Source: Gracilinema caldarium DSM 7334 (GTDB lineage: Bacteria; Spirochaetota; Spirochaetia; Treponematales; Breznakiellaceae). From it: a DNA stretch of 64,000 nucleotides. Position numbers and translations under genes: made by a program. Position 1 is the first letter of the stretch. The number at the start of each line of letters is the position of its first letter. The stretch spans positions 1,922,001 through 1,986,000 of the forward strand of contig NC_015732.1 of assembly GCF_000219725.1 (NCBI RefSeq), in the 5' to 3' direction. Of this stretch, positions 1-64,000 are shown piece after piece. The notes beneath the pieces were generated by a model. That model saw nothing but the letters and a program-made list of their open reading frames with translations, was not told where the DNA came from and did no database searches.

Positions 1-641
1 GATGCTTTTGCAGCGATCTTCATGTTTTCCTGCATGGTCTTAGCGCCCCAGATGACCAGGGCAACCAGGAAGAAGGCACTGGGGGCCATAATCATGATGG
101 TCCAGGGAGTAAAGGCTTCGCCCATAAGGCTTGTCAGGACCGGAATACCGAAAAGACTGCCGAATCCCAGGATTTCCCGCACCACCGCAATGAGCATGAG
201 GACCGCCATATAACCAAAACCGCTGGTTAAGCCATCCCAGAAAGACAGGAGGGGCGGATTGGAACGGGCAAAACCTTCGGCCCGGCCCATGATGATACAG
301 TTGGTGATGATGAGTCCTACATAGGGGCCCAGGGACCGGGAAATATCAGGCAGGTAGGCCCTGAGTACAATATCAATAATGATAACATAGAAGGATATGA
401 CCAGCACCTGGACAATCATTCGGACCTTATTGGGGATAAGCTTATTCATCGCAGAAATGCTCATACTGGAAAATGCGGTGGTCAGGCTCACCCCAATGGT
501 CATAATTGCCGTATTGGTCAGGTTATTGGTTACCGCCAGGGTCGAACAGATACCCAAAACCTGAATAAAGATGGGATTATTCCACCAGAGGTTCTGTACC
601 AGAATTTCAGCAGCGGGGCTACGTTTTTTCGCTGGGCTCAT
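1..641 (-). CDS. nqrD: Na+-NQR subunit D / RnfE-family membrane protein (3' end outside window)
   Basis: Integral membrane subunit of the Na+-translocating NADH:quinone oxidoreductase (or homologous Rnf complex), which couples electron transfer to ion export across the inner membrane. About 213 residues are visible, close to the family's full length. They are very hydrophobic, with NPIFIQVLGICSTLAVTN near the N-terminus and GLIITNCIIMGRAEGFA in the middle, both typical of NqrD/RnfE. The ATG overlaps the nqrC stop codon (ATGA), indicating translational coupling. The NqrD wording is preferred over RnfE because the neighbouring B subunit looks NqrB-like. Confidence 0.85.
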   Translation of the reverse strand, partial: MSPAKKRSPAAEILVQNLWWNNPIFIQVLGICSTLAVTNNLTNTAIMTIGVSLTTAFSSMSISAMNKLIPNKVRMIVQVLVISFYVIIIDIVLRAYLPDISRSLGPYVGLIITNCIIMGRAEGFARSNPPLLSFWDGLTSGFGYMAVLMLIAVVREILGFGSLFGIPVLTSLMGEAFTPWTIMIMAPSAFFLVALVIWGAKTMQENMKIAAKA

Positions 642-1255
642 TGGAGGCCTCCCTTATCACGGAGTGTTTTAAACATGCGTAGTTCCTTGTTTACAATATC
701 CTCTATAGCCTGGCTCGTACGGGATGCACCGGTTACCGCATCTACCTGGCTGTTATCAGGGTCTGGATCTCCCTTCCCGCTTCCCTGGCGGACCGCAATG
801 CCCTCGGGACCAATTTTTTCACCCCTGAACTGGGTTTGGAACCACGCTTCATCGATGCGGCCCCCAAGGCCTGGGGTTTCATTATGAGCAAGGATCCGGA
901 AACCCTCTATCCGCTCGACCTGCTGGTCCACCGCCAGAATCGCCTGGATGGTACCCCAGAGGCCAGGACCGGCAACCTTGGTGGCATATCTGGGCTGACC
1001 ATCTACGGTAGCCTTGTATATAAGGCCTGCATCGGTCTTAAGGGTCGAAACCTGAGCATCATAGAGGGAGTCCACTTCGCCTGGGGCGGAGTACCCTATC
1101 CCCAGGGCAGACAAAATGGCGGACCGTTCGGCAAAGCGCCGATTGGCCGCAACCCTGTCTTTGGTAAGCTCATTGGCTAAAGCAAGGAAAAACACAAACA
1201 CCATACAGATGATGAAGGTAAAAAGTACTGTATAGAGCATGCTGTCCCGTTTCAT
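638..1255 (-). CDS. nqrC: Na+-NQR subunit C / RnfG-like FMN-binding protein
   Basis: Covalent-flavin subunit of the same respiratory complex. One N-terminal membrane helix (about residues 7-27) is followed by a periplasmic FMN-binding domain. The flavinylation motif near the C-terminus reads DAVTGAS-RTS. In the family FMN is bound through a phosphoester to the last residue of the S/T-G-A-T/S motif, so here serine would replace the commoner threonine. At 205 aa it is closer to RnfG than to classical NqrC (about 250 aa). Start and stop both overlap neighbours by ATGA, which fits an nqrB-C-D operon. Confidence 0.85.
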   Translation of the reverse strand: MKRDSMLYTVLFTFIICMVFVFFLALANELTKDRVAANRRFAERSAILSALGIGYSAPGEVDSLYDAQVSTLKTDAGLIYKATVDGQPRYATKVAGPGLWGTIQAILAVDQQVERIEGFRILAHNETPGLGGRIDEAWFQTQFRGEKIGPEGIAVRQGSGKGDPDPDNSQVDAVTGASRTSQAIEDIVNKELRMFKTLRDKGGLQ

Positions 1256-2247
1256 TGTGCACCCCCTGTGGTTTTCTGCGCACCAGCCGACGCTGATGGT
1301 GCAGACTTCTCTGCTGCGGGAACCTGAGGGGCAGTAGCCGCTTTCGGCTTTTTGCCTGTTACCAGGTCATCGAACATGGAGGCTGCCGTATTAGCCAGAA
1401 GGACGGCAAAACTGGTACCCTCGGGGAACAGGGCGAAACTTCTGATGAGCACCACTGAAACACCGATGACCGTTCCATAGAGCCACTGGGCCAGAGGCTT
1501 CTTAGGCGCCGTGACCGGATCGGTAGCCATAAAGACCGCCACATAAAGGAAACTCCCCACTAAAAGGGATTCCATGGGAAGCACCCGGGAAACCCCCGCT
1601 AAAAGGAGGGCACCGTTCAGAAGAACCGCCGAACCGATCGTAGAGGCTATAAGCCGCCAGCTTGCGGTTTTGGTGGCAATAAGGTAAATAGCCGCCAGAA
1701 GAATCAGGATAACCGAACTTTCTCCCATGGAACCCATACGGAATCCTGTTATGGCATTAAGCACCGAAAGGGGCTCACCCTGACGGAGCTGGGCCAGCGG
1801 CGTGGCTGCCGTCATGCCATCTACCGGATAGCCCCACAGACCTGCGGAAGCGCCAAAAGCGCCGGGCTCAACAAAACCAGCCTGCAGAATCGTGGCAAAG
1901 GAAATATATACAAAAAGCCGCCCGGCAATGGCCACATTAAAGATATTTCGGCCAAAACCGCCGTACACCTCTTTGGCCATGAAAACGGCGAAGACAATGC
2001 CTACCGCAACAATCCAGAGGGGGACCACCGGCGGCATGGACAGGGTGTACAGGGCACAGGTTACAAGAACCGCTTCACTGACCTTTTTACCCCGTTTTTT
2101 TTCAAATAGATACTCTACCGCCACCCCCAGAGGAAACACCACCAGGGCAGTTAGGATTGGACGTAATCCATAGAGATATATAGAAAACAGAAAAATAGGC
2201 GCAAGACTGTAGAGCACCTTGCGCATGATCGGTTGTTTTTGAAACAA
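1252..2247 (-). CDS. nqrB: Na+-NQR subunit B / RnfD-family membrane protein
   Basis: Polytopic flavoprotein subunit of Na+-NQR. The stretch KEVYGGFGRNIFNVAIAGR matches the NqrB signature better than the RnfD one, and DGMTAATPLA is the covalent FMN site (Thr in the DGxxxAT motif). It is short for NqrB (331 aa) and ends in an Ala/Pro/Ser-rich tail. The start is taken as the TTG at 2247, because an AGGAGG sits five bases upstream; an in-frame ATG at 2226 is the alternative. No nqrA or rnfC gene precedes it, as the next gene upstream is lplA. Confidence 0.82.
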   Translation of the reverse strand: MFQKQPIMRKVLYSLAPIFLFSIYLYGLRPILTALVVFPLGVAVEYLFEKKRGKKVSEAVLVTCALYTLSMPPVVPLWIVAVGIVFAVFMAKEVYGGFGRNIFNVAIAGRLFVYISFATILQAGFVEPGAFGASAGLWGYPVDGMTAATPLAQLRQGEPLSVLNAITGFRMGSMGESSVILILLAAIYLIATKTASWRLIASTIGSAVLLNGALLLAGVSRVLPMESLLVGSFLYVAVFMATDPVTAPKKPLAQWLYGTVIGVSVVLIRSFALFPEGTSFAVLLANTAASMFDDLVTGKKPKAATAPQVPAAEKSAPSASAGAQKTTGGAQ

Positions 2248-2248
2248 G

Positions 2249-2268
2249 GTATCCTCCTCTCGGATACC
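2249..2268 (-). promoter_or_regulatory. Hairpin enclosing the nqrB ribosome binding site
   Basis: GGTATCC and GGATACC form a perfect 7-bp inverted repeat around a 6-base loop. The AGGAGG of nqrB lies in the loop and the 3' arm, directly before the TTG start. Such a helix could limit ribosome access, but function is inferred only. Confidence 0.4.
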
Positions 2269-2369
2269 AGTATATGGAGTCTAAAAAATTTATCAAGCTA
2301 TTTTTATTGATTTTTAATAATTATTACTAATTTGGACTTATATGAGACCATCGGGGACGTCTGCCCCAG

Positions 2370-2430
2370 GTAACATGCCCCCACGTAATACACCCCGGCG
2401 TAACACACCCCAACGTGTATCCCCCCCCCC
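2370..2430. repeat. Degenerate 15-bp tandem repeat with a C10 tract
   Basis: Four units begin at 2370, 2385, 2400 and 2415, each with the pattern GTAAYAYRCCCC plus three bases. The last unit has decayed into a run of ten C (2421-2430). The tract lies between the lplA stop and the nqrB start. Nothing else is recognised in 2269-2443. Confidence 0.6.
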
Positions 2431-2443
2431 GTGTAACCAGGGA

Positions 2444-3208
2444 TTATCGCTTCAGATTCCAGTCCTCACTGGCAAAACGGGAACGGGCAAGGTTCTCTGC
2501 CCGTTCAAGTTCTGCCGCCGACGGTTGCTCGACGACCAGGTTCAGATCCAGGGCTTCTCTAAAGCCCTGTTCCAGAGCCATGGACACTGCATCGAAGGAG
2601 ACAGTACGGCCCAGGATCCTTGAAAGACTCGTTACCCGCTCTTTAACATCCGCAATCGCCTTGCCCCGCGCCTTTTCTGAAGGGACCTTGAGCAAGGTGA
2701 ACATAAGGTCCACATCCACATCGAGGAGGATGGTACCATGCTGGAGGATACAGCCGAGCTTTCTTGTCTGGGCATTGCCGGAAATCTTCCTGCCTCCCAC
2801 TACAATATCATTGATCGGAGCAAATTCCGCAGTTACCCCCAGTTTTGCAAGCCCTGCTACGATGCCCTGACAGAGCCTGCCATAGCTTGCCAGAATGTTC
2901 TGGTCTGCCAGAGGATGGTCAAAGGGAAGAACGATGCTGTAGGTTACTTCAGATTGATGAAAGACTGCCCCGCCGCCGGTAATGCGCCGGACCGTATCGA
3001 TGCCATGCTGGCGGCAGGCAGACAAATCGACCTCTTCCTGCATCCCCTGAAAATATCCAATTGATATAGCCGGGGGCTGCCAGCCATAGAAACGAAGGGT
3101 TGGCGGTGCCTTAGCGGCGGCTACGGCCTCAAGAATTGCCTGATCAAGACCCATATTATAGAAGGCATTATGAAAACCTGTTCTGAGTAAGCGCCACTGG
3201 TAAGCCAT
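2444..3208 (-). CDS. lplA: Lipoate-protein ligase A (catalytic domain)
   Basis: Transfers lipoate, through lipoyl-AMP, to the lipoyl domains of 2-oxoacid dehydrogenases or GcvH. It belongs to the biotin/lipoate A/B ligase fold, with LRFYGWQPPAISIGYFQ early in the chain and the signature RRITGGGAVFHQSEVTYS around residues 75-92. At 254 aa it lacks the C-terminal accessory domain of E. coli LplA, which seems to be encoded by the gene immediately upstream. A GGAGGG seven bases before the ATG supports the start. Confidence 0.88.
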   Translation of the reverse strand: MAYQWRLLRTGFHNAFYNMGLDQAILEAVAAAKAPPTLRFYGWQPPAISIGYFQGMQEEVDLSACRQHGIDTVRRITGGGAVFHQSEVTYSIVLPFDHPLADQNILASYGRLCQGIVAGLAKLGVTAEFAPINDIVVGGRKISGNAQTRKLGCILQHGTILLDVDVDLMFTLLKVPSEKARGKAIADVKERVTSLSRILGRTVSFDAVSMALEQGFREALDLNLVVEQPSAAELERAENLARSRFASEDWNLKR

Positions 3209-3222
3209 GTCATTACCCTCCG

Positions 3223-3561
3223 TTATGCAGTTGGATATGAGGTCCCGTTCATGGTCCGGGCTTCCTGAGCTTCTGATGAGTCAGCTGCTATGGCAGCAGT
3301 GCGGATCAGTTCTGCAAGTCCCGATCCGCTTATACCCTGCAGTTCCAGCCCTAACTGCTGGGCCAGTTCAGTAAAACGGTCCTCCAGAGTTTCCAGACTG
3401 GTTCCTGACAAGGCTGATTCAAGATTTTCAAAGGCTTCTTCAGGAACTGCAAAGAAGTCCCCCCGGATCTGGATGGATCTGATGACAGGCCCTTCCAGTT
3501 CTGCGGTAAAACGGATCAGCTTACAGCCTGCCGGCTTCCCTACTCCCTGCAGTATCATCAT
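3223..3561 (-). CDS. Stand-alone lipoate-ligase C-terminal (LplB-like) domain
   Basis: A small protein (about 112 aa) that resembles the accessory domain normally fused to the end of LplA. The KLIRFTAELEGPVIRSIQIRGDFF stretch and a following E-x2-L-x2-L-xG pattern fit that domain. Split ligases in which this domain is needed for lipoyl-AMP formation are known in archaea. The start is the first of two adjacent ATGs at 3561, placed by a GGGGGAGGAAC ribosome site; in-frame upstream codons lack one. Its stop is 14 bases from the lplA start, so the two probably act together. Confidence 0.7.
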   Translation of the reverse strand: MMILQGVGKPAGCKLIRFTAELEGPVIRSIQIRGDFFAVPEEAFENLESALSGTSLETLEDRFTELAQQLGLELQGISGSGLAELIRTAAIAADSSEAQEARTMNGTSYPTA

Positions 3562-3597
3562 TGTTCCTCCCCCTTTTGTCTTCCGGTTCATGAAACA

Positions 3598-4509
3598 TCA
3601 TCGCTCCCCCTCCCCTGCGATCCCTTCATGAGCGGTGTGCTTTCCTCCGGTACCGTCATGCCAGGCTTCCTGGGCATGGTAACTCGTACGGGCAAAGGGA
3701 CTTGCAACTACGGTGCTAAAGCCCTTTTCCCGGCCGATCCGGGCATATTCCCTGAATTGGTCCGGATGAATATATGCAACTACAGGTAACTGCTTCGGGC
3801 CGGGCTGAAGATATTGACCTAACACCAGAACGTCCACGCCAACTGAACGGAGATCATCCATGGCCGAGAGCACCTCATCAACCTGTTCTCCGAGACCAAG
3901 TAACATACTCGATTTGGTTACCGAAATCCCACCCTGTTTTGCAAGATACAGGGTATGGAGACTCTTTTCGTAGGAAGCCCGCCTATCACGAACCTGCTGA
4001 AGGGACCGGACTGTTTCTATATTATGGGCCACCACGTCGGGCCTGGCTTCGAGAACTGCTTCGATTTCTCCTTCTACAAAATCGGGTATGAGCACCTCGA
4101 CCCGGACAGCGGGGTTCAGATCCTTTATGGCCCGGATGCAGCAGGCAAAGTGATGGGCTCCCCGGTCTGCAAGGTCATCCCGATCCACCGAAGTGAGGAC
4201 CGCATATTTGAGTCCCAATTCCTGGACCGCCAGAGCAAGCTGTTCTGCTTCTTCCGGAAGCACGGGCTGACCGGTTTTCGCAGTAGCGACCGCGCAGAAA
4301 CGGCATTTTCGCGTACAGGTATCCCCCAGAATCATAAAGGTGGCGGTTCCCGCCCCCCAGCATTCACCCTTGTTAGGACAGCGGGCTTCGTCACAGACCG
4401 TATGGAGGGACCGGCGTTCGAGAATCGCTGTGACATGCTGCCAGGTCTCGCCAGAAGGTACTTTCACCCGAATCCATTCGGGCTTTCGCAGGGGTGTTAT
4501 TCTAGACAT
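3598..4509 (-). CDS. lipA: Lipoyl synthase
   Basis: Radical-SAM enzyme inserting two sulfurs into protein-bound octanoate. The family's N-terminal auxiliary cluster motif C-x4-C-x5-C is present (CDEARCPNKGEC), followed by the radical SAM motif C-x3-C-x2-C (CTRKCRFC). DRDDLADRGAHHFA and VAHNIETV are further signature regions. The start is uncertain: 4509 begins at MSRITPLRKPEW, which aligns with the usual N-terminus, while 4557 would add 16 residues, and neither has a clear ribosome site. It is clustered with lplA, so the block covers both lipoate scavenging and synthesis. Confidence 0.9.
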   Translation of the reverse strand: MSRITPLRKPEWIRVKVPSGETWQHVTAILERRSLHTVCDEARCPNKGECWGAGTATFMILGDTCTRKCRFCAVATAKTGQPVLPEEAEQLALAVQELGLKYAVLTSVDRDDLADRGAHHFACCIRAIKDLNPAVRVEVLIPDFVEGEIEAVLEARPDVVAHNIETVRSLQQVRDRRASYEKSLHTLYLAKQGGISVTKSSMLLGLGEQVDEVLSAMDDLRSVGVDVLVLGQYLQPGPKQLPVVAYIHPDQFREYARIGREKGFSTVVASPFARTSYHAQEAWHDGTGGKHTAHEGIAGEGER

Positions 4510-4557
4510 GAGATGAGTATAAACAACAATTAACTTATTTACCAAGAGCCTTGTCAT

Positions 4558-4801
4558 GAAAGGTGTCTCATTCCCAGATTCTTCATTGCGAAGTTCTCCA
4601 TTACTAATATTTTGTTTAATTTTTCCAATATCAAAAATTTATTAATCTAATTCTCGATCAATTAAAAATTTAGTTTTATACCTTGACCGTTTAGGAATGC
4701 TGTTTCATGATAATTAAAAATGCGGTTTCCTGCCTGTGAGTCAGTTTCGGCGGCCATATGCATAATCGCTGTCATATAGCTATGGTTCAGCCCTGGCCTC
4801 T
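4558..4801. other. Intergenic region between lipA and intI
   Basis: AT-rich spacer between two minus-strand genes. I see no open reading frame, tRNA or convincing terminator; it must hold the lipA promoter. Confidence 0.5.
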
Positions 4802-6088
4802 CTAAGGTGATAACCGAGCCAATGCTTCTATGGGACTGATGACACCCCGCTTATTCTTGACAGCCACATGGGTGTAGATCATGGTTGTTTCCACATGGGA
4901 ATGTCCAAGCAGTTCCTGTATGGTTCGGATGTCGTACCCATCTTCTAAAAGATGGGTGGCAAAGCTGTGCCGTAAAGTATGGGCCGAGGCTAGCTTATTG
5001 ATACCCGCAGATCGAACCGCATCATGAATCTGTCGCTGCAGCACCGAAGGATGCATGTGCCAATAGGCACTTGTACCGGTTCGTTCATCGTTAAAGATGG
5101 TTTTTGATGGGAACAGCCAGTACCAGGTCCACTCATATTGGGCGGCAGGATATTTCAGGGCAAGTGCCTCAGGCAAATACACACCGGCGGCCCCCTTCTT
5201 GCGGTCCCGCTCCCATCGCAGATGCAGGTCGTCCAGGTATGCCCGCATGGGACTATGCAATACCTTAGGAAAGAGCGTGAGCCTGTCCTTGCCCCCCTTG
5301 CCTGAACGGACTTCCAGGGTTTCATCATCGAAATTAAGGTCCTTAACCCGCAGGGAAAGGCATTCTTCGAGCCGTATACCACTAGCGTACATGAGGGAAG
5401 CCATAAGACGGTAGGGGGATTGTAAATGGGAAAGAAGCTGGCCCACTTCAGCACGGGTGAGTACCACCGGTAAACGCCGACGCCGCTTTGCTCGAAGTGC
5501 CGAAGCAAGCCCATCCACATCAACATGAAGAACAACCCGAAATAAAAGAAGCAAAGCATTAAAAGCCTGTTCCTGGGTAGCTGCAGAGATTTTCCGTTGT
5601 ACCGCCAGGTAACTTAAGTAGGATCGCAGGTGATGTGCCGTAATACGGGGCTGTTCATCCCGCCATTCAGGTTTGATGAACCTTTCTACATAGTCCAGAA
5701 AGCGGTTGGTCCATGCAAGGTAGGCCTTTTCGGTGCGCAGCGCCAGATGCTTAATCCTGATATGATCCTGTATGGACCGGTACACTTGAGCGCGGTAGGC
5801 AATCCAGGGATTCTGATCCGACTCGACAGGCGCCTTTTTATTCCCCTTCATTGTATCGATAAACAGCAGGTACATCGACACCGCTCTTTGAGCCTGAGTA
5901 ACTACATAGTTCTTTTTATAGCTTGATAAATGTTGTATAAAATTTTGAACGGCACCCTCACGATTCTGTTCCCATTGAGGAAATGCTCTACAGAACCTTT
6001 CAACCCAATAACAGATCCAGGAAATATCCTTATCAGAAAAATGGTTACTCTGCTTTAAAAAATGGGAAAACCTGCTGAGATCAGGCAT
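4802..6088 (-). CDS. intI: Integron integrase (tyrosine recombinase) with N-terminal extension
   Basis: Site-specific recombinase that captures and shuffles cassettes by attC x attI and attC x attC recombination. Catalytic residues are visible as R239 (ASGIRLEE), K264 or K267, H370 and R373 (HTLRHSFATHL), H396 (LGHSHVETT) and Y405 (MIYTHV). The insertion around residues 307-328 (ALKYPAAQYEWTWYWLFPS), before the HxxR box, is the domain that separates integron integrases from other tyrosine recombinases. The core-binding domain begins near residue 105 (IRIKHLALRTEKAYLAW). The first 100 or so residues are extra compared with a typical 320-340-aa IntI and look helical. An AGGAG six bases before the ATG supports this start. 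It is divergent from the array, the classical layout. Confidence 0.97.
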   Translation of the reverse strand: MPDLSRFSHFLKQSNHFSDKDISWICYWVERFCRAFPQWEQNREGAVQNFIQHLSSYKKNYVVTQAQRAVSMYLLFIDTMKGNKKAPVESDQNPWIAYRAQVYRSIQDHIRIKHLALRTEKAYLAWTNRFLDYVERFIKPEWRDEQPRITAHHLRSYLSYLAVQRKISAATQEQAFNALLLLFRVVLHVDVDGLASALRAKRRRRLPVVLTRAEVGQLLSHLQSPYRLMASLMYASGIRLEECLSLRVKDLNFDDETLEVRSGKGGKDRLTLFPKVLHSPMRAYLDDLHLRWERDRKKGAAGVYLPEALALKYPAAQYEWTWYWLFPSKTIFNDERTGTSAYWHMHPSVLQRQIHDAVRSAGINKLASAHTLRHSFATHLLEDGYDIRTIQELLGHSHVETTMIYTHVAVKNKRGVISPIEALARLSP

Positions 6089-6331
6089 GACATGCTCCTA
6101 TTCATAAACATCGCATGGCAAACATACTGTTCTGTAGATTGTAGGTCATGGATGCAGAAGTCACCTGCTGTTGTCGCCTTCTTGCTCCTGTATGGATTTT
6201 CTCAGGCGCTTCAAAGAAAAAACTGAAATACAATAGGCCCCCTTATATAGTTTTCTTGCAAATAGTACGGTAGGATATCATATATCGCTTTAATGAAAGA
6301 TAAGATAAGAAGAGAAGATTGATAGCCGGTA

Positions 6332-6350
6332 AACATTTCGAAGAAATGTT
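6332..6350. promoter_or_regulatory. Perfect palindrome next to Pc (candidate operator)
   Basis: AACATTTC-GAA-GAAATGTT is an 8+3+8 perfect inverted repeat in the intI-attI intergenic region. Its right end overlaps the first two bases of the proposed -35 box of the cassette promoter. It does not match a LexA box that I know. An operator for Pc or intI, or an accessory attI site, is inferred. Confidence 0.5.
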
Positions 6351-6377
6351 GCAAGCTCCCATATAGAGGGGTATAAT
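6349..6377 (+). promoter_or_regulatory. Candidate cassette promoter Pc
   Basis: TTGCAA, a 17-base spacer and a consensus TATAAT directed into the array. Predicted transcription would start around 6384, a few bases before the recombination point, so every newly inserted first cassette would be transcribed. Confidence 0.7.
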
Positions 6378-6394
6378 ATGGTAGATGTTAGAAG
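6378..6394 (+). other. attI core (cassette insertion point)
   Basis: The core GTTAGAA starts at 6387 and the crossover is expected between G6387 and T6388. The downstream bases are identical to the start of the other two Mrr cassettes at 22072 and 24854, which fixes the junction. The left limit of attI cannot be set from the sequence alone. Confidence 0.75.
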
Positions 6395-6424
6395 GACCCT
6401 CTGGGCGATAAAAAAGGAAAACCA

Positions 6425-7342
6425 ATGATACCTGATTATCAATCTTGTATGTTACCATTATTAAAATTTGCTTCTGATGAAAAAGTACATACTCTTCCAG
6501 AAGCAGTAGTATATATTGCTTCGTTATTCAATTTGACGGAAGAAGAAAAGAAACAAATGTTACCGAGTGGAACGCAAACTATAATTTTTAATAGAGTTGG
6601 TTGGGCTAAGACTTACTTAAAAAAGGCTGGATTACTTGAAGATCCAAAACGAGCTACATTTAGAATAACAAAAAGAGGAATAGACCTTTTAAAAGAAAAT
6701 CCACCCGAAATAAATACCAAATACTTAGCTCGGTATGAAGAATTTGTTGCATTTCAAAACAAGAAGTCTGAAAAAAATAAAAATAAAAATGTTATTTCTG
6801 AAGAAACAGAAAGTAATATTACCCCAGAGGAATCCATTGAATTTGGTTTCCAAAAATTAAAGGATTCTGTTTCTGAAGATATAATAAATAAAATCAAAGA
6901 ATGCTCTTCTAATTTTTTTGAGAAACTTGTAGTTGAGTTATTGGTCAAAATGGGTTACGGCGGTACATTAAAAGAAGCTGGTCAAGTTCTAGGAAAATCA
7001 GGAGATGGTGGAATAGATGGAATCATAAAAGAAGACAAGCTTGGATTAGATGTAATATATATACAAGCAAAAAGATGGGAAAATGTAGTTGGAAGACCAG
7101 AAATACAAAAATTCGCTGGAGCCCTATTAGGTCAAAAGGCTAAAAAAGGTATTTTTATAACAACTTCATGGTTTACAAATGACGCTTTAGATTTTGTTAA
7201 AAATTTAGATAGTAAAATAGTATTAATTGACGGGGAAATGCTTACAGATTTAATGATTGAATATAATCTAGGTGTTTCAACATATAAAATTTATGAGTTA
7301 AAAAGAATTGATAATGATTATTTTGTAGAAGACGACTTCTAA
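6425..7342 (+). CDS. Mrr-type restriction endonuclease (cassette 1)
   Basis: A modification-dependent or site-specific DNA endonuclease is expected. The N-terminal half (residues 1-105) has the winged-helix Mrr N-terminal domain (PEAVVYIASLFNLTEEE; RITKRGIDLL). A charged linker (about 110-140) follows, then a PD-(D/E)xK catalytic domain with E171, D198 (DGGIDG), Q214 and K216 (IYIQAKRW). No methyltransferase is in the cassette, which fits a type IV Mrr enzyme. As first cassette it lies 35-40 bases from Pc. The TAA stop is supplied by the attC R'' core. The encoded protein is identical in cassettes 15 and 18. Confidence 0.9.
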   Translation: MIPDYQSCMLPLLKFASDEKVHTLPEAVVYIASLFNLTEEEKKQMLPSGTQTIIFNRVGWAKTYLKKAGLLEDPKRATFRITKRGIDLLKENPPEINTKYLARYEEFVAFQNKKSEKNKNKNVISEETESNITPEESIEFGFQKLKDSVSEDIINKIKECSSNFFEKLVVELLVKMGYGGTLKEAGQVLGKSGDGGIDGIIKEDKLGLDVIYIQAKRWENVVGRPEIQKFAGALLGQKAKKGIFITTSWFTNDALDFVKNLDSKIVLIDGEMLTDLMIEYNLGVSTYKIYELKRIDNDYFVEDDF

Positions 7343-7435
7343 CAATTGCTTTAAGCAGATTCGCCTATTGTCACGGTTCTTGCTTACACAAGAACGCGTG
7401 CCAATGACGGCTCACTGCTTAAGCAAATGTTAGGA
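7337..7435 (+). repeat. attC site 1
   Basis: 99-bp site of the TTTAAGCAG/CTGCTTAAGC type. R'' TTCTAAC contains the mrr stop codon; R' is ATG^TTAGGA with crossover after G7429. Confidence 0.93.
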
Positions 7436-7459
7436 TGACGCTTCGCGCAAGGAGATAAT

Positions 7460-7879
7460 ATGAAGGATGAAAAACCTGTATTAGCGGATGAAACTATTGA
7501 ACCAAGCGAAAAAGTATTAAAAGGTGTTCTAAAAAGTGTTTACCCAATTTACAAAGAACTGATTGATGAAATAACATCAGAAAATTACAAATTGAATGTC
7601 GAATGGAAATACTACAAAGATGGAAAATCCTGGCTATGTAAAGTTGTAAATAAAAAGCGAACAATTTTTTGGATTTCAGTATGGGAAGAATACTTTAAAG
7701 TAGCGTTTTATTTCACAGAAAACTTCGATGAACAAATTACAAATTCAGGAATAAGTGAAAGCATTATAAAACAATATATGGAAAACAAACCAATTGGAAA
7801 ATTGAAGCCACTGACAATTGATGTAAATAGTAATGAATTAATAAAAGAAATAATAAGATTAATTAATATAAGAAAGTAG
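7460..7879 (+). CDS. DUF3788-family protein (cassette 2)
   Basis: A 139-aa soluble protein. The central KDGKSWLCKVVNKKRTIFWI and the following EEYFKVAFYFTE resemble DUF3788, a small family of unknown function common in mobile cassettes. No catalytic motif is apparent. A mini-hairpin (CGC-TTC-GCG) and AAGGAG lie just upstream of the ATG. Family assignment is from memory of the motif pattern. Confidence 0.7.
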   Translation: MKDEKPVLADETIEPSEKVLKGVLKSVYPIYKELIDEITSENYKLNVEWKYYKDGKSWLCKVVNKKRTIFWISVWEEYFKVAFYFTENFDEQITNSGISESIIKQYMENKPIGKLKPLTIDVNSNELIKEIIRLINIRK

Positions 7880-7884
7880 AAGAA

Positions 7885-8011
7885 TCCTAACAAGCGCTTC
7901 AACCTGACAAATCCTTTGGCACGGTTATGCGCTGTCGAGGACTCGGCGCAAACCGCGCCAAGCCTTCGCTTCGCTCAGGCACGGATTTCCAGGTTAAGCG
8001 CGATGTTAGAT
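7885..8011 (+). repeat. attC site 2
   Basis: 127-bp site, R'' TCCTAAC, L'' GCTTCAACCTG, L' CAGGTTAAGC, then GCGATG^TTAGATG. R' spacer differs (GCGATG instead of AAATG). Confidence 0.92.
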
Positions 8012-8071
8012 GGACCCTTCGGGCTGAATACAAGAATTGTTTTGTCATAATTGATAGACATGGAGAATATT

Positions 8072-8392
8072 ATGATAGAGTTTCAATATTTTGAGGGGTG
8101 TCCAAATTCAATGCAATCATTAGCAATATTGCGAGAATTTATGACTATTGCAAAAATATCGGAAGATAAACTTGAAATAGTATTGATCACGAATGTAGAA
8201 ATGGCTCGAAAAAAGAATTTTCAAGGTTCTCCTACAATTCTCATTAATGGTGTAGATATTTACACAATGAAAAAGCCTACTGGTTATAGCTTTTCATGTA
8301 GAATATATGAAATAAATGGCGTTTCCACTGGTAAATTACCTTTATCTTTTATACAGGATCGATATAAAGAGCTTTTAATTGACAAAAAATAG
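8072..8392 (+). CDS. Small thioredoxin-like protein (cassette 3, gene 1)
   Basis: A 106-aa protein with a thioredoxin/glutaredoxin-like layout: MIEFQYFEGCPNS at the N-terminus and GSPTILINGVDIY (cis-Pro loop) near residue 55. Only one cysteine lies in the active-site position (GCPN), followed later by SCR. Relatives often accompany mercury or metal resistance genes; that role is inferred. The ATG at 8072 is chosen because GGAG lies six bases upstream; an upstream in-frame TTG at 8051 lacks a ribosome site. Confidence 0.65.
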   Translation: MIEFQYFEGCPNSMQSLAILREFMTIAKISEDKLEIVLITNVEMARKKNFQGSPTILINGVDIYTMKKPTGYSFSCRIYEINGVSTGKLPLSFIQDRYKELLIDKK

Positions 8393-8446
8393 AAAAAATT
8401 TCAAATAAATCCAAAATCCATTATAAATGGCAAGAATACAATTATA

Positions 8447-8923
8447 TTGACAAGAGAAAAAAATAAGTTCAAGAATTGTCCAGAATGCAATTTACCAGGT
8501 ATAATAGTAAAAAAGGAAACTGTCATATCATTACTATCAGAAGATGCAATAATACGAATCTCAGGAGATAGTTTTGCTCTTTGTATGAATCCGGATTGTG
8601 ATATTTCATATTACGGCCTGGATTCAAATATTAGTTTCAAATGCGATGAAATGAATGTACCATTATGGTTTAAAAGAAATGCACATCCGATTTATGCTTG
8701 TTACTGTAGCAAAGTAACGAAAGACGATGTTATAAATGCAATAAGAAAAGAAGGAGCTATGACAGTACAAGATATAAATAGAATTACTGGTTCAATGAAG
8801 AACTCTGATTGCTCTCATCATAATCCATTAGGAAAATGTTGTCATAAAATGATTCAAGATATAATTGATGAAGAAAAAATGTCATCTAACAACTGCTTCA
8901 ACCTGACTTGCCCTTTGTCATGA
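8447..8923 (+). CDS. CopZ-like zinc-ribbon / BFD-like [2Fe-2S] protein (cassette 3, gene 2)
   Basis: N-terminal zinc-ribbon (CPECNLPGIIVKKETVISLL) resembles the N-terminal domain of CopZ-type copper chaperones. A second CMNPDC pair follows, and the C-terminal half (residues about 85-140) is a BFD-like module, CYCSKVTKDDV ... DCSHHNPLGKCC. A metal or electron-carrier role with the neighbouring thioredoxin-like protein is inferred. The start is a TTG with no strong ribosome site. The last ten or so residues, after EEKMSS, are translated from the attC. Confidence 0.6.
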   Translation: MTREKNKFKNCPECNLPGIIVKKETVISLLSEDAIIRISGDSFALCMNPDCDISYYGLDSNISFKCDEMNVPLWFKRNAHPIYACYCSKVTKDDVINAIRKEGAMTVQDINRITGSMKNSDCSHHNPLGKCCHKMIQDIIDEEKMSSNNCFNLTCPLS

Positions 8924-9011
8924 AAATTGCATGGTCGCTACGCTCCATCATGCAATTTTCACGCCAATCCGCTACGCGGAACGGGCTGCGCAGGTTAAGC
9001 AAATGTTCTGC
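8884..9011 (+). repeat. attC site 3
   Basis: 128-bp site, R'' ATCTAAC, L'' GCTTCAACCTG, R' ATG^TTCTGCG. The preceding gene reads through R'' and stops inside the site at 8923. Confidence 0.92.
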
Positions 9012-9039
9012 GGACCTTGCAGGCGTTGAGAGAATTGAT

Positions 9040-9064
9040 AAAACCACAGTAAAAGTGTAGTTTT
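9040..9064 (+). terminator. Cassette-leader hairpin of toxin-antitoxin family 1
   Basis: AAAACCACA, a 7-base loop and TGTAGTTTTT form a stem (one mismatch here, perfect in the copies at 19.9, 27.7 and 39.2 kb) ending in a T run. It lies after the crossover and before the pair's own promoter. It could stop read-through from upstream cassettes; the stem is AT-rich, so strength is uncertain. Confidence 0.4.
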
Positions 9065-9126
9065 TAATATACATTCATCAATATAAAGCATAATAATATA
9101 AAGAATTGCTTATATTTCAATTTATA

Positions 9127-9155
9127 TTGATAAAATAATATTATTGTATTACTAA
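9127..9155 (+). promoter_or_regulatory. Promoter inside toxin-antitoxin cassette (family 1, copy A)
   Basis: TTGATA, 17 bases, TACTAA, followed by AGGAAG and the antitoxin ATG at 9177. Copies C to F have the better -35 TTGACA. The whole segment travels with the cassette. Confidence 0.5.
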
Positions 9156-9176
9156 AAGTATTACAGGAAGCGATAT

Positions 9177-9428
9177 ATGACTACAGTTCGGTTACCTACT
9201 GAAATTGAACAAAAATTAGAGGCTATTTCTCAAGAAAAACATAAATCTAAATCAGAAATAATTAAAGAAGCGCTTGAGAAATTATTTTATTCTGAAGAAT
9301 CACAAAAGAATTCATATGAACTTGGAATTGAGTTTTTTGGTAAATTTGGAAGTGGCAAAGGAAATCTTTCAGTTACTTACAAAGAAAAAATAAAGGACAA
9401 GATACATGCTAAACGACGTACTCATTGA
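9177..9428 (+). CDS. RHH (CopG-like) antitoxin, family 1 copy A (cassette 4)
   Basis: 83-aa antitoxin. Residues 1-37 form a ribbon-helix-helix DNA-binding domain (TTVRLPTEIEQKLEA ... SKSEIIKEALEKLF) that should repress its own promoter. The C-terminal part, with GIEFFGKFGSGKGNLS, is expected to wrap the toxin. It overlaps the toxin gene by 23 bases. Identical to copy B at 11895. Confidence 0.88.
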   Translation: MTTVRLPTEIEQKLEAISQEKHKSKSEIIKEALEKLFYSEESQKNSYELGIEFFGKFGSGKGNLSVTYKEKIKDKIHAKRRTH

Positions 9429-9825
9429 TGCTGATTCTTTAATTGCTTTATTTGATAAAGATGATCATTATCATGAAAAAGTAAAGGAATTCATAAAGAA
9501 TAAAGATTATAAATTTCATACTACGACAGCTGTAATAACTGAAGTCTTACATATGCTTGATTTTAGTGTAAAGGTTCAAATTAATTTTCTTGAATGGATA
9601 ATGCTTGGTGGTATATTGCTATATGAAATAAAACAAACTGATTTAGGAAAGATAATTGAATTAACTAAAAAATATAGTGACCGTTCCATGGATTTTGCAG
9701 ACGCAACACTCGTTCTAGCTGCAGAACAATCAAAAATAAGAAAAATAATTAGCATAGATTCAGATTTTGATATTTACCGATTACCTGGAAAAGTTAGAAT
9801 AGAAAATATATTTCGAGATATATAA
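9406..9825 (+). CDS. vapC: PIN-domain (VapC-type) toxin, family 1 copy A (cassette 4)
   Basis: 139-aa PIN ribonuclease; VapC toxins usually cleave tRNA or rRNA. The acidic metal-binding set is visible as D8, E46 (TEVLHM), D96/D99 (MDFADA) and D118/D120 (SIDSDFD). Compared with copies C-F, residues 10-11 are DS instead of GP, R92-S94 replaces P94, and K110 replaces G110. The usual family motif is DAGPLIALFD, so copies A and B may be altered in activity. Confidence 0.88.
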   Translation: MLNDVLIDADSLIALFDKDDHYHEKVKEFIKNKDYKFHTTTAVITEVLHMLDFSVKVQINFLEWIMLGGILLYEIKQTDLGKIIELTKKYSDRSMDFADATLVLAAEQSKIRKIISIDSDFDIYRLPGKVRIENIFRDI

Positions 9826-9828
9826 GAC

Positions 9829-9927
9829 GCAGAACAATTGCTTTAAGCAGATTCGCCTATTGTCACGGTTCTTGCTTACGCAAGAACGCGTGCCAATGAC
9901 GGCTCACTGCTTAAGCAAATGTTAGAA
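9829..9927 (+). repeat. attC site 4
   Basis: 99-bp site of the TTTAAGCAG type, R'' GCAGAAC, nearly identical to the attC of the Mrr cassettes. R' ATG^TTAGAAA. Confidence 0.93.
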
Positions 9928-10026
9928 AGACGCTCCGCGCGGGGGAGAGAAATTTAGCGAAATTTAGACATTCGGGAATGTCATTTCTAAGCGATTTTTT
10001 ATAGCAAAGAAACAGTTGGAGGAAGT

Positions 10027-10476
10027 ATGATGGCTTTTTTGGTCTCAATCGCTTGTATCGGCATGCTTGGAGGTACTGAATGGTGCATTAGAAAAGTGAT
10101 ACAAAAGCCCGCTCTGCTTAGGTGGATCGCACTATTACCGCTGGCAATCGTAAGGTCACTTTCATTTTTCGGTATTATCTATGCGGTATTCGGCTACATA
10201 TTTCCAATATCTCCTAACATAGTATTTGCCATTAATTGGTCAGCTTGTCCAGTAATAATGTTGTTCACCATATCAATGGTCGCCCCCAAAGGCGGCTACC
10301 AGATAGCAAATGTCTTAGGAGGAATGTGGATTCTGCTGTCAGTAATAGAAATATTTATGAAGTATGAAAGGTATGGAATTAGAATATTTCAAGTAATAGC
10401 GATGACCATATTTTTATGGTACTTATTCATCGAGAGAAGGGAAAAGGGAAAATCGAATCTAATCAAACAAATATGA
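10027..10476 (+). CDS. Membrane protein, about five helices (cassette 5, gene 1)
   Basis: A 149-aa protein, almost entirely hydrophobic, with helices around residues 1-17, 33-60, 65-85, 93-110 and 121-135, and a basic C-terminus. I recognise no family. GGAGG six bases before the ATG supports the start. First of three closely spaced genes in one cassette. Confidence 0.75.
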   Translation: MMAFLVSIACIGMLGGTEWCIRKVIQKPALLRWIALLPLAIVRSLSFFGIIYAVFGYIFPISPNIVFAINWSACPVIMLFTISMVAPKGGYQIANVLGGMWILLSVIEIFMKYERYGIRIFQVIAMTIFLWYLFIERREKGKSNLIKQI

Positions 10477-10492
10477 TATCAAGGAGGAAAAA

Positions 10493-10762
10493 ATGAAAAG
10501 TATTGCTGTAATTGGCTGGATCATAATAGGATTGCTGCAATTTAGCGCAATGGTCAGTGGCTTTGTGGATACCCTGGGTGGTTTTTTTGGCATCGCCGCC
10601 GCTTTATTACTTGGGCAAGTGCCCATACTTGGGACGATAATGGGGATTATTGGAGCGATGTCCTCATGGGGGTGGAGCTTAATTCAGTCTATTGGGCTCT
10701 TTATTGGAGCTCCTATAGGTATTATGGTGATAAATGCAATCGCATTCAAAGATAAAGATTAG
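10493..10762 (+). CDS. Small Gly-rich membrane protein (cassette 5, gene 2)
   Basis: An 89-aa protein with three hydrophobic segments, many glycines and a charged FKDKD end. AAGGAGG precedes the ATG; 16 bases separate it from gene 1. No family recognised. Confidence 0.7.
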   Translation: MKSIAVIGWIIIGLLQFSAMVSGFVDTLGGFFGIAAALLLGQVPILGTIMGIIGAMSSWGWSLIQSIGLFIGAPIGIMVINAIAFKDKD

Positions 10763-10786
10763 TCTTCTCGTGGGAAAGGCAAGGAT

Positions 10787-11374
10787 ATGAATACTATCGC
10801 AAAGGTAGCAGGGATCCTAATTCCATTGCTTTTACCACTTCTTAATGGAGGTTGGGAGGTATTTGGCACGGCTCGGCTAATAATTTGTGGAATTGCAATA
10901 TTTTCTGCAATTCAAGAGTATGAAGAACGCAGAGCTCTTGCGACTATCTACACTTTGGTCGCTATAATATTTAATCCGATCTTACCATTTTATTTAGGAA
11001 GAGAAATTTGGATAGTAGTGGACTTCTTGACATCATTCGCTTTTTCCCTGAGGCTTATTCCTAGCAAAGGCAAGAATGCCATTGTGTCGATATCCAATCG
11101 AAGCACTGGAAAGTGGCTTTCAGAGCATTTTCTGATCGATGTAAGTAACAGTTCTATAAGAATAATTGAGAATGGTAAAGGCAATTACATGATACCCAAA
11201 GACGCAATAATTTCTGAAGCTGAGAAACATTTATACATTGGCTATAAGGATCCAGTATCAAGAAGTGATGTCTCAATCAGAATAATAAAAAACAACACGC
11301 GAGAGGCAATTTTATTGATCGAACGTGAAGGGCAAATAGTTGAAGTTAGGGAAGAACTCCAAAAAATAGACTAA
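10787..11374 (+). CDS. DUF6804-like membrane protein with soluble C-terminus (cassette 5, gene 3)
   Basis: A 195-aa protein. Residues 1-90 have three or four helices, including FNPILPFYLGREIWIVVDF, which resembles the DUF6804 pattern. Residues 95-195 look like a small beta-rich cytoplasmic domain. Its start is 24 bases after gene 2, so the three genes probably make a membrane assembly of unknown function. Confidence 0.65.
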   Translation: MNTIAKVAGILIPLLLPLLNGGWEVFGTARLIICGIAIFSAIQEYEERRALATIYTLVAIIFNPILPFYLGREIWIVVDFLTSFAFSLRLIPSKGKNAIVSISNRSTGKWLSEHFLIDVSNSSIRIIENGKGNYMIPKDAIISEAEKHLYIGYKDPVSRSDVSIRIIKNNTREAILLIEREGQIVEVREELQKID

Positions 11375-11612
11375 AACATCGCAATTAATGAATAAAAAAA
11401 TATTGCTTTTAAAAAGCAGAAGTAACAGAGTATCATTAAGAAATAGAAATTAGATTTTATTAAGGGAAGGAGCTTTTTGGTTTTGTAGACAAGCGGGCTA
11501 ACAGTATATAAGAGAAACAAGAAATAATATAGGTAGATGAATAAGATATGAAAGCTTTAAAAAATGGTGAAAGGAAGAGAATAGATATATGTAAATCAAT
11601 TGAATAGAAGAT
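11375..11612. other. Non-coding tail of cassette 5
   Basis: AT-rich; no credible gene. Contains AAGGGAAGGAGC near 11463 but no open frame follows. Confidence 0.4.
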
Positions 11613-11729
11613 TTCTAACAATCGCTTCAAGCCGATTCGCTCAGCCTGTCACGGTTCTTGCGTGCTCGCTTCGCTCGTTTATTGCAAGAACCGCGCCAGG
11701 CTGGCTCACGGCTTAAGCGTATGTTCTGC
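11613..11729 (+). repeat. attC site 5
   Basis: 117-bp site, R'' TTCTAAC, L'' GCTTCAAGCCG, L' CGGCTTAAGC, then GTATG^TTCTGCG. Confidence 0.92.
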
Positions 11730-11894
11730 GGACCTTGCAGGCGTTGAGAGAATTGATAAAACCACAGTAAAAGTGTAGTTTTTAATATACATTCATCAAT
11801 ATAAAGCATAATAATATAAAGAATTGCTTATATTTCAATTTATATTGATAAAATAATATTATTGTATTACTAAAAGTATTACAGGAAGCGATAT

Positions 11895-12146
11895 ATGACT
11901 ACAGTTCGGTTACCTACTGAAATTGAACAAAAATTAGAGGCTATTTCTCAAGAAAAACATAAATCTAAATCAGAAATAATTAAAGAAGCGCTTGAGAAAT
12001 TATTTTATTCTGAAGAATCACAAAAGAATTCATATGAACTTGGAATTGAGTTTTTTGGTAAATTTGGAAGTGGCAAAGGAAATCTTTCAGTTACTTACAA
12101 AGAAAAAATAAAGGACAAGATACATGCTAAACGACGTACTCATTGA
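11895..12146 (+). CDS. RHH antitoxin, family 1 copy B (cassette 6)
   Basis: Identical in protein, leader and promoter to copy A 2.7 kb upstream, pointing to a recent duplication of the whole cassette. Overlaps the toxin start by 23 bases. Confidence 0.88.
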   Translation: MTTVRLPTEIEQKLEAISQEKHKSKSEIIKEALEKLFYSEESQKNSYELGIEFFGKFGSGKGNLSVTYKEKIKDKIHAKRRTH

Positions 12147-12543
12147 TGCTGATTCTTTAATTGCTTTATTTGATAAAGATGATCATTATCATGAAAAAGT
12201 AAAGGAATTCATAAAGAATAAAGATTATAAATTTCATACTACGACAGCTGTAATAACTGAAGTCTTACATATGCTTGATTTTAGTGTAAAGGTTCAAATT
12301 AATTTTCTTGAATGGATAATGCTTGGTGGTATATTGCTATATGAAATAAAACAAACTGATTTAGGAAAGATAATTGAATTAACTAAAAAATATAGTGACC
12401 GTTCCATGGATTTTGCAGACGCAACACTCGTTCTAGCTGCAGAACAATCAAAAATAAGAAAAATAATTAGCATAGATTCAGATTTTGATATTTACCGATT
12501 ACCTGGAAAAGTTAGAATAGAAAATATATTTCGAGATATATAA
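12124..12543 (+). CDS. vapC: PIN-domain toxin, family 1 copy B (cassette 6)
   Basis: Identical to copy A, including the DADSLIALFD variant at the active-site aspartate D8. Same acidic residues D8, E46, D96/D99 and D118/D120. Confidence 0.88.
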   Translation: MLNDVLIDADSLIALFDKDDHYHEKVKEFIKNKDYKFHTTTAVITEVLHMLDFSVKVQINFLEWIMLGGILLYEIKQTDLGKIIELTKKYSDRSMDFADATLVLAAEQSKIRKIISIDSDFDIYRLPGKVRIENIFRDI

Positions 12544-12546
12544 GAC

Positions 12547-12645
12547 GCAGAACAATTGCTTTAAGCAGATTCGCCTATTGTCACGGTTCTTGCTTACGCA
12601 AGAACGCGTGCCAATGACGGCTCACTGCTTAAGCAAATGTTAGAA
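12547..12645 (+). repeat. attC site 6
   Basis: 99-bp site identical to attC 4 up to the crossover (G12639); R' ATG^TTAGAAA. Confidence 0.93.
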
Positions 12646-12786
12646 AGGCTTTACAGAAACCGTTACATTGGTTGTGTTACAATTACTCGCTACTTTAAGC
12701 GGTTTCAAACGGCAAAAAGAGAAATAACAGGTAACCTTTACTACTTTATAAATACATTTATTTCAATAATAACAATCATTTCAAAA
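12646..12786. other. Left non-coding part of cassette 7
   Basis: No open reading frame. GAAACCG near 12656 and CGGTTTC near 12700 form a 7-bp inverted repeat. The rest is AT-rich, leading into the structured element at 12787. Confidence 0.4.
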
Positions 12787-12906
12787 GCAACCGGACCACT
12801 ACATCTACTAATATAAAGGTTTAGCGATATCCGACATCAGAGCGGCCTGTAATGGGCTCTGTCTGAGCTGTAATATCGTATCTTTTTCTGTCATCTGTCC
12901 GGTTGC
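12787..12906. ncRNA. Nested-hairpin element 1 in non-coding cassette 7
   Basis: Three nested perfect stems: GCAACCGGAC/GTCCGGTTGC (12787-12796 with 12897-12906), CGATAT/ATATCG (12825 with 12873) and CAGAGC/GCTCTG (12838 with 12856). The 5' flank AACAATCATTTC and 3' flank GCAATGTAGG faintly resemble attC outer boxes, so a decayed attC is an alternative to a structured RNA. An IS has inserted directly at its right edge. No promoter is assigned. Confidence 0.4.
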
Positions 12907-12912
12907 AATGTA

Positions 12913-14561
12913 GGGCTTCCTGAAAAACAAACAACTCTTTACAAAAGAAGCAAATACAGAGATAATCTCAATAAGAAGTGCACGGAAGAAAGGGGTAAGG
13001 CCTTAAAAAGCGTGCACTTTACTATGGGGTAACGATGTATAAGGAAAAGGAACAGGTACCTGAGTTTGAAGACTTTTATGTACCCTTCGGAGGACATTTA
13101 CGAGAAGATAATCGATGGGTACGATTAGCCGCAATTATTCCATGGGAAGAGATAGAAGCTGAATATAAAAAATGTTTTTCAAAACGAATTGGAAGAACAG
13201 CCAAGACCGTACGGCTCGCCTTGGGATCATTATTGATAAAAGAGAAATTACAATTAACAGATGAAGAAACGGTAGAAACAATACGAGAGAACCATTACCT
13301 GCAATATTTTTTAGGATATGAATCTTACAAAGATGAAAAACCCTTTGATCCAAGCATGATGGTTCATTTTCGAAAACGGCTTGGACCTGATGCAATAGCA
13401 AAGATAAATGAGTTGATAGCGAAACGGTATCAAGAACAGGTAGAAGCAGAATCTGAAAAAAAACAGAACAAAAAAAACCAAAAGGATGACCATGATCATG
13501 GAAATCGAGGGCAACTCATTATAGATGCCACGTGCGTCCCCCAGGATATCCGGCATCCCCATGATGTCACTTTATTGGATGAAGCGCGAAGGAAAACAGA
13601 AAAGATAATTGATACGTTATATGAAGCGAGTGAGCTCACCATAAAACCACGAACCTATAGAAAACAGGCCCGTATCAAATATCTCAATTTTATACGAGGG
13701 CGACGAAGAACAAAAAAAGAAATACGCAGAGCGATTCGGACCCAACTCCAATACATACGACGTAATTTACGGACTATCAATGAATTACAAAACAAGGTTC
13801 CCAGTACAACGTTGAGTGCAAAACAGCGACGTGATCTTATCGTGATACATGAGGTTTACCGGCAACAGGTACAGATGTATAAGGGAAAGACCCATTCGAT
13901 ATCGGGAAAAATCGTCAGTATCAGTCAACCCCATGTACGACCAATAGCCCGAGGTAAAGCAAAAGCGGCCTTTGAATTCGGAGCAAAACTATCAGCATCG
14001 ATGACCGAACACGGGATGATTTTTATAGATCGATTACAATGGGAACCCTATAACGAACAAGAAGATTTGCCAACACAAATAGAAAAATATAAGAGGCGAT
14101 GTGGTCGATATCCGGAATCGGTGCATGCCGATAAAATATATCGGACACGAGCAAACCGAGCCTATTGTGAAGCTCGAGGAATACGATTGTCTGGACCACC
14201 CTTAGGCAGACCGATTAAAGAAACATTAGAGAATAAAAAGATAGTACGACAGCTACGAAAGATTCAAAGACTTGACGAAGCCATTCGACAAGCGATTGAA
14301 GGTGGCTTTGGATATATGAAACGAAAGTTTGGTCTTGGTACAATCTATGAAAAATTACGCGAAACTAGTGAAACAGCAATTATGGTATGTGTATTGCTGA
14401 CCAACTGTGAAAAAATCCTGAGGGATCTTTTTATGCGCTTTTTATTTTTACTTGGTTTTAAACCTCATAAATCATATTTGAAAGTTTTAGTATACTAAAT
14501 TAAACCCATTTTAACGTAAAAAAGTTTTGAAATATCATTTTTAGACATTTTCAGTAGGCCC
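12913..14561 (+). mobile_element. Insertion sequence, IS5-group, copy 1 (1649 bp)
   Basis: Ends are GGGCTTCCTGAAAA (left) and the complement of GGGCCTACTGAAAA (right), 12 of 14 matching. A 6-bp target duplication AATGTA flanks it at 12907-12912 and 14562-14567. Copy 2 at 54775 has the same limits, which fixes the boundaries. Confidence 0.92.
13035..14498 (+). CDS. DDE transposase of IS copy 1
   Basis: 487-aa transposase. The N-terminus (GSLLIKEKLQLTDEE, NHYLQYFLGY, PFDPSMMVHFRKRLG) is the DUF772-type domain of IS5-group enzymes. Catalytic acids fit D in LIIDATCVPQDIRHP, D in VHADKIYRTRANR and E in AIEGGFGYMKRKFGLG. A basic helical insertion lies between the first two. The frame is intact, so this copy may be active. 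The family label is from motif memory. Confidence 0.9.
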   Translation: MYKEKEQVPEFEDFYVPFGGHLREDNRWVRLAAIIPWEEIEAEYKKCFSKRIGRTAKTVRLALGSLLIKEKLQLTDEETVETIRENHYLQYFLGYESYKDEKPFDPSMMVHFRKRLGPDAIAKINELIAKRYQEQVEAESEKKQNKKNQKDDHDHGNRGQLIIDATCVPQDIRHPHDVTLLDEARRKTEKIIDTLYEASELTIKPRTYRKQARIKYLNFIRGRRRTKKEIRRAIRTQLQYIRRNLRTINELQNKVPSTTLSAKQRRDLIVIHEVYRQQVQMYKGKTHSISGKIVSISQPHVRPIARGKAKAAFEFGAKLSASMTEHGMIFIDRLQWEPYNEQEDLPTQIEKYKRRCGRYPESVHADKIYRTRANRAYCEARGIRLSGPPLGRPIKETLENKKIVRQLRKIQRLDEAIRQAIEGGFGYMKRKFGLGTIYEKLRETSETAIMVCVLLTNCEKILRDLFMRFLFLLGFKPHKSYLKVLVY

Positions 14562-14567
14562 AATGTA

Positions 14568-14978
14568 GGTTTGAAATAATAGGGGGATATGCCATTGGAA
14601 ACAAAGATTATTTTTAATTTCCAGTAATTAATAATTTTAGTTCAATTGTACAAAGACATTTCCACTGCATTTATATCTGATGAGTAAACCTTACAGAATA
14701 CTATAATACTGTTATGTTGCAGGCTTTTTCTTAAGGCAACCGGCACCTATAAACAATCCTTCAACACATACAGGGCAGGAGGCTACGGGGCTTTTAGGGC
14801 GTTGCGTGAAGTATGAGAGCTTTACAAGGTTTTATTGTATCATGCCGGTTGAATATTTCTGGAAAATAAATTTTTAAATTATCATTGGAAATGTCTGATT
14901 TGGTGTATAGGATAATTAAATAAGTAAAATAGCAAAAAGAAATTAAAAATAATCAAGATCAAGGCAGTTACTGGAGCT
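14568..14978. other. Right non-coding part of cassette 7
   Basis: 411 bases without a convincing gene. It contains nested-hairpin element 2 (14737-14851) and AT-rich filler on both sides. Confidence 0.4.
14737..14851. ncRNA. Nested-hairpin element 2 in non-coding cassette 7
   Basis: Outer perfect stem CAACCGGCA/TGCCGGTTG (14737-14745 with 14843-14851), nearly the same sequence and spacing (115 versus 118 bases) as the outer stem of element 1. The interior has GC-rich GGCTACGGGGC and GGGCGTTGCG segments but a less obvious inner stem. Could be a second copy of a structured RNA or of a decayed recombination site. Confidence 0.35.
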
Positions 14979-15079
14979 TTCTAACATACGATTTGAGCAG
15001 ACAAGGGCTATTGTCACGGTTCTTGCTTATGCAAGAACACGCGCCAATCACGCCCTTGCAGCTCAATCGTATGTTCGAT
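14979..15079 (+). repeat. attC site 7
   Basis: 101-bp site, R'' TTCTAAC, unusual arms GATTTGAGCAG and GCTCAATCG, R' ATG^TTCGATG. Confidence 0.9.
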
Positions 15080-15107
15080 GGACGCCTTCGGCGCAAAAAG
15101 GAAAAAT

Positions 15108-15839
15108 ATGTGTACATCATTTGTTCTTAGAAGAAAAAGCATTTTGGTTGCTATGAATTTTGATAATAATGGAAAAGATATAAATATATCGGATTCATTA
15201 GATGATGGTTTTATTGTTTCTGTAAAATTTAAAGGAAATTATTTTCCATCCTTCGGTATTAGTAGATCGGGAATATTTGTTAATGATCTTGAAGTTGATC
15301 CATGTGATGAAGGTAAATATAGACGACAATCAGATAAAATCTGGGTTAATTCTACATTAGTTAATAAATTGCTTAAAAATATGTTAAGTTTTAATCAGCT
15401 GTATAAAAAAATGGATAGTCTTGAATTTGTTAATGGTCCCTATAGTAGTACACATAATATGATTGTTAATAGAAATGGGGATGTAATAATAAATGAACCC
15501 GGTCGAGGGAAAATATATTCAAAAAGAGAAGACTCAAATTATTTAATTATGACTAATTTCCCGATTATAAAAAATAATAAGATAATATCAGTTGGCAAGA
15601 CAGGAACAGGTATTGATCGTTTTGAAATTGCGAAGGATTATATTGAGAATAGAAAAGATTTATCTATTGGTGATTGTTTTGAATTATTGAAATTAACATC
15701 ACAAAGTGAGAGTGAATGGAAAACAGATCTATCGATAGTATATGATGTAACTAATAATACAGTTTATATATCGAAAAAAATGGATTTCAATAATATTCAA
15801 AAAATTGAATTACTAAGTATTGTAGATACTAATGAATAA
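15108..15839 (+). CDS. Ntn-hydrolase-fold C-N hydrolase-like protein (cassette 8)
   Basis: 243 aa beginning M-C-T-S-F-V-L-R. A cysteine directly after the start Met is the nucleophile in linear-amide C-N hydrolases of the Ntn fold (choloylglycine hydrolase and acyltransferase relatives), which remove the Met to expose it. MNFDNNG near residue 17 and NGPYSSTHNMIVNRNGDVIINE fit that fold. Substrate unknown. The ATG at 15108 was chosen because it places Cys at position 2 and has AAGGAAA upstream. Confidence 0.6.
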   Translation: MCTSFVLRRKSILVAMNFDNNGKDINISDSLDDGFIVSVKFKGNYFPSFGISRSGIFVNDLEVDPCDEGKYRRQSDKIWVNSTLVNKLLKNMLSFNQLYKKMDSLEFVNGPYSSTHNMIVNRNGDVIINEPGRGKIYSKREDSNYLIMTNFPIIKNNKIISVGKTGTGIDRFEIAKDYIENRKDLSIGDCFELLKLTSQSESEWKTDLSIVYDVTNNTVYISKKMDFNNIQKIELLSIVDTNE

Positions 15840-15844
15840 TTTAC

Positions 15845-15943
15845 ATCGAACAACTGTTTCAACCTGACAACGCTATTGTCACGGTTTTAGCTTACGCAAA
15901 AACCGCGCCAATTGACGCGTTGCAGGTTAAACAAATGTTCTAC
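15845..15943 (+). repeat. attC site 8
   Basis: 99-bp site, R'' ATCGAAC, L'' GTTTCAACCTG, L' CAGGTTAAAC, R' ATG^TTCTACG. The paired change GCTT to GTTT and AAGC to AAAC keeps the stem. Confidence 0.92.
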
Positions 15944-15969
15944 GGACGCTTCGCGCGGAGGAAAACATT

Positions 15970-16644
15970 ATGAAAGAATTTATATTACAAATTATTGCTA
16001 GTTTTGGTGGTGCAGCAGTAATAACTGGATTGGCTTTCTCATGGTTTGGTAAAAAAATTGTTGAACGACAAATAGAAAAAAGTGCAGAAAAGGCAAAATA
16101 TAAAATTGAAGCAGAATTTGATAGAATTTCTAAAATACAAAGTCATGAGTTTACAATTCTACCTGAAATTTGGATTAAGTTATTAAATGCGTTGGGCGGA
16201 TTAGGTTATATTACAAATCCAGTAAAAGAATTTCCTGATATTCAACGAATGAGTTTAGAAGAATTAAGCGCGAACCTAAAATTAAAAGATTGGCCTGAGC
16301 ATATTAAAAAAGAAATTATTGACTCATCGGATAAAAATAAGGCATATATTCTTTGGGCTATGAAAAAATCAATTTTCGATACAGAAACATTATGGAATGA
16401 ATTTCATAATTATTATTTAATTAACAAAATATTTCTTACAGAAGAAATGGATGTATGCTTAGATAAAATAGATAGTCTTGGGCTTGATTCATTAGCAACA
16501 ATCAAAGTTGCGGTAGGTGAAAATAGAACAGATTGGAAAATGTTAGAAGATGCAAGAAAAATAGTAAATGAGGATTTAGAAATAGAAAAAAAGAATTTAT
16601 CTAGGTTTATACAAAACAGATTGCATTTTCATCAAGTAAAATAA
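15970..16644 (+). CDS. Membrane-anchored protein of unknown function (cassette 9)
   Basis: 224 aa. One N-terminal helix (residues 5-25) is followed by a long charged helical stretch (KKIVERQIEKSAEKAKYKIEAEF) and an alpha-helical cytoplasmic region. It resembles many small anchored proteins in defence-rich islands but I recognise no named family. CGC-TTC-GCG hairpin plus GGAGG precede the ATG. Confidence 0.7.
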   Translation: MKEFILQIIASFGGAAVITGLAFSWFGKKIVERQIEKSAEKAKYKIEAEFDRISKIQSHEFTILPEIWIKLLNALGGLGYITNPVKEFPDIQRMSLEELSANLKLKDWPEHIKKEIIDSSDKNKAYILWAMKKSIFDTETLWNEFHNYYLINKIFLTEEMDVCLDKIDSLGLDSLATIKVAVGENRTDWKMLEDARKIVNEDLEIEKKNLSRFIQNRLHFHQVK

Positions 16645-16647
16645 GAC

Positions 16648-16765
16648 GTAGAACAACTGCTTCAACCTGATAATTCCTTTTGTCACACTTTTTGCAGTCG
16701 CTACGCTCGGCAAAAAGTGCGCCAATCCCTTCGGGCCGGAATTACAGGTTAAGCAAATGTTATGC
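16648..16765 (+). repeat. attC site 9
   Basis: 118-bp site, R'' GTAGAAC, L'' GCTTCAACCTG, L' CAGGTTAAGC, R' ATG^TTATGCA. Confidence 0.92.
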
Positions 16766-16777
16766 AGATTTAAGAAA

Positions 16778-16814
16778 GTAAAATATTTATATATCAGACA
16801 TATGAATATTTTAC
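16778..16814 (+). terminator. Cassette-leader hairpin of toxin-antitoxin family 2
   Basis: GTAAAATATT and AATATTTTAC form a perfect 10-bp inverted repeat 18 bases after the crossover, before the pair's promoter. The same segment heads the copies at 23.1, 31.1 and 46.4 kb. A transcription barrier is inferred; the stem is AT-only. Confidence 0.35.
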
Positions 16815-16863
16815 CTTAATTGTATAGCTTAAAAATTTTACAGGTCTTTTTATAGTCTTTATA

Positions 16864-16891
16864 TTGACCTATCTTTAAAATATTGTATAAT
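16864..16891 (+). promoter_or_regulatory. Promoter of toxin-antitoxin family 2 (copy 1)
   Basis: TTGACC, 16 bases, TATAAT, then GGAGGG and the ATG at 16918. The -10 region lies in an imperfect palindrome (GTATAATGA/ATTATAATAC) that could be the antitoxin operator. Confidence 0.65.
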
Positions 16892-16917
16892 GAATTATAA
16901 TACGGAGGGTTAATATA

Positions 16918-17199
16918 ATGATAAAGATAAATAATGATATACGTCCAATATCTTATATAAAATCTCATACAGCTGAAATGATAAGACAAATAGAAGAAAA
17001 GAAAAATCCAATAATAATCACACAAAATGGTGAGGCTAAAGCAGTTCTTCTTGATGTTGATACATTTCAAGGCTTAATCGATACAATAAATATTTTAAAA
17101 ATTATCTCTATTGGTGAAAATGATATTCATAAAAATAATGTTATAAAACATAATGATGTAAAAACAAAAATTGAGGAAATATTAACACAAAATGAATAG
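16918..17199 (+). CDS. Phd/YefM-like antitoxin, family 2 copy 1 (cassette 10)
   Basis: 93 aa. The N-terminus (IRPISYIKSHTAEMIRQIEE, NPIIITQNGEAKAVLLDVDTF) is a typical Phd/YefM domain that binds DNA and the toxin. Overlaps the toxin gene by 8 bases. The same protein occurs in cassettes 16, 23 and 37. Confidence 0.9.
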   Translation: MIKINNDIRPISYIKSHTAEMIRQIEEKKNPIIITQNGEAKAVLLDVDTFQGLIDTINILKIISIGENDIHKNNVIKHNDVKTKIEEILTQNE

Positions 17200-17527
17200 A
17201 GATATTGTATGGTCTCTCGATGCAAGCGATGAGTTTGTAGAAATAATTCTATATATTACAGAACACTCTGGAAATAATGTAGCACGTACGATTTATGAGA
17301 AAATTATAAAAAAAATAGAAAATCTTGTTGACTTCCCCGCAATTGGAAGGAAAGTTCCCGAATTAGAATCAGTTGGTAATACAGAATATTATGAAATAAT
17401 AGAAAGTCCGTGGAGAATCATTTATCGATATACAGAAAATGAAGTATATATTGTTTCAATAATTGATGGAAGAAGAAATATTGAAGAAATATTATATAAA
17501 AAAATTATAAAGGGTAAAATATGGTAA
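17192..17527 (+). CDS. RelE/ParE-family toxin, family 2 copy 1 (cassette 10)
   Basis: 111 aa. VWSLDASDEFVEIILYI, the FPAIGRKVPELE loop and the C-terminal PWRIIYRYTENEVYIVSIIDGRR are characteristic of the RelE/ParE fold. It is either a ribosome-dependent RNase (RelE) or a gyrase inhibitor (ParE); the sequence does not settle which, although the length and loop favour ParE-like. Confidence 0.88.
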   Translation: MNRDIVWSLDASDEFVEIILYITEHSGNNVARTIYEKIIKKIENLVDFPAIGRKVPELESVGNTEYYEIIESPWRIIYRYTENEVYIVSIIDGRRNIEEILYKKIIKGKIW

Positions 17528-17536
17528 TAAATACAT

Positions 17537-17654
17537 GCATAACAATTGCTTTAACCAGACATTTCCTTTGTCATGAAAATTGCTGTCGCTACGCTCGGCA
17601 ATTTTCACGCCAAGCCCTTCGGGCACGGAAATGCAGGTTAAGCAAATGTTAGGT
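17537..17654 (+). repeat. attC site 10
   Basis: 118-bp site, R'' GCATAAC, L'' GCTTTAACCAG with L' CAGGTTAAGC (imperfect arms), R' ATG^TTAGGTT. Shared by all family 2 cassettes. Confidence 0.93.
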
Positions 17655-17749
17655 TGACCCGCCTATCGGCGGGCGGAAGAGTTTCTTCTGTCATCAACCA
17701 GCATTCAAAATAGAACATACATTATATATGTATGTAATGGAGGAAGTTT

Positions 17750-18616
17750 ATGTGGAAAAAATTTCTAGGACTTAGTTTTTTGCTTGGTACGTTCTTTTTA
17801 GTTGGTTGTGTGTCATTTGAACCACCCAAAGTATCTCCGTTGGTCTATAAAGAAATATCTTTTTCTGAATTGGAACAATCAATCAAACAAGTAAATTCGC
17901 CTGGAAATGGATTTATTGTAGAAGGCTACGATTTCTATTGGGATGGTTCATTCCGCTTTTCTGGCAGTCCTGGTGGAACTCCTTCTCAATGGTTTGCGGT
18001 CCATGATGGAGATTATGACGATACCCATTACTATTCGTATTCTGTTCCCAATCAATTTGAAAATTACAGTTCAAAGACAATAAAACGCATTGAGAAGAAT
18101 AAGGCATATAGGGTTTATATTGGATTATATCAGCATTCATATTATAAAACATGGACTGCCTTTATAGATAAAATTGAAGGTCTCATGACTGAAGAAGAGG
18201 CAATAGCATATGAACAAAAGCAAAAAGCGGAAAAAGAAGCGTCAGATGCTAAGGCTAAAGCTGAACGTGATGCGGCAAAAGATGCTATCGCAAGTTCTAT
18301 CGCTAAAGGTTATATTTACCATGGAGTTGCGGAAGACACTCAAAGCGGAAAGCTTTTTAATAGTGGTGCATTAGAGCCAGGCCATGCGTATTATATCTCT
18401 GGTTTCATGGTTGGAGGTGGGGGCCTCACCGGTGGAGTGATTACTTCACTTTTTGTCGATCCCACATATCATGTAATAGAATATGCTAGTCAAGCTGTAA
18501 AAGGAGAAGTAGTAGGAGCATCTCAAACAGCTTTTGGAACATTACCTGTCGCCATAGTTGTTGTAGGTGGGAAAGCTCCCTTGCATATACCACTTGTAAT
18601 TGGTTTGGTTAAATAG
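17750..18616 (+). CDS. Lipoprotein with coiled-coil segment (cassette 11, gene 1)
   Basis: 288 aa. Signal peptide with lipobox LVGC (Cys20) predicts a lipid-anchored envelope protein. Residues 25-140 are polar with many Tyr/Ser. Residues 145-182 (EEEAIAYEQKQKAEKEASDAKAKAERD) are a coiled coil. The C-terminal 100 residues are Gly/hydrophobic. No known family. Confidence 0.75.
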   Translation: MWKKFLGLSFLLGTFFLVGCVSFEPPKVSPLVYKEISFSELEQSIKQVNSPGNGFIVEGYDFYWDGSFRFSGSPGGTPSQWFAVHDGDYDDTHYYSYSVPNQFENYSSKTIKRIEKNKAYRVYIGLYQHSYYKTWTAFIDKIEGLMTEEEAIAYEQKQKAEKEASDAKAKAERDAAKDAIASSIAKGYIYHGVAEDTQSGKLFNSGALEPGHAYYISGFMVGGGGLTGGVITSLFVDPTYHVIEYASQAVKGEVVGASQTAFGTLPVAIVVVGGKAPLHIPLVIGLVK

Positions 18617-18640
18617 ATATTCAGTTGTTTGGAGGTTCTT

Positions 18641-18913
18641 ATGGATTTGGAGCAGTGCATTTTAGAAATTGTGAATAGTTTCACAAAAGGAGATTATTTT
18701 GATTCGCATACAGTGATAAACACTCTTATTGCGAAACCAGAATACCATCTTGCATATTTGCGCGGATATACACAAAACAGTTCAGTTGCTCAATATCATG
18801 GGAATATTGCAAAAATGATTGGAGCAACAAACCTTGTTGATCAGTTAGGAACTGCAAAGTCTCATACAATTTATGGAGATTTATCCGCAAATATGCTTTG
18901 GCAAAAAAAATAA
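18641..18913 (+). CDS. Small hypothetical protein (cassette 11, gene 2)
   Basis: 90 aa, soluble, no recognised domain. GGAGG five bases upstream fixes the ATG at 18641. It starts 25 bases after the lipoprotein gene. Confidence 0.65.
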   Translation: MDLEQCILEIVNSFTKGDYFDSHTVINTLIAKPEYHLAYLRGYTQNSSVAQYHGNIAKMIGATNLVDQLGTAKSHTIYGDLSANMLWQKK

Positions 18914-18922
18914 AAATGAGTA

Positions 18923-19040
18923 ACCTAACAACTGCTTCAACCGGATAATTCCTGTTGTCATGGTTTGTGCTGTCGCTTCGCTCGGCACAAACCACGCCAA
19001 GCCCTTCGGGCAGGAATTACCGGTTAAGCAAATGTTCTAC
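18923..19040 (+). repeat. attC site 11
   Basis: 118-bp site, R'' ACCTAAC, L'' GCTTCAACCGG, L' CCGGTTAAGC (compensated arms), R' ATG^TTCTACG. Confidence 0.92.
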
Positions 19041-19089
19041 GGACGCTTCGCGCAGAGGATAATATATAGAATACTTCAGGAGGTTTGTT

Positions 19090-19410
19090 ATGAGTAAATT
19101 GTTTAAGTACATAATAATTGGAGTTTCTCTAGGATTAATTGATGTTATACCAATGTTTATTATGAAACTAACATGGGATGCGAATATTTCTGCATTTTCA
19201 ATGTGGGTAATAATTAGTTTTATTCTATATTACAATAATTTAAAATTAAACCAAATAGTTAAAAGTATTATAGTATCTTTTTTAGTATTGCTCCCTAACG
19301 CTATTCTTATTGGATGGAATAATCCCATCAATCTTTTCCCAGTAATTATCATGACTCTTCTTTTAAGCACAATAATGGGATTCTTTACAGGAAGAATAAA
19401 TGGGAAATAA
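19090..19410 (+). CDS. Small membrane protein (cassette 12, gene 1)
   Basis: 106 aa with three or four hydrophobic helices and a short polar end. AGGAGG precedes the ATG. Overlaps the DUF3795 gene by 11 bases. Repeated identically in cassette 26. Confidence 0.72.
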   Translation: MSKLFKYIIIGVSLGLIDVIPMFIMKLTWDANISAFSMWVIISFILYYNNLKLNQIVKSIIVSFLVLLPNAILIGWNNPINLFPVIIMTLLLSTIMGFFTGRINGK

Positions 19411-19762
19411 CACCATAGAAGATATTGGTTGTTGTGGTGCATTTTGTGGAACTTGCAAAGTTAAAAAAGAAAAAGCATGTATCGGATGTAAATTGGGATA
19501 TAACAATGGAGAAAGAGATTTAGCTAAAGCAAAATGTAAAATGAAAATATGTTGCATAACAAAGAATATTGATACATGCGCTGATTGCAAAGAATTGAAT
19601 TCATGCCCAATTATTCAAGATTTTTTCAATAAAAATGGTTATAAATATCATAAATATAAAGAAGCAATTTATTATATAGTAGAGTACGGATATAAAGATT
19701 TTCTTGATCAAACTATAAAATGGACAATGCAATATGGAAAATATGAAAAAGAAAAGACGTAG
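19400..19762 (+). CDS. DUF3795 cysteine-rich protein (cassette 12, gene 2)
   Basis: 120 aa. The arrangement CCGAFCGTC ... CIGCK ... CKMKICC ... CADC ... CP is the DUF3795 pattern, probably binding zinc or a cluster; function unknown. The TAG stop is within attC R''. The same pair recurs in cassette 26. Confidence 0.8.
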   Translation: MGNNTIEDIGCCGAFCGTCKVKKEKACIGCKLGYNNGERDLAKAKCKMKICCITKNIDTCADCKELNSCPIIQDFFNKNGYKYHKYKEAIYYIVEYGYKDFLDQTIKWTMQYGKYEKEKT

Positions 19763-19874
19763 AACAACTGCTTCAACCTGACATTGCTATTGTCACACTT
19801 TTTGCTAGTCGTCGCTATGCTCCTCGGCAAAAAGTGCGCCAATGTACGCAATGCAGGTTAAGCAAATGTTCTGC
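19759..19874 (+). repeat. attC site 12
   Basis: 116-bp site, R'' GTAGAAC containing the stop codon of the preceding gene, L'' GCTTCAACCTG, R' ATG^TTCTGCG. Confidence 0.92.
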
Positions 19875-20039
19875 GGACCTTGCAGGCGCTGAGAGAATTG
19901 ATAAAACTACAGTAAAAGTGTAGTTTTTAATATACATTCATCAATATATAGCTCAAAAATATAAAGAACTGCTTGTATTTCAATTTATATTGACAAAATA
20001 ATATTATTGTATTACTATAAGTATTACAGGAAGCGATAT

Positions 20040-20290
20040 ATGACTACAGTTCGGTTACCTACTGAAATTGAACAAAATTAGAGGCTATTTCTCAAGAAAA
20101 ACATAAATCTAAATCAGAAATAATTAAAGAAGCGCTTGAGAAACTATTTTATTCTGAAGAATCACAAAAGAATTCATATGAACTTGGAATTGAGTTTTTT
20201 GGTAAATTTGGAAGTGGCGAAGGAAATCTTTCAGTTACTTACAAAGAAAAAATAAAGGACAAGATACATGCTAAACGACGTACTCATTGA
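20040..20290 (+). pseudogene. Frameshifted RHH antitoxin, family 1 copy C (cassette 13)
   Basis: One A is missing from the AAAAA run after GAACAA, so the frame ends at TAG 20079-20081 after 13 residues, inside the first helix of the DNA-binding domain. Otherwise the DNA matches copy D. The leader hairpin and a TTGACA-17-TACTAT promoter are intact. Confidence 0.88.
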
Positions 20291-20687
20291 TGCTGGTCCT
20301 TTAATTGCTTTATTTGATAAAGACGATCATTATCATGAAAAAGTAAAGGAATTCATAAAAAATAAAGATTATAAATTTCACACTACGACAGCTGTAATAA
20401 CTGAAGTCTTACATATGCTTGATTTTAGTGTAAAGGTTCAAATTAATTTTCTTGAATGGATAATGCTTGGTGGTATATTGCTATATGAAATAAAACAAAC
20501 TGATTTAGGGAAGATAATTGAATTAACAAAAAAATATAGTGACCGTCCCATGGATTTTGCAGACGCAACACTCGTTCTAGCTGCAGAACAATCAGGAATA
20601 AGAAAAATAATTAGCATAGATTCAGATTTTGATATTTACCGATTACCTGGAAAAGTTAGAATAGAAAATATATTTCGAGATATATAA
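20268..20687 (+). CDS. vapC: PIN-domain toxin, family 1 copy C, without functional partner antitoxin
   Basis: Full-length 139-aa toxin with the canonical DAGPLIALFD motif and D8, E46, D96/D99 and D118/D120. Its own antitoxin is truncated by a frameshift, so cell survival would require protection in trans by the identical or near-identical antitoxins of the other copies, or low translation without coupling. Confidence 0.88.
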   Translation: MLNDVLIDAGPLIALFDKDDHYHEKVKEFIKNKDYKFHTTTAVITEVLHMLDFSVKVQINFLEWIMLGGILLYEIKQTDLGKIIELTKKYSDRPMDFADATLVLAAEQSGIRKIISIDSDFDIYRLPGKVRIENIFRDI

Positions 20688-20690
20688 GAC

Positions 20691-20789
20691 GCAGAACAAT
20701 TGCTTTAAGCAGATTCGCCTATTGTCACGGTTCTTGCTTACGCAAGAACGCGAGCCAATGACGGCTCACTGCTTAAGCAAATGTTAGGT
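20691..20789 (+). repeat. attC site 13
   Basis: 99-bp TTTAAGCAG-type site, R'' GCAGAAC, R' ATG^TTAGGTG. Confidence 0.93.
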
Positions 20790-20812
20790 GCACGCCTTCG
20801 GCGGGCGAGGAG

Positions 20813-21961
20813 ATGAAAATGTTTGCATATATTGATGAAGCTGGTAACACCGGAAAAAACAATGCTGATAAAATTCAACCAGTATTTTCATATATGACAC
20901 TCGCATCAAAAATTAACCTTGATTTAGATTTGGACAATACAATTCGGAATATATTCAGTAAATACAACATTTCTGAATTACATGGTGCAGAACAAAATGA
21001 AATAATTGAGCTTTATGCTAGTGATGTATTGAAACTTCTCAGAAAAAATTCAGTGAGTTTTTGTACTTCAATTGTTGAAAAAGACTTTTTATCATACGCA
21101 AAGCTTTATGATACAATTTTTGATAATGTGGAGAATAAAGGAGCAAGATTTCAGACTTATCAAATAAGACCATTGCGTTTATTTATGTTAAGTAATTTGT
21201 GTGGGATCACACCTATTGAAATCGCACATGACTTTTATGAAAACTGTTTGTTTGCAAATACTGAAGATCAAGCTATTCAAGTATTAATTAGTAATTGTAA
21301 TTCAATATTAGGAAATATTCATCAATTACAAGATGATAGATCAAAAGAAATTATTAGTGATGCTCTTACATGGGCTATAGACAATCCAAGAGCTATAACA
21401 ACTTTTAATACCAGAAAAATAGATAGGTGGAGACATTTACCGCATATTGTTGGTTTTTTACCAATGATGAGTATGCTGTCTATTTACTCAAGAAAGCATA
21501 AATCGAAAATTATTAAAATTGTCCATGATGAACAGCAGCAAGTTAATAAGGTAATTTCAGAAATTCATAAAATTGCTTCCGACCCTAATACTGCTAATAA
21601 GTGGGATCTTCGGGAAAATGGTTCCTATGAACTATCTGAGATAAAAAATACCGAATTTGTTATTAAGGACTCCAAAGATAGTTATGGGTTACAAATTGTA
21701 GATATATGCTTATATGTCATAACGCATCAAGACCATATTTTGACCTATGAATATGATCTTCCAAATACAAAAAAATTGCTAGATTATATTAAAGAGCACA
21801 ATGATCCTTTCTTAATGACTATGTCTTTTTTTCAATTAGAAACAAAATTACTTTATCAGAAAATTATGAATAAACAATTATCTAAAGATGATATGGATAG
21901 AGGCATTAAGATAGTTGCAGAAATGGAAAAAAAGCATAAAGAACAAGGAAAAATCACCTAA
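20813..21961 (+). CDS. DUF3800-family protein (cassette 14)
   Basis: 382 aa. YIDEAGNTG at the N-terminus and GLQIVDICLYVI near residue 300 are the two hallmark segments of DUF3800, an RNase H-like fold often near phage-defence genes. D8 and E9 of the first and D of the second are likely metal ligands. Nuclease activity is inferred. The TAA stop is in attC R''. Confidence 0.78.
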   Translation: MKMFAYIDEAGNTGKNNADKIQPVFSYMTLASKINLDLDLDNTIRNIFSKYNISELHGAEQNEIIELYASDVLKLLRKNSVSFCTSIVEKDFLSYAKLYDTIFDNVENKGARFQTYQIRPLRLFMLSNLCGITPIEIAHDFYENCLFANTEDQAIQVLISNCNSILGNIHQLQDDRSKEIISDALTWAIDNPRAITTFNTRKIDRWRHLPHIVGFLPMMSMLSIYSRKHKSKIIKIVHDEQQQVNKVISEIHKIASDPNTANKWDLRENGSYELSEIKNTEFVIKDSKDSYGLQIVDICLYVITHQDHILTYEYDLPNTKKLLDYIKEHNDPFLMTMSFFQLETKLLYQKIMNKQLSKDDMDRGIKIVAEMEKKHKEQGKIT

Positions 21962-22077
21962 CAACTGCTTCAACCTGATATTTTCTTTGTCACATTTTGT
22001 GCTGTCGCTTCGCTCCTGTCGCACAAAATGCGCCAAGCCCTGCGGGCACGAAAATACAGGTTAAGCAAATGTTAGAA
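21956..22077 (+). repeat. attC site 14
   Basis: 122-bp site, R'' ACCTAAC, L'' GCTTCAACCTG, L' CAGGTTAAGC, R' ATG^TTAGAAG. Confidence 0.92.
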
Positions 22078-22108
22078 GGACCCTCTGGGCGATAAAAAAG
22101 GAAAACCA

Positions 22109-23026
22109 ATGATACCTGATTATCAATCTTGTATGTTACCATTATTAAAATTTGCTTCTGATGAAAAAGTACATACTCTTCCAGAAGCAGTAGTATATAT
22201 TGCTTCGTTATTCAATTTGACGGAAGAAGAAAAGAAACAAATGTTACCGAGTGGAACGCAAACTATAATTTTTAATAGAGTTGGTTGGGCTAAGACTTAC
22301 TTAAAAAAGGCTGGATTACTTGAAGATCCAAAACGAGCTACATTTAGAATAACAAAAAGAGGAATAGACCTTTTAAAAGAAAATCCACCCGAAATAAATA
22401 CCAAATACTTAGCTCGGTATGAAGAATTTGTTGCATTTCAAAACAAGAAGTCTGAAAAAAATAAAAATAAAAATGTTATTTCTGAAGAAACAGAAAGTAA
22501 TATTACCCCAGAGGAATCCATTGAATTTGGTTTCCAAAAATTAAAAGATTCTGTTTCTGAAGATATAATAAATAAAATCAAAGAATGCTCTTCTAATTTT
22601 TTTGAGAAACTTGTAGTTGAGTTATTGGTCAAAATGGGTTACGGAGGTACATTAAAAGAAGCTGGTCAAGTTCTAGGAAAATCAGGAGATGGTGGAATAG
22701 ATGGAATCATAAAAGAAGACAAGCTTGGATTAGATGTAATATATATACAAGCAAAAAGATGGGAAAATGTAGTTGGAAGACCAGAAATACAAAAATTCGC
22801 TGGAGCCCTATTAGGTCAAAAGGCTAAAAAAGGTATTTTTATAACAACTTCATGGTTTACAAATGACGCTTTAGATTTTGTTAAAAACCTAGATAGTAAA
22901 ATAGTATTAATTGACGGGGAAATGCTTACAGATTTAATGATTGAATATAATCTAGGTGTTTCAACATATAAAATATATGAGTTAAAAAGAATTGATAATG
23001 ATTATTTTGTAGAAGACGACTTCTAA
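22109..23026 (+). CDS. Mrr-type restriction endonuclease (cassette 15, second copy)
   Basis: Protein identical to cassette 1 (305 aa, D198/Q214/K216). The DNA differs only at a few silent positions, for example TTAAAA for TTAAAG and GGAGGT for GGCGGT. Far from Pc and with no clear own promoter. Confidence 0.9.
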   Translation: MIPDYQSCMLPLLKFASDEKVHTLPEAVVYIASLFNLTEEEKKQMLPSGTQTIIFNRVGWAKTYLKKAGLLEDPKRATFRITKRGIDLLKENPPEINTKYLARYEEFVAFQNKKSEKNKNKNVISEETESNITPEESIEFGFQKLKDSVSEDIINKIKECSSNFFEKLVVELLVKMGYGGTLKEAGQVLGKSGDGGIDGIIKEDKLGLDVIYIQAKRWENVVGRPEIQKFAGALLGQKAKKGIFITTSWFTNDALDFVKNLDSKIVLIDGEMLTDLMIEYNLGVSTYKIYELKRIDNDYFVEDDF

Positions 23027-23119
23027 CAATTGCTTTAAGCAGATTCGCCTATTGTCACGGTTCTTGCTTACGCAAGAACGCGCGCCAATGACGGCTCACT
23101 GCTTAAGCAAATGTTATGC
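23021..23119 (+). repeat. attC site 15
   Basis: 99-bp site, R'' TTCTAAC with the mrr stop, R' ATG^TTATGCA. Confidence 0.93.
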
Positions 23120-23271
23120 AGATTTAAGAAAGTAAAATATTTATATATCAGACATATGAATATTTTACCTTAATTGTATAGCTTAAAAATTTTACAGGTC
23201 TTTTTATAGTCTTTATATTGACCTATCTTTAAAATATTGTATAATGAATTATAATACGGAGGGTTAATATA

Positions 23272-23553
23272 ATGATAAAGATAAATAATGATATACGTCC
23301 AATATCTTATATAAAATCTCATACAGCTGAAATGATAAGACAAATAGAAGAAAAGAAAAATCCAATAATAATCACACAAAATGGTGAGGCTAAAGCAGTT
23401 CTTCTTGATGTTGATACATTTCAAGGCTTAATCGATACAATAAATATTTTAAAAATTATCTCTATTGGTGAAAATGATATTCATAAAAATAATGTTATAA
23501 AACATAATGATGTAAAAACAAAAATTGAGGAAATATTAACACAAAATGAATAG
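23272..23553 (+). CDS. Phd/YefM-like antitoxin, family 2 copy 2 (cassette 16)
   Basis: Identical protein, leader hairpin and TTGACC-16-TATAAT promoter to copy 1. Confidence 0.9.
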   Translation: MIKINNDIRPISYIKSHTAEMIRQIEEKKNPIIITQNGEAKAVLLDVDTFQGLIDTINILKIISIGENDIHKNNVIKHNDVKTKIEEILTQNE

Positions 23554-23881
23554 AGATATTGTATGGTCTCTCGATGCAAGCGATGAGTTTGTAGAAATAA
23601 TTCTATATATTACAGAACACTCTGGAAATAATGTAGCACGTACGATTTATGAGAAAATTATAAAAAAAATAGAAAATCTTGTTGACTTCCCCGCAATTGG
23701 AAGGAAAGTTCCCGAATTAGAATCAGTTGGTAATACAGAATATTATGAAATAATAGAAAGTCCGTGGAGAATCATTTATCGATATACAGAAAATGAAGTA
23801 TATATTGTTTCAATAATTGATGGAAGAAGAAATATTGAAGAAATATTATATAAAAAAATTATAAAGGGTAAAATATGGTAA
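23546..23881 (+). CDS. RelE/ParE-family toxin, family 2 copy 2 (cassette 16)
   Basis: Identical 111-aa toxin; 8-base overlap with the antitoxin gene. Confidence 0.88.
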   Translation: MNRDIVWSLDASDEFVEIILYITEHSGNNVARTIYEKIIKKIENLVDFPAIGRKVPELESVGNTEYYEIIESPWRIIYRYTENEVYIVSIIDGRRNIEEILYKKIIKGKIW

Positions 23882-23890
23882 TAAATACAT

Positions 23891-24008
23891 GCATAACAAT
23901 TGCTTTAACCAGACATTTCCTTTGTCATGAAAATTGCTGTCGCTACGCTCGGCAATTTTCACGCCAAGCCCTTCGGGCACGGAAATGCAGGTTAAGCAAA
24001 TGTTAGCC
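23891..24008 (+). repeat. attC site 16
   Basis: 118-bp site identical to attC 10 up to the crossover; R' ATG^TTAGCCA. Confidence 0.93.
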
Positions 24009-24031
24009 AGACCCTTCGGGCGGAGGATAAA

Positions 24032-24424
24032 ATGAAACTTGACGGATTTTGTATTTTTGTTAAAGACATGCCTTTAATGATTCGTTTTTACCGAGATGTT
24101 TTAGGTTTTGAAATTAAAGAAAATGAAGATACAACAAATGTATATTTAGTAAAAGATGGAACATTATTTTTGCTTTACAGAAGAACTGATTTTGAAAAGA
24201 TGGTTGATAAAACATTTGAATATAGTCAATCATTTAATGGTCATAGTGAAATAGCATTAAGTGTAGAAAATTATTCTGAGGTAGACAAGGTATATCAGGA
24301 GATATTAAAAAGAGGTGCGACTTCAATTCTAAAACCAACGACCGAACCATGGGGACAAAGAACCTGTTATATAGCTGATCCAGAAGGGAATTTAATTGAG
24401 ATAGGTTCATTTAACGAACATTAA
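24032..24424 (+). CDS. VOC-superfamily (glyoxalase/bleomycin-resistance) protein (cassette 17, gene 1)
   Basis: 130 aa with two beta-alpha-beta-beta-beta modules: FVKDMPLMIRFYRDVLGFEI and the C-terminal TCYIADPEGNLIEIGSF. Candidate metal ligands are H in NGHSEIALSV and E in LIEIGS. Likely a small-molecule lyase, dioxygenase or drug-binding protein; substrate unknown. Repeated in cassette 32. Confidence 0.85.
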   Translation: MKLDGFCIFVKDMPLMIRFYRDVLGFEIKENEDTTNVYLVKDGTLFLLYRRTDFEKMVDKTFEYSQSFNGHSEIALSVENYSEVDKVYQEILKRGATSILKPTTEPWGQRTCYIADPEGNLIEIGSFNEH

Positions 24425-24434
24425 GAAGGATCAT

Positions 24435-24758
24435 ATGTCAACTACTCAAGATTTTATAGAATTTCTTTTAGACCAAATTGATAATAATTGGAATATACGA
24501 TATAGAAAAATGTTTGGTGAATATATGGTTTATATAAATGATAAACCAATATTACTAGTATGTGATAATACAGTATTTGTTAAAGAATTAGATTGTATAA
24601 GAAATTATTTCTCAGAAGATAGCAAAGGATTTCCCTACAAAGGTTCAAAAGAACATTTTATTCTTGACATAGAAAATAAATCTCTTTTGAATGAAATAAT
24701 TAGTATATTAGAAAAGGTTATTCCAATACCAATAAAAAAAGCAAAAAAAAATGGCTAA
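24435..24758 (+). CDS. TfoX N-terminal-domain protein (cassette 17, gene 2)
   Basis: 107 aa. RYRKMFGEYMVYINDKPILLV and FPYKGSKEHFILD match the TfoX/Sxy N-terminal domain. It lacks the C-terminal half of the Gammaproteobacterial competence regulator, so a competence role should not be assumed. Starts 10 bases after the VOC gene. The TAA stop is in attC R''. Confidence 0.82.
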   Translation: MSTTQDFIEFLLDQIDNNWNIRYRKMFGEYMVYINDKPILLVCDNTVFVKELDCIRNYFSEDSKGFPYKGSKEHFILDIENKSLLNEIISILEKVIPIPIKKAKKNG

Positions 24759-24859
24759 CAACTGCTTCAACTTGACAACGCTATGTCACGATTTTTGCTG
24801 TCGCTACGCTTGGCAAAAATCGCGCCATGTACGCGTTGCAAGTTAAGCAAATGTTAGAA
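24753..24859 (+). repeat. attC site 17
   Basis: 107-bp site, R'' GGCTAAC, L'' GCTTCAACTTG, L' CAAGTTAAGC (compensated), R' ATG^TTAGAAG. Confidence 0.92.
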
Positions 24860-24890
24860 GGACCCTCTGGGCGATAAAAAAGGAAAACCA

Positions 24891-25808
24891 ATGATACCTG
24901 ATTATCAATCTTGTATGTTACCATTATTAAAATTTGCTTCTGATGAAAAAGTACATACTCTTCCAGAAGCAGTAGTATATATTGCTTCGTTATTCAATTT
25001 GACGGAAGAAGAAAAGAAACAAATGTTACCGAGTGGAACGCAAACTATAATTTTTAATAGAGTTGGTTGGGCTAAGACTTACTTAAAAAAGGCTGGATTA
25101 CTTGAAGATCCAAAACGAGCTACATTTAGAATAACAAAAAGAGGAATAGACCTTTTAAAAGAAAATCCACCCGAAATAAATACCAAATACTTAGCTCGGT
25201 ATGAAGAATTTGTTGCATTTCAAAACAAGAAGTCTGAAAAAAATAAAAATAAAAATGTTATTTCTGAAGAAACAGAAAGTAATATTACCCCAGAGGAATC
25301 CATTGAATTTGGTTTCCAAAAATTAAAAGATTCTGTTTCTGAAGATATAATAAATAAAATCAAAGAATGCTCTTCTAATTTTTTTGAGAAACTTGTAGTT
25401 GAGTTATTGGTCAAAATGGGTTACGGAGGTACATTAAAAGAAGCTGGTCAAGTTCTAGGAAAATCAGGAGATGGTGGAATAGATGGAATCATAAAAGAAG
25501 ACAAGCTTGGATTAGATGTAATATATATACAAGCAAAAAGATGGGAAAATGTAGTTGGAAGACCAGAAATACAAAAATTCGCTGGAGCCCTATTAGGTCA
25601 AAAGGCTAAAAAGGGTATTTTTATAACAACTTCATGGTTTACAAATGACGCTTTAGATTTTGTTAAAAACCTAGATAGTAAAATAGTATTAATTGACGGG
25701 GAAATGCTTACAGATTTAATGATTGAATATAATCTAGGTGTTTCAACATATAAAATATATGAGTTAAAAAGAATTGATAATGATTATTTTGTAGAAGACG
25801 ACTTCTAA
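24891..25808 (+). CDS. Mrr-type restriction endonuclease (cassette 18, third copy)
   Basis: Identical protein to cassettes 1 and 15. The DNA shares the silent differences of cassette 15 plus AAAAAGGGT for AAAAAAGGT, so 15 and 18 are the closest pair. Confidence 0.9.
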   Translation: MIPDYQSCMLPLLKFASDEKVHTLPEAVVYIASLFNLTEEEKKQMLPSGTQTIIFNRVGWAKTYLKKAGLLEDPKRATFRITKRGIDLLKENPPEINTKYLARYEEFVAFQNKKSEKNKNKNVISEETESNITPEESIEFGFQKLKDSVSEDIINKIKECSSNFFEKLVVELLVKMGYGGTLKEAGQVLGKSGDGGIDGIIKEDKLGLDVIYIQAKRWENVVGRPEIQKFAGALLGQKAKKGIFITTSWFTNDALDFVKNLDSKIVLIDGEMLTDLMIEYNLGVSTYKIYELKRIDNDYFVEDDF

Positions 25809-25901
25809 CAATTGCTTTAAGCAGATTCGCCTATTGTCACGGTTCTTGCTTACGCAAGAACGCGCGCCAATGACGGCTCACTGCTTAAGCAAATGTTCGA
25901 T
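25803..25901 (+). repeat. attC site 18
   Basis: 99-bp site, R'' TTCTAAC, R' ATG^TTCGATG. Confidence 0.93.
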
Positions 25902-25926
25902 GGACGCTTCGCGCGGAGGAAAATAA

Positions 25927-26730
25927 ATGCCTGAATTAAAAAAGGAACACCCTCATTATACATATACTGATGAAAATGGCTATTTGCATATTAGTGATGA
26001 GGACGCATCTGTCGCACTAATAAAGAGCATTGACTTATATTCACAACGGATTGCTATATATAAAATAGTTGATTTGATTAAGGAGACTCAGAAAAATGAT
26101 CAAATTGAAATTCGTAAAATTGAAGAAATGTGTAAAAACGCATCGGGATCTCGGAATGACTTTTTAGTTGATGAATTAGTAAATTCATATCATTTTTCTG
26201 TTTACGTTGATTCAGCATATTCAATGGCAGTCCTGGGAATGATTGTGCCAACAATTGAATCTCTTTTTTATGATATCTACATCAACATTGGTGAACTTTT
26301 ATCTAATAAATTCGTTGAACTTAATAATGAAAGAATGTCTTGTATTAAAAAGAGAACAATTTGGGATTGTCATTATATATTGCATAAAGGAAAGGCAAAT
26401 AAAAATATTGTAGATGGAATAAAGCAATTAGCTCAGATTACAGGTTTTGATGGATTTCTTCCTTCAGATTACTCTGAGATTATTGATGCATTAATAGCAT
26501 ATAGGAATATGATGTTTCATAATGGCCTAGAATGGCAAAATGAAGATATCGAAAAGTTCGAACAAAGATTGAAGTCCAGTAAATGGTCAGAAGATTGGTT
26601 TATTTGCACAAAAAGAGATGAAAAACCATGGATTTACTATATGACAGATAAATTGATTGATAGAAGTTTAAAATTTATAAATGAAATCGAAATCGCGGCT
26701 GGTGCATATTATATAGAAAATCTTGAATAA
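25927..26730 (+). CDS. HEPN-like protein (cassette 19)
   Basis: 267 aa, helical. ALIAYRNMMFHNG near residue 200 contains R-x4-H, the catalytic motif of HEPN ribonucleases. The region SAYSMAVLGMIVPTIESLFYDIYINIG is a hydrophobic helix pair. Relatives of this kind are frequent in defence islands. RNase function is inferred; a partner gene is not in the cassette. Confidence 0.6.
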   Translation: MPELKKEHPHYTYTDENGYLHISDEDASVALIKSIDLYSQRIAIYKIVDLIKETQKNDQIEIRKIEEMCKNASGSRNDFLVDELVNSYHFSVYVDSAYSMAVLGMIVPTIESLFYDIYINIGELLSNKFVELNNERMSCIKKRTIWDCHYILHKGKANKNIVDGIKQLAQITGFDGFLPSDYSEIIDALIAYRNMMFHNGLEWQNEDIEKFEQRLKSSKWSEDWFICTKRDEKPWIYYMTDKLIDRSLKFINEIEIAAGAYYIENLE

Positions 26731-26735
26731 GGGAC

Positions 26736-26844
26736 ATCGAACAACTGCTTCAACCTGACTCGCCTATTGTCACGGTTTGTGCTTGTCGCTTCGCTCGGCA
26801 CAAACCGCGCCAATTACGGCTCGCAGGTTAAGCAAATGTTCTAC
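26736..26844 (+). repeat. attC site 19
   Basis: 109-bp site, R'' ATCGAAC, L'' GCTTCAACCTG, R' ATG^TTCTACG. Confidence 0.92.
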
Positions 26845-26870
26845 GGACCCTTCGGGCGGAGGAATATTTA

Positions 26871-27566
26871 ATGAGCACTATAAAATCTCCTGTTGGTATT
26901 TATTTAAATAAGAAAGATGTAGATGCTATGCCTGCCGCTGAATTGAAAGCTTTGATGCAAATATTAAGGCTCATTAATATCCTAAGATATAGCCTTCGGC
27001 TTAATGTACTTATTAAAAAGGATCATAATAAACTGTTCGACTTTAGAAATAAAACAGAAATACTTTTTTATATGATTGCTTCAATTAAAGAGGCTGTAAA
27101 AGTAATATATAATAGTATTATTCCAATTATAGGAGAAAAGTATATTTCTAAAGAGATTGAAGAATTATATCGTGATAATAAAGTCAGAGCAAATAATTGG
27201 AAAATTGATCCATTTTATAAAATTGTTGATTACATAAGAAATAATGTTGGTTTTCATTTTTCGGAAGACATATATAATGGTATTATTTCTGAAGATGGAG
27301 TTACACAAAACGATATTCTTATAGGTGTTGCTGTAGGTGAGACAATAAATGATTTTCTAATAATAGAACCATATACTTCAATATTTATGAAAATAGCAGA
27401 GATGGTACCTGAAGACATTGATAAATTAAAATTCCATGATTGGCTAGAGGAAAACACAATAAAAGAAACAGATATAATTTGTAAAATATTAGAAGGGATA
27501 TTAAGAATTATGATTAAGGATAAAGCATATAAAAAAGTTTTAGATGAAAGTATAGTGAAGGATTGA
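26871..27566 (+). CDS. Helical protein with HEPN-like motif (cassette 20)
   Basis: 231 aa. IVDYIRNNVGFHFSEDIY contains R-x5-H typical of HEPN domains, within an otherwise helical protein (MIASIKEAVKVIYNS before it). No named family recognised. Hairpin CCC-TTC-GGG plus GGAGG precede the ATG. Confidence 0.6.
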   Translation: MSTIKSPVGIYLNKKDVDAMPAAELKALMQILRLINILRYSLRLNVLIKKDHNKLFDFRNKTEILFYMIASIKEAVKVIYNSIIPIIGEKYISKEIEELYRDNKVRANNWKIDPFYKIVDYIRNNVGFHFSEDIYNGIISEDGVTQNDILIGVAVGETINDFLIIEPYTSIFMKIAEMVPEDIDKLKFHDWLEENTIKETDIICKILEGILRIMIKDKAYKKVLDESIVKD

Positions 27567-27590
27567 GAATATTAAGGAGAAAATAGGAGC

Positions 27591-27709
27591 GTAGAACAAT
27601 CGCTTCAACCGGATAGCGCTATTGTCACGCCCTTTGCTAGTCGCATCGCTATGCGCTGCTCGGCAAAGGCCGCGCCAATGACGCGCTACCGGTTAAGCGT
27701 ATGTTCTGC
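27591..27709 (+). repeat. attC site 20
   Basis: 119-bp site, R'' GTAGAAC, L'' GCTTCAACCGG, L' CCGGTTAAGC, then GTATG^TTCTGCG. Confidence 0.92.
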
Positions 27710-27874
27710 GGACCTTGCAGGCGCTGAGAGAATTGATAAAACTACAGTAAAAGTGTAGTTTTTAATATACATTCATCAATATATAGCTCAAAAATATAAA
27801 GAACTGCTTGTATTTCAATTTATATTGACAAAATAATATTATTGTATTACTATAAGTATTACAGGAAGCGATAT

Positions 27875-28126
27875 ATGACTACAGTTCGGTTACCTACTGA
27901 AATTGAACAAAAATTAGAGGCTATTTCTCAAGAAAAACATAAATCTAAATCAGAAATAATTAAAGAAGCGCTTGAGAAACTATTTTATTCTGAAGAATCA
28001 CAAAAGAATTCATATGAACTTGGAATTGAGTTTTTTGGTAAATTTGGAAGTGGCGAAGGAAATCTTTCAGTTACTTACAAAGAAAAAATAAAGGACAAGA
28101 TACATGCTAAACGACGTACTCATTGA
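27875..28126 (+). CDS. RHH antitoxin, family 1 copy D (cassette 21)
   Basis: 83 aa, as copy A except E for K in FGSGEGNLS. The ATG at 27875 follows AGGAAG. The promoter is TTGACA-17-TACTAT and the leader hairpin is perfect. This could supply antitoxin for the orphaned toxin of copy C. Confidence 0.88.
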   Translation: MTTVRLPTEIEQKLEAISQEKHKSKSEIIKEALEKLFYSEESQKNSYELGIEFFGKFGSGEGNLSVTYKEKIKDKIHAKRRTH

Positions 28127-28523
28127 TGCTGGTCCTTTAATTGCTTTATTTGATAAAGACGATCATTATCATGAAAAAGTAAAGGAATTCATAAAAAATA
28201 AAGATTATAAATTTCACACTACGACAGCTGTAATAACTGAAGTCTTACATATGCTTGATTTTAGTGTAAAGGTTCAAATTAATTTTCTTGAATGGATAAT
28301 GCTTGGTGGTATATTGCTATATGAAATAAAACAAACTGATTTAGGGAAGATAATTGAATTAACAAAAAAATATAGTGACCGTCCCATGGATTTTGCAGAC
28401 GCAACACTCGTTCTAGCTGCAGAACAATCAGGAATAAGAAAAATAATTAGCATAGATTCAGATTTTGATATTTACCGATTACCTGGAAAAGTTAGAATAG
28501 AAAATATATTTCGAGATATATAA
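28104..28523 (+). CDS. vapC: PIN-domain toxin, family 1 copy D (cassette 21)
   Basis: Identical to copy C: DAGPLIALFD, E46, MDFADA and SIDSDFD all present. Overlaps its antitoxin by 23 bases. Confidence 0.88.
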   Translation: MLNDVLIDAGPLIALFDKDDHYHEKVKEFIKNKDYKFHTTTAVITEVLHMLDFSVKVQINFLEWIMLGGILLYEIKQTDLGKIIELTKKYSDRPMDFADATLVLAAEQSGIRKIISIDSDFDIYRLPGKVRIENIFRDI

Positions 28524-28526
28524 GAC

Positions 28527-28625
28527 GCAGAACAATTGCTTTAAGCAGATTCGCCTATTGTCACGGTTCTTGCTTACGCAAGAACGCGAGCCAATGACGG
28601 CTCACTGCTTAAGCAAATGTTAGAT
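28527..28625 (+). repeat. attC site 21
   Basis: 99-bp TTTAAGCAG-type site, R'' GCAGAAC, R' ATG^TTAGATT. Confidence 0.93.
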
Positions 28626-28652
28626 TGAGTAACGCAGTGAATATTTAAGGAG

Positions 28653-28718
28653 ATGAGTGATCAAAAGCTCTTTGGAAAAGTAATGGAGATGCAGGCAGCT
28701 GCATTCGTTGCCGCTTAA
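28653..28718 (+). CDS. Possible leader peptide (cassette 22)
   Basis: A 21-codon frame (MSDQKLF to AAFVAA) directly after AAGGAG, 51 bases upstream of the ParB-like gene. The ribosome site is too close to the ATG to be ideal, so coding status is doubtful. Confidence 0.2.
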   Translation: MSDQKLFGKVMEMQAAAFVAA

Positions 28719-28768
28719 AATATAGTGAATCTTCACAACTCACGGTTGACTTTTTATAGGAGGAGTGT

Positions 28769-30097
28769 ATGATTAAAATGATTTCAATCAATGATTTGCT
28801 TGTGAATCCAGAGAACTATAGGTATACATCTGTAGAAAGCCAAAAAGAAGCAATCGACTTGATTGTAAGTGATCAAAAAGAAAAATTACTTAATCTCGCT
28901 AAACATATAATGGAAAATGGCTTAAATCCGAATGATTTAGTACAAGTATCGCCATATGCCCATGATAAAACAAAATATATTGTAATTGAAGGCAATCGTA
29001 GAGTTGTTGCTCTTAAGTTACTGAATACACCAACACTTGTTGATATTTCTGGTTATGAACGTCTACGCGACAAATTTCAAGCTTTAAAAACTGAGTTTAA
29101 GGATCGGATAATAGACTCAATCAATTGTAGTGTATACGCCGACCCAAGCGATGCAGATAAGTGGATTAAACTAAAGCACGCTGGCCAAAGTAATGGTATT
29201 GGTACAGTTGACTGGGACGCACAACAGATTCAGAGATTTGAGGAAAAAGTTGAAGGGAAGTCTTCTGTTGCTTTGCAGATTCTAAATTTTGTAAAATCAT
29301 CATCTCAAACGCCTAATGACATCATTGCGAATATAGGCTCTGTGCCGATTACAAGCCTCAGCAGATTAGTTGCAGATCCTGATGTTCGTCGCTTTATTGG
29401 AATTGAGGTAAACAATGGCCTTGTAACATCCATATTGCCTGAATCAGAAGTACTAAAGGGACTTATTAAGATTATATCCGATTTATTATCGCCAGATTTT
29501 AAAGTCAAACGAATTTACACAAAAGACGATCGTCAAGATTATGTAAAATCGTTTCCAAAGAAAAGTACTCCTGATCATTCCAGATTAGCAGATAAACCAT
29601 GGCTATTGAATGGAATATCAAAAGCCAAACCTACGAATCAGCCGCCAAGATCCACAATATCAAAGGATAGGAAGACTGTAATTCCACGAAAAGTAAAAAT
29701 ATTAATAACAAATTCAAAGGTTAATGCAATCTATGAAGAACTTAAGAAACTTGATGTTAACAAATTTACTAACGCCTGTGCAGTCCTCTTACGCGTGTTT
29801 GTAGAATTAAGTTTAGACTGTTACATCTATAGCAAAAAACCAGCAAAAATTACAATTAACTCAAAGTTGCGTGAAAAGGTACAAGAGATTTCTTCATTAC
29901 TTGAATCAACTGGTATTGTAGATAAATATATTACCAAGGGCGTTCGAGACCAGGTTGCTATTCCTAATGGAGTTTTATCGATGGATACTCTGAATGCATA
30001 TATCCATAATCCAAATTACTCTCCTATTGCAACAAATGTTGTTATAGCATGGGATAATATTCAAGTATTCATGGAGCGATTATGGGCAGATATCTGA
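28769..30097 (+). CDS. ParB/Srx-fold N-terminal protein (cassette 22, gene 1)
   Basis: 442 aa. Residues 40-95 hold the ParB-like motif YIVIEGNRRVVALKLL (GNRR at 75-78), used for nucleotide binding or hydrolysis in this fold. The middle is a linker with many Lys/Pro. Residues 325-345 (TNACAVLLRVFVELSLDCYIY) begin a helical domain seen in other ParB-fold proteins of islands. GGAGG precedes the ATG. It overlaps the methylase gene by 16 bases, suggesting a joint DNA modification or restriction role. Confidence 0.7.
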   Translation: MIKMISINDLLVNPENYRYTSVESQKEAIDLIVSDQKEKLLNLAKHIMENGLNPNDLVQVSPYAHDKTKYIVIEGNRRVVALKLLNTPTLVDISGYERLRDKFQALKTEFKDRIIDSINCSVYADPSDADKWIKLKHAGQSNGIGTVDWDAQQIQRFEEKVEGKSSVALQILNFVKSSSQTPNDIIANIGSVPITSLSRLVADPDVRRFIGIEVNNGLVTSILPESEVLKGLIKIISDLLSPDFKVKRIYTKDDRQDYVKSFPKKSTPDHSRLADKPWLLNGISKAKPTNQPPRSTISKDRKTVIPRKVKILITNSKVNAIYEELKKLDVNKFTNACAVLLRVFVELSLDCYIYSKKPAKITINSKLREKVQEISSLLESTGIVDKYITKGVRDQVAIPNGVLSMDTLNAYIHNPNYSPIATNVVIAWDNIQVFMERLWADI

Positions 30098-30945
30098 AGT
30101 CAGAAAATTATTCTCCAATGAGATATCCAGGAGGCAAGGGAAAGCTATCTGGATATTTCAAGGAGTTGCTTAAGCTAAATAATCTCTATGATTGTACCTA
30201 TTTTGAGCCATACGCAGGTGGGGCTGCAGTTGCACTTTCATTATTATTTAACCAATATGCTCAACGAATTGTTATTAATGATTTCGATCTTTCCATATAT
30301 GCACTTTGGCATTCAATAGTTAATAAGACAAATAAACTTTGTAGCTTAATTGAAAATACCAAAGTAACTATTGAAACTTGGAGAGAAATGAAAGAAGTAA
30401 ATAAAACAGAAAAAACGAATCTATTAAAATTGGGATTTTCAACTCTTTTTCTTAATCGCACAAATAGATCTGGAATAATTAATGCAGGTGTTATTGGTGG
30501 ACTTGATCAAAAAGGAGAATGGAAAATTGATGCTAGGTTCAATAAAAATAATATTATAGATCGCATACTTCATATTTCTAAGTACAAAAACAATATCGAA
30601 GTTCATAATCTGGACGCTATAGAGCTAATAAATAACCATAATCTAATCAAGGGTAATAAGTCATTTATATATTTGGATCCACCGTATTATAAAAAGGGAA
30701 AAGATTTATATTTAAACTACTATAACCGTGAAGACCATGAAAAAGTATATAAATGCCTTGAAAACATTTCATCGCGAAAATGGGTGGTTACTTATGACAA
30801 TGTTGATTATATAAGAGAGCTTTATAAGAAGTATAGAGTTCAATATTACAATCTATCATATTGTGCTCATAATTATAAAAAAGGAAGTGAAATAGCAATT
30901 TATTCTGACAAATTAGTATTTCCAGAATTTCAATCACCAATCTAA
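30082..30945 (+). CDS. Dam-type (D12 class) DNA adenine-N6 methyltransferase (cassette 22, gene 2)
   Basis: 287 aa. YPGGKGKL at residues 15-22, SAM-binding FEPYAGGAA from residue 41, NRTNRSGIINAGVIGG near 125-140, and catalytic DPPYY at about 199-203 in the alpha-class order. Transfers methyl to adenine N6; target sequence unknown. It is coupled to the ParB-like gene and no classical restriction enzyme is in the cassette. The TAA stop is in attC R''. Confidence 0.9.
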   Translation: MGRYLKSENYSPMRYPGGKGKLSGYFKELLKLNNLYDCTYFEPYAGGAAVALSLLFNQYAQRIVINDFDLSIYALWHSIVNKTNKLCSLIENTKVTIETWREMKEVNKTEKTNLLKLGFSTLFLNRTNRSGIINAGVIGGLDQKGEWKIDARFNKNNIIDRILHISKYKNNIEVHNLDAIELINNHNLIKGNKSFIYLDPPYYKKGKDLYLNYYNREDHEKVYKCLENISSRKWVVTYDNVDYIRELYKKYRVQYYNLSYCAHNYKKGSEIAIYSDKLVFPEFQSPI

Positions 30946-31052
30946 CAACTGCTTCAACCTGACTCGGCTATGTCACGATTCTTGCTTGTCGTCGCTACGC
31001 TCCTCGGCAAGAATCGCTCCATGACGCCTCGCAGGTTAAGCAAATGTTATGC
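30940..31052 (+). repeat. attC site 22
   Basis: 113-bp site, R'' ATCTAAC, L'' GCTTCAACCTG, R' ATG^TTATGCA. Confidence 0.92.
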
Positions 31053-31204
31053 AGATTTAAGAAAGTAAAATATTTATATATCAGACATATGAATATTTTA
31101 CCTTAATTGTATAGCTTAAAAATTTTACAGGTCTCTTTATAGTCTTTATATTGACCTATCTTTAAAATATTGTATAATGAATTATAATACGGAGGATTAA
31201 TATA

Positions 31205-31486
31205 ATGATAAAGATAAATAATGATATACGTCCAATATCTTATATAAAATCTCATACAGCTGAAATGATAAGACAAATAGAAGAAAAGAAAAATCCAATA
31301 ATAATCACACAAAATGGTGAGGCTAAAGCAGTTCTTCTTGATGTTGATACATTTCAAGGCTTAATCGATACAATAAATATTTTAAAAATTATCTCTATTG
31401 GTGAAAATGATATTCATAAAAATAATGTTATAAAACATAATGATGTAAAAACAAAAATTGAGGAAATATTAACACAAAATGAATAG
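31205..31486 (+). CDS. Phd/YefM-like antitoxin, family 2 copy 3 (cassette 23)
   Basis: Identical protein to copy 1. The leader differs by a T to C in the region upstream of -35 and GGAGGA for GGAGGG at the ribosome site. Confidence 0.9.
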   Translation: MIKINNDIRPISYIKSHTAEMIRQIEEKKNPIIITQNGEAKAVLLDVDTFQGLIDTINILKIISIGENDIHKNNVIKHNDVKTKIEEILTQNE

Positions 31487-31814
31487 AGATATTGTATGGT
31501 CTCTCGATGCAAGCGATGAGTTTGTAGAAATAATTCTATATATTACAGAACACTCTGGAAATAATGTAGCACGTACGATTTATGAGAAAATTATAAAAAA
31601 AATAGAAAATCTTGTTGACTTCCCCGCAATTGGAAGGAAAGTTCCCGAATTAGAATCAGTTGGTAATACAGAATATTATGAAATAATAGAAAGTCCGTGG
31701 AGAATCATTTATCGATATACAGAAAATGAAGTATATATTGTTTCAATAATTGATGGAAGAAGAAATATTGAAGAAATATTATATAAAAAAATTATAAAGG
31801 GTAAAATATGGTAA
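31479..31814 (+). CDS. RelE/ParE-family toxin, family 2 copy 3 (cassette 23)
   Basis: Identical 111-aa toxin, 8-base overlap with the antitoxin. Confidence 0.88.
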   Translation: MNRDIVWSLDASDEFVEIILYITEHSGNNVARTIYEKIIKKIENLVDFPAIGRKVPELESVGNTEYYEIIESPWRIIYRYTENEVYIVSIIDGRRNIEEILYKKIIKGKIW

Positions 31815-31823
31815 TAAATACAT

Positions 31824-31941
31824 GCATAACAATTGCTTTAACCAGACATTTCCTTTGTCATGAAAATTGCTGTCGCTACGCTCGGCAATTTTCACGCCAA
31901 GCCCTTCGGGCACGGAAATGCAGGTTAAGCAAATGTTAGGC
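31824..31941 (+). repeat. attC site 23
   Basis: 118-bp site as attC 10; R' ATG^TTAGGCT. Confidence 0.93.
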
Positions 31942-31968
31942 TGACCCTTCGGGCCAAGAAAGGAAAAT

Positions 31969-32619
31969 ATGCAAATCGATCAGTTCATATTTAAGTTGCT
32001 TATTTTATCAATTCCAGGTTCAATTTCCTATTTGCTTTATGTTAAAATTGCTATTTATAGAATAGAAAATAAAACTAAATTTGGCTTTAGTGAAATAATG
32101 TTCATTTTATTATCATCACTTATCTCAAATGTAATTTATGACTTATTTGTTAAATTATTAAATTGCATTTTTAATTTGAGTATTACACCAGTATTAGAAA
32201 AACTATTAAAGGTAGGTAATTATTCTGCAGTAGAATTACTTTTTTTAATATTTATTGGTATAATATTAGGAATAATATTTGTAACATTAGAAACAAAAAA
32301 GGTTTTATATAAAATTGCGAAAAAATTACGGTTTTCAAATCATTATGGTGATGATGATGTCTGGACATTTGTATGCAACTCTCCTGATGTTGAATGGGTA
32401 TTTGTACGAGATCATAAATATGACTTAGTATATTTTGGTCGATTGGAACAATATTCTGACCCTGGTGAAAATAGAGAACTCCTTCTTTCAGATGTTTCGG
32501 TATATACAAATAAAGATAGTAAATATTGTTATGACATTCCAAAAATTTACATTTCCAGATTACCAGAAGAATTAACGATTGAAATCGCACCAAAAAAAGG
32601 AGAGGAAGATGCCACATAA
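31969..32619 (+). CDS. DUF6338-like membrane protein (cassette 24, gene 1)
   Basis: 216 aa. Three hydrophobic segments (about 7-30, 45-65, 85-105) are followed by a cytoplasmic domain with HYGDDDVWTFVCNSP, VFVRDHKYDLVYFGRLEQYSD and a terminal IPKIYISRLPEELTIE. The pattern resembles DUF6338; function unknown. It overlaps the next small gene by 11 bases. Confidence 0.62.
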   Translation: MQIDQFIFKLLILSIPGSISYLLYVKIAIYRIENKTKFGFSEIMFILLSSLISNVIYDLFVKLLNCIFNLSITPVLEKLLKVGNYSAVELLFLIFIGIILGIIFVTLETKKVLYKIAKKLRFSNHYGDDDVWTFVCNSPDVEWVFVRDHKYDLVYFGRLEQYSDPGENRELLLSDVSVYTNKDSKYCYDIPKIYISRLPEELTIEIAPKKGEEDAT

Positions 32620-32737
32620 ACAAGACGGGCAACAAAAGCCGCTAAATGAAGGTAGTGAAAAATCTGGAGGTAAAAACAATGCTCCTAAAACCCCAAAACC
32701 AGATGTAACTCCGCCTGCTCAAAAACCAAAAAAATAA
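32609..32737 (+). CDS. Small Lys/Pro-rich protein (cassette 24, gene 2)
   Basis: A 42-aa hydrophilic, probably disordered protein (MPHKQDGQQKP ... PPAQKPKK). GGAGAGGA lies immediately before the ATG, inside the end of gene 1. The tight overlap and good ribosome site make it likely to be translated. Confidence 0.6.
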   Translation: MPHKQDGQQKPLNEGSEKSGGKNNAPKTPKPDVTPPAQKPKK

Positions 32738-32856
32738 GCCTAACAACTGCTTCAACCTGACAATTCCTGTTGTCATGGTTTGTGCTTGTCGCTTCGCTCG
32801 GCACAAACCACGCCAAGCCCTTCGGGCCGGAATTGCAGGTTAAGCAAATGTTAGAA
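32738..32856 (+). repeat. attC site 24
   Basis: 119-bp site, R'' GCCTAAC, L'' GCTTCAACCTG, R' ATG^TTAGAAG. Confidence 0.92.
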
Positions 32857-32879
32857 GGACCCTTCGGGCAGAGGAAAAA

Positions 32880-33437
32880 ATGAAGAGAAAACAACTTTTT
32901 ATACTGGTTTTATCAGTGTTATTTATTTCCTGCACAAAGATGGAAAACGATGTAATTCTTTTGGTTCCATATAGTCAACAAGAAGAAATTATAAACTATT
33001 TTAATAAAGCTAGTATTAATGTACAAGTAAATAATTCTTTGGTAATAATTCATTCTCCTGCTAATAATGTGTTAATAAATCTTCTCGATTATCAATATGC
33101 AAATATCTATTTGAATAAAAGCAATTTAGTTAATTTAACAACCACAAGAACACAAGATGGAACCTATTATAAAAGAAAATATCTTGAAGTTCTTCCAAAT
33201 TCAAAATACAGAATACAAGAAGATTCTAGTATACCTAAGAAAATATATGACCCAACACATCCTGATTCAATTAAAGAAGGGAAAGACAAAGGATATGTAT
33301 ATTATCCAAATATAAATATTGAAGATGAAAACAATAAGCTCAAAAATAACGTATTTTTATATAATTCAATTCTTGAGTATTTGAAAAGTAGAAACATACC
33401 AATTGTGTCTATAGAAATTGATCAAAATAGTATATGA
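32880..33437 (+). CDS. Lipoprotein with FlgC-like C-terminal part (cassette 25)
   Basis: 185 aa. Signal peptide with lipobox FISC (Cys18). Residues 25-60 (VILLVPYSQQEEIINYFNKASI) recall the start of the FliF/YscJ-type domain. Residues about 85-160 resemble the flagellar rod protein FlgC: TTTRTQDGTYYKRK, then YDPTHPDS...GYVYYPNINIEDE, close to the FlgC pattern of TTRTPDGGPYRR followed by YDPGHPDAD-GYV-PNVN. A membrane-anchored chimera of flagellar modules is inferred; it may interact with the basal body. Confidence 0.6.
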   Translation: MKRKQLFILVLSVLFISCTKMENDVILLVPYSQQEEIINYFNKASINVQVNNSLVIIHSPANNVLINLLDYQYANIYLNKSNLVNLTTTRTQDGTYYKRKYLEVLPNSKYRIQEDSSIPKKIYDPTHPDSIKEGKDKGYVYYPNINIEDENNKLKNNVFLYNSILEYLKSRNIPIVSIEIDQNSI

Positions 33438-33502
33438 TAAGTATCATTAATACTATTGAATCTGATAAAATATTAATGTGTTTTATAAATACAAAAAAAG
33501 AC

Positions 33503-33624
33503 TTCTAACAACTGCTTCAACCTGATATTTTCTTTGGCACATTTTGTGCTGTCGCTTCGCTCCTGACGCACAAAATGCGCCAAGCCCTACGGGCACGAAA
33601 ATACAGGTTAAGCAAATGTTCTAC
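33503..33624 (+). repeat. attC site 25
   Basis: 122-bp site closely related to attC 14, R'' TTCTAAC, R' ATG^TTCTACG. Confidence 0.92.
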
Positions 33625-33673
33625 GGACGCTTCGCGCAGAGGATAATATATAGAATACTTCAGGAGGTTTGTT

Positions 33674-33994
33674 ATGAGTAAATTGTTTAAGTACATAATA
33701 ATTGGAGTTTCTCTAGGATTAATTGATGTTATACCAATGTTTATTATGAAACTAACATGGGATGCGAATATTTCTGCATTTTCAATGTGGGTAATAATTA
33801 GTTTTATTCTATATTACAATAATTTAAAATTAAACCAAATAGTTAAAAGTATTATAGTATCTTTTTTAGTATTGCTCCCTAACGCTATTCTTATTGGATG
33901 GAATAATCCCATCAATCTTTTCCCAGTAATTATCATGACTCTTCTTTTAAGCACAATAATGGGATTCTTTACAGGAAGAATAAATGGGAAATAA
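33674..33994 (+). CDS. Small membrane protein (cassette 26, second copy)
   Basis: Identical to the gene at 19090, including its leader. Confidence 0.72.
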   Translation: MSKLFKYIIIGVSLGLIDVIPMFIMKLTWDANISAFSMWVIISFILYYNNLKLNQIVKSIIVSFLVLLPNAILIGWNNPINLFPVIIMTLLLSTIMGFFTGRINGK

Positions 33995-34346
33995 CACCAT
34001 AGAAGATATTGGTTGTTGTGGTGCATTTTGTGGAACTTGCAAAGTTAAAAAAGAAAAAGCATGTATCGGATGTAAATTGGGATATAACAATGGAGAAAGA
34101 GATTTAGCTAAAGCAAAATGTAAAATGAAAATATGTTGCATAACAAAGAATATTGATACATGCGCTGATTGCAAAGAATTGAATTCATGCCCAATTATTC
34201 AAGATTTTTTCAATAAAAATGGTTATAAATATCATAAATATAAAGAAGCAATTTATTATATAGTAGAGTACGGATATAAAGATTTTCTTGATCAAACTAT
34301 AAAATGGACAATGCAATATGGAAAATATGAAAAAGAAAAGACGTAG
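33984..34346 (+). CDS. DUF3795 cysteine-rich protein (cassette 26, second copy)
   Basis: Identical to the gene at 19400; stop codon again in attC R''. Confidence 0.8.
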   Translation: MGNNTIEDIGCCGAFCGTCKVKKEKACIGCKLGYNNGERDLAKAKCKMKICCITKNIDTCADCKELNSCPIIQDFFNKNGYKYHKYKEAIYYIVEYGYKDFLDQTIKWTMQYGKYEKEKT

Positions 34347-34458
34347 AACAACTGCTTCAACCTGACATTGCTATTGTCACACTTTTTGCTAGTCGTCGCT
34401 ATGCTCCTCGGCAAAAAGTGCGCCAATGTACGCAATGCAGGTTAAGCAAATGTTAGGT
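34343..34458 (+). repeat. attC site 26
   Basis: 116-bp site identical to attC 12 up to the crossover; R' ATG^TTAGGTT. Confidence 0.92.
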
Positions 34459-34500
34459 TGACGCCTACGGCGCTAAATTATATACAAATCCCAGAACTGA

Positions 34501-34509
34501 TGCTATAAT
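34501..34509 (+). promoter_or_regulatory. Extended -10 promoter of the tRNA-like gene
   Basis: TGCTATAAT matches the extended -10 motif TGnTATAAT. The predicted start, near 34515, coincides with the 5' end of the tRNA-like sequence. Confidence 0.55.
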
Positions 34510-34514
34510 CTTTA

Positions 34515-34585
34515 TTGGCCGATGGTGTAAGGGGAAACACGCTCTTAGTGAGAGTATTTGTGAGGTTCGAATCCTCACCGGCAAA
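34515..34585 (+). tRNA. tRNA-like gene in cassette 27 (degenerate; anticodon possibly AGT)
   Basis: The T arm is textbook: TGAGG-TTCGAAT-CCTCA with the GGTTCGAATCC box. A D arm GTGT-AAGGGGAA-ACAC and an anticodon hairpin GCTC-TTAGTGA-GAGT (four pairs including one G-T, seven-base loop, U33 present) lie at the right distances. The acceptor GCCG/CGGC pairs but is flanked by a mismatch (TTG against AAA). No CCA is encoded. It may be a functional odd tRNA, a decayed tRNA or a tRNA mimic. Confidence 0.45.
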
Positions 34586-34614
34586 ACTCATTCAATGAGT
34601 GAGCTTTGCCGGTG
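34576..34614 (+). promoter_or_regulatory. Long hairpin overlapping the 3' end of the tRNA-like gene
   Basis: CACCGGCAAA pairs perfectly with TTTGCCGGTG, and inside it ACTCAT pairs with ATGAGT. The 5' arm is the T-stem/acceptor 3' half of the tRNA-like sequence, so the two folds exclude each other. No U tract follows, and the next gene's ribosome site is just downstream. Confidence 0.5.
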
Positions 34615-34631
34615 AAAATTCGGGAAGAAGT

Positions 34632-35354
34632 ATGCCAACAAAAATATACAGATATCATGTAGAAAACCTACGAAAGATTGAACTTACAATAAATCACATT
34701 TCTCGTTTGGCTCGAAATACAATAGCATCAAGAGATCCTGAAAATAGTCTACTATCCTTATTAAGACTCTATTCTTTTCTAATAGGAGCATGGGCTGAAA
34801 CTAGGCTTAAAAAACTGTTAAATGAAGAACGAGGTTTTTGTGATGCTGATAGAAACGAAATACTAACAGTCGCAACTCAGATGGATCAATGGAAATTAAC
34901 TATTGAAAAGGCATTTAGAAATCATTATGGTTTAAAAAAGGCAGAGCTAAATAATGTATCACTAGGCGAGACAGCTGCTGCGCGTTTCAATGTTTTGAAT
35001 AAAATAATCAATGAAGACCTTAGAATATTAATCGAGATAAGAAATAAACTTGCACACGGGCAATGGATTTATCCTTTCAACTCGGAAGGCACGGCTATTG
35101 AGCAGGATAAATACCGTCTAATTAATCAAGAAAACCTACAATCGCTTCAATTTAAATATGCCTTAGTAAAGCATCTAGCGGATACTGTCCACGATCTTGT
35201 TGTGAGCAAAGCAACTTTTGAACGAGATTTTGATGCTCATTTTAAGCAACTAAATCAAGTAAAGATTAATCTCGAACGAAAAAAATACTCTGATTATGAA
35301 GATATGCTAATAAAAAGAAGAATCGAATCAAGAAGAAAAACAAAATTAACCTAA
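34632..35354 (+). CDS. HEPN-like protein downstream of the tRNA-like gene (cassette 27)
   Basis: 240 aa, helical. LRILIEIRNKLAHGQWIYP has the R-x4-H HEPN motif (RNKLAH), typical of HEPN RNases. GGGAAGAAG precedes the ATG at 34632; a GTG at 34599 lies within the hairpin and is less likely. Its place 47 bases after a tRNA-like element suggests a functional link that is not proven. Confidence 0.6.
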   Translation: MPTKIYRYHVENLRKIELTINHISRLARNTIASRDPENSLLSLLRLYSFLIGAWAETRLKKLLNEERGFCDADRNEILTVATQMDQWKLTIEKAFRNHYGLKKAELNNVSLGETAAARFNVLNKIINEDLRILIEIRNKLAHGQWIYPFNSEGTAIEQDKYRLINQENLQSLQFKYALVKHLADTVHDLVVSKATFERDFDAHFKQLNQVKINLERKKYSDYEDMLIKRRIESRRKTKLT

Positions 35355-35463
35355 CAACTGCTTCAACCTGACTCGGCTATGTCACGATTCTTGCTTGTCG
35401 GCGCTTCGCGCCGACAAGCAAGAATCGCGCCATTACGCCTCGCAGGTTAAGCAAATGTTAGGC
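35349..35463 (+). repeat. attC site 27
   Basis: 115-bp site, R'' ACCTAAC with the stop codon, a long perfect apical stem CTTGTCGGCGC/GCGCCGACAAG, R' ATG^TTAGGCG. Confidence 0.93.
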
Positions 35464-35492
35464 GGACGCCTTCGGCGCAAAAGGAGAATCAA

Positions 35493-36383
35493 ATGGGAAA
35501 TACTTTAATACTTGATGAAAGCAAGGTTGGTGATGGTTCACTGTTTTGTTTTGCTGGTATCTTATATAAAGATCAAACAACATTTCTACAAATTGATTCA
35601 ATATTAGCGTCTATTAAGAATAGACATGATTTAGCAAATGCAAATGCACCAATTGAACTAAAAGGAAATAAAATAAGTACAACAATTGACAGGAAAAAGG
35701 AAGCTTTGCTTGATGAGTTATTCAAAACAATCCAAGCTTTGACTCTGTCTGGTTCTGTTAGTATTCGGTTTTATATAATGCAAAAAGATGATTTGAATTA
35801 TGCAAATGTGAATTTGGAAAACGTAATTAATAAAATACTAGAAAAAAATACCAGTATTGATAAAAAAAAAGTTCAAACGTATTTATATTATCAGTTATCA
35901 TCATTACTAATAAAACGTATCCATGAATTGCCTTTTAAAAAAAGTTTCATAGAAACTGTGATTTGTGACAATATATATAATATGCGAACGACAAGCAAAT
36001 CAATTATTTGGGCAAGGGGCAATATTGCATCAATTAAAATAGACATCAATACTATAGTTCCCATGATAATTGAAGCAGTCCATAATAAATTACCTACTCC
36101 TAAACATTATGGATTTAAGTTTCTTGATTTTTATGATTCAACTTCATTAGTAAGTATTCAATTATGTGATATTCTTTCGAACTTTATTATGAATAGCATT
36201 AGGCATATGTATTTTATATCAATAGGCGATGCTACGAATGCCGCATTATACAAAGCAAAATACGATTTTCTTAATAAATATATAGATATTTCAAATTTAC
36301 CAATAACGGAAATTCCTTTAACCGCTGCAGGAAATGATATCTCTTGTTCAAATGTATTTTTACCTTTTATGGGTAAAATGTAA
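35493..36383 (+). CDS. DUF3800-like protein (cassette 28)
   Basis: 296 aa. ILDESKVGDGSLFCFAGIL at the N-terminus and FYDSTSLVSIQLCDILSNFI near residue 225 follow the DUF3800 plan (DES at the start, QLCD later). Sequence differs strongly from cassette 14. Candidate acidic ligands are D8, E9 and the D of QLCD. Nuclease role inferred. Confidence 0.6.
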   Translation: MGNTLILDESKVGDGSLFCFAGILYKDQTTFLQIDSILASIKNRHDLANANAPIELKGNKISTTIDRKKEALLDELFKTIQALTLSGSVSIRFYIMQKDDLNYANVNLENVINKILEKNTSIDKKKVQTYLYYQLSSLLIKRIHELPFKKSFIETVICDNIYNMRTTSKSIIWARGNIASIKIDINTIVPMIIEAVHNKLPTPKHYGFKFLDFYDSTSLVSIQLCDILSNFIMNSIRHMYFISIGDATNAALYKAKYDFLNKYIDISNLPITEIPLTAAGNDISCSNVFLPFMGKM

Positions 36384-36391
36384 AAAAATAC

Positions 36392-36504
36392 GTCTAACAA
36401 CTGCTTCAACCTGACTCGGCTATGTCACGATTCTTGCTAGTCGTCGCTACGCTCCTCGGCAAGAATCGCGCCATGACGCCTCGCAGGTTAAGCAAATGTT
36501 AGCC
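36392..36504 (+). repeat. attC site 28
   Basis: 113-bp site closely related to attC 22, R'' GTCTAAC, R' ATG^TTAGCCA. Confidence 0.92.
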
Positions 36505-36528
36505 AGACCCTTCGGGCTGAGGAATAAT

Positions 36529-36903
36529 ATGAGTCCATATAAAATGAGTCGAATTGAAGAATCAATACGAATTACTCTGCGGTTCGTTGATTTGGTAAAT
36601 AAAAAAGACTTATTAACATTAAGCGAATTGCTCAGCAATAACTGTGTTTTTGAAGATCTTTGGGAAGATTCACCAATTAGTGCTAATAAAACAGAAGTAG
36701 TTCAATATCTTAGTAACCAATTTATGAAATTTCCAAAAGGAAAGATGGTTATTGTTGAAGCGAATAATCTAGTCCATAAATGTATAGCTAAATATAACTA
36801 TTTTGGTATTTCTAACGATGACGATGATCATTTAAAATGCTTAGGTGTATTTGAAGTAAAGAGTGGCATGATATCTTCTGTAAGCTTATATACAAAAAAA
36901 TGA
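36529..36903 (+). CDS. SnoaL/NTF2-like protein (cassette 29, gene 1)
   Basis: 124 aa. RFVDLVNKKDLLTLSELLSNNCVFEDL and a C-terminal LKCLGVFEVKSGMISSVSLY fit the cone-shaped NTF2/SnoaL fold. Ligand unknown. Hairpin CCC-TTC-GGG and GAGG precede the ATG at 36529. Confidence 0.72.
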   Translation: MSPYKMSRIEESIRITLRFVDLVNKKDLLTLSELLSNNCVFEDLWEDSPISANKTEVVQYLSNQFMKFPKGKMVIVEANNLVHKCIAKYNYFGISNDDDDHLKCLGVFEVKSGMISSVSLYTKK

Positions 36904-36966
36904 GTACGAATTATTAAATAATAGCCAGATTATGCGGGTATAAATATAATTTACTGGAGGTATAAA

Positions 36967-37449
36967 GTGAATGCAACCCATATTACGGATTTATCTACGG
37001 GTAAAGGTATAATTACGATTTCCCAAGAACATATTTCTGCTAAAGATTATATCGAATTTCTTACACGAACAGATCTTGGAAAGCAATATCCTAAAGAAAG
37101 GTTTAATCAGCGAATTGAGAAGCTTGTAAACAACACTCAACTGAGCCTTATTGCCCGGACTGATAGCAATAAAATAGTCGGTATCTGTTTTGGTTTAACT
37201 GATTATGCATATTGGTTACTGCTCACGGACATTGGAATTGATAGAGAATATATTAAAAACGGTATTGGAAAATCAATGATAACCATAGCTCGTGAACAAG
37301 CTGGTGGTAAAGATAATATTATTGTTTTCATATACGCAAATGAAGACGCTGTAGGTTTTTATAAGAAATGTGGATTAACACAATCACAAAATATGATGGA
37401 GTTAACCAATATTGAGTGGACATCATTTGAGGTAGGAAAAGACAAATAG
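36967..37449 (+). CDS. GNAT-family N-acetyltransferase (cassette 29, gene 2)
   Basis: 160 aa. LLTDIGIDREYIKNGIGKSMI contains the acetyl-CoA-binding motif A (here xxNGIGK instead of Q/R-x2-G-x-G/A), followed by IIVFIYANEDAVGFYKKCGL. Substrate unknown. The start is GTG at 36967, placed by GGAGG. It has its own gap of 63 bases after gene 1. Confidence 0.82.
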   Translation: MNATHITDLSTGKGIITISQEHISAKDYIEFLTRTDLGKQYPKERFNQRIEKLVNNTQLSLIARTDSNKIVGICFGLTDYAYWLLLTDIGIDREYIKNGIGKSMITIAREQAGGKDNIIVFIYANEDAVGFYKKCGLTQSQNMMELTNIEWTSFEVGKDK

Positions 37450-37502
37450 GCTAGTGCTTCTTGGTTATTGATTTTATCGAAGCTAAAAACAAAAGAAAAT
37501 TT

Positions 37503-37614
37503 GGCTAACAACTGCTTCAACCTGTCATTGCTACTGTCACGAAACGTGCTTTCTGGCTTCGCCAGGCACGTTTCGCGCCAGCTTAACGCAATGCAGGTTA
37601 AGCAAATGTTAGCC
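37503..37614 (+). repeat. attC site 29
   Basis: 112-bp site, R'' GGCTAAC, L'' GCTTCAACCTG, apical stem GAAACGTGC/GCACGTTTC, R' ATG^TTAGCCA. Confidence 0.92.
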
Positions 37615-37654
37615 AGACGCTCCGCGCGGGGAATTAAATAAAGGAGATTTGAAA

Positions 37655-38551
37655 ATGCCTAGAGGTGAAGCTGTATTCTATGTTGGACGTGTAGTAAAAT
37701 CTGGTTTCGATACTAAAGAATTTATTGAAGCATTATTAGATTCAAAACCTTTTTATGATAACGAAATTGTTTGGAGTATTATTGAAGTAGAACAAGTAAC
37801 ATTGGAAAATCAAGTATATATAAAAGGGGAACTAAGCAAAGCAAGACCTGATGCTAGAGTTACTGTATTGAATACAGAACTAAGTAAAAAAGAAGAAAAG
37901 GAAGAGCCACGTCTTGTACAAGGAATTAGTGAGTTTGTTTATTTACCAGAATTCTCAGGAATAGCATTTCGAAGTATCCCAAATCAAATTGAACCAAAAG
38001 CATTTATTAGGATATTTTCCAAAATAATTGAAAACACTCTTGGAAACTTTTTTATTCAATGTGAAATAAAAATGCTGGACGACTTGAGAAGTTTTTATGA
38101 TCGTCTATCTTTGATGGATAGCATTGAAGTTATAAAAGCGAGGGTGAAGCCTCCAAATCCTCTTTTTGGCAAATTATGGGAATCACTAAAGGAGTATTTA
38201 AGCGACAGAAAATTAGATGAGCTTCAATTAAAAGAAATAGCTAAGAAGAAAGGAATTAATACAAAGATTAAAGAATTGATTAAACATATTTTAGAGGGAA
38301 ATGAGAAAAAAATAGAAGAGTATATTGCAGCAAACCAAATTAGTTTAACAGATCTTGCATTGTTGATGTCTTTAGATGGATATGGAGATGGTCGTCTGGA
38401 TGGTAAGCAAGGACAGAAACACTTCTTTATAAAAACACATGAAAAAATTGTCCACTTTTCTCTTCCGACCGAACATGATTTTACTGCAATATATAATGAG
38501 ACAAATATTATACTTAAGGGAATTAGTGATGAACGTTATATGGAGCATTAA
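37655..38551 (+). CDS. Soluble protein, possibly RexA-like (cassette 30, gene 1)
   Basis: 298 aa, no transmembrane segment. The order FVYLPEFSGIAFRSIPN, a middle IEVIKARVKPPNPLFGKLWESL and the C-terminal half around GYGDGRLDGKQGQKHFF loosely parallels lambda RexA or DUF4747-type proteins. The match is weak. The ATG at 37655 is eight bases from AAGGAG. It overlaps a membrane-protein gene by 23 bases. Confidence 0.5.
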   Translation: MPRGEAVFYVGRVVKSGFDTKEFIEALLDSKPFYDNEIVWSIIEVEQVTLENQVYIKGELSKARPDARVTVLNTELSKKEEKEEPRLVQGISEFVYLPEFSGIAFRSIPNQIEPKAFIRIFSKIIENTLGNFFIQCEIKMLDDLRSFYDRLSLMDSIEVIKARVKPPNPLFGKLWESLKEYLSDRKLDELQLKEIAKKKGINTKIKELIKHILEGNEKKIEEYIAANQISLTDLALLMSLDGYGDGRLDGKQGQKHFFIKTHEKIVHFSLPTEHDFTAIYNETNIILKGISDERYMEH

Positions 38552-39005
38552 AAAGATAGCTAAGGCTTTTTTCATTAGTGTAGAATTTATATATTTAATA
38601 GTAATGATAATAATGAAAATGTTTAATATTTCATTTTTCTCAAAATTTGGTCTTTTCATTTACAGTTCTGAATCCATTGTTAGTTTTTTCACATTAGGAT
38701 TTCCGATAGCTATTTTTATTTATGCAATGACACTTCAAAATGTATTATTACAACCACAAGAGAAATTATCAATTCTTGTTGAATGGCCTGATTATCAAGA
38801 ATATAAGATTACTACATTTATTGGTTTACTGTTTTGTATTTTACCAATTCCGCCAACATTTATTTCCTGGATGATGAAAGACTATTACTTAGAATATGAT
38901 TTAGGATTTTTCTACTTGTTATTAGTGGGAATTAGCTTGATTTCAGTAGTGTCTATGTATTTTGCAAAATTTAAAATTAAAGAAATATTAAGTAAAATCG
39001 AATAA
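38529..39005 (+). CDS. Four-helix membrane protein, possibly RexB-like (cassette 30, gene 2)
   Basis: 158 aa with helices near residues 10-30, 45-68, 93-112 and 124-145, and a short cytoplasmic segment between helices 2 and 3. Size and topology match RexB, the ion channel of lambda RexAB (144 aa, four helices). The start at 38529 overlaps gene 1, implying coupling. Confidence 0.6.
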   Translation: MNVIWSIKKIAKAFFISVEFIYLIVMIIMKMFNISFFSKFGLFIYSSESIVSFFTLGFPIAIFIYAMTLQNVLLQPQEKLSILVEWPDYQEYKITTFIGLLFCILPIPPTFISWMMKDYYLEYDLGFFYLLLVGISLISVVSMYFAKFKIKEILSKIE

Positions 39006-39013
39006 GGAAATTT

Positions 39014-39131
39014 GGCTAACAACTGCTTCAACCTGACAATTCCTGTTGTCATGGTTTGTGCTATCGCTTCGCTCGGCACAAACCACGCCAAGCCCTTCGG
39101 GCCGGAATTGCAGGTTAAGCAAATGTTCTGC
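39014..39131 (+). repeat. attC site 30
   Basis: 118-bp site, R'' GGCTAAC, L'' GCTTCAACCTG, R' ATG^TTCTGCG. Nearly the same body as attC 24. Confidence 0.92.
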
Positions 39132-39296
39132 GGACCTTGAAGGCGCTGAGAGAATTGATAAAACTACAGTAAAAGTGTAGTTTTTAATATACATTCATCA
39201 ATATATAGCTCAATAATATAAAAAATTGCTTATATTTCAATTTATATTGACAAAATAATATTATTGTATTACTTTAAGTATTACAGGAAGCAATAT

Positions 39297-39548
39297 ATGA
39301 CTACAGTTCGGTTACCTACTGAAATTGAACAAAAATTAGAGGCTATTTCTCAAGAAAAACATAAATCTAAATCAGAAATAATTAAAGAAGCGCTTGAGAA
39401 ACTATTTTATTCTGAAGAATCACAAAAGAATTCATATGAACTTGGAATTGAGTTTTTTGGTAAATTTGGAAGTGGCGAAGGAAATCTTTCAGTTACTTAC
39501 AAAGAAAAAATAAAGGACAAGATACATGCTAAACGACGTACTCATTGA
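39297..39548 (+). CDS. RHH antitoxin, family 1 copy E (cassette 31)
   Basis: Same protein as copy D. Promoter TTGACA-17-TACTTT; ribosome site AGGAAGCA before the ATG at 39297. Leader has the GGACCTTGAAGG variant. Confidence 0.88.
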   Translation: MTTVRLPTEIEQKLEAISQEKHKSKSEIIKEALEKLFYSEESQKNSYELGIEFFGKFGSGEGNLSVTYKEKIKDKIHAKRRTH

Positions 39549-39945
39549 TGCTGGTCCTTTAATTGCTTTATTTGATAAAGACGATCATTATCATGAAAAA
39601 GTAAAGGAATTCATAAAAAATAAAGATTATAAATTTCACACTACGACAGCTGTAATAACTGAAGTCTTACATATGCTTGATTTTAGTGTAAAGGTTCAAA
39701 TTAATTTTCTTGAATGGATAATGCTTGGTGGTATATTGCTATATGAAATAAAACAAACTGATTTAGGGAAGATAATTGAATTAACAAAAAAATATAGTGA
39801 CCGTCCCATGGATTTTGCAGACGCAACACTCGTTCTAGCTGCAGAACAATCAGGAATAAGAAAAATAATTAGCATAGATTCAGATTTTGATATTTACCGA
39901 TTACCTGGAAAAGTTAGAATAGAAAATATATTTCGAGATATATAA
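39526..39945 (+). CDS. vapC: PIN-domain toxin, family 1 copy E (cassette 31)
   Basis: Identical to copies C and D, with the full acidic set and DAGPLIALFD. Confidence 0.88.
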   Translation: MLNDVLIDAGPLIALFDKDDHYHEKVKEFIKNKDYKFHTTTAVITEVLHMLDFSVKVQINFLEWIMLGGILLYEIKQTDLGKIIELTKKYSDRPMDFADATLVLAAEQSGIRKIISIDSDFDIYRLPGKVRIENIFRDI

Positions 39946-39948
39946 GAC

Positions 39949-40047
39949 GCAGAACAATTGCTTTAAGCAGATTCGCCTATTGTCACGGTTCTTGCTTACG
40001 CAAGAACGCGTGCCAATGACGGCTCACTGCTTAAGCAAATGTTAGCC
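39949..40047 (+). repeat. attC site 31
   Basis: 99-bp TTTAAGCAG-type site, R'' GCAGAAC, R' ATG^TTAGCCA. Confidence 0.93.
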
Positions 40048-40070
40048 AGACCCTTCGGGCGGAGGATAAA

Positions 40071-40463
40071 ATGAAACTTGACGGATTTTGTATTTTTGTT
40101 AAAGACATGCCTTTAATGATTCGTTTTTACCGAGATGTTTTAGGTTTTGAAATTAAAGAAAATGAAGATACAACAAATGTATATTTAGTAAAAGATGGAA
40201 CATTATTTTTGCTTTACAGAAGAACTGATTTTGAAAAGATGGTTGATAAAACATTTGAATATAGTCAATCATTTAATGGTCATAGTGAAATAGCATTAAG
40301 TGTAGAAAATTATTCTGAGGTAGACAAGGTATATCAGGAGATATTAAAAAGAGGTGCGACTTCAATTCTAAAACCAACGACCGAACCATGGGGACAAAGA
40401 ACCTGTTATATAGCTGATCCAGAAGGGAATTTAATTGAGATAGGTTCATTTAACGAACATTAA
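40071..40463 (+). CDS. VOC-superfamily protein (cassette 32, second copy)
   Basis: Identical to the gene at 24032. Confidence 0.85.
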   Translation: MKLDGFCIFVKDMPLMIRFYRDVLGFEIKENEDTTNVYLVKDGTLFLLYRRTDFEKMVDKTFEYSQSFNGHSEIALSVENYSEVDKVYQEILKRGATSILKPTTEPWGQRTCYIADPEGNLIEIGSFNEH

Positions 40464-40473
40464 GAAGGATCAT

Positions 40474-40797
40474 ATGTCAACTACTCAAGATTTTATAGAA
40501 TTTCTTTTAGACCAAATTGATAATAATTGGAATATACGATATAGAAAAATGTTTGGTGAATATATGGTTTATATAAATGATAAACCAATATTACTAGTAT
40601 GTGATAATACAGTATTTGTTAAAGAATTAGATTGTATAAGAAATTATTTCTCAGAAGATAGCAAAGGATTTCCCTACAAAGGTTCAAAAGAACATTTTAT
40701 TCTTGACATAGAAAATAAATCTCTTTTGAATGAAATAATTAGTATATTAGAAAAGGTTATTCCAATACCAATAAAAAAAGCAAAAAAAAATGGCTAA
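40474..40797 (+). CDS. TfoX N-terminal-domain protein (cassette 32, second copy)
   Basis: Identical to the gene at 24435; stop codon in attC R''. Confidence 0.82.
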   Translation: MSTTQDFIEFLLDQIDNNWNIRYRKMFGEYMVYINDKPILLVCDNTVFVKELDCIRNYFSEDSKGFPYKGSKEHFILDIENKSLLNEIISILEKVIPIPIKKAKKNG

Positions 40798-40898
40798 CAA
40801 CTGCTTCAACTTGACAACGCTATGTCACGATTTTTGCTGTCGCTACGCTTGGCAAAAATCGCGCCATGTACGCGTTGCAAGTTAAGCAAATGTTAGGA
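40792..40898 (+). repeat. attC site 32
   Basis: 107-bp site as attC 17; R' ATG^TTAGGAC. Confidence 0.92.
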
Positions 40899-40920
40899 CG
40901 ACGCTGCGCGCGAGGGAAAA

Positions 40921-41532
40921 ATGTATTCATTTATTTTCATTAGACATGGTCATTCTCAAGCTGATGTTGAAAATGCATTTGAGGGTCGTCTTGATATGCC
41001 TTTAACTGACCTAGGCAAAAATCAAGCTAAAACTGCTTCTGAAAAATTAATTAAAATGAACTATAAATTTGATAAAATAATTTGCTCTCCATTAAAACGA
41101 GCAAAGGAAACCGCAAACATAATAAATGAAAAATATCATTTGGAAATTATTGAAAATGATTTGTTAATTGAACAAGACAATGGAATATTGACAGGTCAAA
41201 ATAAGAAATTAATGGAAATTAAATATCCAATACCAAAATTTATAAATCCATTTAGAAAATTTCCTGAAAACACTGGCGAAAGCGATTTTGAATTACATGC
41301 AAGAGCAGGATTTGCATTAAATTCTTTAATGGATAATAAACCTGGAACATATTTAATTGTTTCGCATGGTAGAATTTTAAATGCATTAATTAGAAATATA
41401 TTACAAATTCCAATACCGATAAATAATACAGGAGTATATTTTGGATTTGGAGATATTGGATTAATTGATTTAATTTATAAAGAAGATGAACATAAATGGT
41501 TTTTAATGAAGTTTGAGGAAAGTTTGTCCTAA
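40921..41532 (+). CDS. Histidine phosphatase (phosphoglycerate-mutase-like) (cassette 33)
   Basis: 203 aa. FIRHGHSQADVENAFEGRLD holds the catalytic RHG with the phospho-accepting His9. LTDLGKNQA, ICSPLKRAKETA and the second His in IVSHGRILNALI complete the branch-1 phosphatase signature. Substrate unknown. The TAA stop is in attC R''. Confidence 0.9.
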   Translation: MYSFIFIRHGHSQADVENAFEGRLDMPLTDLGKNQAKTASEKLIKMNYKFDKIICSPLKRAKETANIINEKYHLEIIENDLLIEQDNGILTGQNKKLMEIKYPIPKFINPFRKFPENTGESDFELHARAGFALNSLMDNKPGTYLIVSHGRILNALIRNILQIPIPINNTGVYFGFGDIGLIDLIYKEDEHKWFLMKFEESLS

Positions 41533-41651
41533 CAACTGCTTCAACCTGATATTTTCTTTGTCACGGTTTTTGCTACTCGCTTCGCTCGTTTTACGCAAAA
41601 ACCGCGCCAAGCCCTACGGGCACGAAAATGCAGGTTAAGCAAATGTTAGAA
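41527..41651 (+). repeat. attC site 33
   Basis: 125-bp site, R'' TCCTAAC, L'' GCTTCAACCTG, R' ATG^TTAGAAA. Confidence 0.92.
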
Positions 41652-41673
41652 AGACTTAAAATAGGGATATATA

Positions 41674-42681
41674 ATGAAAAGTAAATTGTTTTTTACAGTT
41701 ACAATAGCATTTATTTGCACCTCATTATTTTCTCAAACAACTTTACCAAATATTTTGCAAGATCCTAAATGGTATAATTTAGGCCAGAAAAAAGATGTAT
41801 TGAGTAGTGGAGAATTAAATATCAACAATACTGTTTGGGATTATCCTGTATTTGGCAAACTTATTTTCATAGATGGTTATTATGTATATGGAACACCTTG
41901 GTCAGGAATTGAATCATATGGAAAATATTCAATTAAAGACACAAAAATTATTTTCTCACCGAATCTAAAAATACCAAGATGGGATGATATATATTTTGTA
42001 AAAGAATTAATCTATACAACAAGTAATCGAAAAGATAAATCTGGGAATCAATTATTGATTGATGAGGATGATACGGTTTCTTTTTATGGATGGAAATATC
42101 CAACAGAATCATCTTTTATAATTATAAATAAAATTCCATGTAAATCAGTAAATATTCCTATAAGAATTCTAAAAAACAACGTCTTATATACGCTTCCTAA
42201 AAGTACATCAAAAAATATATTTGATGAAAAGAATTATTATGGTAACAAAGCAACAATTGGAAAGGCATCAATAATTTATGAACCTTTAGATCCAGATTTT
42301 GAATGGGTTTTTATTTCAATTGATTTTACTTATGATGAGCCTACAGATGGTGGGGGTCCATATTATAATGGTTGGATACAAAAAAATTATATTTCAGAAG
42401 TAATCAACCACAACATGATAATAGTATCAGATAATTTACGTGTCAGAAGTGAACCAAATTTAGAGGAAAACTCAAAAATACTAACAATATTAAGAAAATG
42501 GACTGTTGTAAAAATAATAAAAGTTGGAGATTATATACAAAAAATAAACGGAATAGAAGATCGATGGTATTTCATATCTCTAGATAACGGTATGAATGGT
42601 TGGATATTTGGCGGCTATGCAAAACAATTTAATGATGAGAAAGAATTACAGTGTATTAAAGATCTATATCAAAAATATTAG
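41674..42681 (+). CDS. Secreted protein with C-terminal SH3-like domain (cassette 34)
   Basis: 335 aa. N-terminal signal peptide (hydrophobic to residue 20, no lipobox Cys at the end). Residues 250-325 form a bacterial SH3-like domain: SDNLRVRSEPNLEENSKILTIL ... WYFISLDNGMNGWIFGGY. Periplasmic or surface role, possibly glycan binding. No mini-hairpin occurs in this cassette's leader. Confidence 0.75.
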   Translation: MKSKLFFTVTIAFICTSLFSQTTLPNILQDPKWYNLGQKKDVLSSGELNINNTVWDYPVFGKLIFIDGYYVYGTPWSGIESYGKYSIKDTKIIFSPNLKIPRWDDIYFVKELIYTTSNRKDKSGNQLLIDEDDTVSFYGWKYPTESSFIIINKIPCKSVNIPIRILKNNVLYTLPKSTSKNIFDEKNYYGNKATIGKASIIYEPLDPDFEWVFISIDFTYDEPTDGGGPYYNGWIQKNYISEVINHNMIIVSDNLRVRSEPNLEENSKILTILRKWTVVKIIKVGDYIQKINGIEDRWYFISLDNGMNGWIFGGYAKQFNDEKELQCIKDLYQKY

Positions 42682-42683
42682 CT

Positions 42684-42803
42684 TTCTAACAATTGCTTTA
42701 ACCAGACATTTCCTTTGGCATGAAAATTGCTGTCGCTACGCTCGGCAATTTTCACGCCAAGCCCTAGGGGGGCACGGAAATGCAGGTTAAGCAAATGTTC
42801 TGC
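42684..42803 (+). repeat. attC site 34
   Basis: 120-bp site of the attC 10 type although the gene is unrelated, R'' TTCTAAC, R' ATG^TTCTGCG. Confidence 0.93.
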
Positions 42804-42968
42804 GGACCTTGAAGGCGCTGAGAGAATTGATAAAACCACAGTAAAAGTGTAGTTTTTAATATACATTCATCAATATAAAGCATAATAATATAAAGAATTG
42901 CTTATATTTCAATTTATATTGACAAAATAATATTATTGTATTACTTTAAGTATTACAGGAAGCAATAT

Positions 42969-43220
42969 ATGACTACAGTTCGGTTACCTACTGAAATTGA
43001 ACAAAAATTAGAGGCTATTTCTCAAGAAAAACATAAATCTAAATCAGAAATAATTAAAGAAGCGCTTGAGAAACTATTTTATTCTGAAGAATCACAAAAG
43101 AATTCATATGAACTTGGAATTGAGTTTTTTGGTAAATTTGGAAGTGGCGAAGGAAATCTTTCAGTTACTTACAAAGAAAAAATAAAGGACAAGATACATG
43201 CTAAACGACGTACTCATTGA
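42969..43220 (+). CDS. RHH antitoxin, family 1 copy F (cassette 35)
   Basis: Same protein as copies D and E. The leader is like copies A/B (AAAACCACA hairpin arm, ATAAAGCATAATAA) but the promoter and gene are like copy E. Confidence 0.88.
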   Translation: MTTVRLPTEIEQKLEAISQEKHKSKSEIIKEALEKLFYSEESQKNSYELGIEFFGKFGSGEGNLSVTYKEKIKDKIHAKRRTH

Positions 43221-43617
43221 TGCTGGTCCTTTAATTGCTTTATTTGATAAAGACGATCATTATCATGAAAAAGTAAAGGAATTCATAAAGAATAAAGATT
43301 ATAAATTTCATACTACGACATCTGTAATAACTGAAGTATTACATATGCTTGATTTTAATGTAAAGGTACAAATTAATTTTCTTGAATGGATAATGCTTGG
43401 TGGTATATTGCTATATGAAATAAAACAAACTGATTTAGGGAAGATAATTGAATTAACAAAAAAATATAGTGACCGTCCCATGGATTTTGCAGACGCAACA
43501 CTCGTTCTAGCTGCAGAACAATCAGGAATAAGAAAAATAATTAGCATAGATTCAGATTTTGATATTTACCGATTACCTGGAAAAGTTAGAATAGAAAATA
43601 TATTTCGAGATATATAA
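43198..43617 (+). CDS. vapC: PIN-domain toxin, family 1 copy F (cassette 35)
   Basis: 139 aa with DAGPLIALFD and all acidic residues. Differs from copies C-E at two positions: S42 for A42 and N54 for S54 (DFNVKV). Confidence 0.88.
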   Translation: MLNDVLIDAGPLIALFDKDDHYHEKVKEFIKNKDYKFHTTTSVITEVLHMLDFNVKVQINFLEWIMLGGILLYEIKQTDLGKIIELTKKYSDRPMDFADATLVLAAEQSGIRKIISIDSDFDIYRLPGKVRIENIFRDI

Positions 43618-43620
43618 GAC

Positions 43621-43719
43621 GCAGAACAATTGCTTTAAGCAGATTCGCCTATTGTCACGGTTCTTGCTTATGCAAGAACGCGTGCCAATGACGGCTCACT
43701 GCTTAAGCAAATGTTCGAT
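43621..43719 (+). repeat. attC site 35
   Basis: 99-bp TTTAAGCAG-type site, R'' GCAGAAC, R' ATG^TTCGATG. Confidence 0.93.
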
Positions 43720-43753
43720 GGACGCTGCGCGCGCTAATTTCAGGAGGAATTCA

Positions 43754-46231
43754 ATGAAGATAAACTTATCAGCCGTAAATATTCATAATGGAATATATGA
43801 ACAAACAAACCCGAAAGATATTTTCAAAGTTCTTCCAAAGAAATCGAAAAAATATTCTTATCTTCGAGATGTTCAAGCTGAAGTATTAGATAAGTGGTTT
43901 TCAAATTGCGGTAAAATGGAAACAGTAATAAAAATGAATACTGGAAGTGGAAAGACAATTGTTTCACTGCTAATTTTGCAAAGCTGTATAAACCAAAAAA
44001 TGGGACCTGCTGTATATATTGTGCCTGATAATTATCTATTGACTCAAGTTCGCTCCGAAGCAGAAGAACTAGGAATCCCGATAACTACAGAAACCGATGA
44101 TATTCAATTTCTCAGACAACGATCAATTTTACTTATAAATATTCATAAGCTATTCAATGGAAAATCTGTATTTGGTGTTGCTCTTGAAGGAAAGAAAATT
44201 GATATTGGTACTGTTCTAATTGACGATGCACATGCATGTATAGATAAAATTGAAGATCAATTTACTATTACTATTGAAAATACCAAGCCCCAATACCCTG
44301 ATTTAATAAAAATATTTGAACATGACCTTAAATCACAATCGGAGACATTGTTCTTTGATATTGAGCGTCAGACACCAGGGGCATTTCTTCAAGTGCCATT
44401 TTGGACAATTCAATCAAATTCTACTCAAATATTGCGTTGTCTTACTATCGGAAGGCAGGAAGATGACAATATAAAATGGAAAATTCCTTTGTTGAAAGAA
44501 TATTTGAAATACACAGACTGTGTCGTTTCTAGTGAGAAAATTGAATTTTCTATACGTGTTATCCCTACCGAAATAATTAGTTCATATGCAGAGTCAAGAA
44601 AAATAATAGTCAGCGCAACTTTACCTGACGATACAATTTTAAGTCGCTATTTAGATATTTCAGAAGAAGCAATATCTGGAACAATAACTCCATTGTCAGC
44701 TAGTGATTTGGGTGAAAGATTGATAATTGTTCCAGAAGAAATTAATCCACAGATAAAAAAAGATGATATTAAAGATATGCTAAAAGTTTATTCAGAAAAA
44801 TATAAAGTTGTAGTTATTGTTCCTTCGCATTATAGAGCAGAATATTGGAGCGATGTGGCACAATCAACACTGATAGCAGAAAACATTGAGGAAGGTCTTT
44901 CTAATTTTAGAACCAAGAATAATGGATTAATCGTATTGATCAATAAATATGATGGAATTGATTTACCTCAAGATGAATGTAGAATACTTGTAATTGATGA
45001 ACTTCCAGATGATAGATCAGAGATTGAAAAAGTTGATAATAATGCTTTACGAAACAACAATACAGCAATTCTTCGTAAGATACGTAAAATTGAACAAGGA
45101 ATGGGACGAGCTATAAGGTCGAATGATGATTATTCTATTGTGCTCTTACTTGGAAAGAGCCTTACCAACTACTTGTATACCAGAAATGGTATTGATTTTT
45201 TTACACCAGCTACAAAGCAACAGATGAAAATATCATCAACATTATTAGAACAAATCCACAAGGGAACTATTCCTGATATTATGGAAGCAATTGATTTAGT
45301 GTTAAGTAGAGATTCTGAGTGGATAACACTTGTAAAATCATCACTAATTGGCTTGAAATATGAACCTCAAATACCAAACCGTTATTCTTATTATCTGAGA
45401 GATGCATACAAGTTATCTTGGAAAGGGCATACGGATAAATCAATAAAATTATTGGAAGATAAGGCTAATGTAGAAGAAAATAACTTAATGAAAGGTTGGT
45501 TGAAGTACTATTTAGCACAGTTCCAGAATTTTAATGATCCTTCTTCAGCACAGTCTATTTTGAAATCAGCATTGGCTTTCAACTCACATCTATTACATCC
45601 ACTAGAAGGAGTAAAGTACCAAAGACTAACTCACACAGCTAATCAAGCAGAAAAATGCAGATCATATTTCATGAACTATTCAACAAATACTAATGGTCTT
45701 ATAATTAGACTAAATTCAATTCTAGACGACCTTCAGTTTAAACCTGAAACATCAAATAGCTTTGAGCAAGCAATATTGGAATTAGGTCGATTACTTGGTT
45801 TTGACTCTCAAAGACCTGAAAATGAGTTTGGAAGAGGTCCGGATAATTTATGGGCTTGCGGAAATTTGATATTCTTTGTAATTGAGTGCAAAAATGGATG
45901 TACAACAGCTAGTATTGATAAACACGACACAAATCAAATCAATGGTTCGATTAATTGGTTTAAGAATGAATATGATGATACTTGTACTCTTAAGCCCATT
46001 TTAATTCATCCTAGTTTGAAATTTGAATACGCAGCTTCACCAAGCAAAGACATTAGAATAATTAATGATGCTAAGCTATCAGAGCTAAAGAAAGCTGTTA
46101 ATGCTTTTGTGGTTTCTGCAGTTCAAAGTGGACAAATTGCAGATTTGGAAAAGTTAAGAAAATTAATACTTGATTATAAATTGAATCCGGAAGGAATAAT
46201 TGAAAAATATTCATATGAAATAAGTGTTTAA
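43754..46231 (+). CDS. SF2 helicase with C-terminal nuclease-like domain (cassette 36)
   Basis: 825 aa. Walker A NTGSGKT (about 62-68), motif II IDDAH (about 158), and motif VI EQGMGRAIRSNDDYSIVLLLG, whose QxxGRxIRS form resembles XPD/DinG helicases. The last 180 residues contain AILELGRLLGF, GPDNLWA and FFVIECKNG, spaced like a PD-(D/E)xK nuclease (D near 694, E-C-K near 711-713). ATP-driven DNA processing in phage defence is inferred. AGGAGG fixes the ATG at 43754. It is the largest gene in the array. Confidence 0.82.
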   Translation: MKINLSAVNIHNGIYEQTNPKDIFKVLPKKSKKYSYLRDVQAEVLDKWFSNCGKMETVIKMNTGSGKTIVSLLILQSCINQKMGPAVYIVPDNYLLTQVRSEAEELGIPITTETDDIQFLRQRSILLINIHKLFNGKSVFGVALEGKKIDIGTVLIDDAHACIDKIEDQFTITIENTKPQYPDLIKIFEHDLKSQSETLFFDIERQTPGAFLQVPFWTIQSNSTQILRCLTIGRQEDDNIKWKIPLLKEYLKYTDCVVSSEKIEFSIRVIPTEIISSYAESRKIIVSATLPDDTILSRYLDISEEAISGTITPLSASDLGERLIIVPEEINPQIKKDDIKDMLKVYSEKYKVVVIVPSHYRAEYWSDVAQSTLIAENIEEGLSNFRTKNNGLIVLINKYDGIDLPQDECRILVIDELPDDRSEIEKVDNNALRNNNTAILRKIRKIEQGMGRAIRSNDDYSIVLLLGKSLTNYLYTRNGIDFFTPATKQQMKISSTLLEQIHKGTIPDIMEAIDLVLSRDSEWITLVKSSLIGLKYEPQIPNRYSYYLRDAYKLSWKGHTDKSIKLLEDKANVEENNLMKGWLKYYLAQFQNFNDPSSAQSILKSALAFNSHLLHPLEGVKYQRLTHTANQAEKCRSYFMNYSTNTNGLIIRLNSILDDLQFKPETSNSFEQAILELGRLLGFDSQRPENEFGRGPDNLWACGNLIFFVIECKNGCTTASIDKHDTNQINGSINWFKNEYDDTCTLKPILIHPSLKFEYAASPSKDIRIINDAKLSELKKAVNAFVVSAVQSGQIADLEKLRKLILDYKLNPEGIIEKYSYEISV

Positions 46232-46238
46232 ATGGAGC

Positions 46239-46372
46239 ATCGAACAATCGCTTCAACCTGATAATCGCTGTTGTCACGGTTTGTGCTAATCGCTTCGCTC
46301 TTTTTCGCACAAACCGCGCCAAGTCTTCGCCTTCGGCTCAGACCGCGATTACAGGTTAAGCAAATGTTATGC
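46239..46372 (+). repeat. attC site 36
   Basis: 134-bp site, the longest, R'' ATCGAAC, L'' GCTTCAACCTG, R' ATG^TTATGCA. Confidence 0.92.
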
Positions 46373-46524
46373 AGATTTAAGAAAGTAAAATATTTATATA
46401 TCAGACATATGAATATTTTACCTTAATTGTATAGCTTAAAAATTTTACAGGTCTTTTTATAGTCTTTATATTGACCTATCTTTAAAATATTGTATAATGA
46501 ATTATAATACGGAGGGTTAATATA

Positions 46525-46806
46525 ATGATAAAGATAAATAATGATATACGTCCAATATCTTATATAAAATCTCATACAGCTGAAATGATAAGACAAATAG
46601 AAGAAAAGAAAAATCCAATAATAATCACACAAAATGGTGAGGCTAAAGCAGTTCTTCTTGATGTTGATACATTTCAAGGCTTAATCGATACAATAAATAT
46701 TTTAAAAATTATCTCTATTGGTGAAAATGATATTCATAAAAATAATGTTATAAAACATAATGATGTAAAAACAAAAATTGAGGAAATATTAACACAAAAT
46801 GAATAG
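46525..46806 (+). CDS. Phd/YefM-like antitoxin, family 2 copy 4 (cassette 37)
   Basis: Identical protein and leader to copy 1. Confidence 0.9.
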   Translation: MIKINNDIRPISYIKSHTAEMIRQIEEKKNPIIITQNGEAKAVLLDVDTFQGLIDTINILKIISIGENDIHKNNVIKHNDVKTKIEEILTQNE

Positions 46807-47134
46807 AGATATTGTATGGTCTCTCGATGCAAGCGATGAGTTTGTAGAAATAATTCTATATATTACAGAACACTCTGGAAATAATGTAGCACGTACGATT
46901 TATGAGAAAATTATAAAAAAAATAGAAAATCTTGTTGACTTCCCCGCAATTGGAAGGAAAGTTCCCGAATTAGAATCAGTTGGTAATACAGAATATTATG
47001 AAATAATAGAAAGTCCGTGGAGAATAATATATCGATATACAGAAAATGAAGTATATATTGTTTCAATAATTGATGGAAGAAGAAATATTGAAGAAATATT
47101 ATATAAAAAAATTATAAAGGGTAAAATATGGTAA
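46799..47134 (+). CDS. RelE/ParE-family toxin, family 2 copy 4 (cassette 37)
   Basis: Identical protein; silent differences in the codons of WRIIYRY distinguish it from the other copies. Confidence 0.88.
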   Translation: MNRDIVWSLDASDEFVEIILYITEHSGNNVARTIYEKIIKKIENLVDFPAIGRKVPELESVGNTEYYEIIESPWRIIYRYTENEVYIVSIIDGRRNIEEILYKKIIKGKIW

Positions 47135-47143
47135 TAAATACAT

Positions 47144-47261
47144 GCATAACAATTGCTTTAACCAGACATTTCCTTTGTCATGAAAATTGCTGTCGCTACG
47201 CTCGGCAATTTTCACGCCAAGCCCTTCGGGCACGGAAATGCAGGTTAAGCAAATGTTAGAT
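47144..47261 (+). repeat. attC site 37
   Basis: 118-bp site as attC 10; R' ATG^TTAGATG. Confidence 0.93.
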
Positions 47262-47344
47262 GGACGCCGCTTACGCGGCGCATAAGTAATAAAAATGGTT
47301 CATAAAGTGTTATATGTTATATATAGTTGAGGAGTCAATTTACT

Positions 47345-48121
47345 ATGAATAATCAAGAAATTAAACCATTAGGTACAGTAAAGTCTATTTGTTATTTTGG
47401 AATTTTAGGGACAGTATTCTATCTTAGTTATCATTATTTACGAATTTATTTATTAAAAAATGGATTCTCTGATATATCATCGTATCTTGTTAGCTTGGGA
47501 ACACCAGCTTTTCTTTTATTCTGTATATCAATCTTTTACTATAAAATAATTGAGAAAAGAGAATTGTCCATTCCTGAATTTTCTAAAAGGATGAATTTAC
47601 CTAAATTCACGTGGAAGGATATTACATGGGGTTTAGGTTTATTTGTATGTGGGTTTCTTGGATATGGTTTAGCAACATTTTTAACAAAATATGTGATTTC
47701 AATTTGTCATATTAATATCCCAACAAATATTGCGATTCTTGATATACCAGATCTTCAAATTACAAAAGATGTATTAAATCAAGCTGCCGGTGGTCAGATA
47801 GTAAACAAATGGTATCTAGTATTGCTCTTTGCTGTTGTTCTTTTCTTCAATATCTTTGGGGAAGAATTATTGTGGAGAGGAATAATATTACCAAAACAAA
47901 AAATTGTGTTCAAAAAAAATGCTTGGATCCTAAATGGTACCTTATGGGCTCTTTTTCACTTTTTTAAATGGTGGGACATTATTAATCTTTTGCCAACTTG
48001 TTTATTAATTGCATATGTATCACAGAAACGAAGTAATAATTGGTCTGGTATTATTGCCCACTCATTAATGAATATTTCTGGTTTTATCGTTATAACGCTA
48101 GCAGTTGCTGGAGTCTATTAA
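47345..48121 (+). CDS. CPBP-family intramembrane metalloprotease (cassette 38)
   Basis: 258 aa, seven or eight helices. Conserved motifs EELLWRG (EExxxR), WALFHFFKWW (FxxxH-like) and HSLMNISG (HxxxN) are all present in order. Roles in this family include bacteriocin immunity and regulated proteolysis; substrate unknown. The ATG at 47345 is preferred because MNNQEIKP is followed by the first helix, with GAGGAG about ten bases upstream. Confidence 0.85.
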   Translation: MNNQEIKPLGTVKSICYFGILGTVFYLSYHYLRIYLLKNGFSDISSYLVSLGTPAFLLFCISIFYYKIIEKRELSIPEFSKRMNLPKFTWKDITWGLGLFVCGFLGYGLATFLTKYVISICHINIPTNIAILDIPDLQITKDVLNQAAGGQIVNKWYLVLLFAVVLFFNIFGEELLWRGIILPKQKIVFKKNAWILNGTLWALFHFFKWWDIINLLPTCLLIAYVSQKRSNNWSGIIAHSLMNISGFIVITLAVAGVY

Positions 48122-48127
48122 AAAAGC

Positions 48128-48233
48128 ATCTAACAACTGCTTCAACCTGACTCGGCTATGTCACGATTTGTGCTTTCGTTTCGCGGCACAAACCGCGCCA
48201 ATGTACGCAATGCAGGTTATCCAAATGTTCTGC
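48128..48233 (+). repeat. attC site 38
   Basis: 106-bp site, R'' ATCTAAC, L'' GCTTCAACCTG but L' CAGGTTATCC, so the outer arm is mispaired; R' ATG^TTCTGCG. Confidence 0.9.
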
Positions 48234-48253
48234 GGCTAGATATTCATATCGAA

Positions 48254-49069
48254 ATGAGCATAGTCAACGAAAGAGACTTTGTGGTGATGCCTAAGTTACG
48301 CAGAATCATTCTTTTTGTTGTCAGCGGGCTTCTTATCGCTGGCATTTTGCTGGTTGCCTTCAACGCAGAACTACGTGGCGGGCTATTACTCATTTTCGCC
48401 CCTCAATATTTCCGCGAAGCTGTATTCCTGCGGTTTGCCGATAACACGGGACAGGAAGTTTATCTGCTTGGCACGATTCATAGCAACCACCTAACTACAA
48501 AAGACTATTCTCTCTTACACCTTCAAGCAGTTCTGGAACATCTGGAGCCTGATCTTCTGTTGGTGGAGAGTCGGCCCAAAGAACTGGCGCGGGATAATTG
48601 GGGAGATGGGCCAATTGAAATGCCCTTTGCCAGTCTGACGGCTCGGGCAAAAGGGATAGAAGTACAGGGAATGGATTGGTGGGTGATGACCGATAACCAC
48701 CAAATCAACAGTGATGAGCGCGAGAATCGAATGTTTCAAAACATTCTCACCAGCCTACCAGGTTACCACACGGTTTTAATCTTGACGGGGTTCTCACACG
48801 TGGAAGGTTTTCAACGCCGTTTTCTGGCGAGCGGCTATCGTCAGATTGCCTTTTCGTCAGCCGAAAAGCAAGTACTGTTTGACACATCGGATCAGACCTT
48901 TATCTTTCCCTATGGTATGACTCACTACATTGAAAAGCGTATAGAGATTGACCAGTTAATACTCCAAAGTGAGACGGATAGCTTTTGGAGGGATAGAATA
49001 GCCAATGTCATAGCCTTCCGACAAGAATTCCTAAAAACAATCGCTATGGTAGGTGAACGACAGCCGTAA
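48254..49069 (+). CDS. TraB/GumN-like membrane-anchored protein (cassette 39, foreign composition)
   Basis: 271 aa with an N-terminal helix (about residues 15-35). EVYLLGTIHSNH and LEPDLLLVESRP follow the TraB/PrgY/GumN plan (GT-H and a later E), a fold thought to be a metal hydrolase. GC and codon use (CGC, CTG, GCC) are clearly higher than neighbouring cassettes. The start could also be the ATG at 48287. The leader lacks the usual mini-hairpin and its attC is of another type. Confidence 0.65.
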   Translation: MSIVNERDFVVMPKLRRIILFVVSGLLIAGILLVAFNAELRGGLLLIFAPQYFREAVFLRFADNTGQEVYLLGTIHSNHLTTKDYSLLHLQAVLEHLEPDLLLVESRPKELARDNWGDGPIEMPFASLTARAKGIEVQGMDWWVMTDNHQINSDERENRMFQNILTSLPGYHTVLILTGFSHVEGFQRRFLASGYRQIAFSSAEKQVLFDTSDQTFIFPYGMTHYIEKRIEIDQLILQSETDSFWRDRIANVIAFRQEFLKTIAMVGERQP

Positions 49070-49082
49070 GGCACAAAACGCC

Positions 49083-49174
49083 GCCTAACACTGCATGGAG
49101 CGGACGGGGCTACCGCCCTGCTAATTCAAGCGTGCTTGTAATACCCGCCCCGCCGCTCATGCTTGCCGTTAGGT
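49083..49174 (+). repeat. attC site 39 (heterologous type)
   Basis: 92-bp site, R'' GCCTAAC, arms GCATGGAGCGGACGG and CCGCCGCTCATGC, R' CCG^TTAGGTT. Quite unlike the other sites but still a valid attC plan. Confidence 0.9.
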
Positions 49175-49207
49175 TGACCCTTCGGGAAAAAATAAAAAGG
49201 AGAAGAG

Positions 49208-50410
49208 ATGAATAAATATATAGTATTTTTATCCCTAGCAATTTTAATGATTTCTGGTTGTACTACAAATTATGGAAAAGAATTTCTGGAAAGACAAGCT
49301 CAAAACATAGAAGACATATTAAAAACAGATACTATTTCAGATACCACAAATGGATCTTATAGTTATATTATAAATCCATTTGATATATTTTATGAAAAGA
49401 ATGATATTCATATAATGCTATATTTTCTTAATCATCCAAAATATGAATCTATTGAAGCAATGATAAATGATGCTGATACTACGCAAATTCGTGTAATTTT
49501 AACTAAGCATGATCAGACACAAATTGATTACTTAAATAATCAAGACAAATTAAATAGAATAATTTCAGATGGGACAATTCGTAAAACTTATTTCGCCGAG
49601 ATTGAATATAAAAAGGAAATTATCGAACTCAAACCAGCAATTTCAATGAGTTTTCGAACTGCTGATCAAGAAATGATTGATTTTTATTTAAGTTGTTCTT
49701 CTGCACCTTCAAAAAAATTTGCTGGTTTAACAAATCCAGAAGGCCATTCGGCTGAAACTTCTTTTCCAATAATGTTTCGAGAAATGAGTGCGCTAGCTAA
49801 CGATAAAAGCAAAATCATTATTGATGGAAAGAATTATGAGATTCCAGTTTTAGTTAATATTCCAATATTCTTTAAAGGAATGAAAGGTTATTACTCAGAA
49901 TTATTTAAAATGGCTGTTATTCGAACTGGTGAAAAAAAATTAGATATTACTCAATACCCCAGTAAAATTGCATTAGGAGAAAAATGGGTTTATAGTAATG
50001 GCACCAATGAAACAGAGTATGTGATTAGTCGCTTAGAAAATGGATATATAGAAATTTCAAGTAAAATGTTTCTAGTTCGTGGCATAGTAAAAAATAATTC
50101 AATTGGGATTCTCTCAGTATCGACTTATCCATCTAACAATGAAGGTTCGATGCTAATTCAGTTTGAAAAACCTATTTTTAGTAATTTGAGTATGGTTGTT
50201 GAAACAAATTTTCGTATAAATATTGATTCTCATGAAGATCTTATCACTGGTAAATTAATATATGACAACAATCAATTAACACAAAGATTTAGATTAATGC
50301 CGAATGAACCAAGCTGGGCTAGAAAAAGAAACATACAAATTGAAGTCCAAAATGATAATAATAAAGTAAAGTGGACTAGCACCATCCAGCGAGAATCTGA
50401 AGTTTTCTGA
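49208..50410 (+). CDS. Lipoprotein of unknown function (cassette 40)
   Basis: 400 aa. Signal peptide and lipobox ISGC (Cys18) predict an envelope lipoprotein. The rest is polar and probably beta-rich, without a recognised domain. CCC-TTC-GGG hairpin and AAGGAGAAG precede the ATG. Confidence 0.75.
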   Translation: MNKYIVFLSLAILMISGCTTNYGKEFLERQAQNIEDILKTDTISDTTNGSYSYIINPFDIFYEKNDIHIMLYFLNHPKYESIEAMINDADTTQIRVILTKHDQTQIDYLNNQDKLNRIISDGTIRKTYFAEIEYKKEIIELKPAISMSFRTADQEMIDFYLSCSSAPSKKFAGLTNPEGHSAETSFPIMFREMSALANDKSKIIIDGKNYEIPVLVNIPIFFKGMKGYYSELFKMAVIRTGEKKLDITQYPSKIALGEKWVYSNGTNETEYVISRLENGYIEISSKMFLVRGIVKNNSIGILSVSTYPSNNEGSMLIQFEKPIFSNLSMVVETNFRINIDSHEDLITGKLIYDNNQLTQRFRLMPNEPSWARKRNIQIEVQNDNNKVKWTSTIQRESEVF

Positions 50411-50413
50411 AAA

Positions 50414-50512
50414 ACCTAACAACTGCTTTAAGCAGATTCGCCTATTGTCACGGTTCTTGCTTACACAAGAACTCGCGCCAATTACGGCTCACTGCTTAAG
50501 CAAATGTTAGCC
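50414..50512 (+). repeat. attC site 40
   Basis: 99-bp TTTAAGCAG-type site, R'' ACCTAAC, R' ATG^TTAGCCG. Confidence 0.93.
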
Positions 50513-50541
50513 GGACGCGCTTTCGCGCGCTAAATATCTTC

Positions 50542-50570
50542 TTGACAATGCATACATAAGGCTGTATATT
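50542..50570 (+). promoter_or_regulatory. Promoter of cassette 41 toxin-antitoxin pair
   Basis: TTGACA, 17 bases, TATATT. The spacer and -10 contain GCATAC and GTAT-TTGCAT half sites that could bind the antitoxin. Confidence 0.65.
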
Positions 50571-50587
50571 GCATGCGGAGGATAGAT

Positions 50588-50833
50588 ATGCCACTACTTC
50601 AAGTACGAGATTGCCCTGAAGACATATATAAAAAAATATCTATATGGGCCAAGAAACAAAATAGAACAATTGCTCAACAAGTCATATCTATTTTGGAAAA
50701 AGGACTTCAACTAGAGCAACCAAATATTGAGAGAAGAAAAGCTCTACTAGATAGAATAAAAGCTCGAGAAATAAATAAGGAAGTAAATTCAATTGATGAT
50801 GTTGCACTTATACGAGAGGATAGAAATAGATGA
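50588..50833 (+). CDS. FitA/Arc-like antitoxin (cassette 41)
   Basis: 81 aa. MPLLQVRDCPEDIYKKISIWAKKQNRTIAQQVISILEKGL is a ribbon-helix-helix domain of the FitA type. The ATG at 50588 follows GCGGAGG. Its stop overlaps the toxin start (ATGA). Unrelated in sequence to families 1 and 2. Confidence 0.82.
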   Translation: MPLLQVRDCPEDIYKKISIWAKKQNRTIAQQVISILEKGLQLEQPNIERRKALLDRIKAREINKEVNSIDDVALIREDRNR

Positions 50834-51228
50834 CTATAGTATTAGATGTAAGTGCTGCAATTCAAATCGTACTGCAAAAAGAAAAGAAAGACTACTTTGA
50901 GAGCTATTACCGAAAAGCTTCTTGGGTAATAGCTCCAGAACTATATATATCTGAAATTACTAATGTATTATGGAAATATTATAAGAGCAAAATACTAACA
51001 CATGAAGAGTGTCTACAGTGCATTGATGATGGGTTAGAATTGATAGATGACTTTTTTACTGCAAAAGATATGTGGAAAGAAGTTTTAGGAGAAAGTATAA
51101 AAAATGATCATTCCGCATATGATATGTTTTACGCTATACTCGCAAGAAGGAATGATTCTACATTAGTCAGTAATGATAAAGAATTATTAAGAATATCTGA
51201 AGAAATGAAAATAGAGAACTTCGGCTAA
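50830..51228 (+). CDS. vapC: PIN-domain toxin (cassette 41)
   Basis: 132 aa. D6 (VLDVSAAIQI), E in YISEITNVLWK, D in HSAYDMFYAILAR and D in LVSNDKELL form the PIN acidic set. RNase activity expected. The TAA stop lies within attC R'', which here reads GGCTAAA. Confidence 0.85.
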   Translation: MTIVLDVSAAIQIVLQKEKKDYFESYYRKASWVIAPELYISEITNVLWKYYKSKILTHEECLQCIDDGLELIDDFFTAKDMWKEVLGESIKNDHSAYDMFYAILARRNDSTLVSNDKELLRISEEMKIENFG

Positions 51229-51330
51229 AAATCGCTTCAACCGGATAACGCTATGGCACGGTTATGTGCTGCGGCTTCGCCTAGCACAAACCGCGCCATG
51301 TACGCGTTGCAGGTTAAGCGTATGTTAGAG
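51223..51330 (+). repeat. attC site 41
   Basis: 108-bp site with substituted R'' (GGCTAAA instead of CTAAC) and mismatched arms (GCTTCAACCGG against CAGGTTAAGC), then GTATG^TTAGAGC. May recombine poorly. Confidence 0.85.
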
Positions 51331-51359
51331 CGACGCCTTCGGCGCAAAGAGGAAAATTA

Positions 51360-52220
51360 ATGAAACTGTCTGATTTAGCAAAAAGACTGGATGATGAATT
51401 TTGCATCATTAAAAATGATGAAAATTTAACCGATTTCGCAGTTGTTGATGACAATAAACACTTTATTAATAATGATTTCATTAAACACAAAACTGCTTTA
51501 ATGACTGAAAACTCCAAAGACATAGAAATTGTCTTAACATCAGTTTTTATTACTGACGAAGTTGTCAAAAAAGCATGCAAATATAAGAATGCTTTACTTG
51601 TTACACATCATAATTTTGATTACTTTGAAGATGAAAGAGGTCTTCAACCAATTAAATCAGAGTATTTAAAAGAATTTCAAAGATATTCTATTTCAATTTA
51701 CGTAGCACATGCCCCTTTAGATACACATAAAATTTATGGAACTTCGAAGTGTTTGGCTGAATGGTGTGGAATAGCTATAGAAAAGTATTTTTATGACTAT
51801 TATGGCGCTCCTACTGCATTAATTGGGCATATAAATAAAACTTCATTTGAAGTTTTTTCAGATTTTATTCAAAAGAAGTTAGAACGTCCTGTGTTAACAC
51901 TCGAAAAGAATAAAGATTATATAGAGAAAATAGCAGTAGTTGCTGGTGGTGGTGATCTTCCTGATCTTCTTCAACAAGTCTATGATTATGGATGTGATAC
52001 ATTGCTTACAGGTACAGTAGAGCATCGATGGGCTGTTCCGTTTATCCAAGAAGGAAATAGACAATTCCATGAGCTAAATAAGAAGCTAAACATTAATCTA
52101 ATTGGTGGTACCCATTACGGAACCGAAAGACCAGCAATGATAAAGTTTTTAGATTACATGATTAATTTGGGTATTGATTGTAAATACATTGAAGACAATA
52201 CATTGCTTGGAATTAAGTAG
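51360..52220 (+). CDS. NIF3/DUF34-family protein (cassette 42)
   Basis: 286 aa. Metal-binding motifs LLVTHHNFDYF, YVAHAPLDTH, AVVAGGGDLPDLL and THYGTERPAM match the NIF3 (GTP cyclohydrolase I type 2-like) family in order. The biochemical role of the family is unsettled. It differs from housekeeping NIF3 in its divergent N-terminus. Confidence 0.85.
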   Translation: MKLSDLAKRLDDEFCIIKNDENLTDFAVVDDNKHFINNDFIKHKTALMTENSKDIEIVLTSVFITDEVVKKACKYKNALLVTHHNFDYFEDERGLQPIKSEYLKEFQRYSISIYVAHAPLDTHKIYGTSKCLAEWCGIAIEKYFYDYYGAPTALIGHINKTSFEVFSDFIQKKLERPVLTLEKNKDYIEKIAVVAGGGDLPDLLQQVYDYGCDTLLTGTVEHRWAVPFIQEGNRQFHELNKKLNINLIGGTHYGTERPAMIKFLDYMINLGIDCKYIEDNTLLGIK

Positions 52221-52230
52221 AAAATGACGG

Positions 52231-52238
52231 CTCTAACA
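52231..52238 (+). repeat. attC site 42, truncated
   Basis: CTCTAACA looks like the R'' box that should follow the NIF3 gene. The IS256-type element starts at the next base and the remaining attC boxes are missing on its other side. Confidence 0.55.
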
Positions 52239-53535
52239 GAACCTGTAACAATTTTTGTGTAAACGGCTATACTACAAGAAGGAGTACGTATGGCCATTAC
52301 CAAAGAAGTTCTGGATGAATTATTGAAAGAGTATCGGGGTCCTGATGATCTCATAGGTCCCGACGGGTTTCTTAAGCAATTAAATAAAGCCCTGATTGAG
52401 CGATCCATGGAAGCAGAGCTCACTGAACATGTGGGCTACGAAAAGCATGACCAGGGTGAAAAACCAACGACTAACCGACGGAACGGGAAAACGAAAAAGA
52501 CCCTTAGAACCGATCAGGGGCCAATAGAAATCGAGGTCCCACGAGATCGGGATGGCACCTTTGAACCAGCTATCGTCCCCAAACATCAACGGGAGTTTAA
52601 AGGCTTTGATGACAAAATCCTGTCCATGTACGATCGAGGGATGACGACCCGAGAAATTGCAGGACACCTCAAAGAGATATATCAGGTTGATGTATCCCCA
52701 GAGCTGATTAGCCGGGCAATCGATTCGGTTAAAGAATTATTAGACACCTGGCGGAATCGGACCCTGGATTCCTTGTACCCCATCGTGTTTCTCGACGCCA
52801 TTGTGCTCAATGTCCGAGATGATGGGAACGTAGCTAAAAAAGCCCTGTATCTAGCCCTCGGCATCACTATAACGGGCAAAAAAGAGCTCTTAGGGCTTTG
52901 GATCGACCAGGCAGAAGGAGCATCATTTTGGCTGCGGGTGCTTAATGAGCTTAAGAATCGGGGTGTCCAGGATATTTTAATAGCAGCCGTAGATGGTTTA
53001 AGCGGCTTCCCTGAAGCGATTACCACGGTATTCCCCAAAACGGAAGTCCAACTCTGTATGGTCCACATGGTGCGTAACTCGTTGAAATACGTGCCCTATA
53101 AGGACCGGAAAGCAGTAGCTGCGGACCTTAAAAAGATTTACACTGCGGCAAGTGAAACTGCAGCAGAAGAGGAACTCACTCAATTTGCCCAACGGTGGGA
53201 TACTAAGTACCCCATGATTGCTCGATCGTGGAAAATGCGTTGGGCAGAAGTAGTGCCCTTTTTTAAATACCCGGAACCAATACGCAAAGTGATCTACACC
53301 ACGAATGCGATTGAATCGTTAAATTACTCAATCCGAAGAATCACTAAAAACAGGTTGAGCTTTCCCACAACCGATGCAGCGCTAAAGCTGGTATTTATGG
53401 GATTACAACATATCTCTAAAAAATGGACCATGCCTATCCGAGACTGGGGTATGGCAATGCATCAATTCAGCATCTTTTATGGCGATCGGGTATCGCTAGG
53501 ATAATTACCGTTTACACAAATTTAGGGATAGGCTC
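52239..53535 (+). mobile_element. IS256-family insertion sequence (1297 bp)
   Basis: Terminal inverted repeats of about 28 bp share the inner TTTGTGTAAACGG (left 52254-52266) and the outer GA-CCT. No 8-bp target duplication is seen (CTCTAACA left, AATCCTAT right). Confidence 0.85.
52290..53504 (+). CDS. IS256/Mutator-family transposase
   Basis: 404 aa. ELTEHVGYEKHDQ, NRRNGKTKKTLRTDQGPIEIEVPRDRDG, IVFLDAIVLNVRDDG (first D), IAAVDGLSGFPEAI (second D) and TTNAIESLNYSIRR (E) are the classic Mutator/IS256 blocks. The frame is intact. GGAG precedes the ATG. Confidence 0.95.
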   Translation: MAITKEVLDELLKEYRGPDDLIGPDGFLKQLNKALIERSMEAELTEHVGYEKHDQGEKPTTNRRNGKTKKTLRTDQGPIEIEVPRDRDGTFEPAIVPKHQREFKGFDDKILSMYDRGMTTREIAGHLKEIYQVDVSPELISRAIDSVKELLDTWRNRTLDSLYPIVFLDAIVLNVRDDGNVAKKALYLALGITITGKKELLGLWIDQAEGASFWLRVLNELKNRGVQDILIAAVDGLSGFPEAITTVFPKTEVQLCMVHMVRNSLKYVPYKDRKAVAADLKKIYTAASETAAEEELTQFAQRWDTKYPMIARSWKMRWAEVVPFFKYPEPIRKVIYTTNAIESLNYSIRRITKNRLSFPTTDAALKLVFMGLQHISKKWTMPIRDWGMAMHQFSIFYGDRVSLG

Positions 53536-53565
53536 AATCCTATCAAGCATGAGGAGGTGAAATCT

Positions 53566-54441
53566 ATGTTTCCTATTTTTGAAAAACTCATTAGGCAACG
53601 TGGACTTATACTTTTTGCACTTGTATTGTTATTAAATCACCCTATCTGGACCGACGATATAGACTCGGTCTGGCCAACACCTAGTACCGAACAATGGTAC
53701 TGGTACGAACCGGATTCAAGTCTGTCGCCGGATCAGGTTAGCAACATTTTGAATAATGTAGCATTGAGTCAGACCCATTTCCGGTACTCCAAATATTTCA
53801 ATTCATTATTCACTCTCCAAGAGAGCAGATTAGATCTGAAAAAAAACAGCATTTCATCAGCAGCCATCCGGATAAAGACTACATGGGTAGGAATAAATGA
53901 AGCATCAGGTCGTGGCTCTAAAAACCTTACGATACCGCTAGCCTCCATTAGTAATATTTCTCTGTTTTATAGTTCACGGGGCAAGAATGAACCATGGTAT
54001 ATTAAGTTGTTGTTAAATGATGATTCATCATTCATTTTTTACTTCAAAGATGAAATGCTTGCTCGTCAATTCGGCAGTGCCCTTGGATCTGCTCTCTCAA
54101 GACAAGGTCTCAGTCTGAAAATCCCAAGACTGGGGATTATTACCGGAGATCTTTCTCCGGGACAGGCTGAAGCCATTGGAAAGAGCAGGATTGAAAATAT
54201 GCTGCTCATCGATGTCGCCATTGATGGTCCGGCAGATCAGGCAGGGCTAAGGACCCTAGATGTGATAACCGAATTTAATGGCGTCACAATCAAAAACAAA
54301 TCGCACTTTCTTTCCATAGTAGAAAGTATGGCTTCAGGAGAAAATGCCAACATAACCTTTTTGCGGAGGGAAAAAGCAACAGAGAATGACAAAGAGCACT
54401 ATATATGGACACAGAAAACAGTTAAAATAACAGCAAGATAA
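53566..54441 (+). CDS. Exported PDZ-domain protein (cassette 43)
   Basis: 291 aa. N-terminal signal/anchor (about residues 10-26). Residues 200-285 form a PDZ domain: MLLIDVAIDGPADQAGLRTLDVITEFNGVTI. No protease domain is present, so a scaffold or peptide-binding role is inferred. The ATG at 53566 follows GAGGAGG at eight bases. GC content is higher than in most cassettes. Its leader was probably cut by the IS256 event. Confidence 0.75.
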   Translation: MFPIFEKLIRQRGLILFALVLLLNHPIWTDDIDSVWPTPSTEQWYWYEPDSSLSPDQVSNILNNVALSQTHFRYSKYFNSLFTLQESRLDLKKNSISSAAIRIKTTWVGINEASGRGSKNLTIPLASISNISLFYSSRGKNEPWYIKLLLNDDSSFIFYFKDEMLARQFGSALGSALSRQGLSLKIPRLGIITGDLSPGQAEAIGKSRIENMLLIDVAIDGPADQAGLRTLDVITEFNGVTIKNKSHFLSIVESMASGENANITFLRREKATENDKEHYIWTQKTVKITAR

Positions 54442-54495
54442 ATCAGACAAATATAAAGGAAATTGATCAACCGTATTCAGTTTTTATTTTGCAGC

Positions 54496-54595
54496 GCCTA
54501 ACAATCGCTTCAACTCGATTCGGCGCCCTAACGTCTGGTCCTATGGACGTGCACTTTTATGTAAAGACGCCTTGCAGGTTAAGTAAATGTTAGCT
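54496..54595 (+). repeat. attC site 43
   Basis: 100-bp site with weakened arms (GCTTCAACTCG against CAGGTTAAGT), R'' GCCTAAC, R' ATG^TTAGCTA. Confidence 0.85.
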
Positions 54596-54628
54596 AGACG
54601 CCTTCGGCACAAAAGAATAATTTTACTA

Positions 54629-54659
54629 TTGACTTTCCCATTATGGGAACCTTTACCCT
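54629..54659 (+). promoter_or_regulatory. MerR-type promoter of cassette 44
   Basis: TTGACT and TACCCT are separated by 19 bases, the overlong spacer typical of MerR-controlled promoters. The spacer holds the perfect palindrome TTCCCAT-T-ATGGGAA. Autoregulation by the adjacent MerR gene is inferred. Confidence 0.7.
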
Positions 54660-54774
54660 GTAATGAGGAGGTGTAAATATGTACACTATTGGACAGTTTG
54701 CAGCAATATCTCAGCTTTCAAAAAAAATGCTGCGTTTTTATGATGAAATAAATTTGTTAAAACCTGCAAAGGTA

Positions 54775-56422
54775 GGGCTTCCTGAAAAACAAACAACTCT
54801 TTACAAAAGAAGCAAATACAGAGATAATCTCAATAAGAAGTGCACGGAAGAAAGGGGTAAGGCCTTAAAAAGCGTGCACTTTACTATGGGGTAACGATGT
54901 ATAAGGAAAGGAACAGGTACCTGAGTTTGAAGACTTTTATGTACCCTTCGGAGGACATTTACGAGAAGATAATCGATGGGTACGATTAGCCGCAATTATT
55001 CCATGGGAAGAGATAGAAGCTGAATATAAAAAATGTTTTTCAAAACGAATTGGAAGAACAGCCAAGACCGTACGGCTCGCCTTGGGATCATTATTGATAA
55101 AAGAGAAATTACAATTAACAGATGAAGAAACGGTAGAAACAATACGAGAGAACCATTACCTGCAATATTTTTTAGGATATGAATCTTACAAAGATGAAAA
55201 ACCCTTTGATCCAAGCATGATGGTTCATTTTCGAAAACGGCTTGGACCTGATGCAATAGCAAAGATAAATGAGTTGATAGCGAAACGGTATCAAGAACAG
55301 GTAGAAGCAGAATCTGAAAAAAAACAGAACAAAGAAAACCAAAAGGATGACCATGATCATGGAAATCGAGGGCAACTCATTATAGATGCCACGTGCGTCC
55401 CCCAGGATATCCGGCATCCCCATGATGTCACTTTATTGGATGAAGCGCGAAGGAAAACAGAAAAGATAATTGATACGTTATATGAAGCGAGTGAGCTCAC
55501 CATAAAACCACGAACCTATAGAAAACAGGCCCGTATCAAATATCTCAATTTTATACGAGGGCGACGAAGAACAAAAAAAGAAATACGCAGAGCGATTCGG
55601 ACCCAACTCCAATACATACGACGTAATTTACGGACTATCAATGAATTACAAAACAAGGTTCCCAGTACAACGTTGAGTGCAAAACAGCGACGTGATCTTA
55701 TCGTGATACATGAGGTTTACCGGCAACAGGTACAGATGTATAAGGGAAAGACCCATTCGATATCGGGAAAAATCGTCAGTATCAGTCAACCCCATGTACG
55801 ACCAATAGCCCGAGGTAAAGCAAAAGCGGCCTTTGAATTCGGAGCAAAACTATCAGCATCGATGACCGAACACGGGATGATTTTTATAGATCGATTACAA
55901 TGGGAACCCTATAACGAACAAGAAGATTTGCCAACACAAATAGAAAAATATAAGAGGCGATGTGGTCGATATCCGGAATCGGTGCATGCCGATAAAATAT
56001 ATCGGACACGAGCAAACCGAGCCTATTGTGAAGCTCGAGGAATACGATTGTCTGGACCACCCTTAGGCAGACCGATTAAAGAAACATTAGAGAATAAAAA
56101 GATAGTACGACAGCTACGAAAGATTCAAAGACTTGACGAAGCCATTCGACAAGCGATTGAAGGTGGCTTTGGATATATGAAACGAAAGTTTGGTCTTGGT
56201 ACAATCTATGAAAAATTACGCGAAACTAGTGAAACAGCAATTATGGTATGTGTATTGCTGACCAACTGTGAAAAAATCCTGAGGGATCTTTTTATGCGCT
56301 TTTTATTTTTACTTGGTTTTAAACCTCATAAATCATATTTGAAAGTTTTAGTATACTAAATTAAACCCATTTTAACGTAAAAAAGTTTTGAAATATCATT
56401 TTTAGACATTTTCAGTAGGCCC
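54775..56422 (+). mobile_element. Insertion sequence, IS5-group, copy 2 (1648 bp)
   Basis: Same ends as copy 1 and a 6-bp target duplication AAGGTA at 54769-54774 and 56423-56428. One base shorter than copy 1. Confidence 0.93.
54897..56359 (+). pseudogene. Frameshifted transposase of IS copy 2
   Basis: One A is lost at codon 4-5 (AAGGAAAGG for AAGGAAAAGG), putting the normal start out of frame. The rest matches copy 1 except for a K to E change in the Lys-rich linker. An internal ATG would give a shortened protein lacking about the first 62 residues. Confidence 0.85.
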
Positions 56423-57120
56423 AAGGTAGATTGGGATACGGGTTATCGATATTATGATGATAATTCTGTTATTATTGCACAGCAAATCCTAATATTTAAA
56501 AATTGTGGTCTATCTCTTGATGAAATCAAGAAAATATTAGTGACTAGTCATCCTAATCAAAATTGTTTATACGATGTATTAGTTGGAAGACGTAAAGAGA
56601 TCGAGCGTTTATCAATTAATATTGATAATATCAAGGCTAGACTTGAACAAATGATAAATAATTTTAGCGAAGAAAAACAAGAAGAACCAGAGATAATAGA
56701 GTTAGAGTCTATGTCTGGTATTTATAAAGAAGTGGACTTGTCTGATGAAAATGCCGTTTCTGAGAGATTGAGTGAAGTATATGCATGGGGGATGTCTTCT
56801 GGATTGTCATTTATTCCACCCCACTTAATACTTCACAATATGAATGATGAAAATGATAATAAAGAATCAAAAATATTTATAAAGACTAGTAAACCAACTG
56901 AAGGAAATGTAATAAAGGAAATATATCCCCTTTCTCTATCTGAAGGCAAAGGTGTCAGAATCATTCATCGTGGTTCTTTCTTTACATCTGGTGACACATG
57001 GAAGAGGCTATTCCAGTATATTGAAAAAAAACATTTAGCAATCATTGGTTATGGAAGAGAGATAAAAAATCTAATGGGACCTTCTGTAACTATAGAAGTT
57101 CAAGTGAAGGATGTATTAAT

Positions 57121-57963
57121 ATGATAAATCTATTAGATATTTCTTGGTGTGAATTAGAAAAAATGCCCAGATCTGAAACAGTTTTTTTCCAAGTAATAGC
57201 ACCTGTTGAAGAACATAGTCATCATTTACCTTTGGGGACAGATATATTTCTTGGTGAAACATGGGCAAAGAAGGCAATAAACATTCTAGAAAAAAACAAA
57301 CCAAATTTAAATTGTATTATGATGCCAATTCTACCGGTAGCTGCCGGTTCAATGAAAGGCTTCCCTGGCTGTCTGTATCAACGAGCTAAAGATGTAAGGA
57401 AAGTCCTCTATAGTGTCCTTCAAAATCTTGCTCAGTTTGGTTTTCAGAATATAATAGTAGTTGCTTCTCATGGTGATCCAATGCATCAAATATGTGTAGA
57501 AAAAGCTTGCGAAATGATTAATTCAAAATATGGCGATGTTGCAATATCTCCTCTTGGTTCTATTGTATTTTCTGGAAAACGACCTAAAAATGGAGCCAAC
57601 CTAAGTAGTGAACTTGAAATACTGTTGAAAAAGTATAAATTTGATTTTCATGCTGGATGGGTTGAGACTTCCATGATAATGGCAGAAAAACAAGAATTAA
57701 TAAAAAGTGATATTTTATCTATGCCAGACATTGAAGTTACCGATCGAGAAATGATTAATCCTTCGGTCTATTTAAAGAAAACTGCAGAATGGGGGCATCT
57801 CGGTTATCCAAAATTATCAAATCCTGAATTGGGTAATGAACTTAATAATATAACATCAAGTGACTTGGCTATCGTTGTTGAAGAGTTTATAGAAAAAAAA
57901 GATTGTGATATGTATAAGCATCATTTTTTATGGAAAATACCAATTTTTAGGATCTTGACTTGA
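57121..57963 (+). CDS. Creatininase-family hydrolase (cassette 44, gene 2)
   Basis: 280 aa. Metal-site motifs PVEEHSHHLPLGTDIF, VVASHGDPMHQ and FHAGWVETSMIM match the creatininase (creatinine amidohydrolase) family. Family members act on small cyclic amides; the substrate is unknown. Start overlaps the MerR gene stop, so the pair forms a regulator-enzyme unit. Confidence 0.85.
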   Translation: MINLLDISWCELEKMPRSETVFFQVIAPVEEHSHHLPLGTDIFLGETWAKKAINILEKNKPNLNCIMMPILPVAAGSMKGFPGCLYQRAKDVRKVLYSVLQNLAQFGFQNIIVVASHGDPMHQICVEKACEMINSKYGDVAISPLGSIVFSGKRPKNGANLSSELEILLKKYKFDFHAGWVETSMIMAEKQELIKSDILSMPDIEVTDREMINPSVYLKKTAEWGHLGYPKLSNPELGNELNNITSSDLAIVVEEFIEKKDCDMYKHHFLWKIPIFRILT

Positions 57964-57972
57964 ATTCAAGAA

Positions 57973-58102
57973 GCCTAACAACTACTTCAACTTGACATTT
58001 CCTGGACATTTCCTGTTGACATGATTTGTGCTAGTCGCTACGCTCGGTACAAATCATGCTAAGCCCTTCGGGCCGGAAATGCAGGTTAAGCAAATGTTCT
58101 GC
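57973..58102 (+). repeat. attC site 44
   Basis: 130-bp site, R'' GCCTAAC. GACATTTCCTG is duplicated in tandem in the left arm, unbalancing the stem. R' ATG^TTCTGCG. Confidence 0.88.
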
Positions 58103-58128
58103 GGACACCTTCGGCACAATGACGATTT

Positions 58129-58286
58129 ATGGATAAGTATATTTTTAAATATATTGAAGGATTTGCCGGTGAAGATTATACGACAGCATTGTTAGGATAT
58201 TTGCATGAATATTCTAACAATGAAGTTTTATTAAATATGTTTTCTATGCAAGATATTATAAAAAAAACTAGCAAAAGCACATATTT
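58129..58286 (+). pseudogene. 5' fragment of an unknown gene (cassette 45)
   Basis: About 52 residues (MDKYIFKYIEGFAGEDYTTA ... FSMQDIIKK) before the sequence runs into the IS3 remnant. No family recognised. It may be the front of the gene whose end is at 59403-59723. Confidence 0.5.
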
Positions 58287-59365
58287 TGTGGTTTTAAATA
58301 AAGCCTCACTATAGGCATTATCATTTGATACACGGGGACGCGAATAGAAAGGAATGACCCCAAATGAATAGAGCATCAACAGCATCGACATCCCCTTCAT
58401 AGGATTCCCATTATCAGAATGCAGGTACTGAGGCCGTGCTCCATTCCGTGCAACTATTCGTTCAAAACACTGGCTCGCTAATTCTGGTGTCTCTCGGTTA
58501 TGAATCTCCTAGCCGACAATCTTTCTACTCAAAATATCTAAAAACACATAGGCGTACACAAAGAAACCTTTAATGTTGAGGGGAAGATAGGTGATATCCC
58601 AACTCCAGACCTGGTTTGGTCCAGTCGCTTCTCGTTCGGGTGGCCTGTGTCGTTTAACCGGAGCAGCGATATTAGTTCGTCGTTGTAATGAGGTATCATT
58701 CCGATACTCCGGTGAACAGGCGGTTTCGATGACTTCAGCAATAACCACTTCATCAAGTTTGTTGGCAACCCGCTTTGGTGCACCTTTTCGGCGGTCAGTA
58801 AGCAGTCCAGCCCGCCATCGTTGTAAGGTCCGCATGCTGATACCGACCACTTCACAACACTTCCACCGCCGGGCCCCTGCCGCTACCGCTTCATCAATCA
58901 GGGTAATAACATGCCGGCGGTCTTCTTCTCGGATTAATCGTCCTCGTCTACCCCCAAGGTCGATTCGAGTTTTTTTTTGAGTGCTGCAAGCTCTGCGGCT
59001 TGATCCTGTTGTTTGTTCGCCATACTGCTTCGAAGCTCCTGTTCCCAGAGAGTGAGATGTTCTTCATGGATCCCCTGTTCCCGCAACCACAAACATTTGT
59101 CTGCTTCAGATAATCGGGCAGCTTCTAGCACATACTCAAACTTCTATGCTAAAGGTTTCCGGTATGGAGGAACATGTGTATCCTCACGGTCTATTGTACC
59201 AGATTGTGCAGCACTTATCCATCGTTGGATTGTTTGTATCGCTATACCAAACTCAGCACTCACTGCACTTATGTTTTGACTCTCTGGTGGTAAGACCTTC
59301 CGTAACACTGCGTTCCGTAATCGTTGACTATATCGCATACTTGCCCCCTCCTCTTGAGGCGACAT
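58287..59365 (-). pseudogene. Decayed IS3-family transposase (orfA/orfB remnant)
   Basis: Pieces in different frames give MRYSQRLRNAVLRKVLPPE and IQTIQRWISAAQSG (orfA helix-turn-helix), GISMRTLQRWRAG, GPNQVWSWDITYLPL (first catalytic D region), LHSDNGNPMKG and SRPRVSNDNAYSEALFKTTKY (C-terminal DDE region). Frameshifts and a stop near 58509 break it, and its last part is missing. Limits are approximate. Confidence 0.8.
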
Positions 59366-59402
59366 CTATGCTGGCACAGAATGGTATGAGTTGGGGATTT
59401 AG

Positions 59403-59723
59403 GGAGATAATGAGGAACCAAAGTGGAATCGAGTCGCAATCGAAGTTTGGTATAATGCAGACTCCACTTATACGATAAATTATGCAGATTGCTTAAAAGA
59501 TTCATCAGCAATAGTTTATTCTAGTCTGGGATATAAAATATTAAATTCAATATTGCCATTTCGTATAGGATTTTATAAATCAAATAGAAAATGGGTTGGT
59601 TTAATACTTGATTCTTCTGATACTATTATATCCTCTTTTTCAGTGTTGGACCCGCCTCGATTTGGGTATAATACAATGAAAAGCATTTATTTGAATAACA
59701 ATACCAAATACATCAGATGGTGA
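59403..59723 (+). pseudogene. 3' fragment of an unknown gene (cassette 45)
   Basis: An open frame from a TAG to TGA 59721-59723 encoding WNRVAIEVWYNADSTYTINY ... FGYNTMKSIYL. There is no start codon with a ribosome site, and its left end abuts the IS3 remnant. Codon use is AT-rich like the cassettes. Confidence 0.5.
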
Positions 59724-59802
59724 TAACGAGAAAACAACTATAACAAATTATAAAATTTATTATTAACTAGAATAAGCATAAAAAGAGGAAAAACGTGATG
59801 AA

Positions 59803-59824
59803 ATCTAACAATAGCTTCAACCTG
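59803..59824 (+). repeat. Half attC marking the array end (site 45)
   Basis: ATCTAAC and GCTTCAACCTG are the R'' and L'' boxes of a normal site. The L' and R' halves are absent; unrelated DNA follows, then minus-strand chromosomal genes. Confidence 0.75.
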
Positions 59825-59928
59825 ATGTAATTTACGGTTACGAAGCAAATATATCACAGATTTGATGAATTGGGGTACAAGTATTTAACGAGATCTACAA
59901 AAATAAGACACACAAGTTCCACCATGTA

Positions 59929-60744
59929 TTACTTCTTGGAAATTATAGGAGATTCTTTTTTCTTTTGATCCGCATCCAGTTTTGCAGACCAAATGTCTTG
60001 CTTTTTCTTTACCGTTTCTGCTTCGTCCCGCTCACCGAGAAGTATATGGATTCTTTTTAGGGCACCTAAATAATTGATTGCCTGCTTAAAATCATCAATT
60101 CGGTTGGTAGAAAGTTCATATTTTTCTCTGTATCGATCAGCAGCCTGCATAAGGAGCCGCTTAATTGTTCTCATATGATATACGCTAATTTCATAATCAG
60201 GAGATCGGGGATCAAAATTAGATACTGCATTTTTAAGATCAAATATGTTTTTAGCAACCGTTGCAAAACGTCCCTCAAGCTCAACAAAGGCCCATTTCCA
60301 TTTGGTATTATCACCATAGGCATCCTCTACCAGCTGAATAGCAAGTCCCAATTTACGGATTAAGGCATAACGGCGTTCTGCATTAAGCCCATCCAGTTCC
60401 TTAAGTTTTTCTGCATAATCAAAATAGGGCACATCTATAAAATTCGTAACAACTTCTTCAAGATAAATAATCGACTTGTAGAGAGCTTTTCGAGCTTCAT
60501 TTAAAGGCTCTTCATTTTTTACCCCTAAAACAGATTGAGAAATACCGTTCATCACTAAATAATACGAAGCAAGATTGAGCATTTCGTCGGCTAATGTTAA
60601 TTTTTTATAGGCAATCCCATTTGGGTCCTTCTGCATAAGAGATAAGATACTTCGTTCTCGGGCTAATATGGCTTCAGTGGCATCTTTATATGGCTTAATT
60701 CGTTCAAAATACTGATGCCTTTCTTCTTGGGAGATCTTTGGCAT
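59929..60744 (-). CDS. Conserved hypothetical helical protein
   Basis: 271 aa, highly charged and helical, no signal peptide or membrane segment, and a Lys-rich tail. I do not recognise a family. The ATG shares one base with the recN stop (TAATG), so it is probably co-transcribed with nadK and recN. Confidence 0.75.
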   Translation of the reverse strand: MPKISQEERHQYFERIKPYKDATEAILARERSILSLMQKDPNGIAYKKLTLADEMLNLASYYLVMNGISQSVLGVKNEEPLNEARKALYKSIIYLEEVVTNFIDVPYFDYAEKLKELDGLNAERRYALIRKLGLAIQLVEDAYGDNTKWKWAFVELEGRFATVAKNIFDLKNAVSNFDPRSPDYEISVYHMRTIKRLLMQAADRYREKYELSTNRIDDFKQAINYLGALKRIHILLGERDEAETVKKKQDIWSAKLDADQKKKESPIISKK

Positions 60745-62441
60745 TATTTTCCCCCTCTATTATATTTTAACAATAATTCATCCGCATGTGCTAGGGCGGC
60801 ATTAGCTGCGGCATCCCCTGCTAACATACGGGCTATCTCTTCTCTACGCTCAAAAGGTTCTAAACATCGAAGCGTGGTAATAGTACGCCCACTGTCTATT
60901 CTTTTTTCTACTTTTAAATGATTATCTGCACGGACTGCAATTGATGCAAGATGGGTAATACAGAAAATTTGCTTCGTCTTTCCAACTTGAGCAAGATGTT
61001 CCCCGACCGAAAGGGCGACCTCTCCACCGATTCCGGTATCTATTTCATCAAAAACAAGGGTTTCCACAGTATCAGTATTGGCTAAAACGGTTTTAATTGC
61101 AAGCATAACCCGTGAAAGTTCACCGCCGCTGGCAATTTTTGATAGTTCCTTAACAGGCTCTCCAAGATTCGCTGAAATTAAAAATTCAATGTCATCGGCT
61201 CCATAGGGGCCTATAATTTTGGAATTTCCATTCATACCTTTAGTTTGCACTTGTATTACAAACTGGGCTTTCGGCATACCCAGAGTGCTCAAGATCGAAG
61301 TAATACGATCTGCAAGTATTTTCGCTGCACTCTGTCGTTTGCTCGTAATTTCAGAAGCTTTATGACTGATATCCTGTTCAAGTTTTGAAATTATTGTTTT
61401 TAATAAAGCCCGATCCTCTTCAATTTTTGAAAGTCTATCGAGTTCAGCTTCCGCTTGCTTTTGGTAAGCAAGAATAGCTTCTTCTGTTTCGCCATACTTC
61501 TTCCGTAACTTAAAAAGAACTGCAAGCCGCTCTTCAATTGCTTCCAGCCGGTTTGCATCAAACCTTAAAGATTCCTTATATTCGGATAATTGATCCGATG
61601 CATCCTCAAGTTCATAATACAAGTCAGAAAACCGCTGAGCAAGCACAGATAAAGAAGGATCTATAGACGATGCAGATTCGAGGGCAGTTTTTGTCTTTCT
61701 GATAAGCGGTATGGCAGAAAGTTCAGAATGGGAAAGGGTCTCAGCGGCATTTGAAACCAAAGCAGATAATTTTTCATATTCAGCAAGTTTTTTTGCCTCT
61801 GCCTCAAGCTCTGCAATTTCTCCAACTTTCGGATTAGCCTTAACAATCTCCTGAATGGCAAAGGTTAAAAGTTCCTGTTTTTCATTCCGTTGTTTCTCAG
61901 ATTCTATAGAGGCGTCGAATTCTTTACGTTTTTCAGATAATTTAAAAAAAAGGGCAGTAAATGCCTGAACTTCTTCTTCTATACCAGCAAAACGATCCAA
62001 ATAACGACGGTGATTCTCTTTTTTTAAAAGAGCTTGATGTTCATGCTGACCATGAATATCGAAGAGATACGCGGTGAGTTCTAATAGATCATTCCTTGTG
62101 ACAGGCACATCCTGAATATAAATAGATCCTCTGCCTGACTTTTTTAAGTTTCTGCGAATTATGATATGCCCATCATCTGTGGAAATATCCTTATCAAGTA
62201 GCCATGCTGTAACATCCTTATTCTCTGTTCTTATAGATATGACTCCAGATACACTTGCTTCTTCACAGCCGGTGCGAATGATATCAATATCCGCTTTACC
62301 ACCCAACAGAAAACTCAAGGCACCAATAATAATAGATTTGCCTGCACCAGTTTCTCCGGTAATTATATTGAGACCAGTATCAAAATGAACAGAAAGTTTG
62401 TCTATCAGTGCATAATCCTTAATAATAAGTTCCTCAAGCAT
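60744..62441 (-). CDS. recN: DNA repair protein RecN
   Basis: SMC-like ATPase for double-strand break repair. 565 aa: Walker A GETGAGKS near residue 31, long coiled-coil arms in the middle (about 150-360), signature KIASGGELSRVMLAIK and Walker B LVFDEIDTGIGGEVA near 440-475. Length is typical. Its start overlaps nadK by eight bases. Confidence 0.96.
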   Translation of the reverse strand: MLEELIIKDYALIDKLSVHFDTGLNIITGETGAGKSIIIGALSFLLGGKADIDIIRTGCEEASVSGVISIRTENKDVTAWLLDKDISTDDGHIIIRRNLKKSGRGSIYIQDVPVTRNDLLELTAYLFDIHGQHEHQALLKKENHRRYLDRFAGIEEEVQAFTALFFKLSEKRKEFDASIESEKQRNEKQELLTFAIQEIVKANPKVGEIAELEAEAKKLAEYEKLSALVSNAAETLSHSELSAIPLIRKTKTALESASSIDPSLSVLAQRFSDLYYELEDASDQLSEYKESLRFDANRLEAIEERLAVLFKLRKKYGETEEAILAYQKQAEAELDRLSKIEEDRALLKTIISKLEQDISHKASEITSKRQSAAKILADRITSILSTLGMPKAQFVIQVQTKGMNGNSKIIGPYGADDIEFLISANLGEPVKELSKIASGGELSRVMLAIKTVLANTDTVETLVFDEIDTGIGGEVALSVGEHLAQVGKTKQIFCITHLASIAVRADNHLKVEKRIDSGRTITTLRCLEPFERREEIARMLAGDAAANAALAHADELLLKYNRGGK

Positions 62442-63279
62442 CGGGCCCTCCCGACCAATTCAATTTTGTACGCAGAACCTTGTAAAATTCTTTACGATCT
62501 GAGGCAATAATGCTAACCGAGAATGGCGCCCTTTGCATAATAAGCTGGTCGTCTTCCCTCAATTGAATAACCTCTTGACCATCGATGGTCAAGAGTACAT
62601 TACTTCGTTGATCCTGTTCAACTTCTACGATAATCTGTTCATAGGCAGGGATTACCATAGGTCTATTGGATAGGGTAAAGGGACAAATAGGATTGATGAT
62701 AAAGGCTTCCAATTCAGGATCAAGAATAGGACCTCCTGCGGCGACAGAATAGGCTGTTGAACCGGTTGGAGTCGCAATAATAAGCCCATCCGCACGGAAA
62801 GGCCCCAGATTGGCAGATCCCGTGCTCACATCGAGCCGTATGATCTTCGCTATACCTGAAGCGGAAATAACTGCATCGTTAAGGCAAAATTTAGTATCGA
62901 TAAGATCGCTACCTCGCCAAAGTTCAACCGCCAGCATCAGTCTTTTTGATACGGGGATTGCATTATGTAGCCATAGCTCAAAGGTTTGTTCCCATTGTGC
63001 TGGATGGACCGCAGCAATAAATCCAAGGGTTCCAATATTTATCGGGAATATGGGAATCCCAAGAGGCGCCATACATCGGCTTGCATAGAGTACAGTACCA
63101 TCCCCACCAAGGGTAAAAGCTATATCATATCCGCCATTTGGTGATATTTCCGGTTTTCCTTCAAAGGGACATAGCTGGACCGAATGTCCCTTAGATTCCA
63201 AAACGGATTGTATCTCGAGCATAAAATGGGAAGCATTGGCCTTATGAAGATTTACAATTAACAATATACGTTTTCCCAT
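62434..63279 (-). CDS. nadK: NAD kinase
   Basis: Phosphorylates NAD to NADP. 281 aa with the GGDGT motif (LGGDGTVLYASR, about residues 57-68), RADGLIIATPTGSTAYSVAAGGP and NPICPFTLSNRP, all diagnostic of the family. It sits upstream of recN in one transcription unit, a common arrangement. Confidence 0.95.
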   Translation of the reverse strand: MGKRILLIVNLHKANASHFMLEIQSVLESKGHSVQLCPFEGKPEISPNGGYDIAFTLGGDGTVLYASRCMAPLGIPIFPINIGTLGFIAAVHPAQWEQTFELWLHNAIPVSKRLMLAVELWRGSDLIDTKFCLNDAVISASGIAKIIRLDVSTGSANLGPFRADGLIIATPTGSTAYSVAAGGPILDPELEAFIINPICPFTLSNRPMVIPAYEQIIVEVEQDQRSNVLLTIDGQEVIQLREDDQLIMQRAPFSVSIIASDRKEFYKVLRTKLNWSGGPDA

Positions 63280-63310
63280 TGCTTCCTTTCCTTCTCACTT
63301 ATTTCTATAC

Positions 63311-64000
63311 CTATGGCAATGTAGCGAGGACTTTCGCAATTTTTTCTATCTGCTTACCGGAAAGACGCGGATACAACGGAAAGAGTACCGTGCGTAAAGA
63401 AAGTGAGTAAGCATTTGGACAAGATGATTGTAATTCAGCCATTTTGACTATTACCGTATCGTTAAAAGCGTTTTCAACAGAGATTTCCTTTTTATGTGCG
63501 TAGGTAATCACATCCTTCATACCAGTTTGTAATACGAGAGGAAATGAATAATTATTATATTCTGTTACATCAAGTTGTACAAATCTTTTATGCCGTGTCC
63601 GTAAAGAAGCTTGCAGCAAGACCTCTGCTATTTCTTTTCTTCGACTATAATTCTTTTCATGTTCTTTAAATTGTACGACCGCCATAGCTGCATTCATATC
63701 TGGAAGCTGATATTCAGGAGGAAGTTCGGCAAACTGTTTCAGAGCAGCAGCTTCACGCCTATTAGAGGCATACAGTATCGCCCCACCGCCAGCGGTAAGA
63801 ACGTCCCGTTCTTCGAGACCTAAAAGGGTTAAAGTCCCCAGGGATCCTACTTTGAGCTCACCTATATTGGTTCCATAACTTCGGGATATATCTTCGATAA
63901 TAGGAATACCTAATTCGATAAGGTCAGTAGTATTCGGAGCATAACCCAGGGTATGATGATTAATAATACAGCGAACCGGTACTGTTGTATCCTGTATGGC
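63311..64000 (-). CDS. DegT/DnrJ/EryC1-family protein, partial, PLP lysine apparently missing
   Basis: 229 visible residues of a larger protein whose start is outside the window. GIPIIEDISRSYGTNIGELKVGSLGTL matches the ED-x2-xxxG region of DegT-family aminotransferases. Where a catalytic Lys is expected (usually S-F-x3-K), the sequence is TLTLLGLEERDVLTAGGGAIL, with no Lys. YQLPDMNAAMAVVQ matches the following conserved block. Either a pseudo-enzyme or a dehydratase-like variant. Confidence 0.7.
   Translation of the reverse strand, partial: AIQDTTVPVRCIINHHTLGYAPNTTDLIELGIPIIEDISRSYGTNIGELKVGSLGTLTLLGLEERDVLTAGGGAILYASNRREAAALKQFAELPPEYQLPDMNAAMAVVQFKEHEKNYSRRKEIAEVLLQASLRTRHKRFVQLDVTEYNNYSFPLVLQTGMKDVITYAHKKEISVENAFNDTVIVKMAELQSSCPNAYSLSLRTVLFPLYPRLSGKQIEKIAKVLATLP

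Follow-up and report, generated by a model that had tools for sequence, protein, structure and literature searches.

The window, by which we mean the whole stretch of 64,000 nucleotides analysed from Gracilinema caldarium DSM 7334 (contig NC_015732.1), carries an integron integrase gene and, adjoining it, an array of cassettes that is thereby identified as an integron cassette array. The IntI protein scores 381 bits against TIGR02249 (cut-off 265, residues 104-423) and also matches PF00589 and PF13495 of Pfam. The attC sites of the array have complementary R''/R' boxes and an L stem. Cassette starts in the window were picked by hand, and a 44th candidate at 48228 was left out as a likely insertion-element junction. 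A first attC finder, which demanded a paired spacer, gave few sites in other phyla and was replaced by a free-spacer finder; at a threshold of 11 this recovered 35 sites in the window with none extra and none in one shuffle, and missed 9 of 44 known sites.

4802..6088, minus strand: IntI integron integrase, 428 aa, divergent from the array
6388..58097, plus strand: cassette array with 43 cassette starts (attI crossover at 6388, then attC crossovers)

At 34 of the 43 starts, a perfect GC-containing stem closing a loop of 3-6 bases begins exactly at base 10 after the crossover. An earlier reading of this DNA, made from sequence only, had described such a hairpin at the 5′ end of most cassettes, and the forms that it named are present. 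Its range of 6388-48300 does hold hairpins but is too short: intact copies also occur at 49178, 50516 and 51334. The observation is confirmed, and it is broader than first described. The hairpins are given below in plus-strand letters, each starting 9 bases past its cassette start.

6397..6405, minus strand: CCC-TCT-GGG, cassette start 6388
7439..7447, minus strand: CGC-TTC-GCG, bottom-strand loop GAA, cassette start 7430 (DNA fold)
8015..8023, minus strand: CCC-TTC-GGG, cassette start 8006
9015..9023, minus strand: CCT-TGC-AGG, cassette start 9006; same family at 11733, 19878 and 27713, and with a TGA loop at cassette starts 39135 and 42807
9931..9939, minus strand: CGC-TCC-GCG, cassette start 9922; also 37618
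15083..15093, minus strand: CGCC-TTC-GGCG, cassette start 15074; also 20793, 35467 (DNA fold) and 51334
15947..15955, minus strand: CGC-TTC-GCG, cassette start 15938; also 19044, 25905 and 33628
17658..17673, minus strand: CCCGCC-TATC-GGCGGG, bottom-strand loop GATA, cassette start 17649
22081..22089, minus strand: CCC-TCT-GGG, cassette start 22072; also 24863 (DNA fold)
24012..24020, minus strand: CCC-TTC-GGG, cassette start 24003; also 26848, 31945, 32860, 36508, 40051 and 49178
34462..34472, minus strand: CGCC-TAC-GGCG, cassette start 34453
40902..40910, minus strand: CGC-TGC-GCG, cassette start 40893; also 43723
47265..47280, minus strand: CGCCGC-TTAC-GCGGCG, bottom-strand loop GTAA, cassette start 47256 (DNA fold)
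50516..50529, minus strand: CGCGC-TTTC-GCGCG, bottom-strand loop GAAA, cassette start 50507 (DNA fold)
54599..54609, minus strand: decayed hairpin with an outer C-A pair, distal cassette start 54590

A perfect hairpin is lacking at nine starts. Three are 12640, 28620 and 41646; a further four, 16760, 23114, 31047 and 46367, are copies from a single family; at the last two, 54590 and 58097, which lie farthest along the array, the outer hairpin pairs are broken. Rfam gave no match at curated threshold in the window. Of GACCCTTCGGGC outside the array, three copies were examined, two of them in open reading frames and the third as sequence only.

The analysis was extended to 24 Treponematales genomes, whose cassettes were clustered on the sequence downstream of the hairpin into 166 families. 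The hairpin was found in 117 of these, against a mean of 3.6 in shuffled sequences (maximum 10, 200 shuffles) and of 39.3 when tails were swapped between cassettes (maximum 51, 200 swaps). This is the excess of compensatory changes over chance on which the sequence-only reading had staked its claim. Position 10 was the start of the perfect stem in 117 families, position 9 in 7 and position 8 in one, and a downstream control region gave a hairpin in 1 of 166. In control integrons, taken from other phyla and from viral contigs, 2 of 89 sites had a position-10 hairpin. The hairpin is common to two integrase lineages, which makes a contact peculiar to one integrase unlikely, and 49 of the 166 families do without it, so that it is not required. 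Outside the spirochaetes, the integrases nearest to the oral-type one (L086, L090, L135) have arrays that yielded a single attC candidate, without the hairpin. A likeness of the N-terminus of the oral-type integrase to a HARP domain was abandoned: among five proteins (four oral-type) Pfam gave no support for it, and one sub-threshold match to DUF5710.

Stem, loop and flank composition was analysed in 107 families. The inner, closing pair is C-G in 104 of them. The outer pairs take several Watson-Crick types (at pair 2, GC 68, CG 20, TA 11 and AT 8), and the covariation across non-homologous genes that had been claimed for the window is strongly supported. Imperfect pairs showed no strand preference by wobble type (G-T 6, A-C 5, other 4). 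Read on the bottom strand, the loop is GNA or GNNA in 85 families; the same loops occur on the top strand in one, and 21 families have other loops. On the top strand this corresponds to TNC among the triloops (66 of 83) and TNNC among the tetraloops (19 of 24), as compared with 44 of 748 and 52 of 724, respectively, for the remaining hairpins of the same 1.3 Mb of sequence. These background hairpins were sought on both strands, which makes GNA equal to TNC by construction, and their rates alone are informative. The 102 terminator-like hairpins found in the same genomes have mixed loops. The loop bias goes with short stems: bottom-strand GNA/GNNA loops cap 71 of the 75 stems of 3-4 bp and 14 of the 32 stems of at least 5 bp (Fisher 1.5e-8, families). 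Counted as distinct hairpins the proportions are 19 of 25 and 14 of 38 (p=0.004), and 26 of the 47 distinct hairpins among families have such a loop. An A...C flank surrounds the hairpin in 94 of 107 families and is unexplained by a bottom-strand DNA reading. The GNA/GNNA loops, the near-invariant C-G closing pair, the A...C flank, the Treponematales-wide spread and the two integrase lineages all go beyond what had been noticed before.

Three hairpins (CGC-TTC-GCG, CGCC-TTC-GGCG and CCC-TTC-GGG) account together for 44 of the 107 families, and these commonest forms may be shared by descent. That the element as a whole is a common 5′ end, inherited or converted and without present function, is nevertheless very improbable. 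The compensation already strains such an account; pairing is kept throughout the 63 distinct hairpins, which comprise 29 different stems and 36 different loops, and stem length and loop type co-vary.

The position of the hairpin relative to attC is fixed. Bases 1-7 of the cassette pair with its own R'' box and this pairing is complete, breaking off at base 8, in 36 of 38 window cassettes; then follow a conserved GA and the hairpin, that is, a constant spacing of two bases from the end of the R stem. The paired fraction of base 8 is 0.08 in the window (all 38 cassettes examined) and 0.09 in the relatives (98 of 130 cassettes, with runs of at least 4), as against 0.67 in the controls (30 of 53, with runs of at least 3). 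The bottom strand reads, 5′ to 3′, G, a hairpin looped as C(GNA)G or as C(GNNA)G, TC, the 8-base R' half-box and the attC arm. Complementarity shows that, once a cassette is excised, an R stem can be built from its R'' box and its first seven bases together with the G before them. In predicted bottom-strand DNA folds of six whole attC sites (z -4.5 to -11.4), the mini-hairpin was separate from the attC stem in five; in the 25905 site the predicted hairpin was a different one.

Energy tables make the DNA form no more stable than the RNA form. The mean hairpin energy is -3.48 as bottom-strand DNA and -4.87 as top-strand RNA; CGC-TTC-GCG has -1.0 as DNA and -0.4 as RNA, CCC-TTC-GGG -0.2 and -1.2. 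The ViennaRNA triloop energies are flat, with no GNA bonus, and only tetraloops can be ranked: most favour the bottom strand, in RNA and DNA tables alike. A claim of DNA stability rests therefore on published work, in which DNA mini-hairpins that combine a GNA/GNNA loop with two or more G-C pairs are described as extraordinarily stable, GCGAAGC melting at 78 °C (PMC4686876).

The comparable RNA energies bear on another reading, in which a hairpin in the top-strand transcript, 5′ of the ribosome site, insulates or protects the cassette mRNA from the upstream attC structure. It would fit with the report that attC stems hinder downstream translation (PMC8876359), and many copies directly precede a motif resembling a ribosome site (AGGA, GGAG, GAGG or AAGG within 22 nt of 19 of the 29 distinct window hairpins, imperfect stems included). 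An earlier count on 98 families was also tilted towards nearby genes (29/47, 16/29, 10/21), but on the 166-family set the presence of the hairpin is independent of the distance to the start codon (56/81, 23/40, 25/38; p=0.45). The commonest 3-bp stems are worth just -0.4 to -1.2 kcal/mol as RNA, CGC-TTC-GCG is by inspection unable to form the C(UUCG)G tetraloop, and the top strand almost never carries the GNA/GNNA loop. Moreover, by raw count, a motif resembling a promoter lies no more than 150 nt downstream of the hairpin in 15 of 107 families, for example at 50507. We regard a role as RNA leader as unlikely. An intrinsic terminator at every cassette boundary is hardly credible: T runs come after a few hairpins (for example those of G160 and G175), but TTTT within 9 nt after the stem occurs in 5 of 107 families.

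Among the three roles suggested by the sequence-only reading, the signal in single-stranded DNA is favoured because of the fixed two-base spacing from the R-stem end and the loop bias specific to the bottom strand, and because short stems go with stable loops while the start codon is irrelevant; an mRNA leader or a translation element is less likely. We consider it rather likely, from the sequence comparisons, that the hairpin acts as bottom-strand DNA in recombination, a grading that covers no finer step; it probably belongs to the recombination site, as a component not described before. A different DNA-level role is improbable, namely that the hairpin shields the cleaved bottom-strand 3′ end from exonucleases or starts second-strand synthesis during replicative resolution. 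In its favour, the known cleavage point places the hairpin 9 nt away from the 3′ end of the bottom strand. A 3′ GNA mini-hairpin is reported to confer exonuclease resistance (PMC4686876), and integron insertion to be resolved by replication (PMC8946536). Control integrons, however, manage without the hairpin.

As a recombination signal, the hairpin would be a single-stranded DNA element at the foot of the folded attC bottom strand: the cassette's own R'' box would form the R stem with the cassette start, two bases would stay unpaired and the mini-hairpin would begin. When the bottom strand is exposed at a fork or extruded under supercoiling, the mini-hairpin could close by itself and withstand single-strand-binding protein (SSB), whereas the complementary TNC loops of the top strand would have no such stability. 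In this way it may help the recombinogenic strand to fold, to stay folded or to be distinguished from its top-strand counterpart. Folded attC is reportedly destabilised by SSB (PMC8946536). In phage N4, extrusion and stability are reported to depend on a 3′G:C5′ closing pair and on the 5′ G and 3′ A of the loop; SSB spares the hairpin that has them and melts its complement (PMC4496689). By analogy with the N4 promoters we propose, tentatively and with the odds against it, that the C(GNA)G hairpin marks the strand: SSB would melt its complement but leave the bottom-strand form intact, and each cassette would have in it a built-in nucleus by which the recombinogenic attC strand is extruded or kept open and marked off from the top one, in two integrase lineages.

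Cassette recombination is controlled in part by the folding of attC, for which the literature examined, as far as its accessible text goes, names determinants within the attC stem. A hairpin immediately beyond that stem, if under selection, would be an added determinant, common to a bacterial order; strand choice and SSB resistance would then become directly testable. The hairpin also allows spirochaete cassettes to be recognised by sequence and their 5′ ends to be placed exactly. The cassette arrays of related species, the Treponema chromosomal integrons of Wu et al. 2013 (PMC3607928), are described with no mention of a 5′-end hairpin in the accessible parts of that report. Nor did one appear in the accessible text of the other literature consulted, including PMC2727003, PMC8876359, PMC4909258, PMC6557892 and PMC8946536; subscription papers, such as the original T. 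denticola integron reports, lay outside this scope.

The hairpin resembles several known structures. Phage N4 hairpin promoters have stems of about 5-7 bp and are recognised by the virion RNA polymerase; the cassette stems are mostly shorter (3-4 bp in 75 of 107) and are tied to attC. The N4 early promoters, template-strand hairpins for which a 7-bp stem is given, share with the cassette hairpin a C-G-closed loop of three bases with 5′ G and 3′ A, its restriction to one strand, and a stem with conserved and variable bases (PMC4496689). The stable DNA mini-hairpins d(GCGAAGC) and d(GCGAAAGC) likewise have a GNA/GNNA loop, at least two G-C pairs (PMC4686876) and a C-G closing pair. The loop rule of these short synthetic fragments holds on the bottom strand in most of the families and fails there in 22 of 107; the cassette hairpin, unlike them, is a repeated genomic element with varying stems. 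With attC itself, the folded bottom strand, it would share the nature of a bottom-strand DNA structure recognised in recombination, and it abuts the R stem. The known attC features are, however, the unpaired central spacer, the extrahelical bases and the variable terminal structure (PMC2727003), whereas the cassette hairpin lies outside R'-R''.

The window carries a chromosomal integron, consisting of an integrase (IntI) gene and an array of cassettes on the plus strand:

4802-6088, minus strand, IntI gene (TIGR02249)
6388 to about 58100, plus strand, cassette array

We chose 43 cassette starts by hand, excluding a candidate at 48228, and numbered the bases from the crossover. A perfect, GC-containing stem starts at base 10 in 34 of the 43 cassettes, and the hairpin forms listed by the sequence-only reading were found in the window sequence. 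Exact copies of two common forms, GACGCTTCGCGC (5 of 5 inside the array) and GACCCTTCGGGC (7 of 10), are almost restricted to the array; two of the three outside copies lie within open reading frames and the third was read as sequence only. The two distal cassettes have broken outer pairs, which would fit decay where use is lowest, from two cases only.

Several other features of the array were observed. A four-copy family (16760, 23114, 31047, 46367) forms the main hairpin-less group of the window; its copies share their start and have two small ORFs, of 93 and 111 aa. A six-copy family (9006, 11724, 19869, 27704, 39126, 42798) has a long, AT-rich leader and a 139-aa ORF, preceded in most copies by an ORF of 83-94 aa; its stem, either CCT-TGC-AGG or CCT-TGA-AGG, is the weakest. 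Cassettes are also interrupted or followed by a 487-aa ORF at 13035-14498, transposase-like by eye, and by a second stretch around 55036 that begins with the same sequence.

The comparison was then extended to related genomes. IntI was detected in 43 relatives out of 197, own genome counted, and a search across 392 genomes from the phylum gave 57, partly overlapping with the first set. The attC sites in IntI-flanking DNA were located by a home-made script scoring R''/L''-L'/R' pairing. They were taken to read away from IntI, an orientation rule independent of the hairpin. With a score of at least 10 and an L' motif, 174 of 237 sites from the relatives passed; these and the 43 window sites (217), with 35 of 46 further sites added, gave 252 sites from 24 genomes. 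To avoid counting copies, sites were clustered on bases 31-100, 3' of the hairpin, into 166 families, and the first member of each was scored. All counts are computational; they depend on a manual choice of window sites, on our own attC script and on one representative per family.

The earlier proposal that the stem varies in sequence but keeps its pairing was upheld in this larger set. A perfect base-10 stem occurs in 117 of 166 families, above every control: shuffled cassette starts gave a mean of 3.6 families (maximum 10, 200 runs), and tails exchanged among cassettes gave 39.3 (maximum 51, 200 runs), a value raised by the re-pairing of common hairpins among themselves. The identical test placed further downstream detected 1 of 166 families. 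Stems start at base 10 in 117 families, 9 in seven and 8 in one; counts at positions 11-14 mostly reflect the inner parts of these stems. When the first 45 bases had been used for clustering at an earlier stage, and starts 8-13 counted, 60/98 families had a stem, and shuffles averaged 9.6 (maximum 15, 30 runs). Without clustering, the hairpin is present at 190 of 252 sites, and all sites together yield 63 distinct hairpins, 29 stems and 36 loops. Among the 107 families with 3-4-base loops, the outermost pair is CG in 97, TA in 9 and AT in 1, and the second is GC in 68, CG in 20, TA in 11 and AT in 8. Some common hairpins may share a common descent.

The hairpin occupies a precise position at the foot of attC. 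Past the leading TT, 36 of 38 window cassettes have bases 3-7 complementary to their own R'' box, and this pairing stops at base 8 (0.08 paired, all 38 cassettes). The relatives behave similarly: among cassettes with runs of at least 4 (98/130), the paired fraction falls from 0.70 at base 7 to 0.09 at base 8. In other integrons the pairing often extends beyond this point, with 0.67 paired at base 8 (30/53, runs of at least 3). G8 is conserved in 100/107 families and is followed by A9, the stem and a C, which places the hairpin two bases away from the R stem's foot. A9 and the C after the stem occur together in 94/107 families. Predicted DNA folds of the bottom (recombinogenic) strand for six whole sites gave the attC stem plus the named mini-hairpin as a separate element in five; at 25905 a different 3-bp register was predicted, and the centroid leaves the hairpin open.

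The loops point to the bottom strand. The inner pair is C-G in 104/107 families, and the plus-strand loop is TNC or TNNC in 85/107, which corresponds to bottom-strand GNA or GNNA; plus-strand GNA was found in one and neither form in 21. TNC makes up 66/83 triloops and TNNC 19/24 tetraloops; the background of other hairpins in this DNA gives 44/748 and 52/724. With distinct hairpins counted once, the bottom-strand form accounts for 26/47 and the top-strand form for 1/47. In DNA, mini-hairpins that combine a GNA/GNNA loop with two or more G-C pairs are described as extraordinarily stable; GCGAAGC melts at 78 °C (PMC4686876). The bottom-strand GNA/GNNA loop is found in 71/75 families with 3-4-bp stems and 14/32 with stems of at least 5 bp (p = 1.5e-8); for distinct hairpins over all sites, the values are 19/25 and 14/38 (p = 0.004). 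Such a relation would be expected if selection acted on how stable the bottom-strand DNA fold is overall. The commonest 3-bp forms have tabulated energies of -0.4 to -1.2 kcal/mol as RNA and -1.0 to -0.2 from a DNA table that lacks the GNA triloop bonus, so that energies alone are not decisive. Wobble types in the stems gave no strand signal.

Proximity to genes had no detectable effect: the hairpin is present in 56/81 families with the first plausible start codon within 60 bases, 23/40 at 61-150 and 25/38 beyond (p = 0.45). A first count of 98 families (29/47, 16/29 and 10/21 in the same bins) had leaned towards near genes. A ribosome site lies downstream of 19 of the 29 distinct window hairpins. 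We rejected intrinsic terminators, because a T run follows the hairpin in only 5/107 families.

Integrons from other phyla, together with IMG/VR contigs whose host is unknown, had a base-10 stem at 2/89 distinct attC junctions, with no peak there. In spirochaetes outside the order, 4/47 distinct junctions passed; the full GA...C pattern is found among these four in genomes G211 and G486, and the G486 integrase is placed within the oral-type clade. Within the order, 49/166 families fail the stem test, and GA at bases 8-9 is kept in 42/59 families without a 3-4-base-loop hairpin.

Individual loci showed further particularities. Locus L307 (G507) has the hairpin in 15 of the 16 families that this genome represents, and one copy, CGCCGC-GTA-GCGGCG, with the GNA loop on the top strand. 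At L291 (G519), a spirochaete array outside the order, 11 cassettes begin TTATGTAGGCACTTTTGCG, and many of them follow one another in tandem at intervals of about 399 bp. A widespread Treponema family (L063 in G122 at 5586, 9593 and 12546; L231, L256, L257, L312) has a longer leader; its R' region (TTAGGTTG or TTAGATTG) could apparently pair with GGAACCGACCTA or GGAACCAATCGA further downstream, and by eye the two seem to co-vary.

An integrase tree (quick search, SH-aLRT) separates the window type from the oral-Treponema type, the larger groups holding them having supports of 98 and 99. Among the arrays found, those of the window type diverge from IntI and those of the oral type run in the same direction. 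Hairpins are present under both types, so they are not read by one integrase lineage alone; the likelier reader is a host factor, SSB or the DNA fold itself. The oral-type IntI (L019-L030) carries an N-terminal extension of about 100 aa with a P.rrW....W.iP motif, unlike the extension of the window type; Pfam searches with this extension from four proteins found no family above cut-off.

Folded attC, which arises from single strands or by extrusion, is reported to be destabilised by SSB unless captured by integrase (PMC8946536). In phage N4, supercoil-driven extrusion is described as requiring a C-G closing pair and a loop with 5' G and 3' A, and this C-G-closed hairpin is spared by SSB, which melts its complement (PMC4496689). 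From these N4 properties and the effect of SSB on attC, we infer that the cassette element may be an SSB-resistant mini-hairpin, which would stand on the recombinogenic strand, at the base of the attC fold.

Follow-up and report, generated by a model that had tools for sequence, protein, structure and literature searches.

Why does an integron cassette carry a tRNA-shaped sequence directly in front of a HEPN-like gene, and is this sequence a tRNA, a remnant, or a part of the control of the gene? The window, i.e. the whole 64-kb stretch of Gracilinema caldarium DSM 7334 that we analysed, belongs to a long array of integron cassettes, in which the two conserved halves of attC have 33 and 45 near-matches. 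The segment 34453-35457 stands in this tandem array between flanking attC sites, as an integron cassette does, and contains an extended -10, a tRNA-like RNA, a hairpin that competes with it and a 240-aa HEPN-like open reading frame. The features are the following.

34343-34458, + strand: upstream attC, left bound of the cassette (half-sites at 34350 and 34439; extent by analogy with the next site)
About 34453-35457, + strand: integron cassette with the module, between two attC recombination points placed by the GTTRRRY rule
34501-34509, + strand: extended -10, TGC-TATAAT, read from the sequence, with 8 nt between it and the 5' strand of the acceptor
34515-34585, + strand: tRNA-like RNA (ARAGORN; covariance model 96 bits, this RNA being itself a seed; pair counts)
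34518-34521/34579-34582, + strand: acceptor, GCCG/CGGC, reduced to 4 bp
34525-34528/34537-34540, + strand: D stem
34541-34555, + strand: hairpin at the anticodon position
34561-34577, + strand: T arm, perfect 5-bp stem, loop TTCGAAT
34568-34622, + strand: competing long hairpin, arms 34568-34594 and 34596-34622, ending beside the Shine-Dalgarno sequence
34622-34630, + strand: ribosome-binding region GGGAAGAAG, read from the sequence
34632-35354, + strand: HEPN-like open reading frame, 240 aa, motif R137-N-K-L-A-H142-G-Q, with weak HEPN-family matches among its homologues
35349-35463, + strand: downstream attC, right bound of the cassette (attC-like detector; half-sites at 35356 and 35444)

The cassette before encodes a cysteine-rich DUF3795-like protein (33984-34346) and the cassette after a DUF3800 protein (35493-36383); predicted structured RNAs are also associated with DUF3800 genes. 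At a second place in the same genome (locus L038, about 3.02 Mb) we found sequence 82% like the window attC, which may correspond to cassettes or to a second array elsewhere in the genome.

The tRNA-like RNA is not a working tRNA

Over the whole 64 kb ARAGORN predicts only one tRNA, tRNA-Thr(AGT) at 34515-34587. Most details noticed in the sequence-only reading stand on inspection: the T arm is indeed perfect, the acceptor is imperfect and lacks CCA, and the extended -10 is placed so that a transcript from it would begin with the tRNA-like RNA. The anticodon AGT does not stand, this part making more sense as a 6-bp stem capped by a 3-nt loop, and neither does the tRNA itself, for which a covariance-model search had been proposed as the check: the window RNA does not reach the cut-off of the Rfam tRNA model (RF00005), and is not even listed up to E 10. 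A tRNA gene would have a 7-bp acceptor, a 7-nt anticodon loop and CCA or an addition site, against 4 bp, 3 nt and no CCA here. This RNA is thus not a working tRNA; its anticodon loop and acceptor end are lost. Regarding the promoter, 6 of 48 leaders have a perfect TATAAT within the 20 nt that precede them, for 1.3 expected, and 14 have it with one mismatch, for 12.6 expected. Matches of the hairpin region to MIR7533 and other microRNAs were rejected as chance matches.

The HEPN-like protein

The protein has the Rx4-6H motif that characterizes HEPN domains, R137-N-K-L-A-H142, at the end of the helix 113-141, and its AlphaFold2 model is all-helical (pLDDT 96, pTM 0.91). The invariance of this motif among homologues is partly circular, as the loci were fetched with it; the invariant E56 is free of this circularity. 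A few homologues match HEPN_RiboL-PSP, AbiU2, Cas13a or Csx1, weakly, and the window protein itself has no family match in Pfam, PADLOC or NCBIfam and no significant relative in Foldseek and PDB sequence searches. The HEPN assignment is thus weak by sequence and finds no confirmation in the fold searches; we call the protein HEPN-like.

The RNA and the gene are paired in many phyla

Homologues were collected as 80 loci from a scan of genome contigs, fetched with the HEPN motif. They belong to many phyla and lie on chromosomes, plasmids, prophages and viral contigs. The RNA is paired with the protein in Pseudomonadota, Bacteroidota, Chloroflexota, Actinomycetota, Bacillota, Planctomycetota and Cyanobacteriota, and also in a spirochaete lineage and a methanogen, i.e. 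in at least one archaeon. What had been noticed in one cassette is hence real, and it extends far beyond the window. A T arm of the GGTTCGATTCC type stands upstream in nearly all loci, usually about 55-75 nt before the start, and of the 26 tRNAs that ARAGORN predicts over 487 kb of homologue sequence, 21 lie within the 110 nt that precede the gene. Intact modules are present in two Qin-like prophages of E. coli (102 bits); an E. coli prophage copy spans L143, 5940-6840. A distant spirochaete homologue (22% identity), revealed by a phylum-wide search, has its own tRNA-like sequence just upstream. The leader RNA alone, searched against plasmid and phage DNA, gave only short matches; the one in Kovacikia lay just upstream of the gene and led to a true homologue, 57% identical in a tblastn search of plasmids.

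A covariance model was built on 20 leaders aligned by sequence alone (alignment A3). Of 63 loci outside the seed, it finds the RNA immediately before the gene in 55 (a further match, in L080, is misplaced), and in two more (L094 and L109) the RNA can be seen by eye. Among the others, L071 is a truncated gene and L082 has too little upstream DNA to display a leader; neither the model nor the eye recognises a leader RNA at L074, L080, L084 and L086, whose leader may be lost or of another type. On a held-out set of 14 viral contigs fetched later, 13 of them with upstream DNA, the model matches directly before the gene in 12 (E <= 2e-5), and a T arm is visible in the thirteenth (L187).

Do the RNA and the protein move together? 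Along the protein tree, which crosses phyla, the RNA type changes four times over five groups, the minimum. This indicates, at the level of sequences, that the RNA stays with its protein and that both spread by horizontal transfer. The scan of flanking genes revealed no constant partner at the homologue loci; Hachiman HamB, DISARM DrmB, AbiEii, IetS, McrBC, integrases and transposases are scattered among them, as raw presence that implies no enrichment. Few canonical attC sites were found with our crude detector, which is no fair gauge of the share of integrons among homologues. Two arrangements deserve mention beside these: Olleya namhaensis has two tandem RNA and HEPN modules (L077, 1270-3774), and a truncated remnant of the HEPN gene, devoid of leader RNA, adjoins sitABCD both in a lambdoid phage (L050, 3001-3393) and in an E. 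coli plasmid (L051, 3001-3393).

Two mutually exclusive folds

The 3' half of the T stem and acceptor had been noticed to pair over 10 bp with a downstream segment. Indeed CACCGGCAAA and TTTGCCGGTG can pair, as parts of an inverted repeat of 27 nt (34568-34594/34596-34622, 85%). The resulting long hairpin uses up the 3' half of both the T arm and the acceptor, so that it excludes the tRNA fold. Its end reaches or covers the ribosome-binding site. In addition, the first bases of GGGAAGAAG can pair with the T loop (UUCGAAU/AUUCGGG), and several homologues have a Shine-Dalgarno sequence complementary to their T loop. A clear U tract follows the hairpin in two Bacteroidota members (L085 and L092), where it is a probable intrinsic terminator, judging from the sequence.

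The compensatory changes were counted in A3, and in a second alignment (A6) made of non-seed leaders from other clades only. In A3, two-sided changes amount to 54 for the tRNA fold, against 16.8 in shuffled alignments and at most 20 when the pairing is slid, and to 84 for the hairpin, against 25.4 and at most 25. In A6 they amount to 55 for the tRNA fold (16.1 shuffled, at most 10 slid) and 146 for the hairpin (39.3 shuffled, at most 33 slid); the columns of A6 were picked by a scan for the best-paired register, which somewhat favours its slid controls to look worse. The acceptor 3' strand thus shows covariation with each of two segments, the 5' strand of the acceptor and the downstream arm, although it cannot pair with both at the same time. 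We consider this three-strand covariation the strongest evidence of the analysis, and it argues that both mutually exclusive folds are under selection. Moreover U8, A14, G18, G19, A21, T54, T55, C56, A58 and C61, which correspond to residues of the tertiary core of tRNAs, are invariant in the 20 leaders of A3. In the relatives the anticodon arm is a hairpin of free form, in many cases closed by a GNRA-like loop. The switch between a tRNA fold and a long hairpin, suggested for this cassette at first sight, is therefore, as far as conserved anatomy goes, strongly supported, with compensatory change in both folds. It is not universal, since one of the four RNA-bearing clades (L048, L113, L129 and others) keeps the tRNA-like RNA without the long hairpin; in the three others the hairpin can form.

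Two further observations concern the hairpin. Its apical part (A3 columns 80-90 with 102-112) keeps AAAG/CUUU, and a U-G wobble is kept in 16 of 20 leaders inside CAUU/AGUG, suggesting a sequence-specific recognition of the hairpin state. Another cassette of the window has a 25-nt stretch (58153-58177) like the right arm (GATTTGCCGGTGAAGATT), probably by chance.

The balance of the two folds was computed for 47 leaders, on secondary structure only, tertiary contacts being ignored and start codons being assigned by rule. The hairpin prevails in the complete leader (mean probability 0.94, against 0.06 for the tRNA fold) and is favoured in silico by about 16 kcal/mol (16.5). When the transcript is cut just after the acceptor, before the downstream arm, the tRNA fold reaches a probability of 0.73. 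Enforcing the tRNA fold raises the mean unpaired probability of the ribosome-binding site from 0.29 to 0.59; the site is freer in 36 of 47 leaders and less free in one. The effect is small in several leaders, among them that of the window (0.45 to 0.50). Because the hairpin is so strongly favoured, a simple ligand equilibrium is unlikely to operate the switch; a kinetic capture or a cleavage would be needed.

Origin of the leader and relation to known systems

Possible orphan copies of the RNA in the host genomes were found to be host tRNA genes: the off-locus matches of the model that we examined in 33 whole genomes are tRNA-Gln genes and one tRNA-Gly, leaving no orphan RNA copy, and in the genome of the window the best host match is also a tRNA-Gln. 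As these off-target matches are nearly all tRNA-Gln, the RNA of the window's clade looks like a remodelled tRNA-Gln. It shares with bacterial tRNA-Gln the sequence of the body (ATGGTGTAATGG..AACAC, T arm) and the residues of the tRNA core. It differs by its lack of anticodon loop and CCA, its shortened acceptor, its fixed place before a HEPN gene and its second fold.

The closest counterpart of the leader is the yjdF riboswitch (RF01764; PMC9142559), a tRNA-like aptamer that uses its T loop, in the off state, to pair with the Shine-Dalgarno sequence. Both are tRNA-like and tRNA-related leaders located directly upstream of the start, both have the D-loop/T-loop elbow and a dispensable anticodon loop, and in both the tRNA fold competes with a pairing to the ribosome-binding region that involves the T arm (in silico for the leader studied here). 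At the opposite, yjdF RNA controls yjdF instead of a HEPN gene, is related to tRNA-Lys instead of tRNA-Gln, and holds a purine-rich J1/2 ligand pocket, whereas the long hairpin described here also consumes the acceptor strand. The yjdF family is also characterized by its response to azaaromatic ligands. RF01764 matches neither the window nor 20 homologue loci: the leader would work like yjdF but is not a member of that family.

As for the gene, AbiF (Abi_2) is a HEPN protein regulated by an upstream non-coding RNA (RF03085; PMC12373285), and shares with our module a HEPN-type protein, a structured RNA immediately upstream and a location on mobile elements. However abiF RNA consists of 33-37-nt motifs and is not tRNA-shaped, and neither the Abi_2 domain nor the abiF RNA motif was matched in the window or in the homologues tested. 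Type III toxin-antitoxin systems (ToxIN and kin), whose RNA neutralises the toxin by binding it, also have an RNA directly upstream of a nuclease gene with a hairpin between them, but with the ToxN fold and tandem antitoxin repeats in place of an all-helical protein and a single tRNA-like RNA. The RNA belongs to no Rfam family, the protein is likewise absent from the three family collections named above, and a search of the open-access literature, in which preprints are scarcely covered, returned no paper that describes a HEPN gene accompanied by a tRNA-like RNA. As far as we found, the pairing of a tRNA mimic with a HEPN gene is undescribed, while its logic has known counterparts.

Proposed mechanism and rival explanations

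Because the pairing recurs in distant bacteria and at least one archaeon, the module looks like an RNA-controlled one rather than a stray tRNA. The reading that we prefer, and to which we give an even chance, is a compact mobile module in which a HEPN-type ribonuclease effector would be governed by a tRNA-shaped switch in the 5' leader of its mRNA. Transcription would set in where the tRNA-like RNA begins, and the tRNA fold would form first; the downstream arm would then invade it and the hairpin would win, masking the ribosome-binding site, or terminating transcription in the two Bacteroidota members, so that the effector would be kept low. If a factor gripping the tRNA elbow held the tRNA fold, or if the downstream arm were removed, the start site would be freed and HEPN made. 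Such a captor might be the HEPN protein, a tRNA-binding factor of the host, something made by a phage, or a small molecule; the effector would probably cut RNA in defence or addiction. A more daring version, which we find unlikely at this stage, makes of these modules a very widespread and hitherto undescribed class of RNA-gated immunity or addiction systems, whose leader would sense a tRNA-elbow-binding factor, perhaps a phage-encoded product that binds or cuts tRNA, by three-strand exchange and free HEPN only in its presence.

The main rival, which takes up the decoy suggested at first sight, is an RNA antitoxin of type III style, as in AbiF or ToxIN: the tRNA-like RNA, once released, would bind HEPN, mimic its substrate without offering a cleavable anticodon loop, and inactivate it, while the hairpin between RNA and gene would terminate or be processed so that RNA exceeds toxin. 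We hold it possible, if somewhat improbable. The near-constant pairing in cis, an RNA type that tracks the protein clade and an RNA position like that in AbiF (PMC12373285) agree with it, as do the replacement of the anticodon by short hairpins (often with a tetraloop), the lack of orphan RNA among the 33 host genomes and the location of the module on integrons, prophages and plasmids. The clade without the hairpin, having retained the tRNA-like RNA, also points to a role in trans or to direct binding by the protein. On the other hand, the hairpin outcompetes the tRNA fold in the full transcript in silico, a clear U tract follows it only in L085 and L092, and a pure trans role leaves unexplained why a hairpin near the ribosome-binding site covaries with the acceptor strand. 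The three-strand covariation argues for the cis switch; this switch and the trans role could both hold.

Substrate mimicry might also serve a feedback, in which HEPN, as a tRNA-binding nuclease, would limit its own synthesis by binding or cutting the tRNA-like leader that its mRNA carries. The conserved tRNA-core residues, the free-form anticodon arm and the likeness to tRNA-Gln in the window's clade would suit such a feedback, but it has no need of a second, mutually exclusive fold, and we consider it quite improbable.

A mobile tRNA gene, first entertained for this cassette on its sequence, is scarcely credible, whether genuine or recently decayed: the ARAGORN call and the several homologous leaders that exceed the Rfam tRNA cut-off (6 of 20, best 56 bits) speak for it, but the window RNA is below this cut-off, the 7-nt anticodon loop and CCA are absent, the acceptor has 4-5 bp, the anticodon arm is not conserved, and the RNA is conserved only beside the HEPN-like gene, together with its second fold. 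Equally far-fetched is a chance resemblance to tRNA next to an ordinary hairpin or terminator, or a functionless homogenisation of inverted repeats; hairpins are common near start codons and template switching can copy inverted repeats, but two alignments of divergent sequences from many phyla give a large compensatory excess for both folds, and the seed leaders do not vary in their tRNA-core residues.

Significance

Cas13 is thought to derive from the kind of HEPN effector that is controlled by RNA. If the leader switch is true, such RNA-controlled effectors would extend to a tRNA-shaped RNA, and a further case would be added to the tRNA-derived switches of mRNA leaders. The three-way covariation makes the mechanism directly testable, and intact copies of the module exist in E. 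coli strains.
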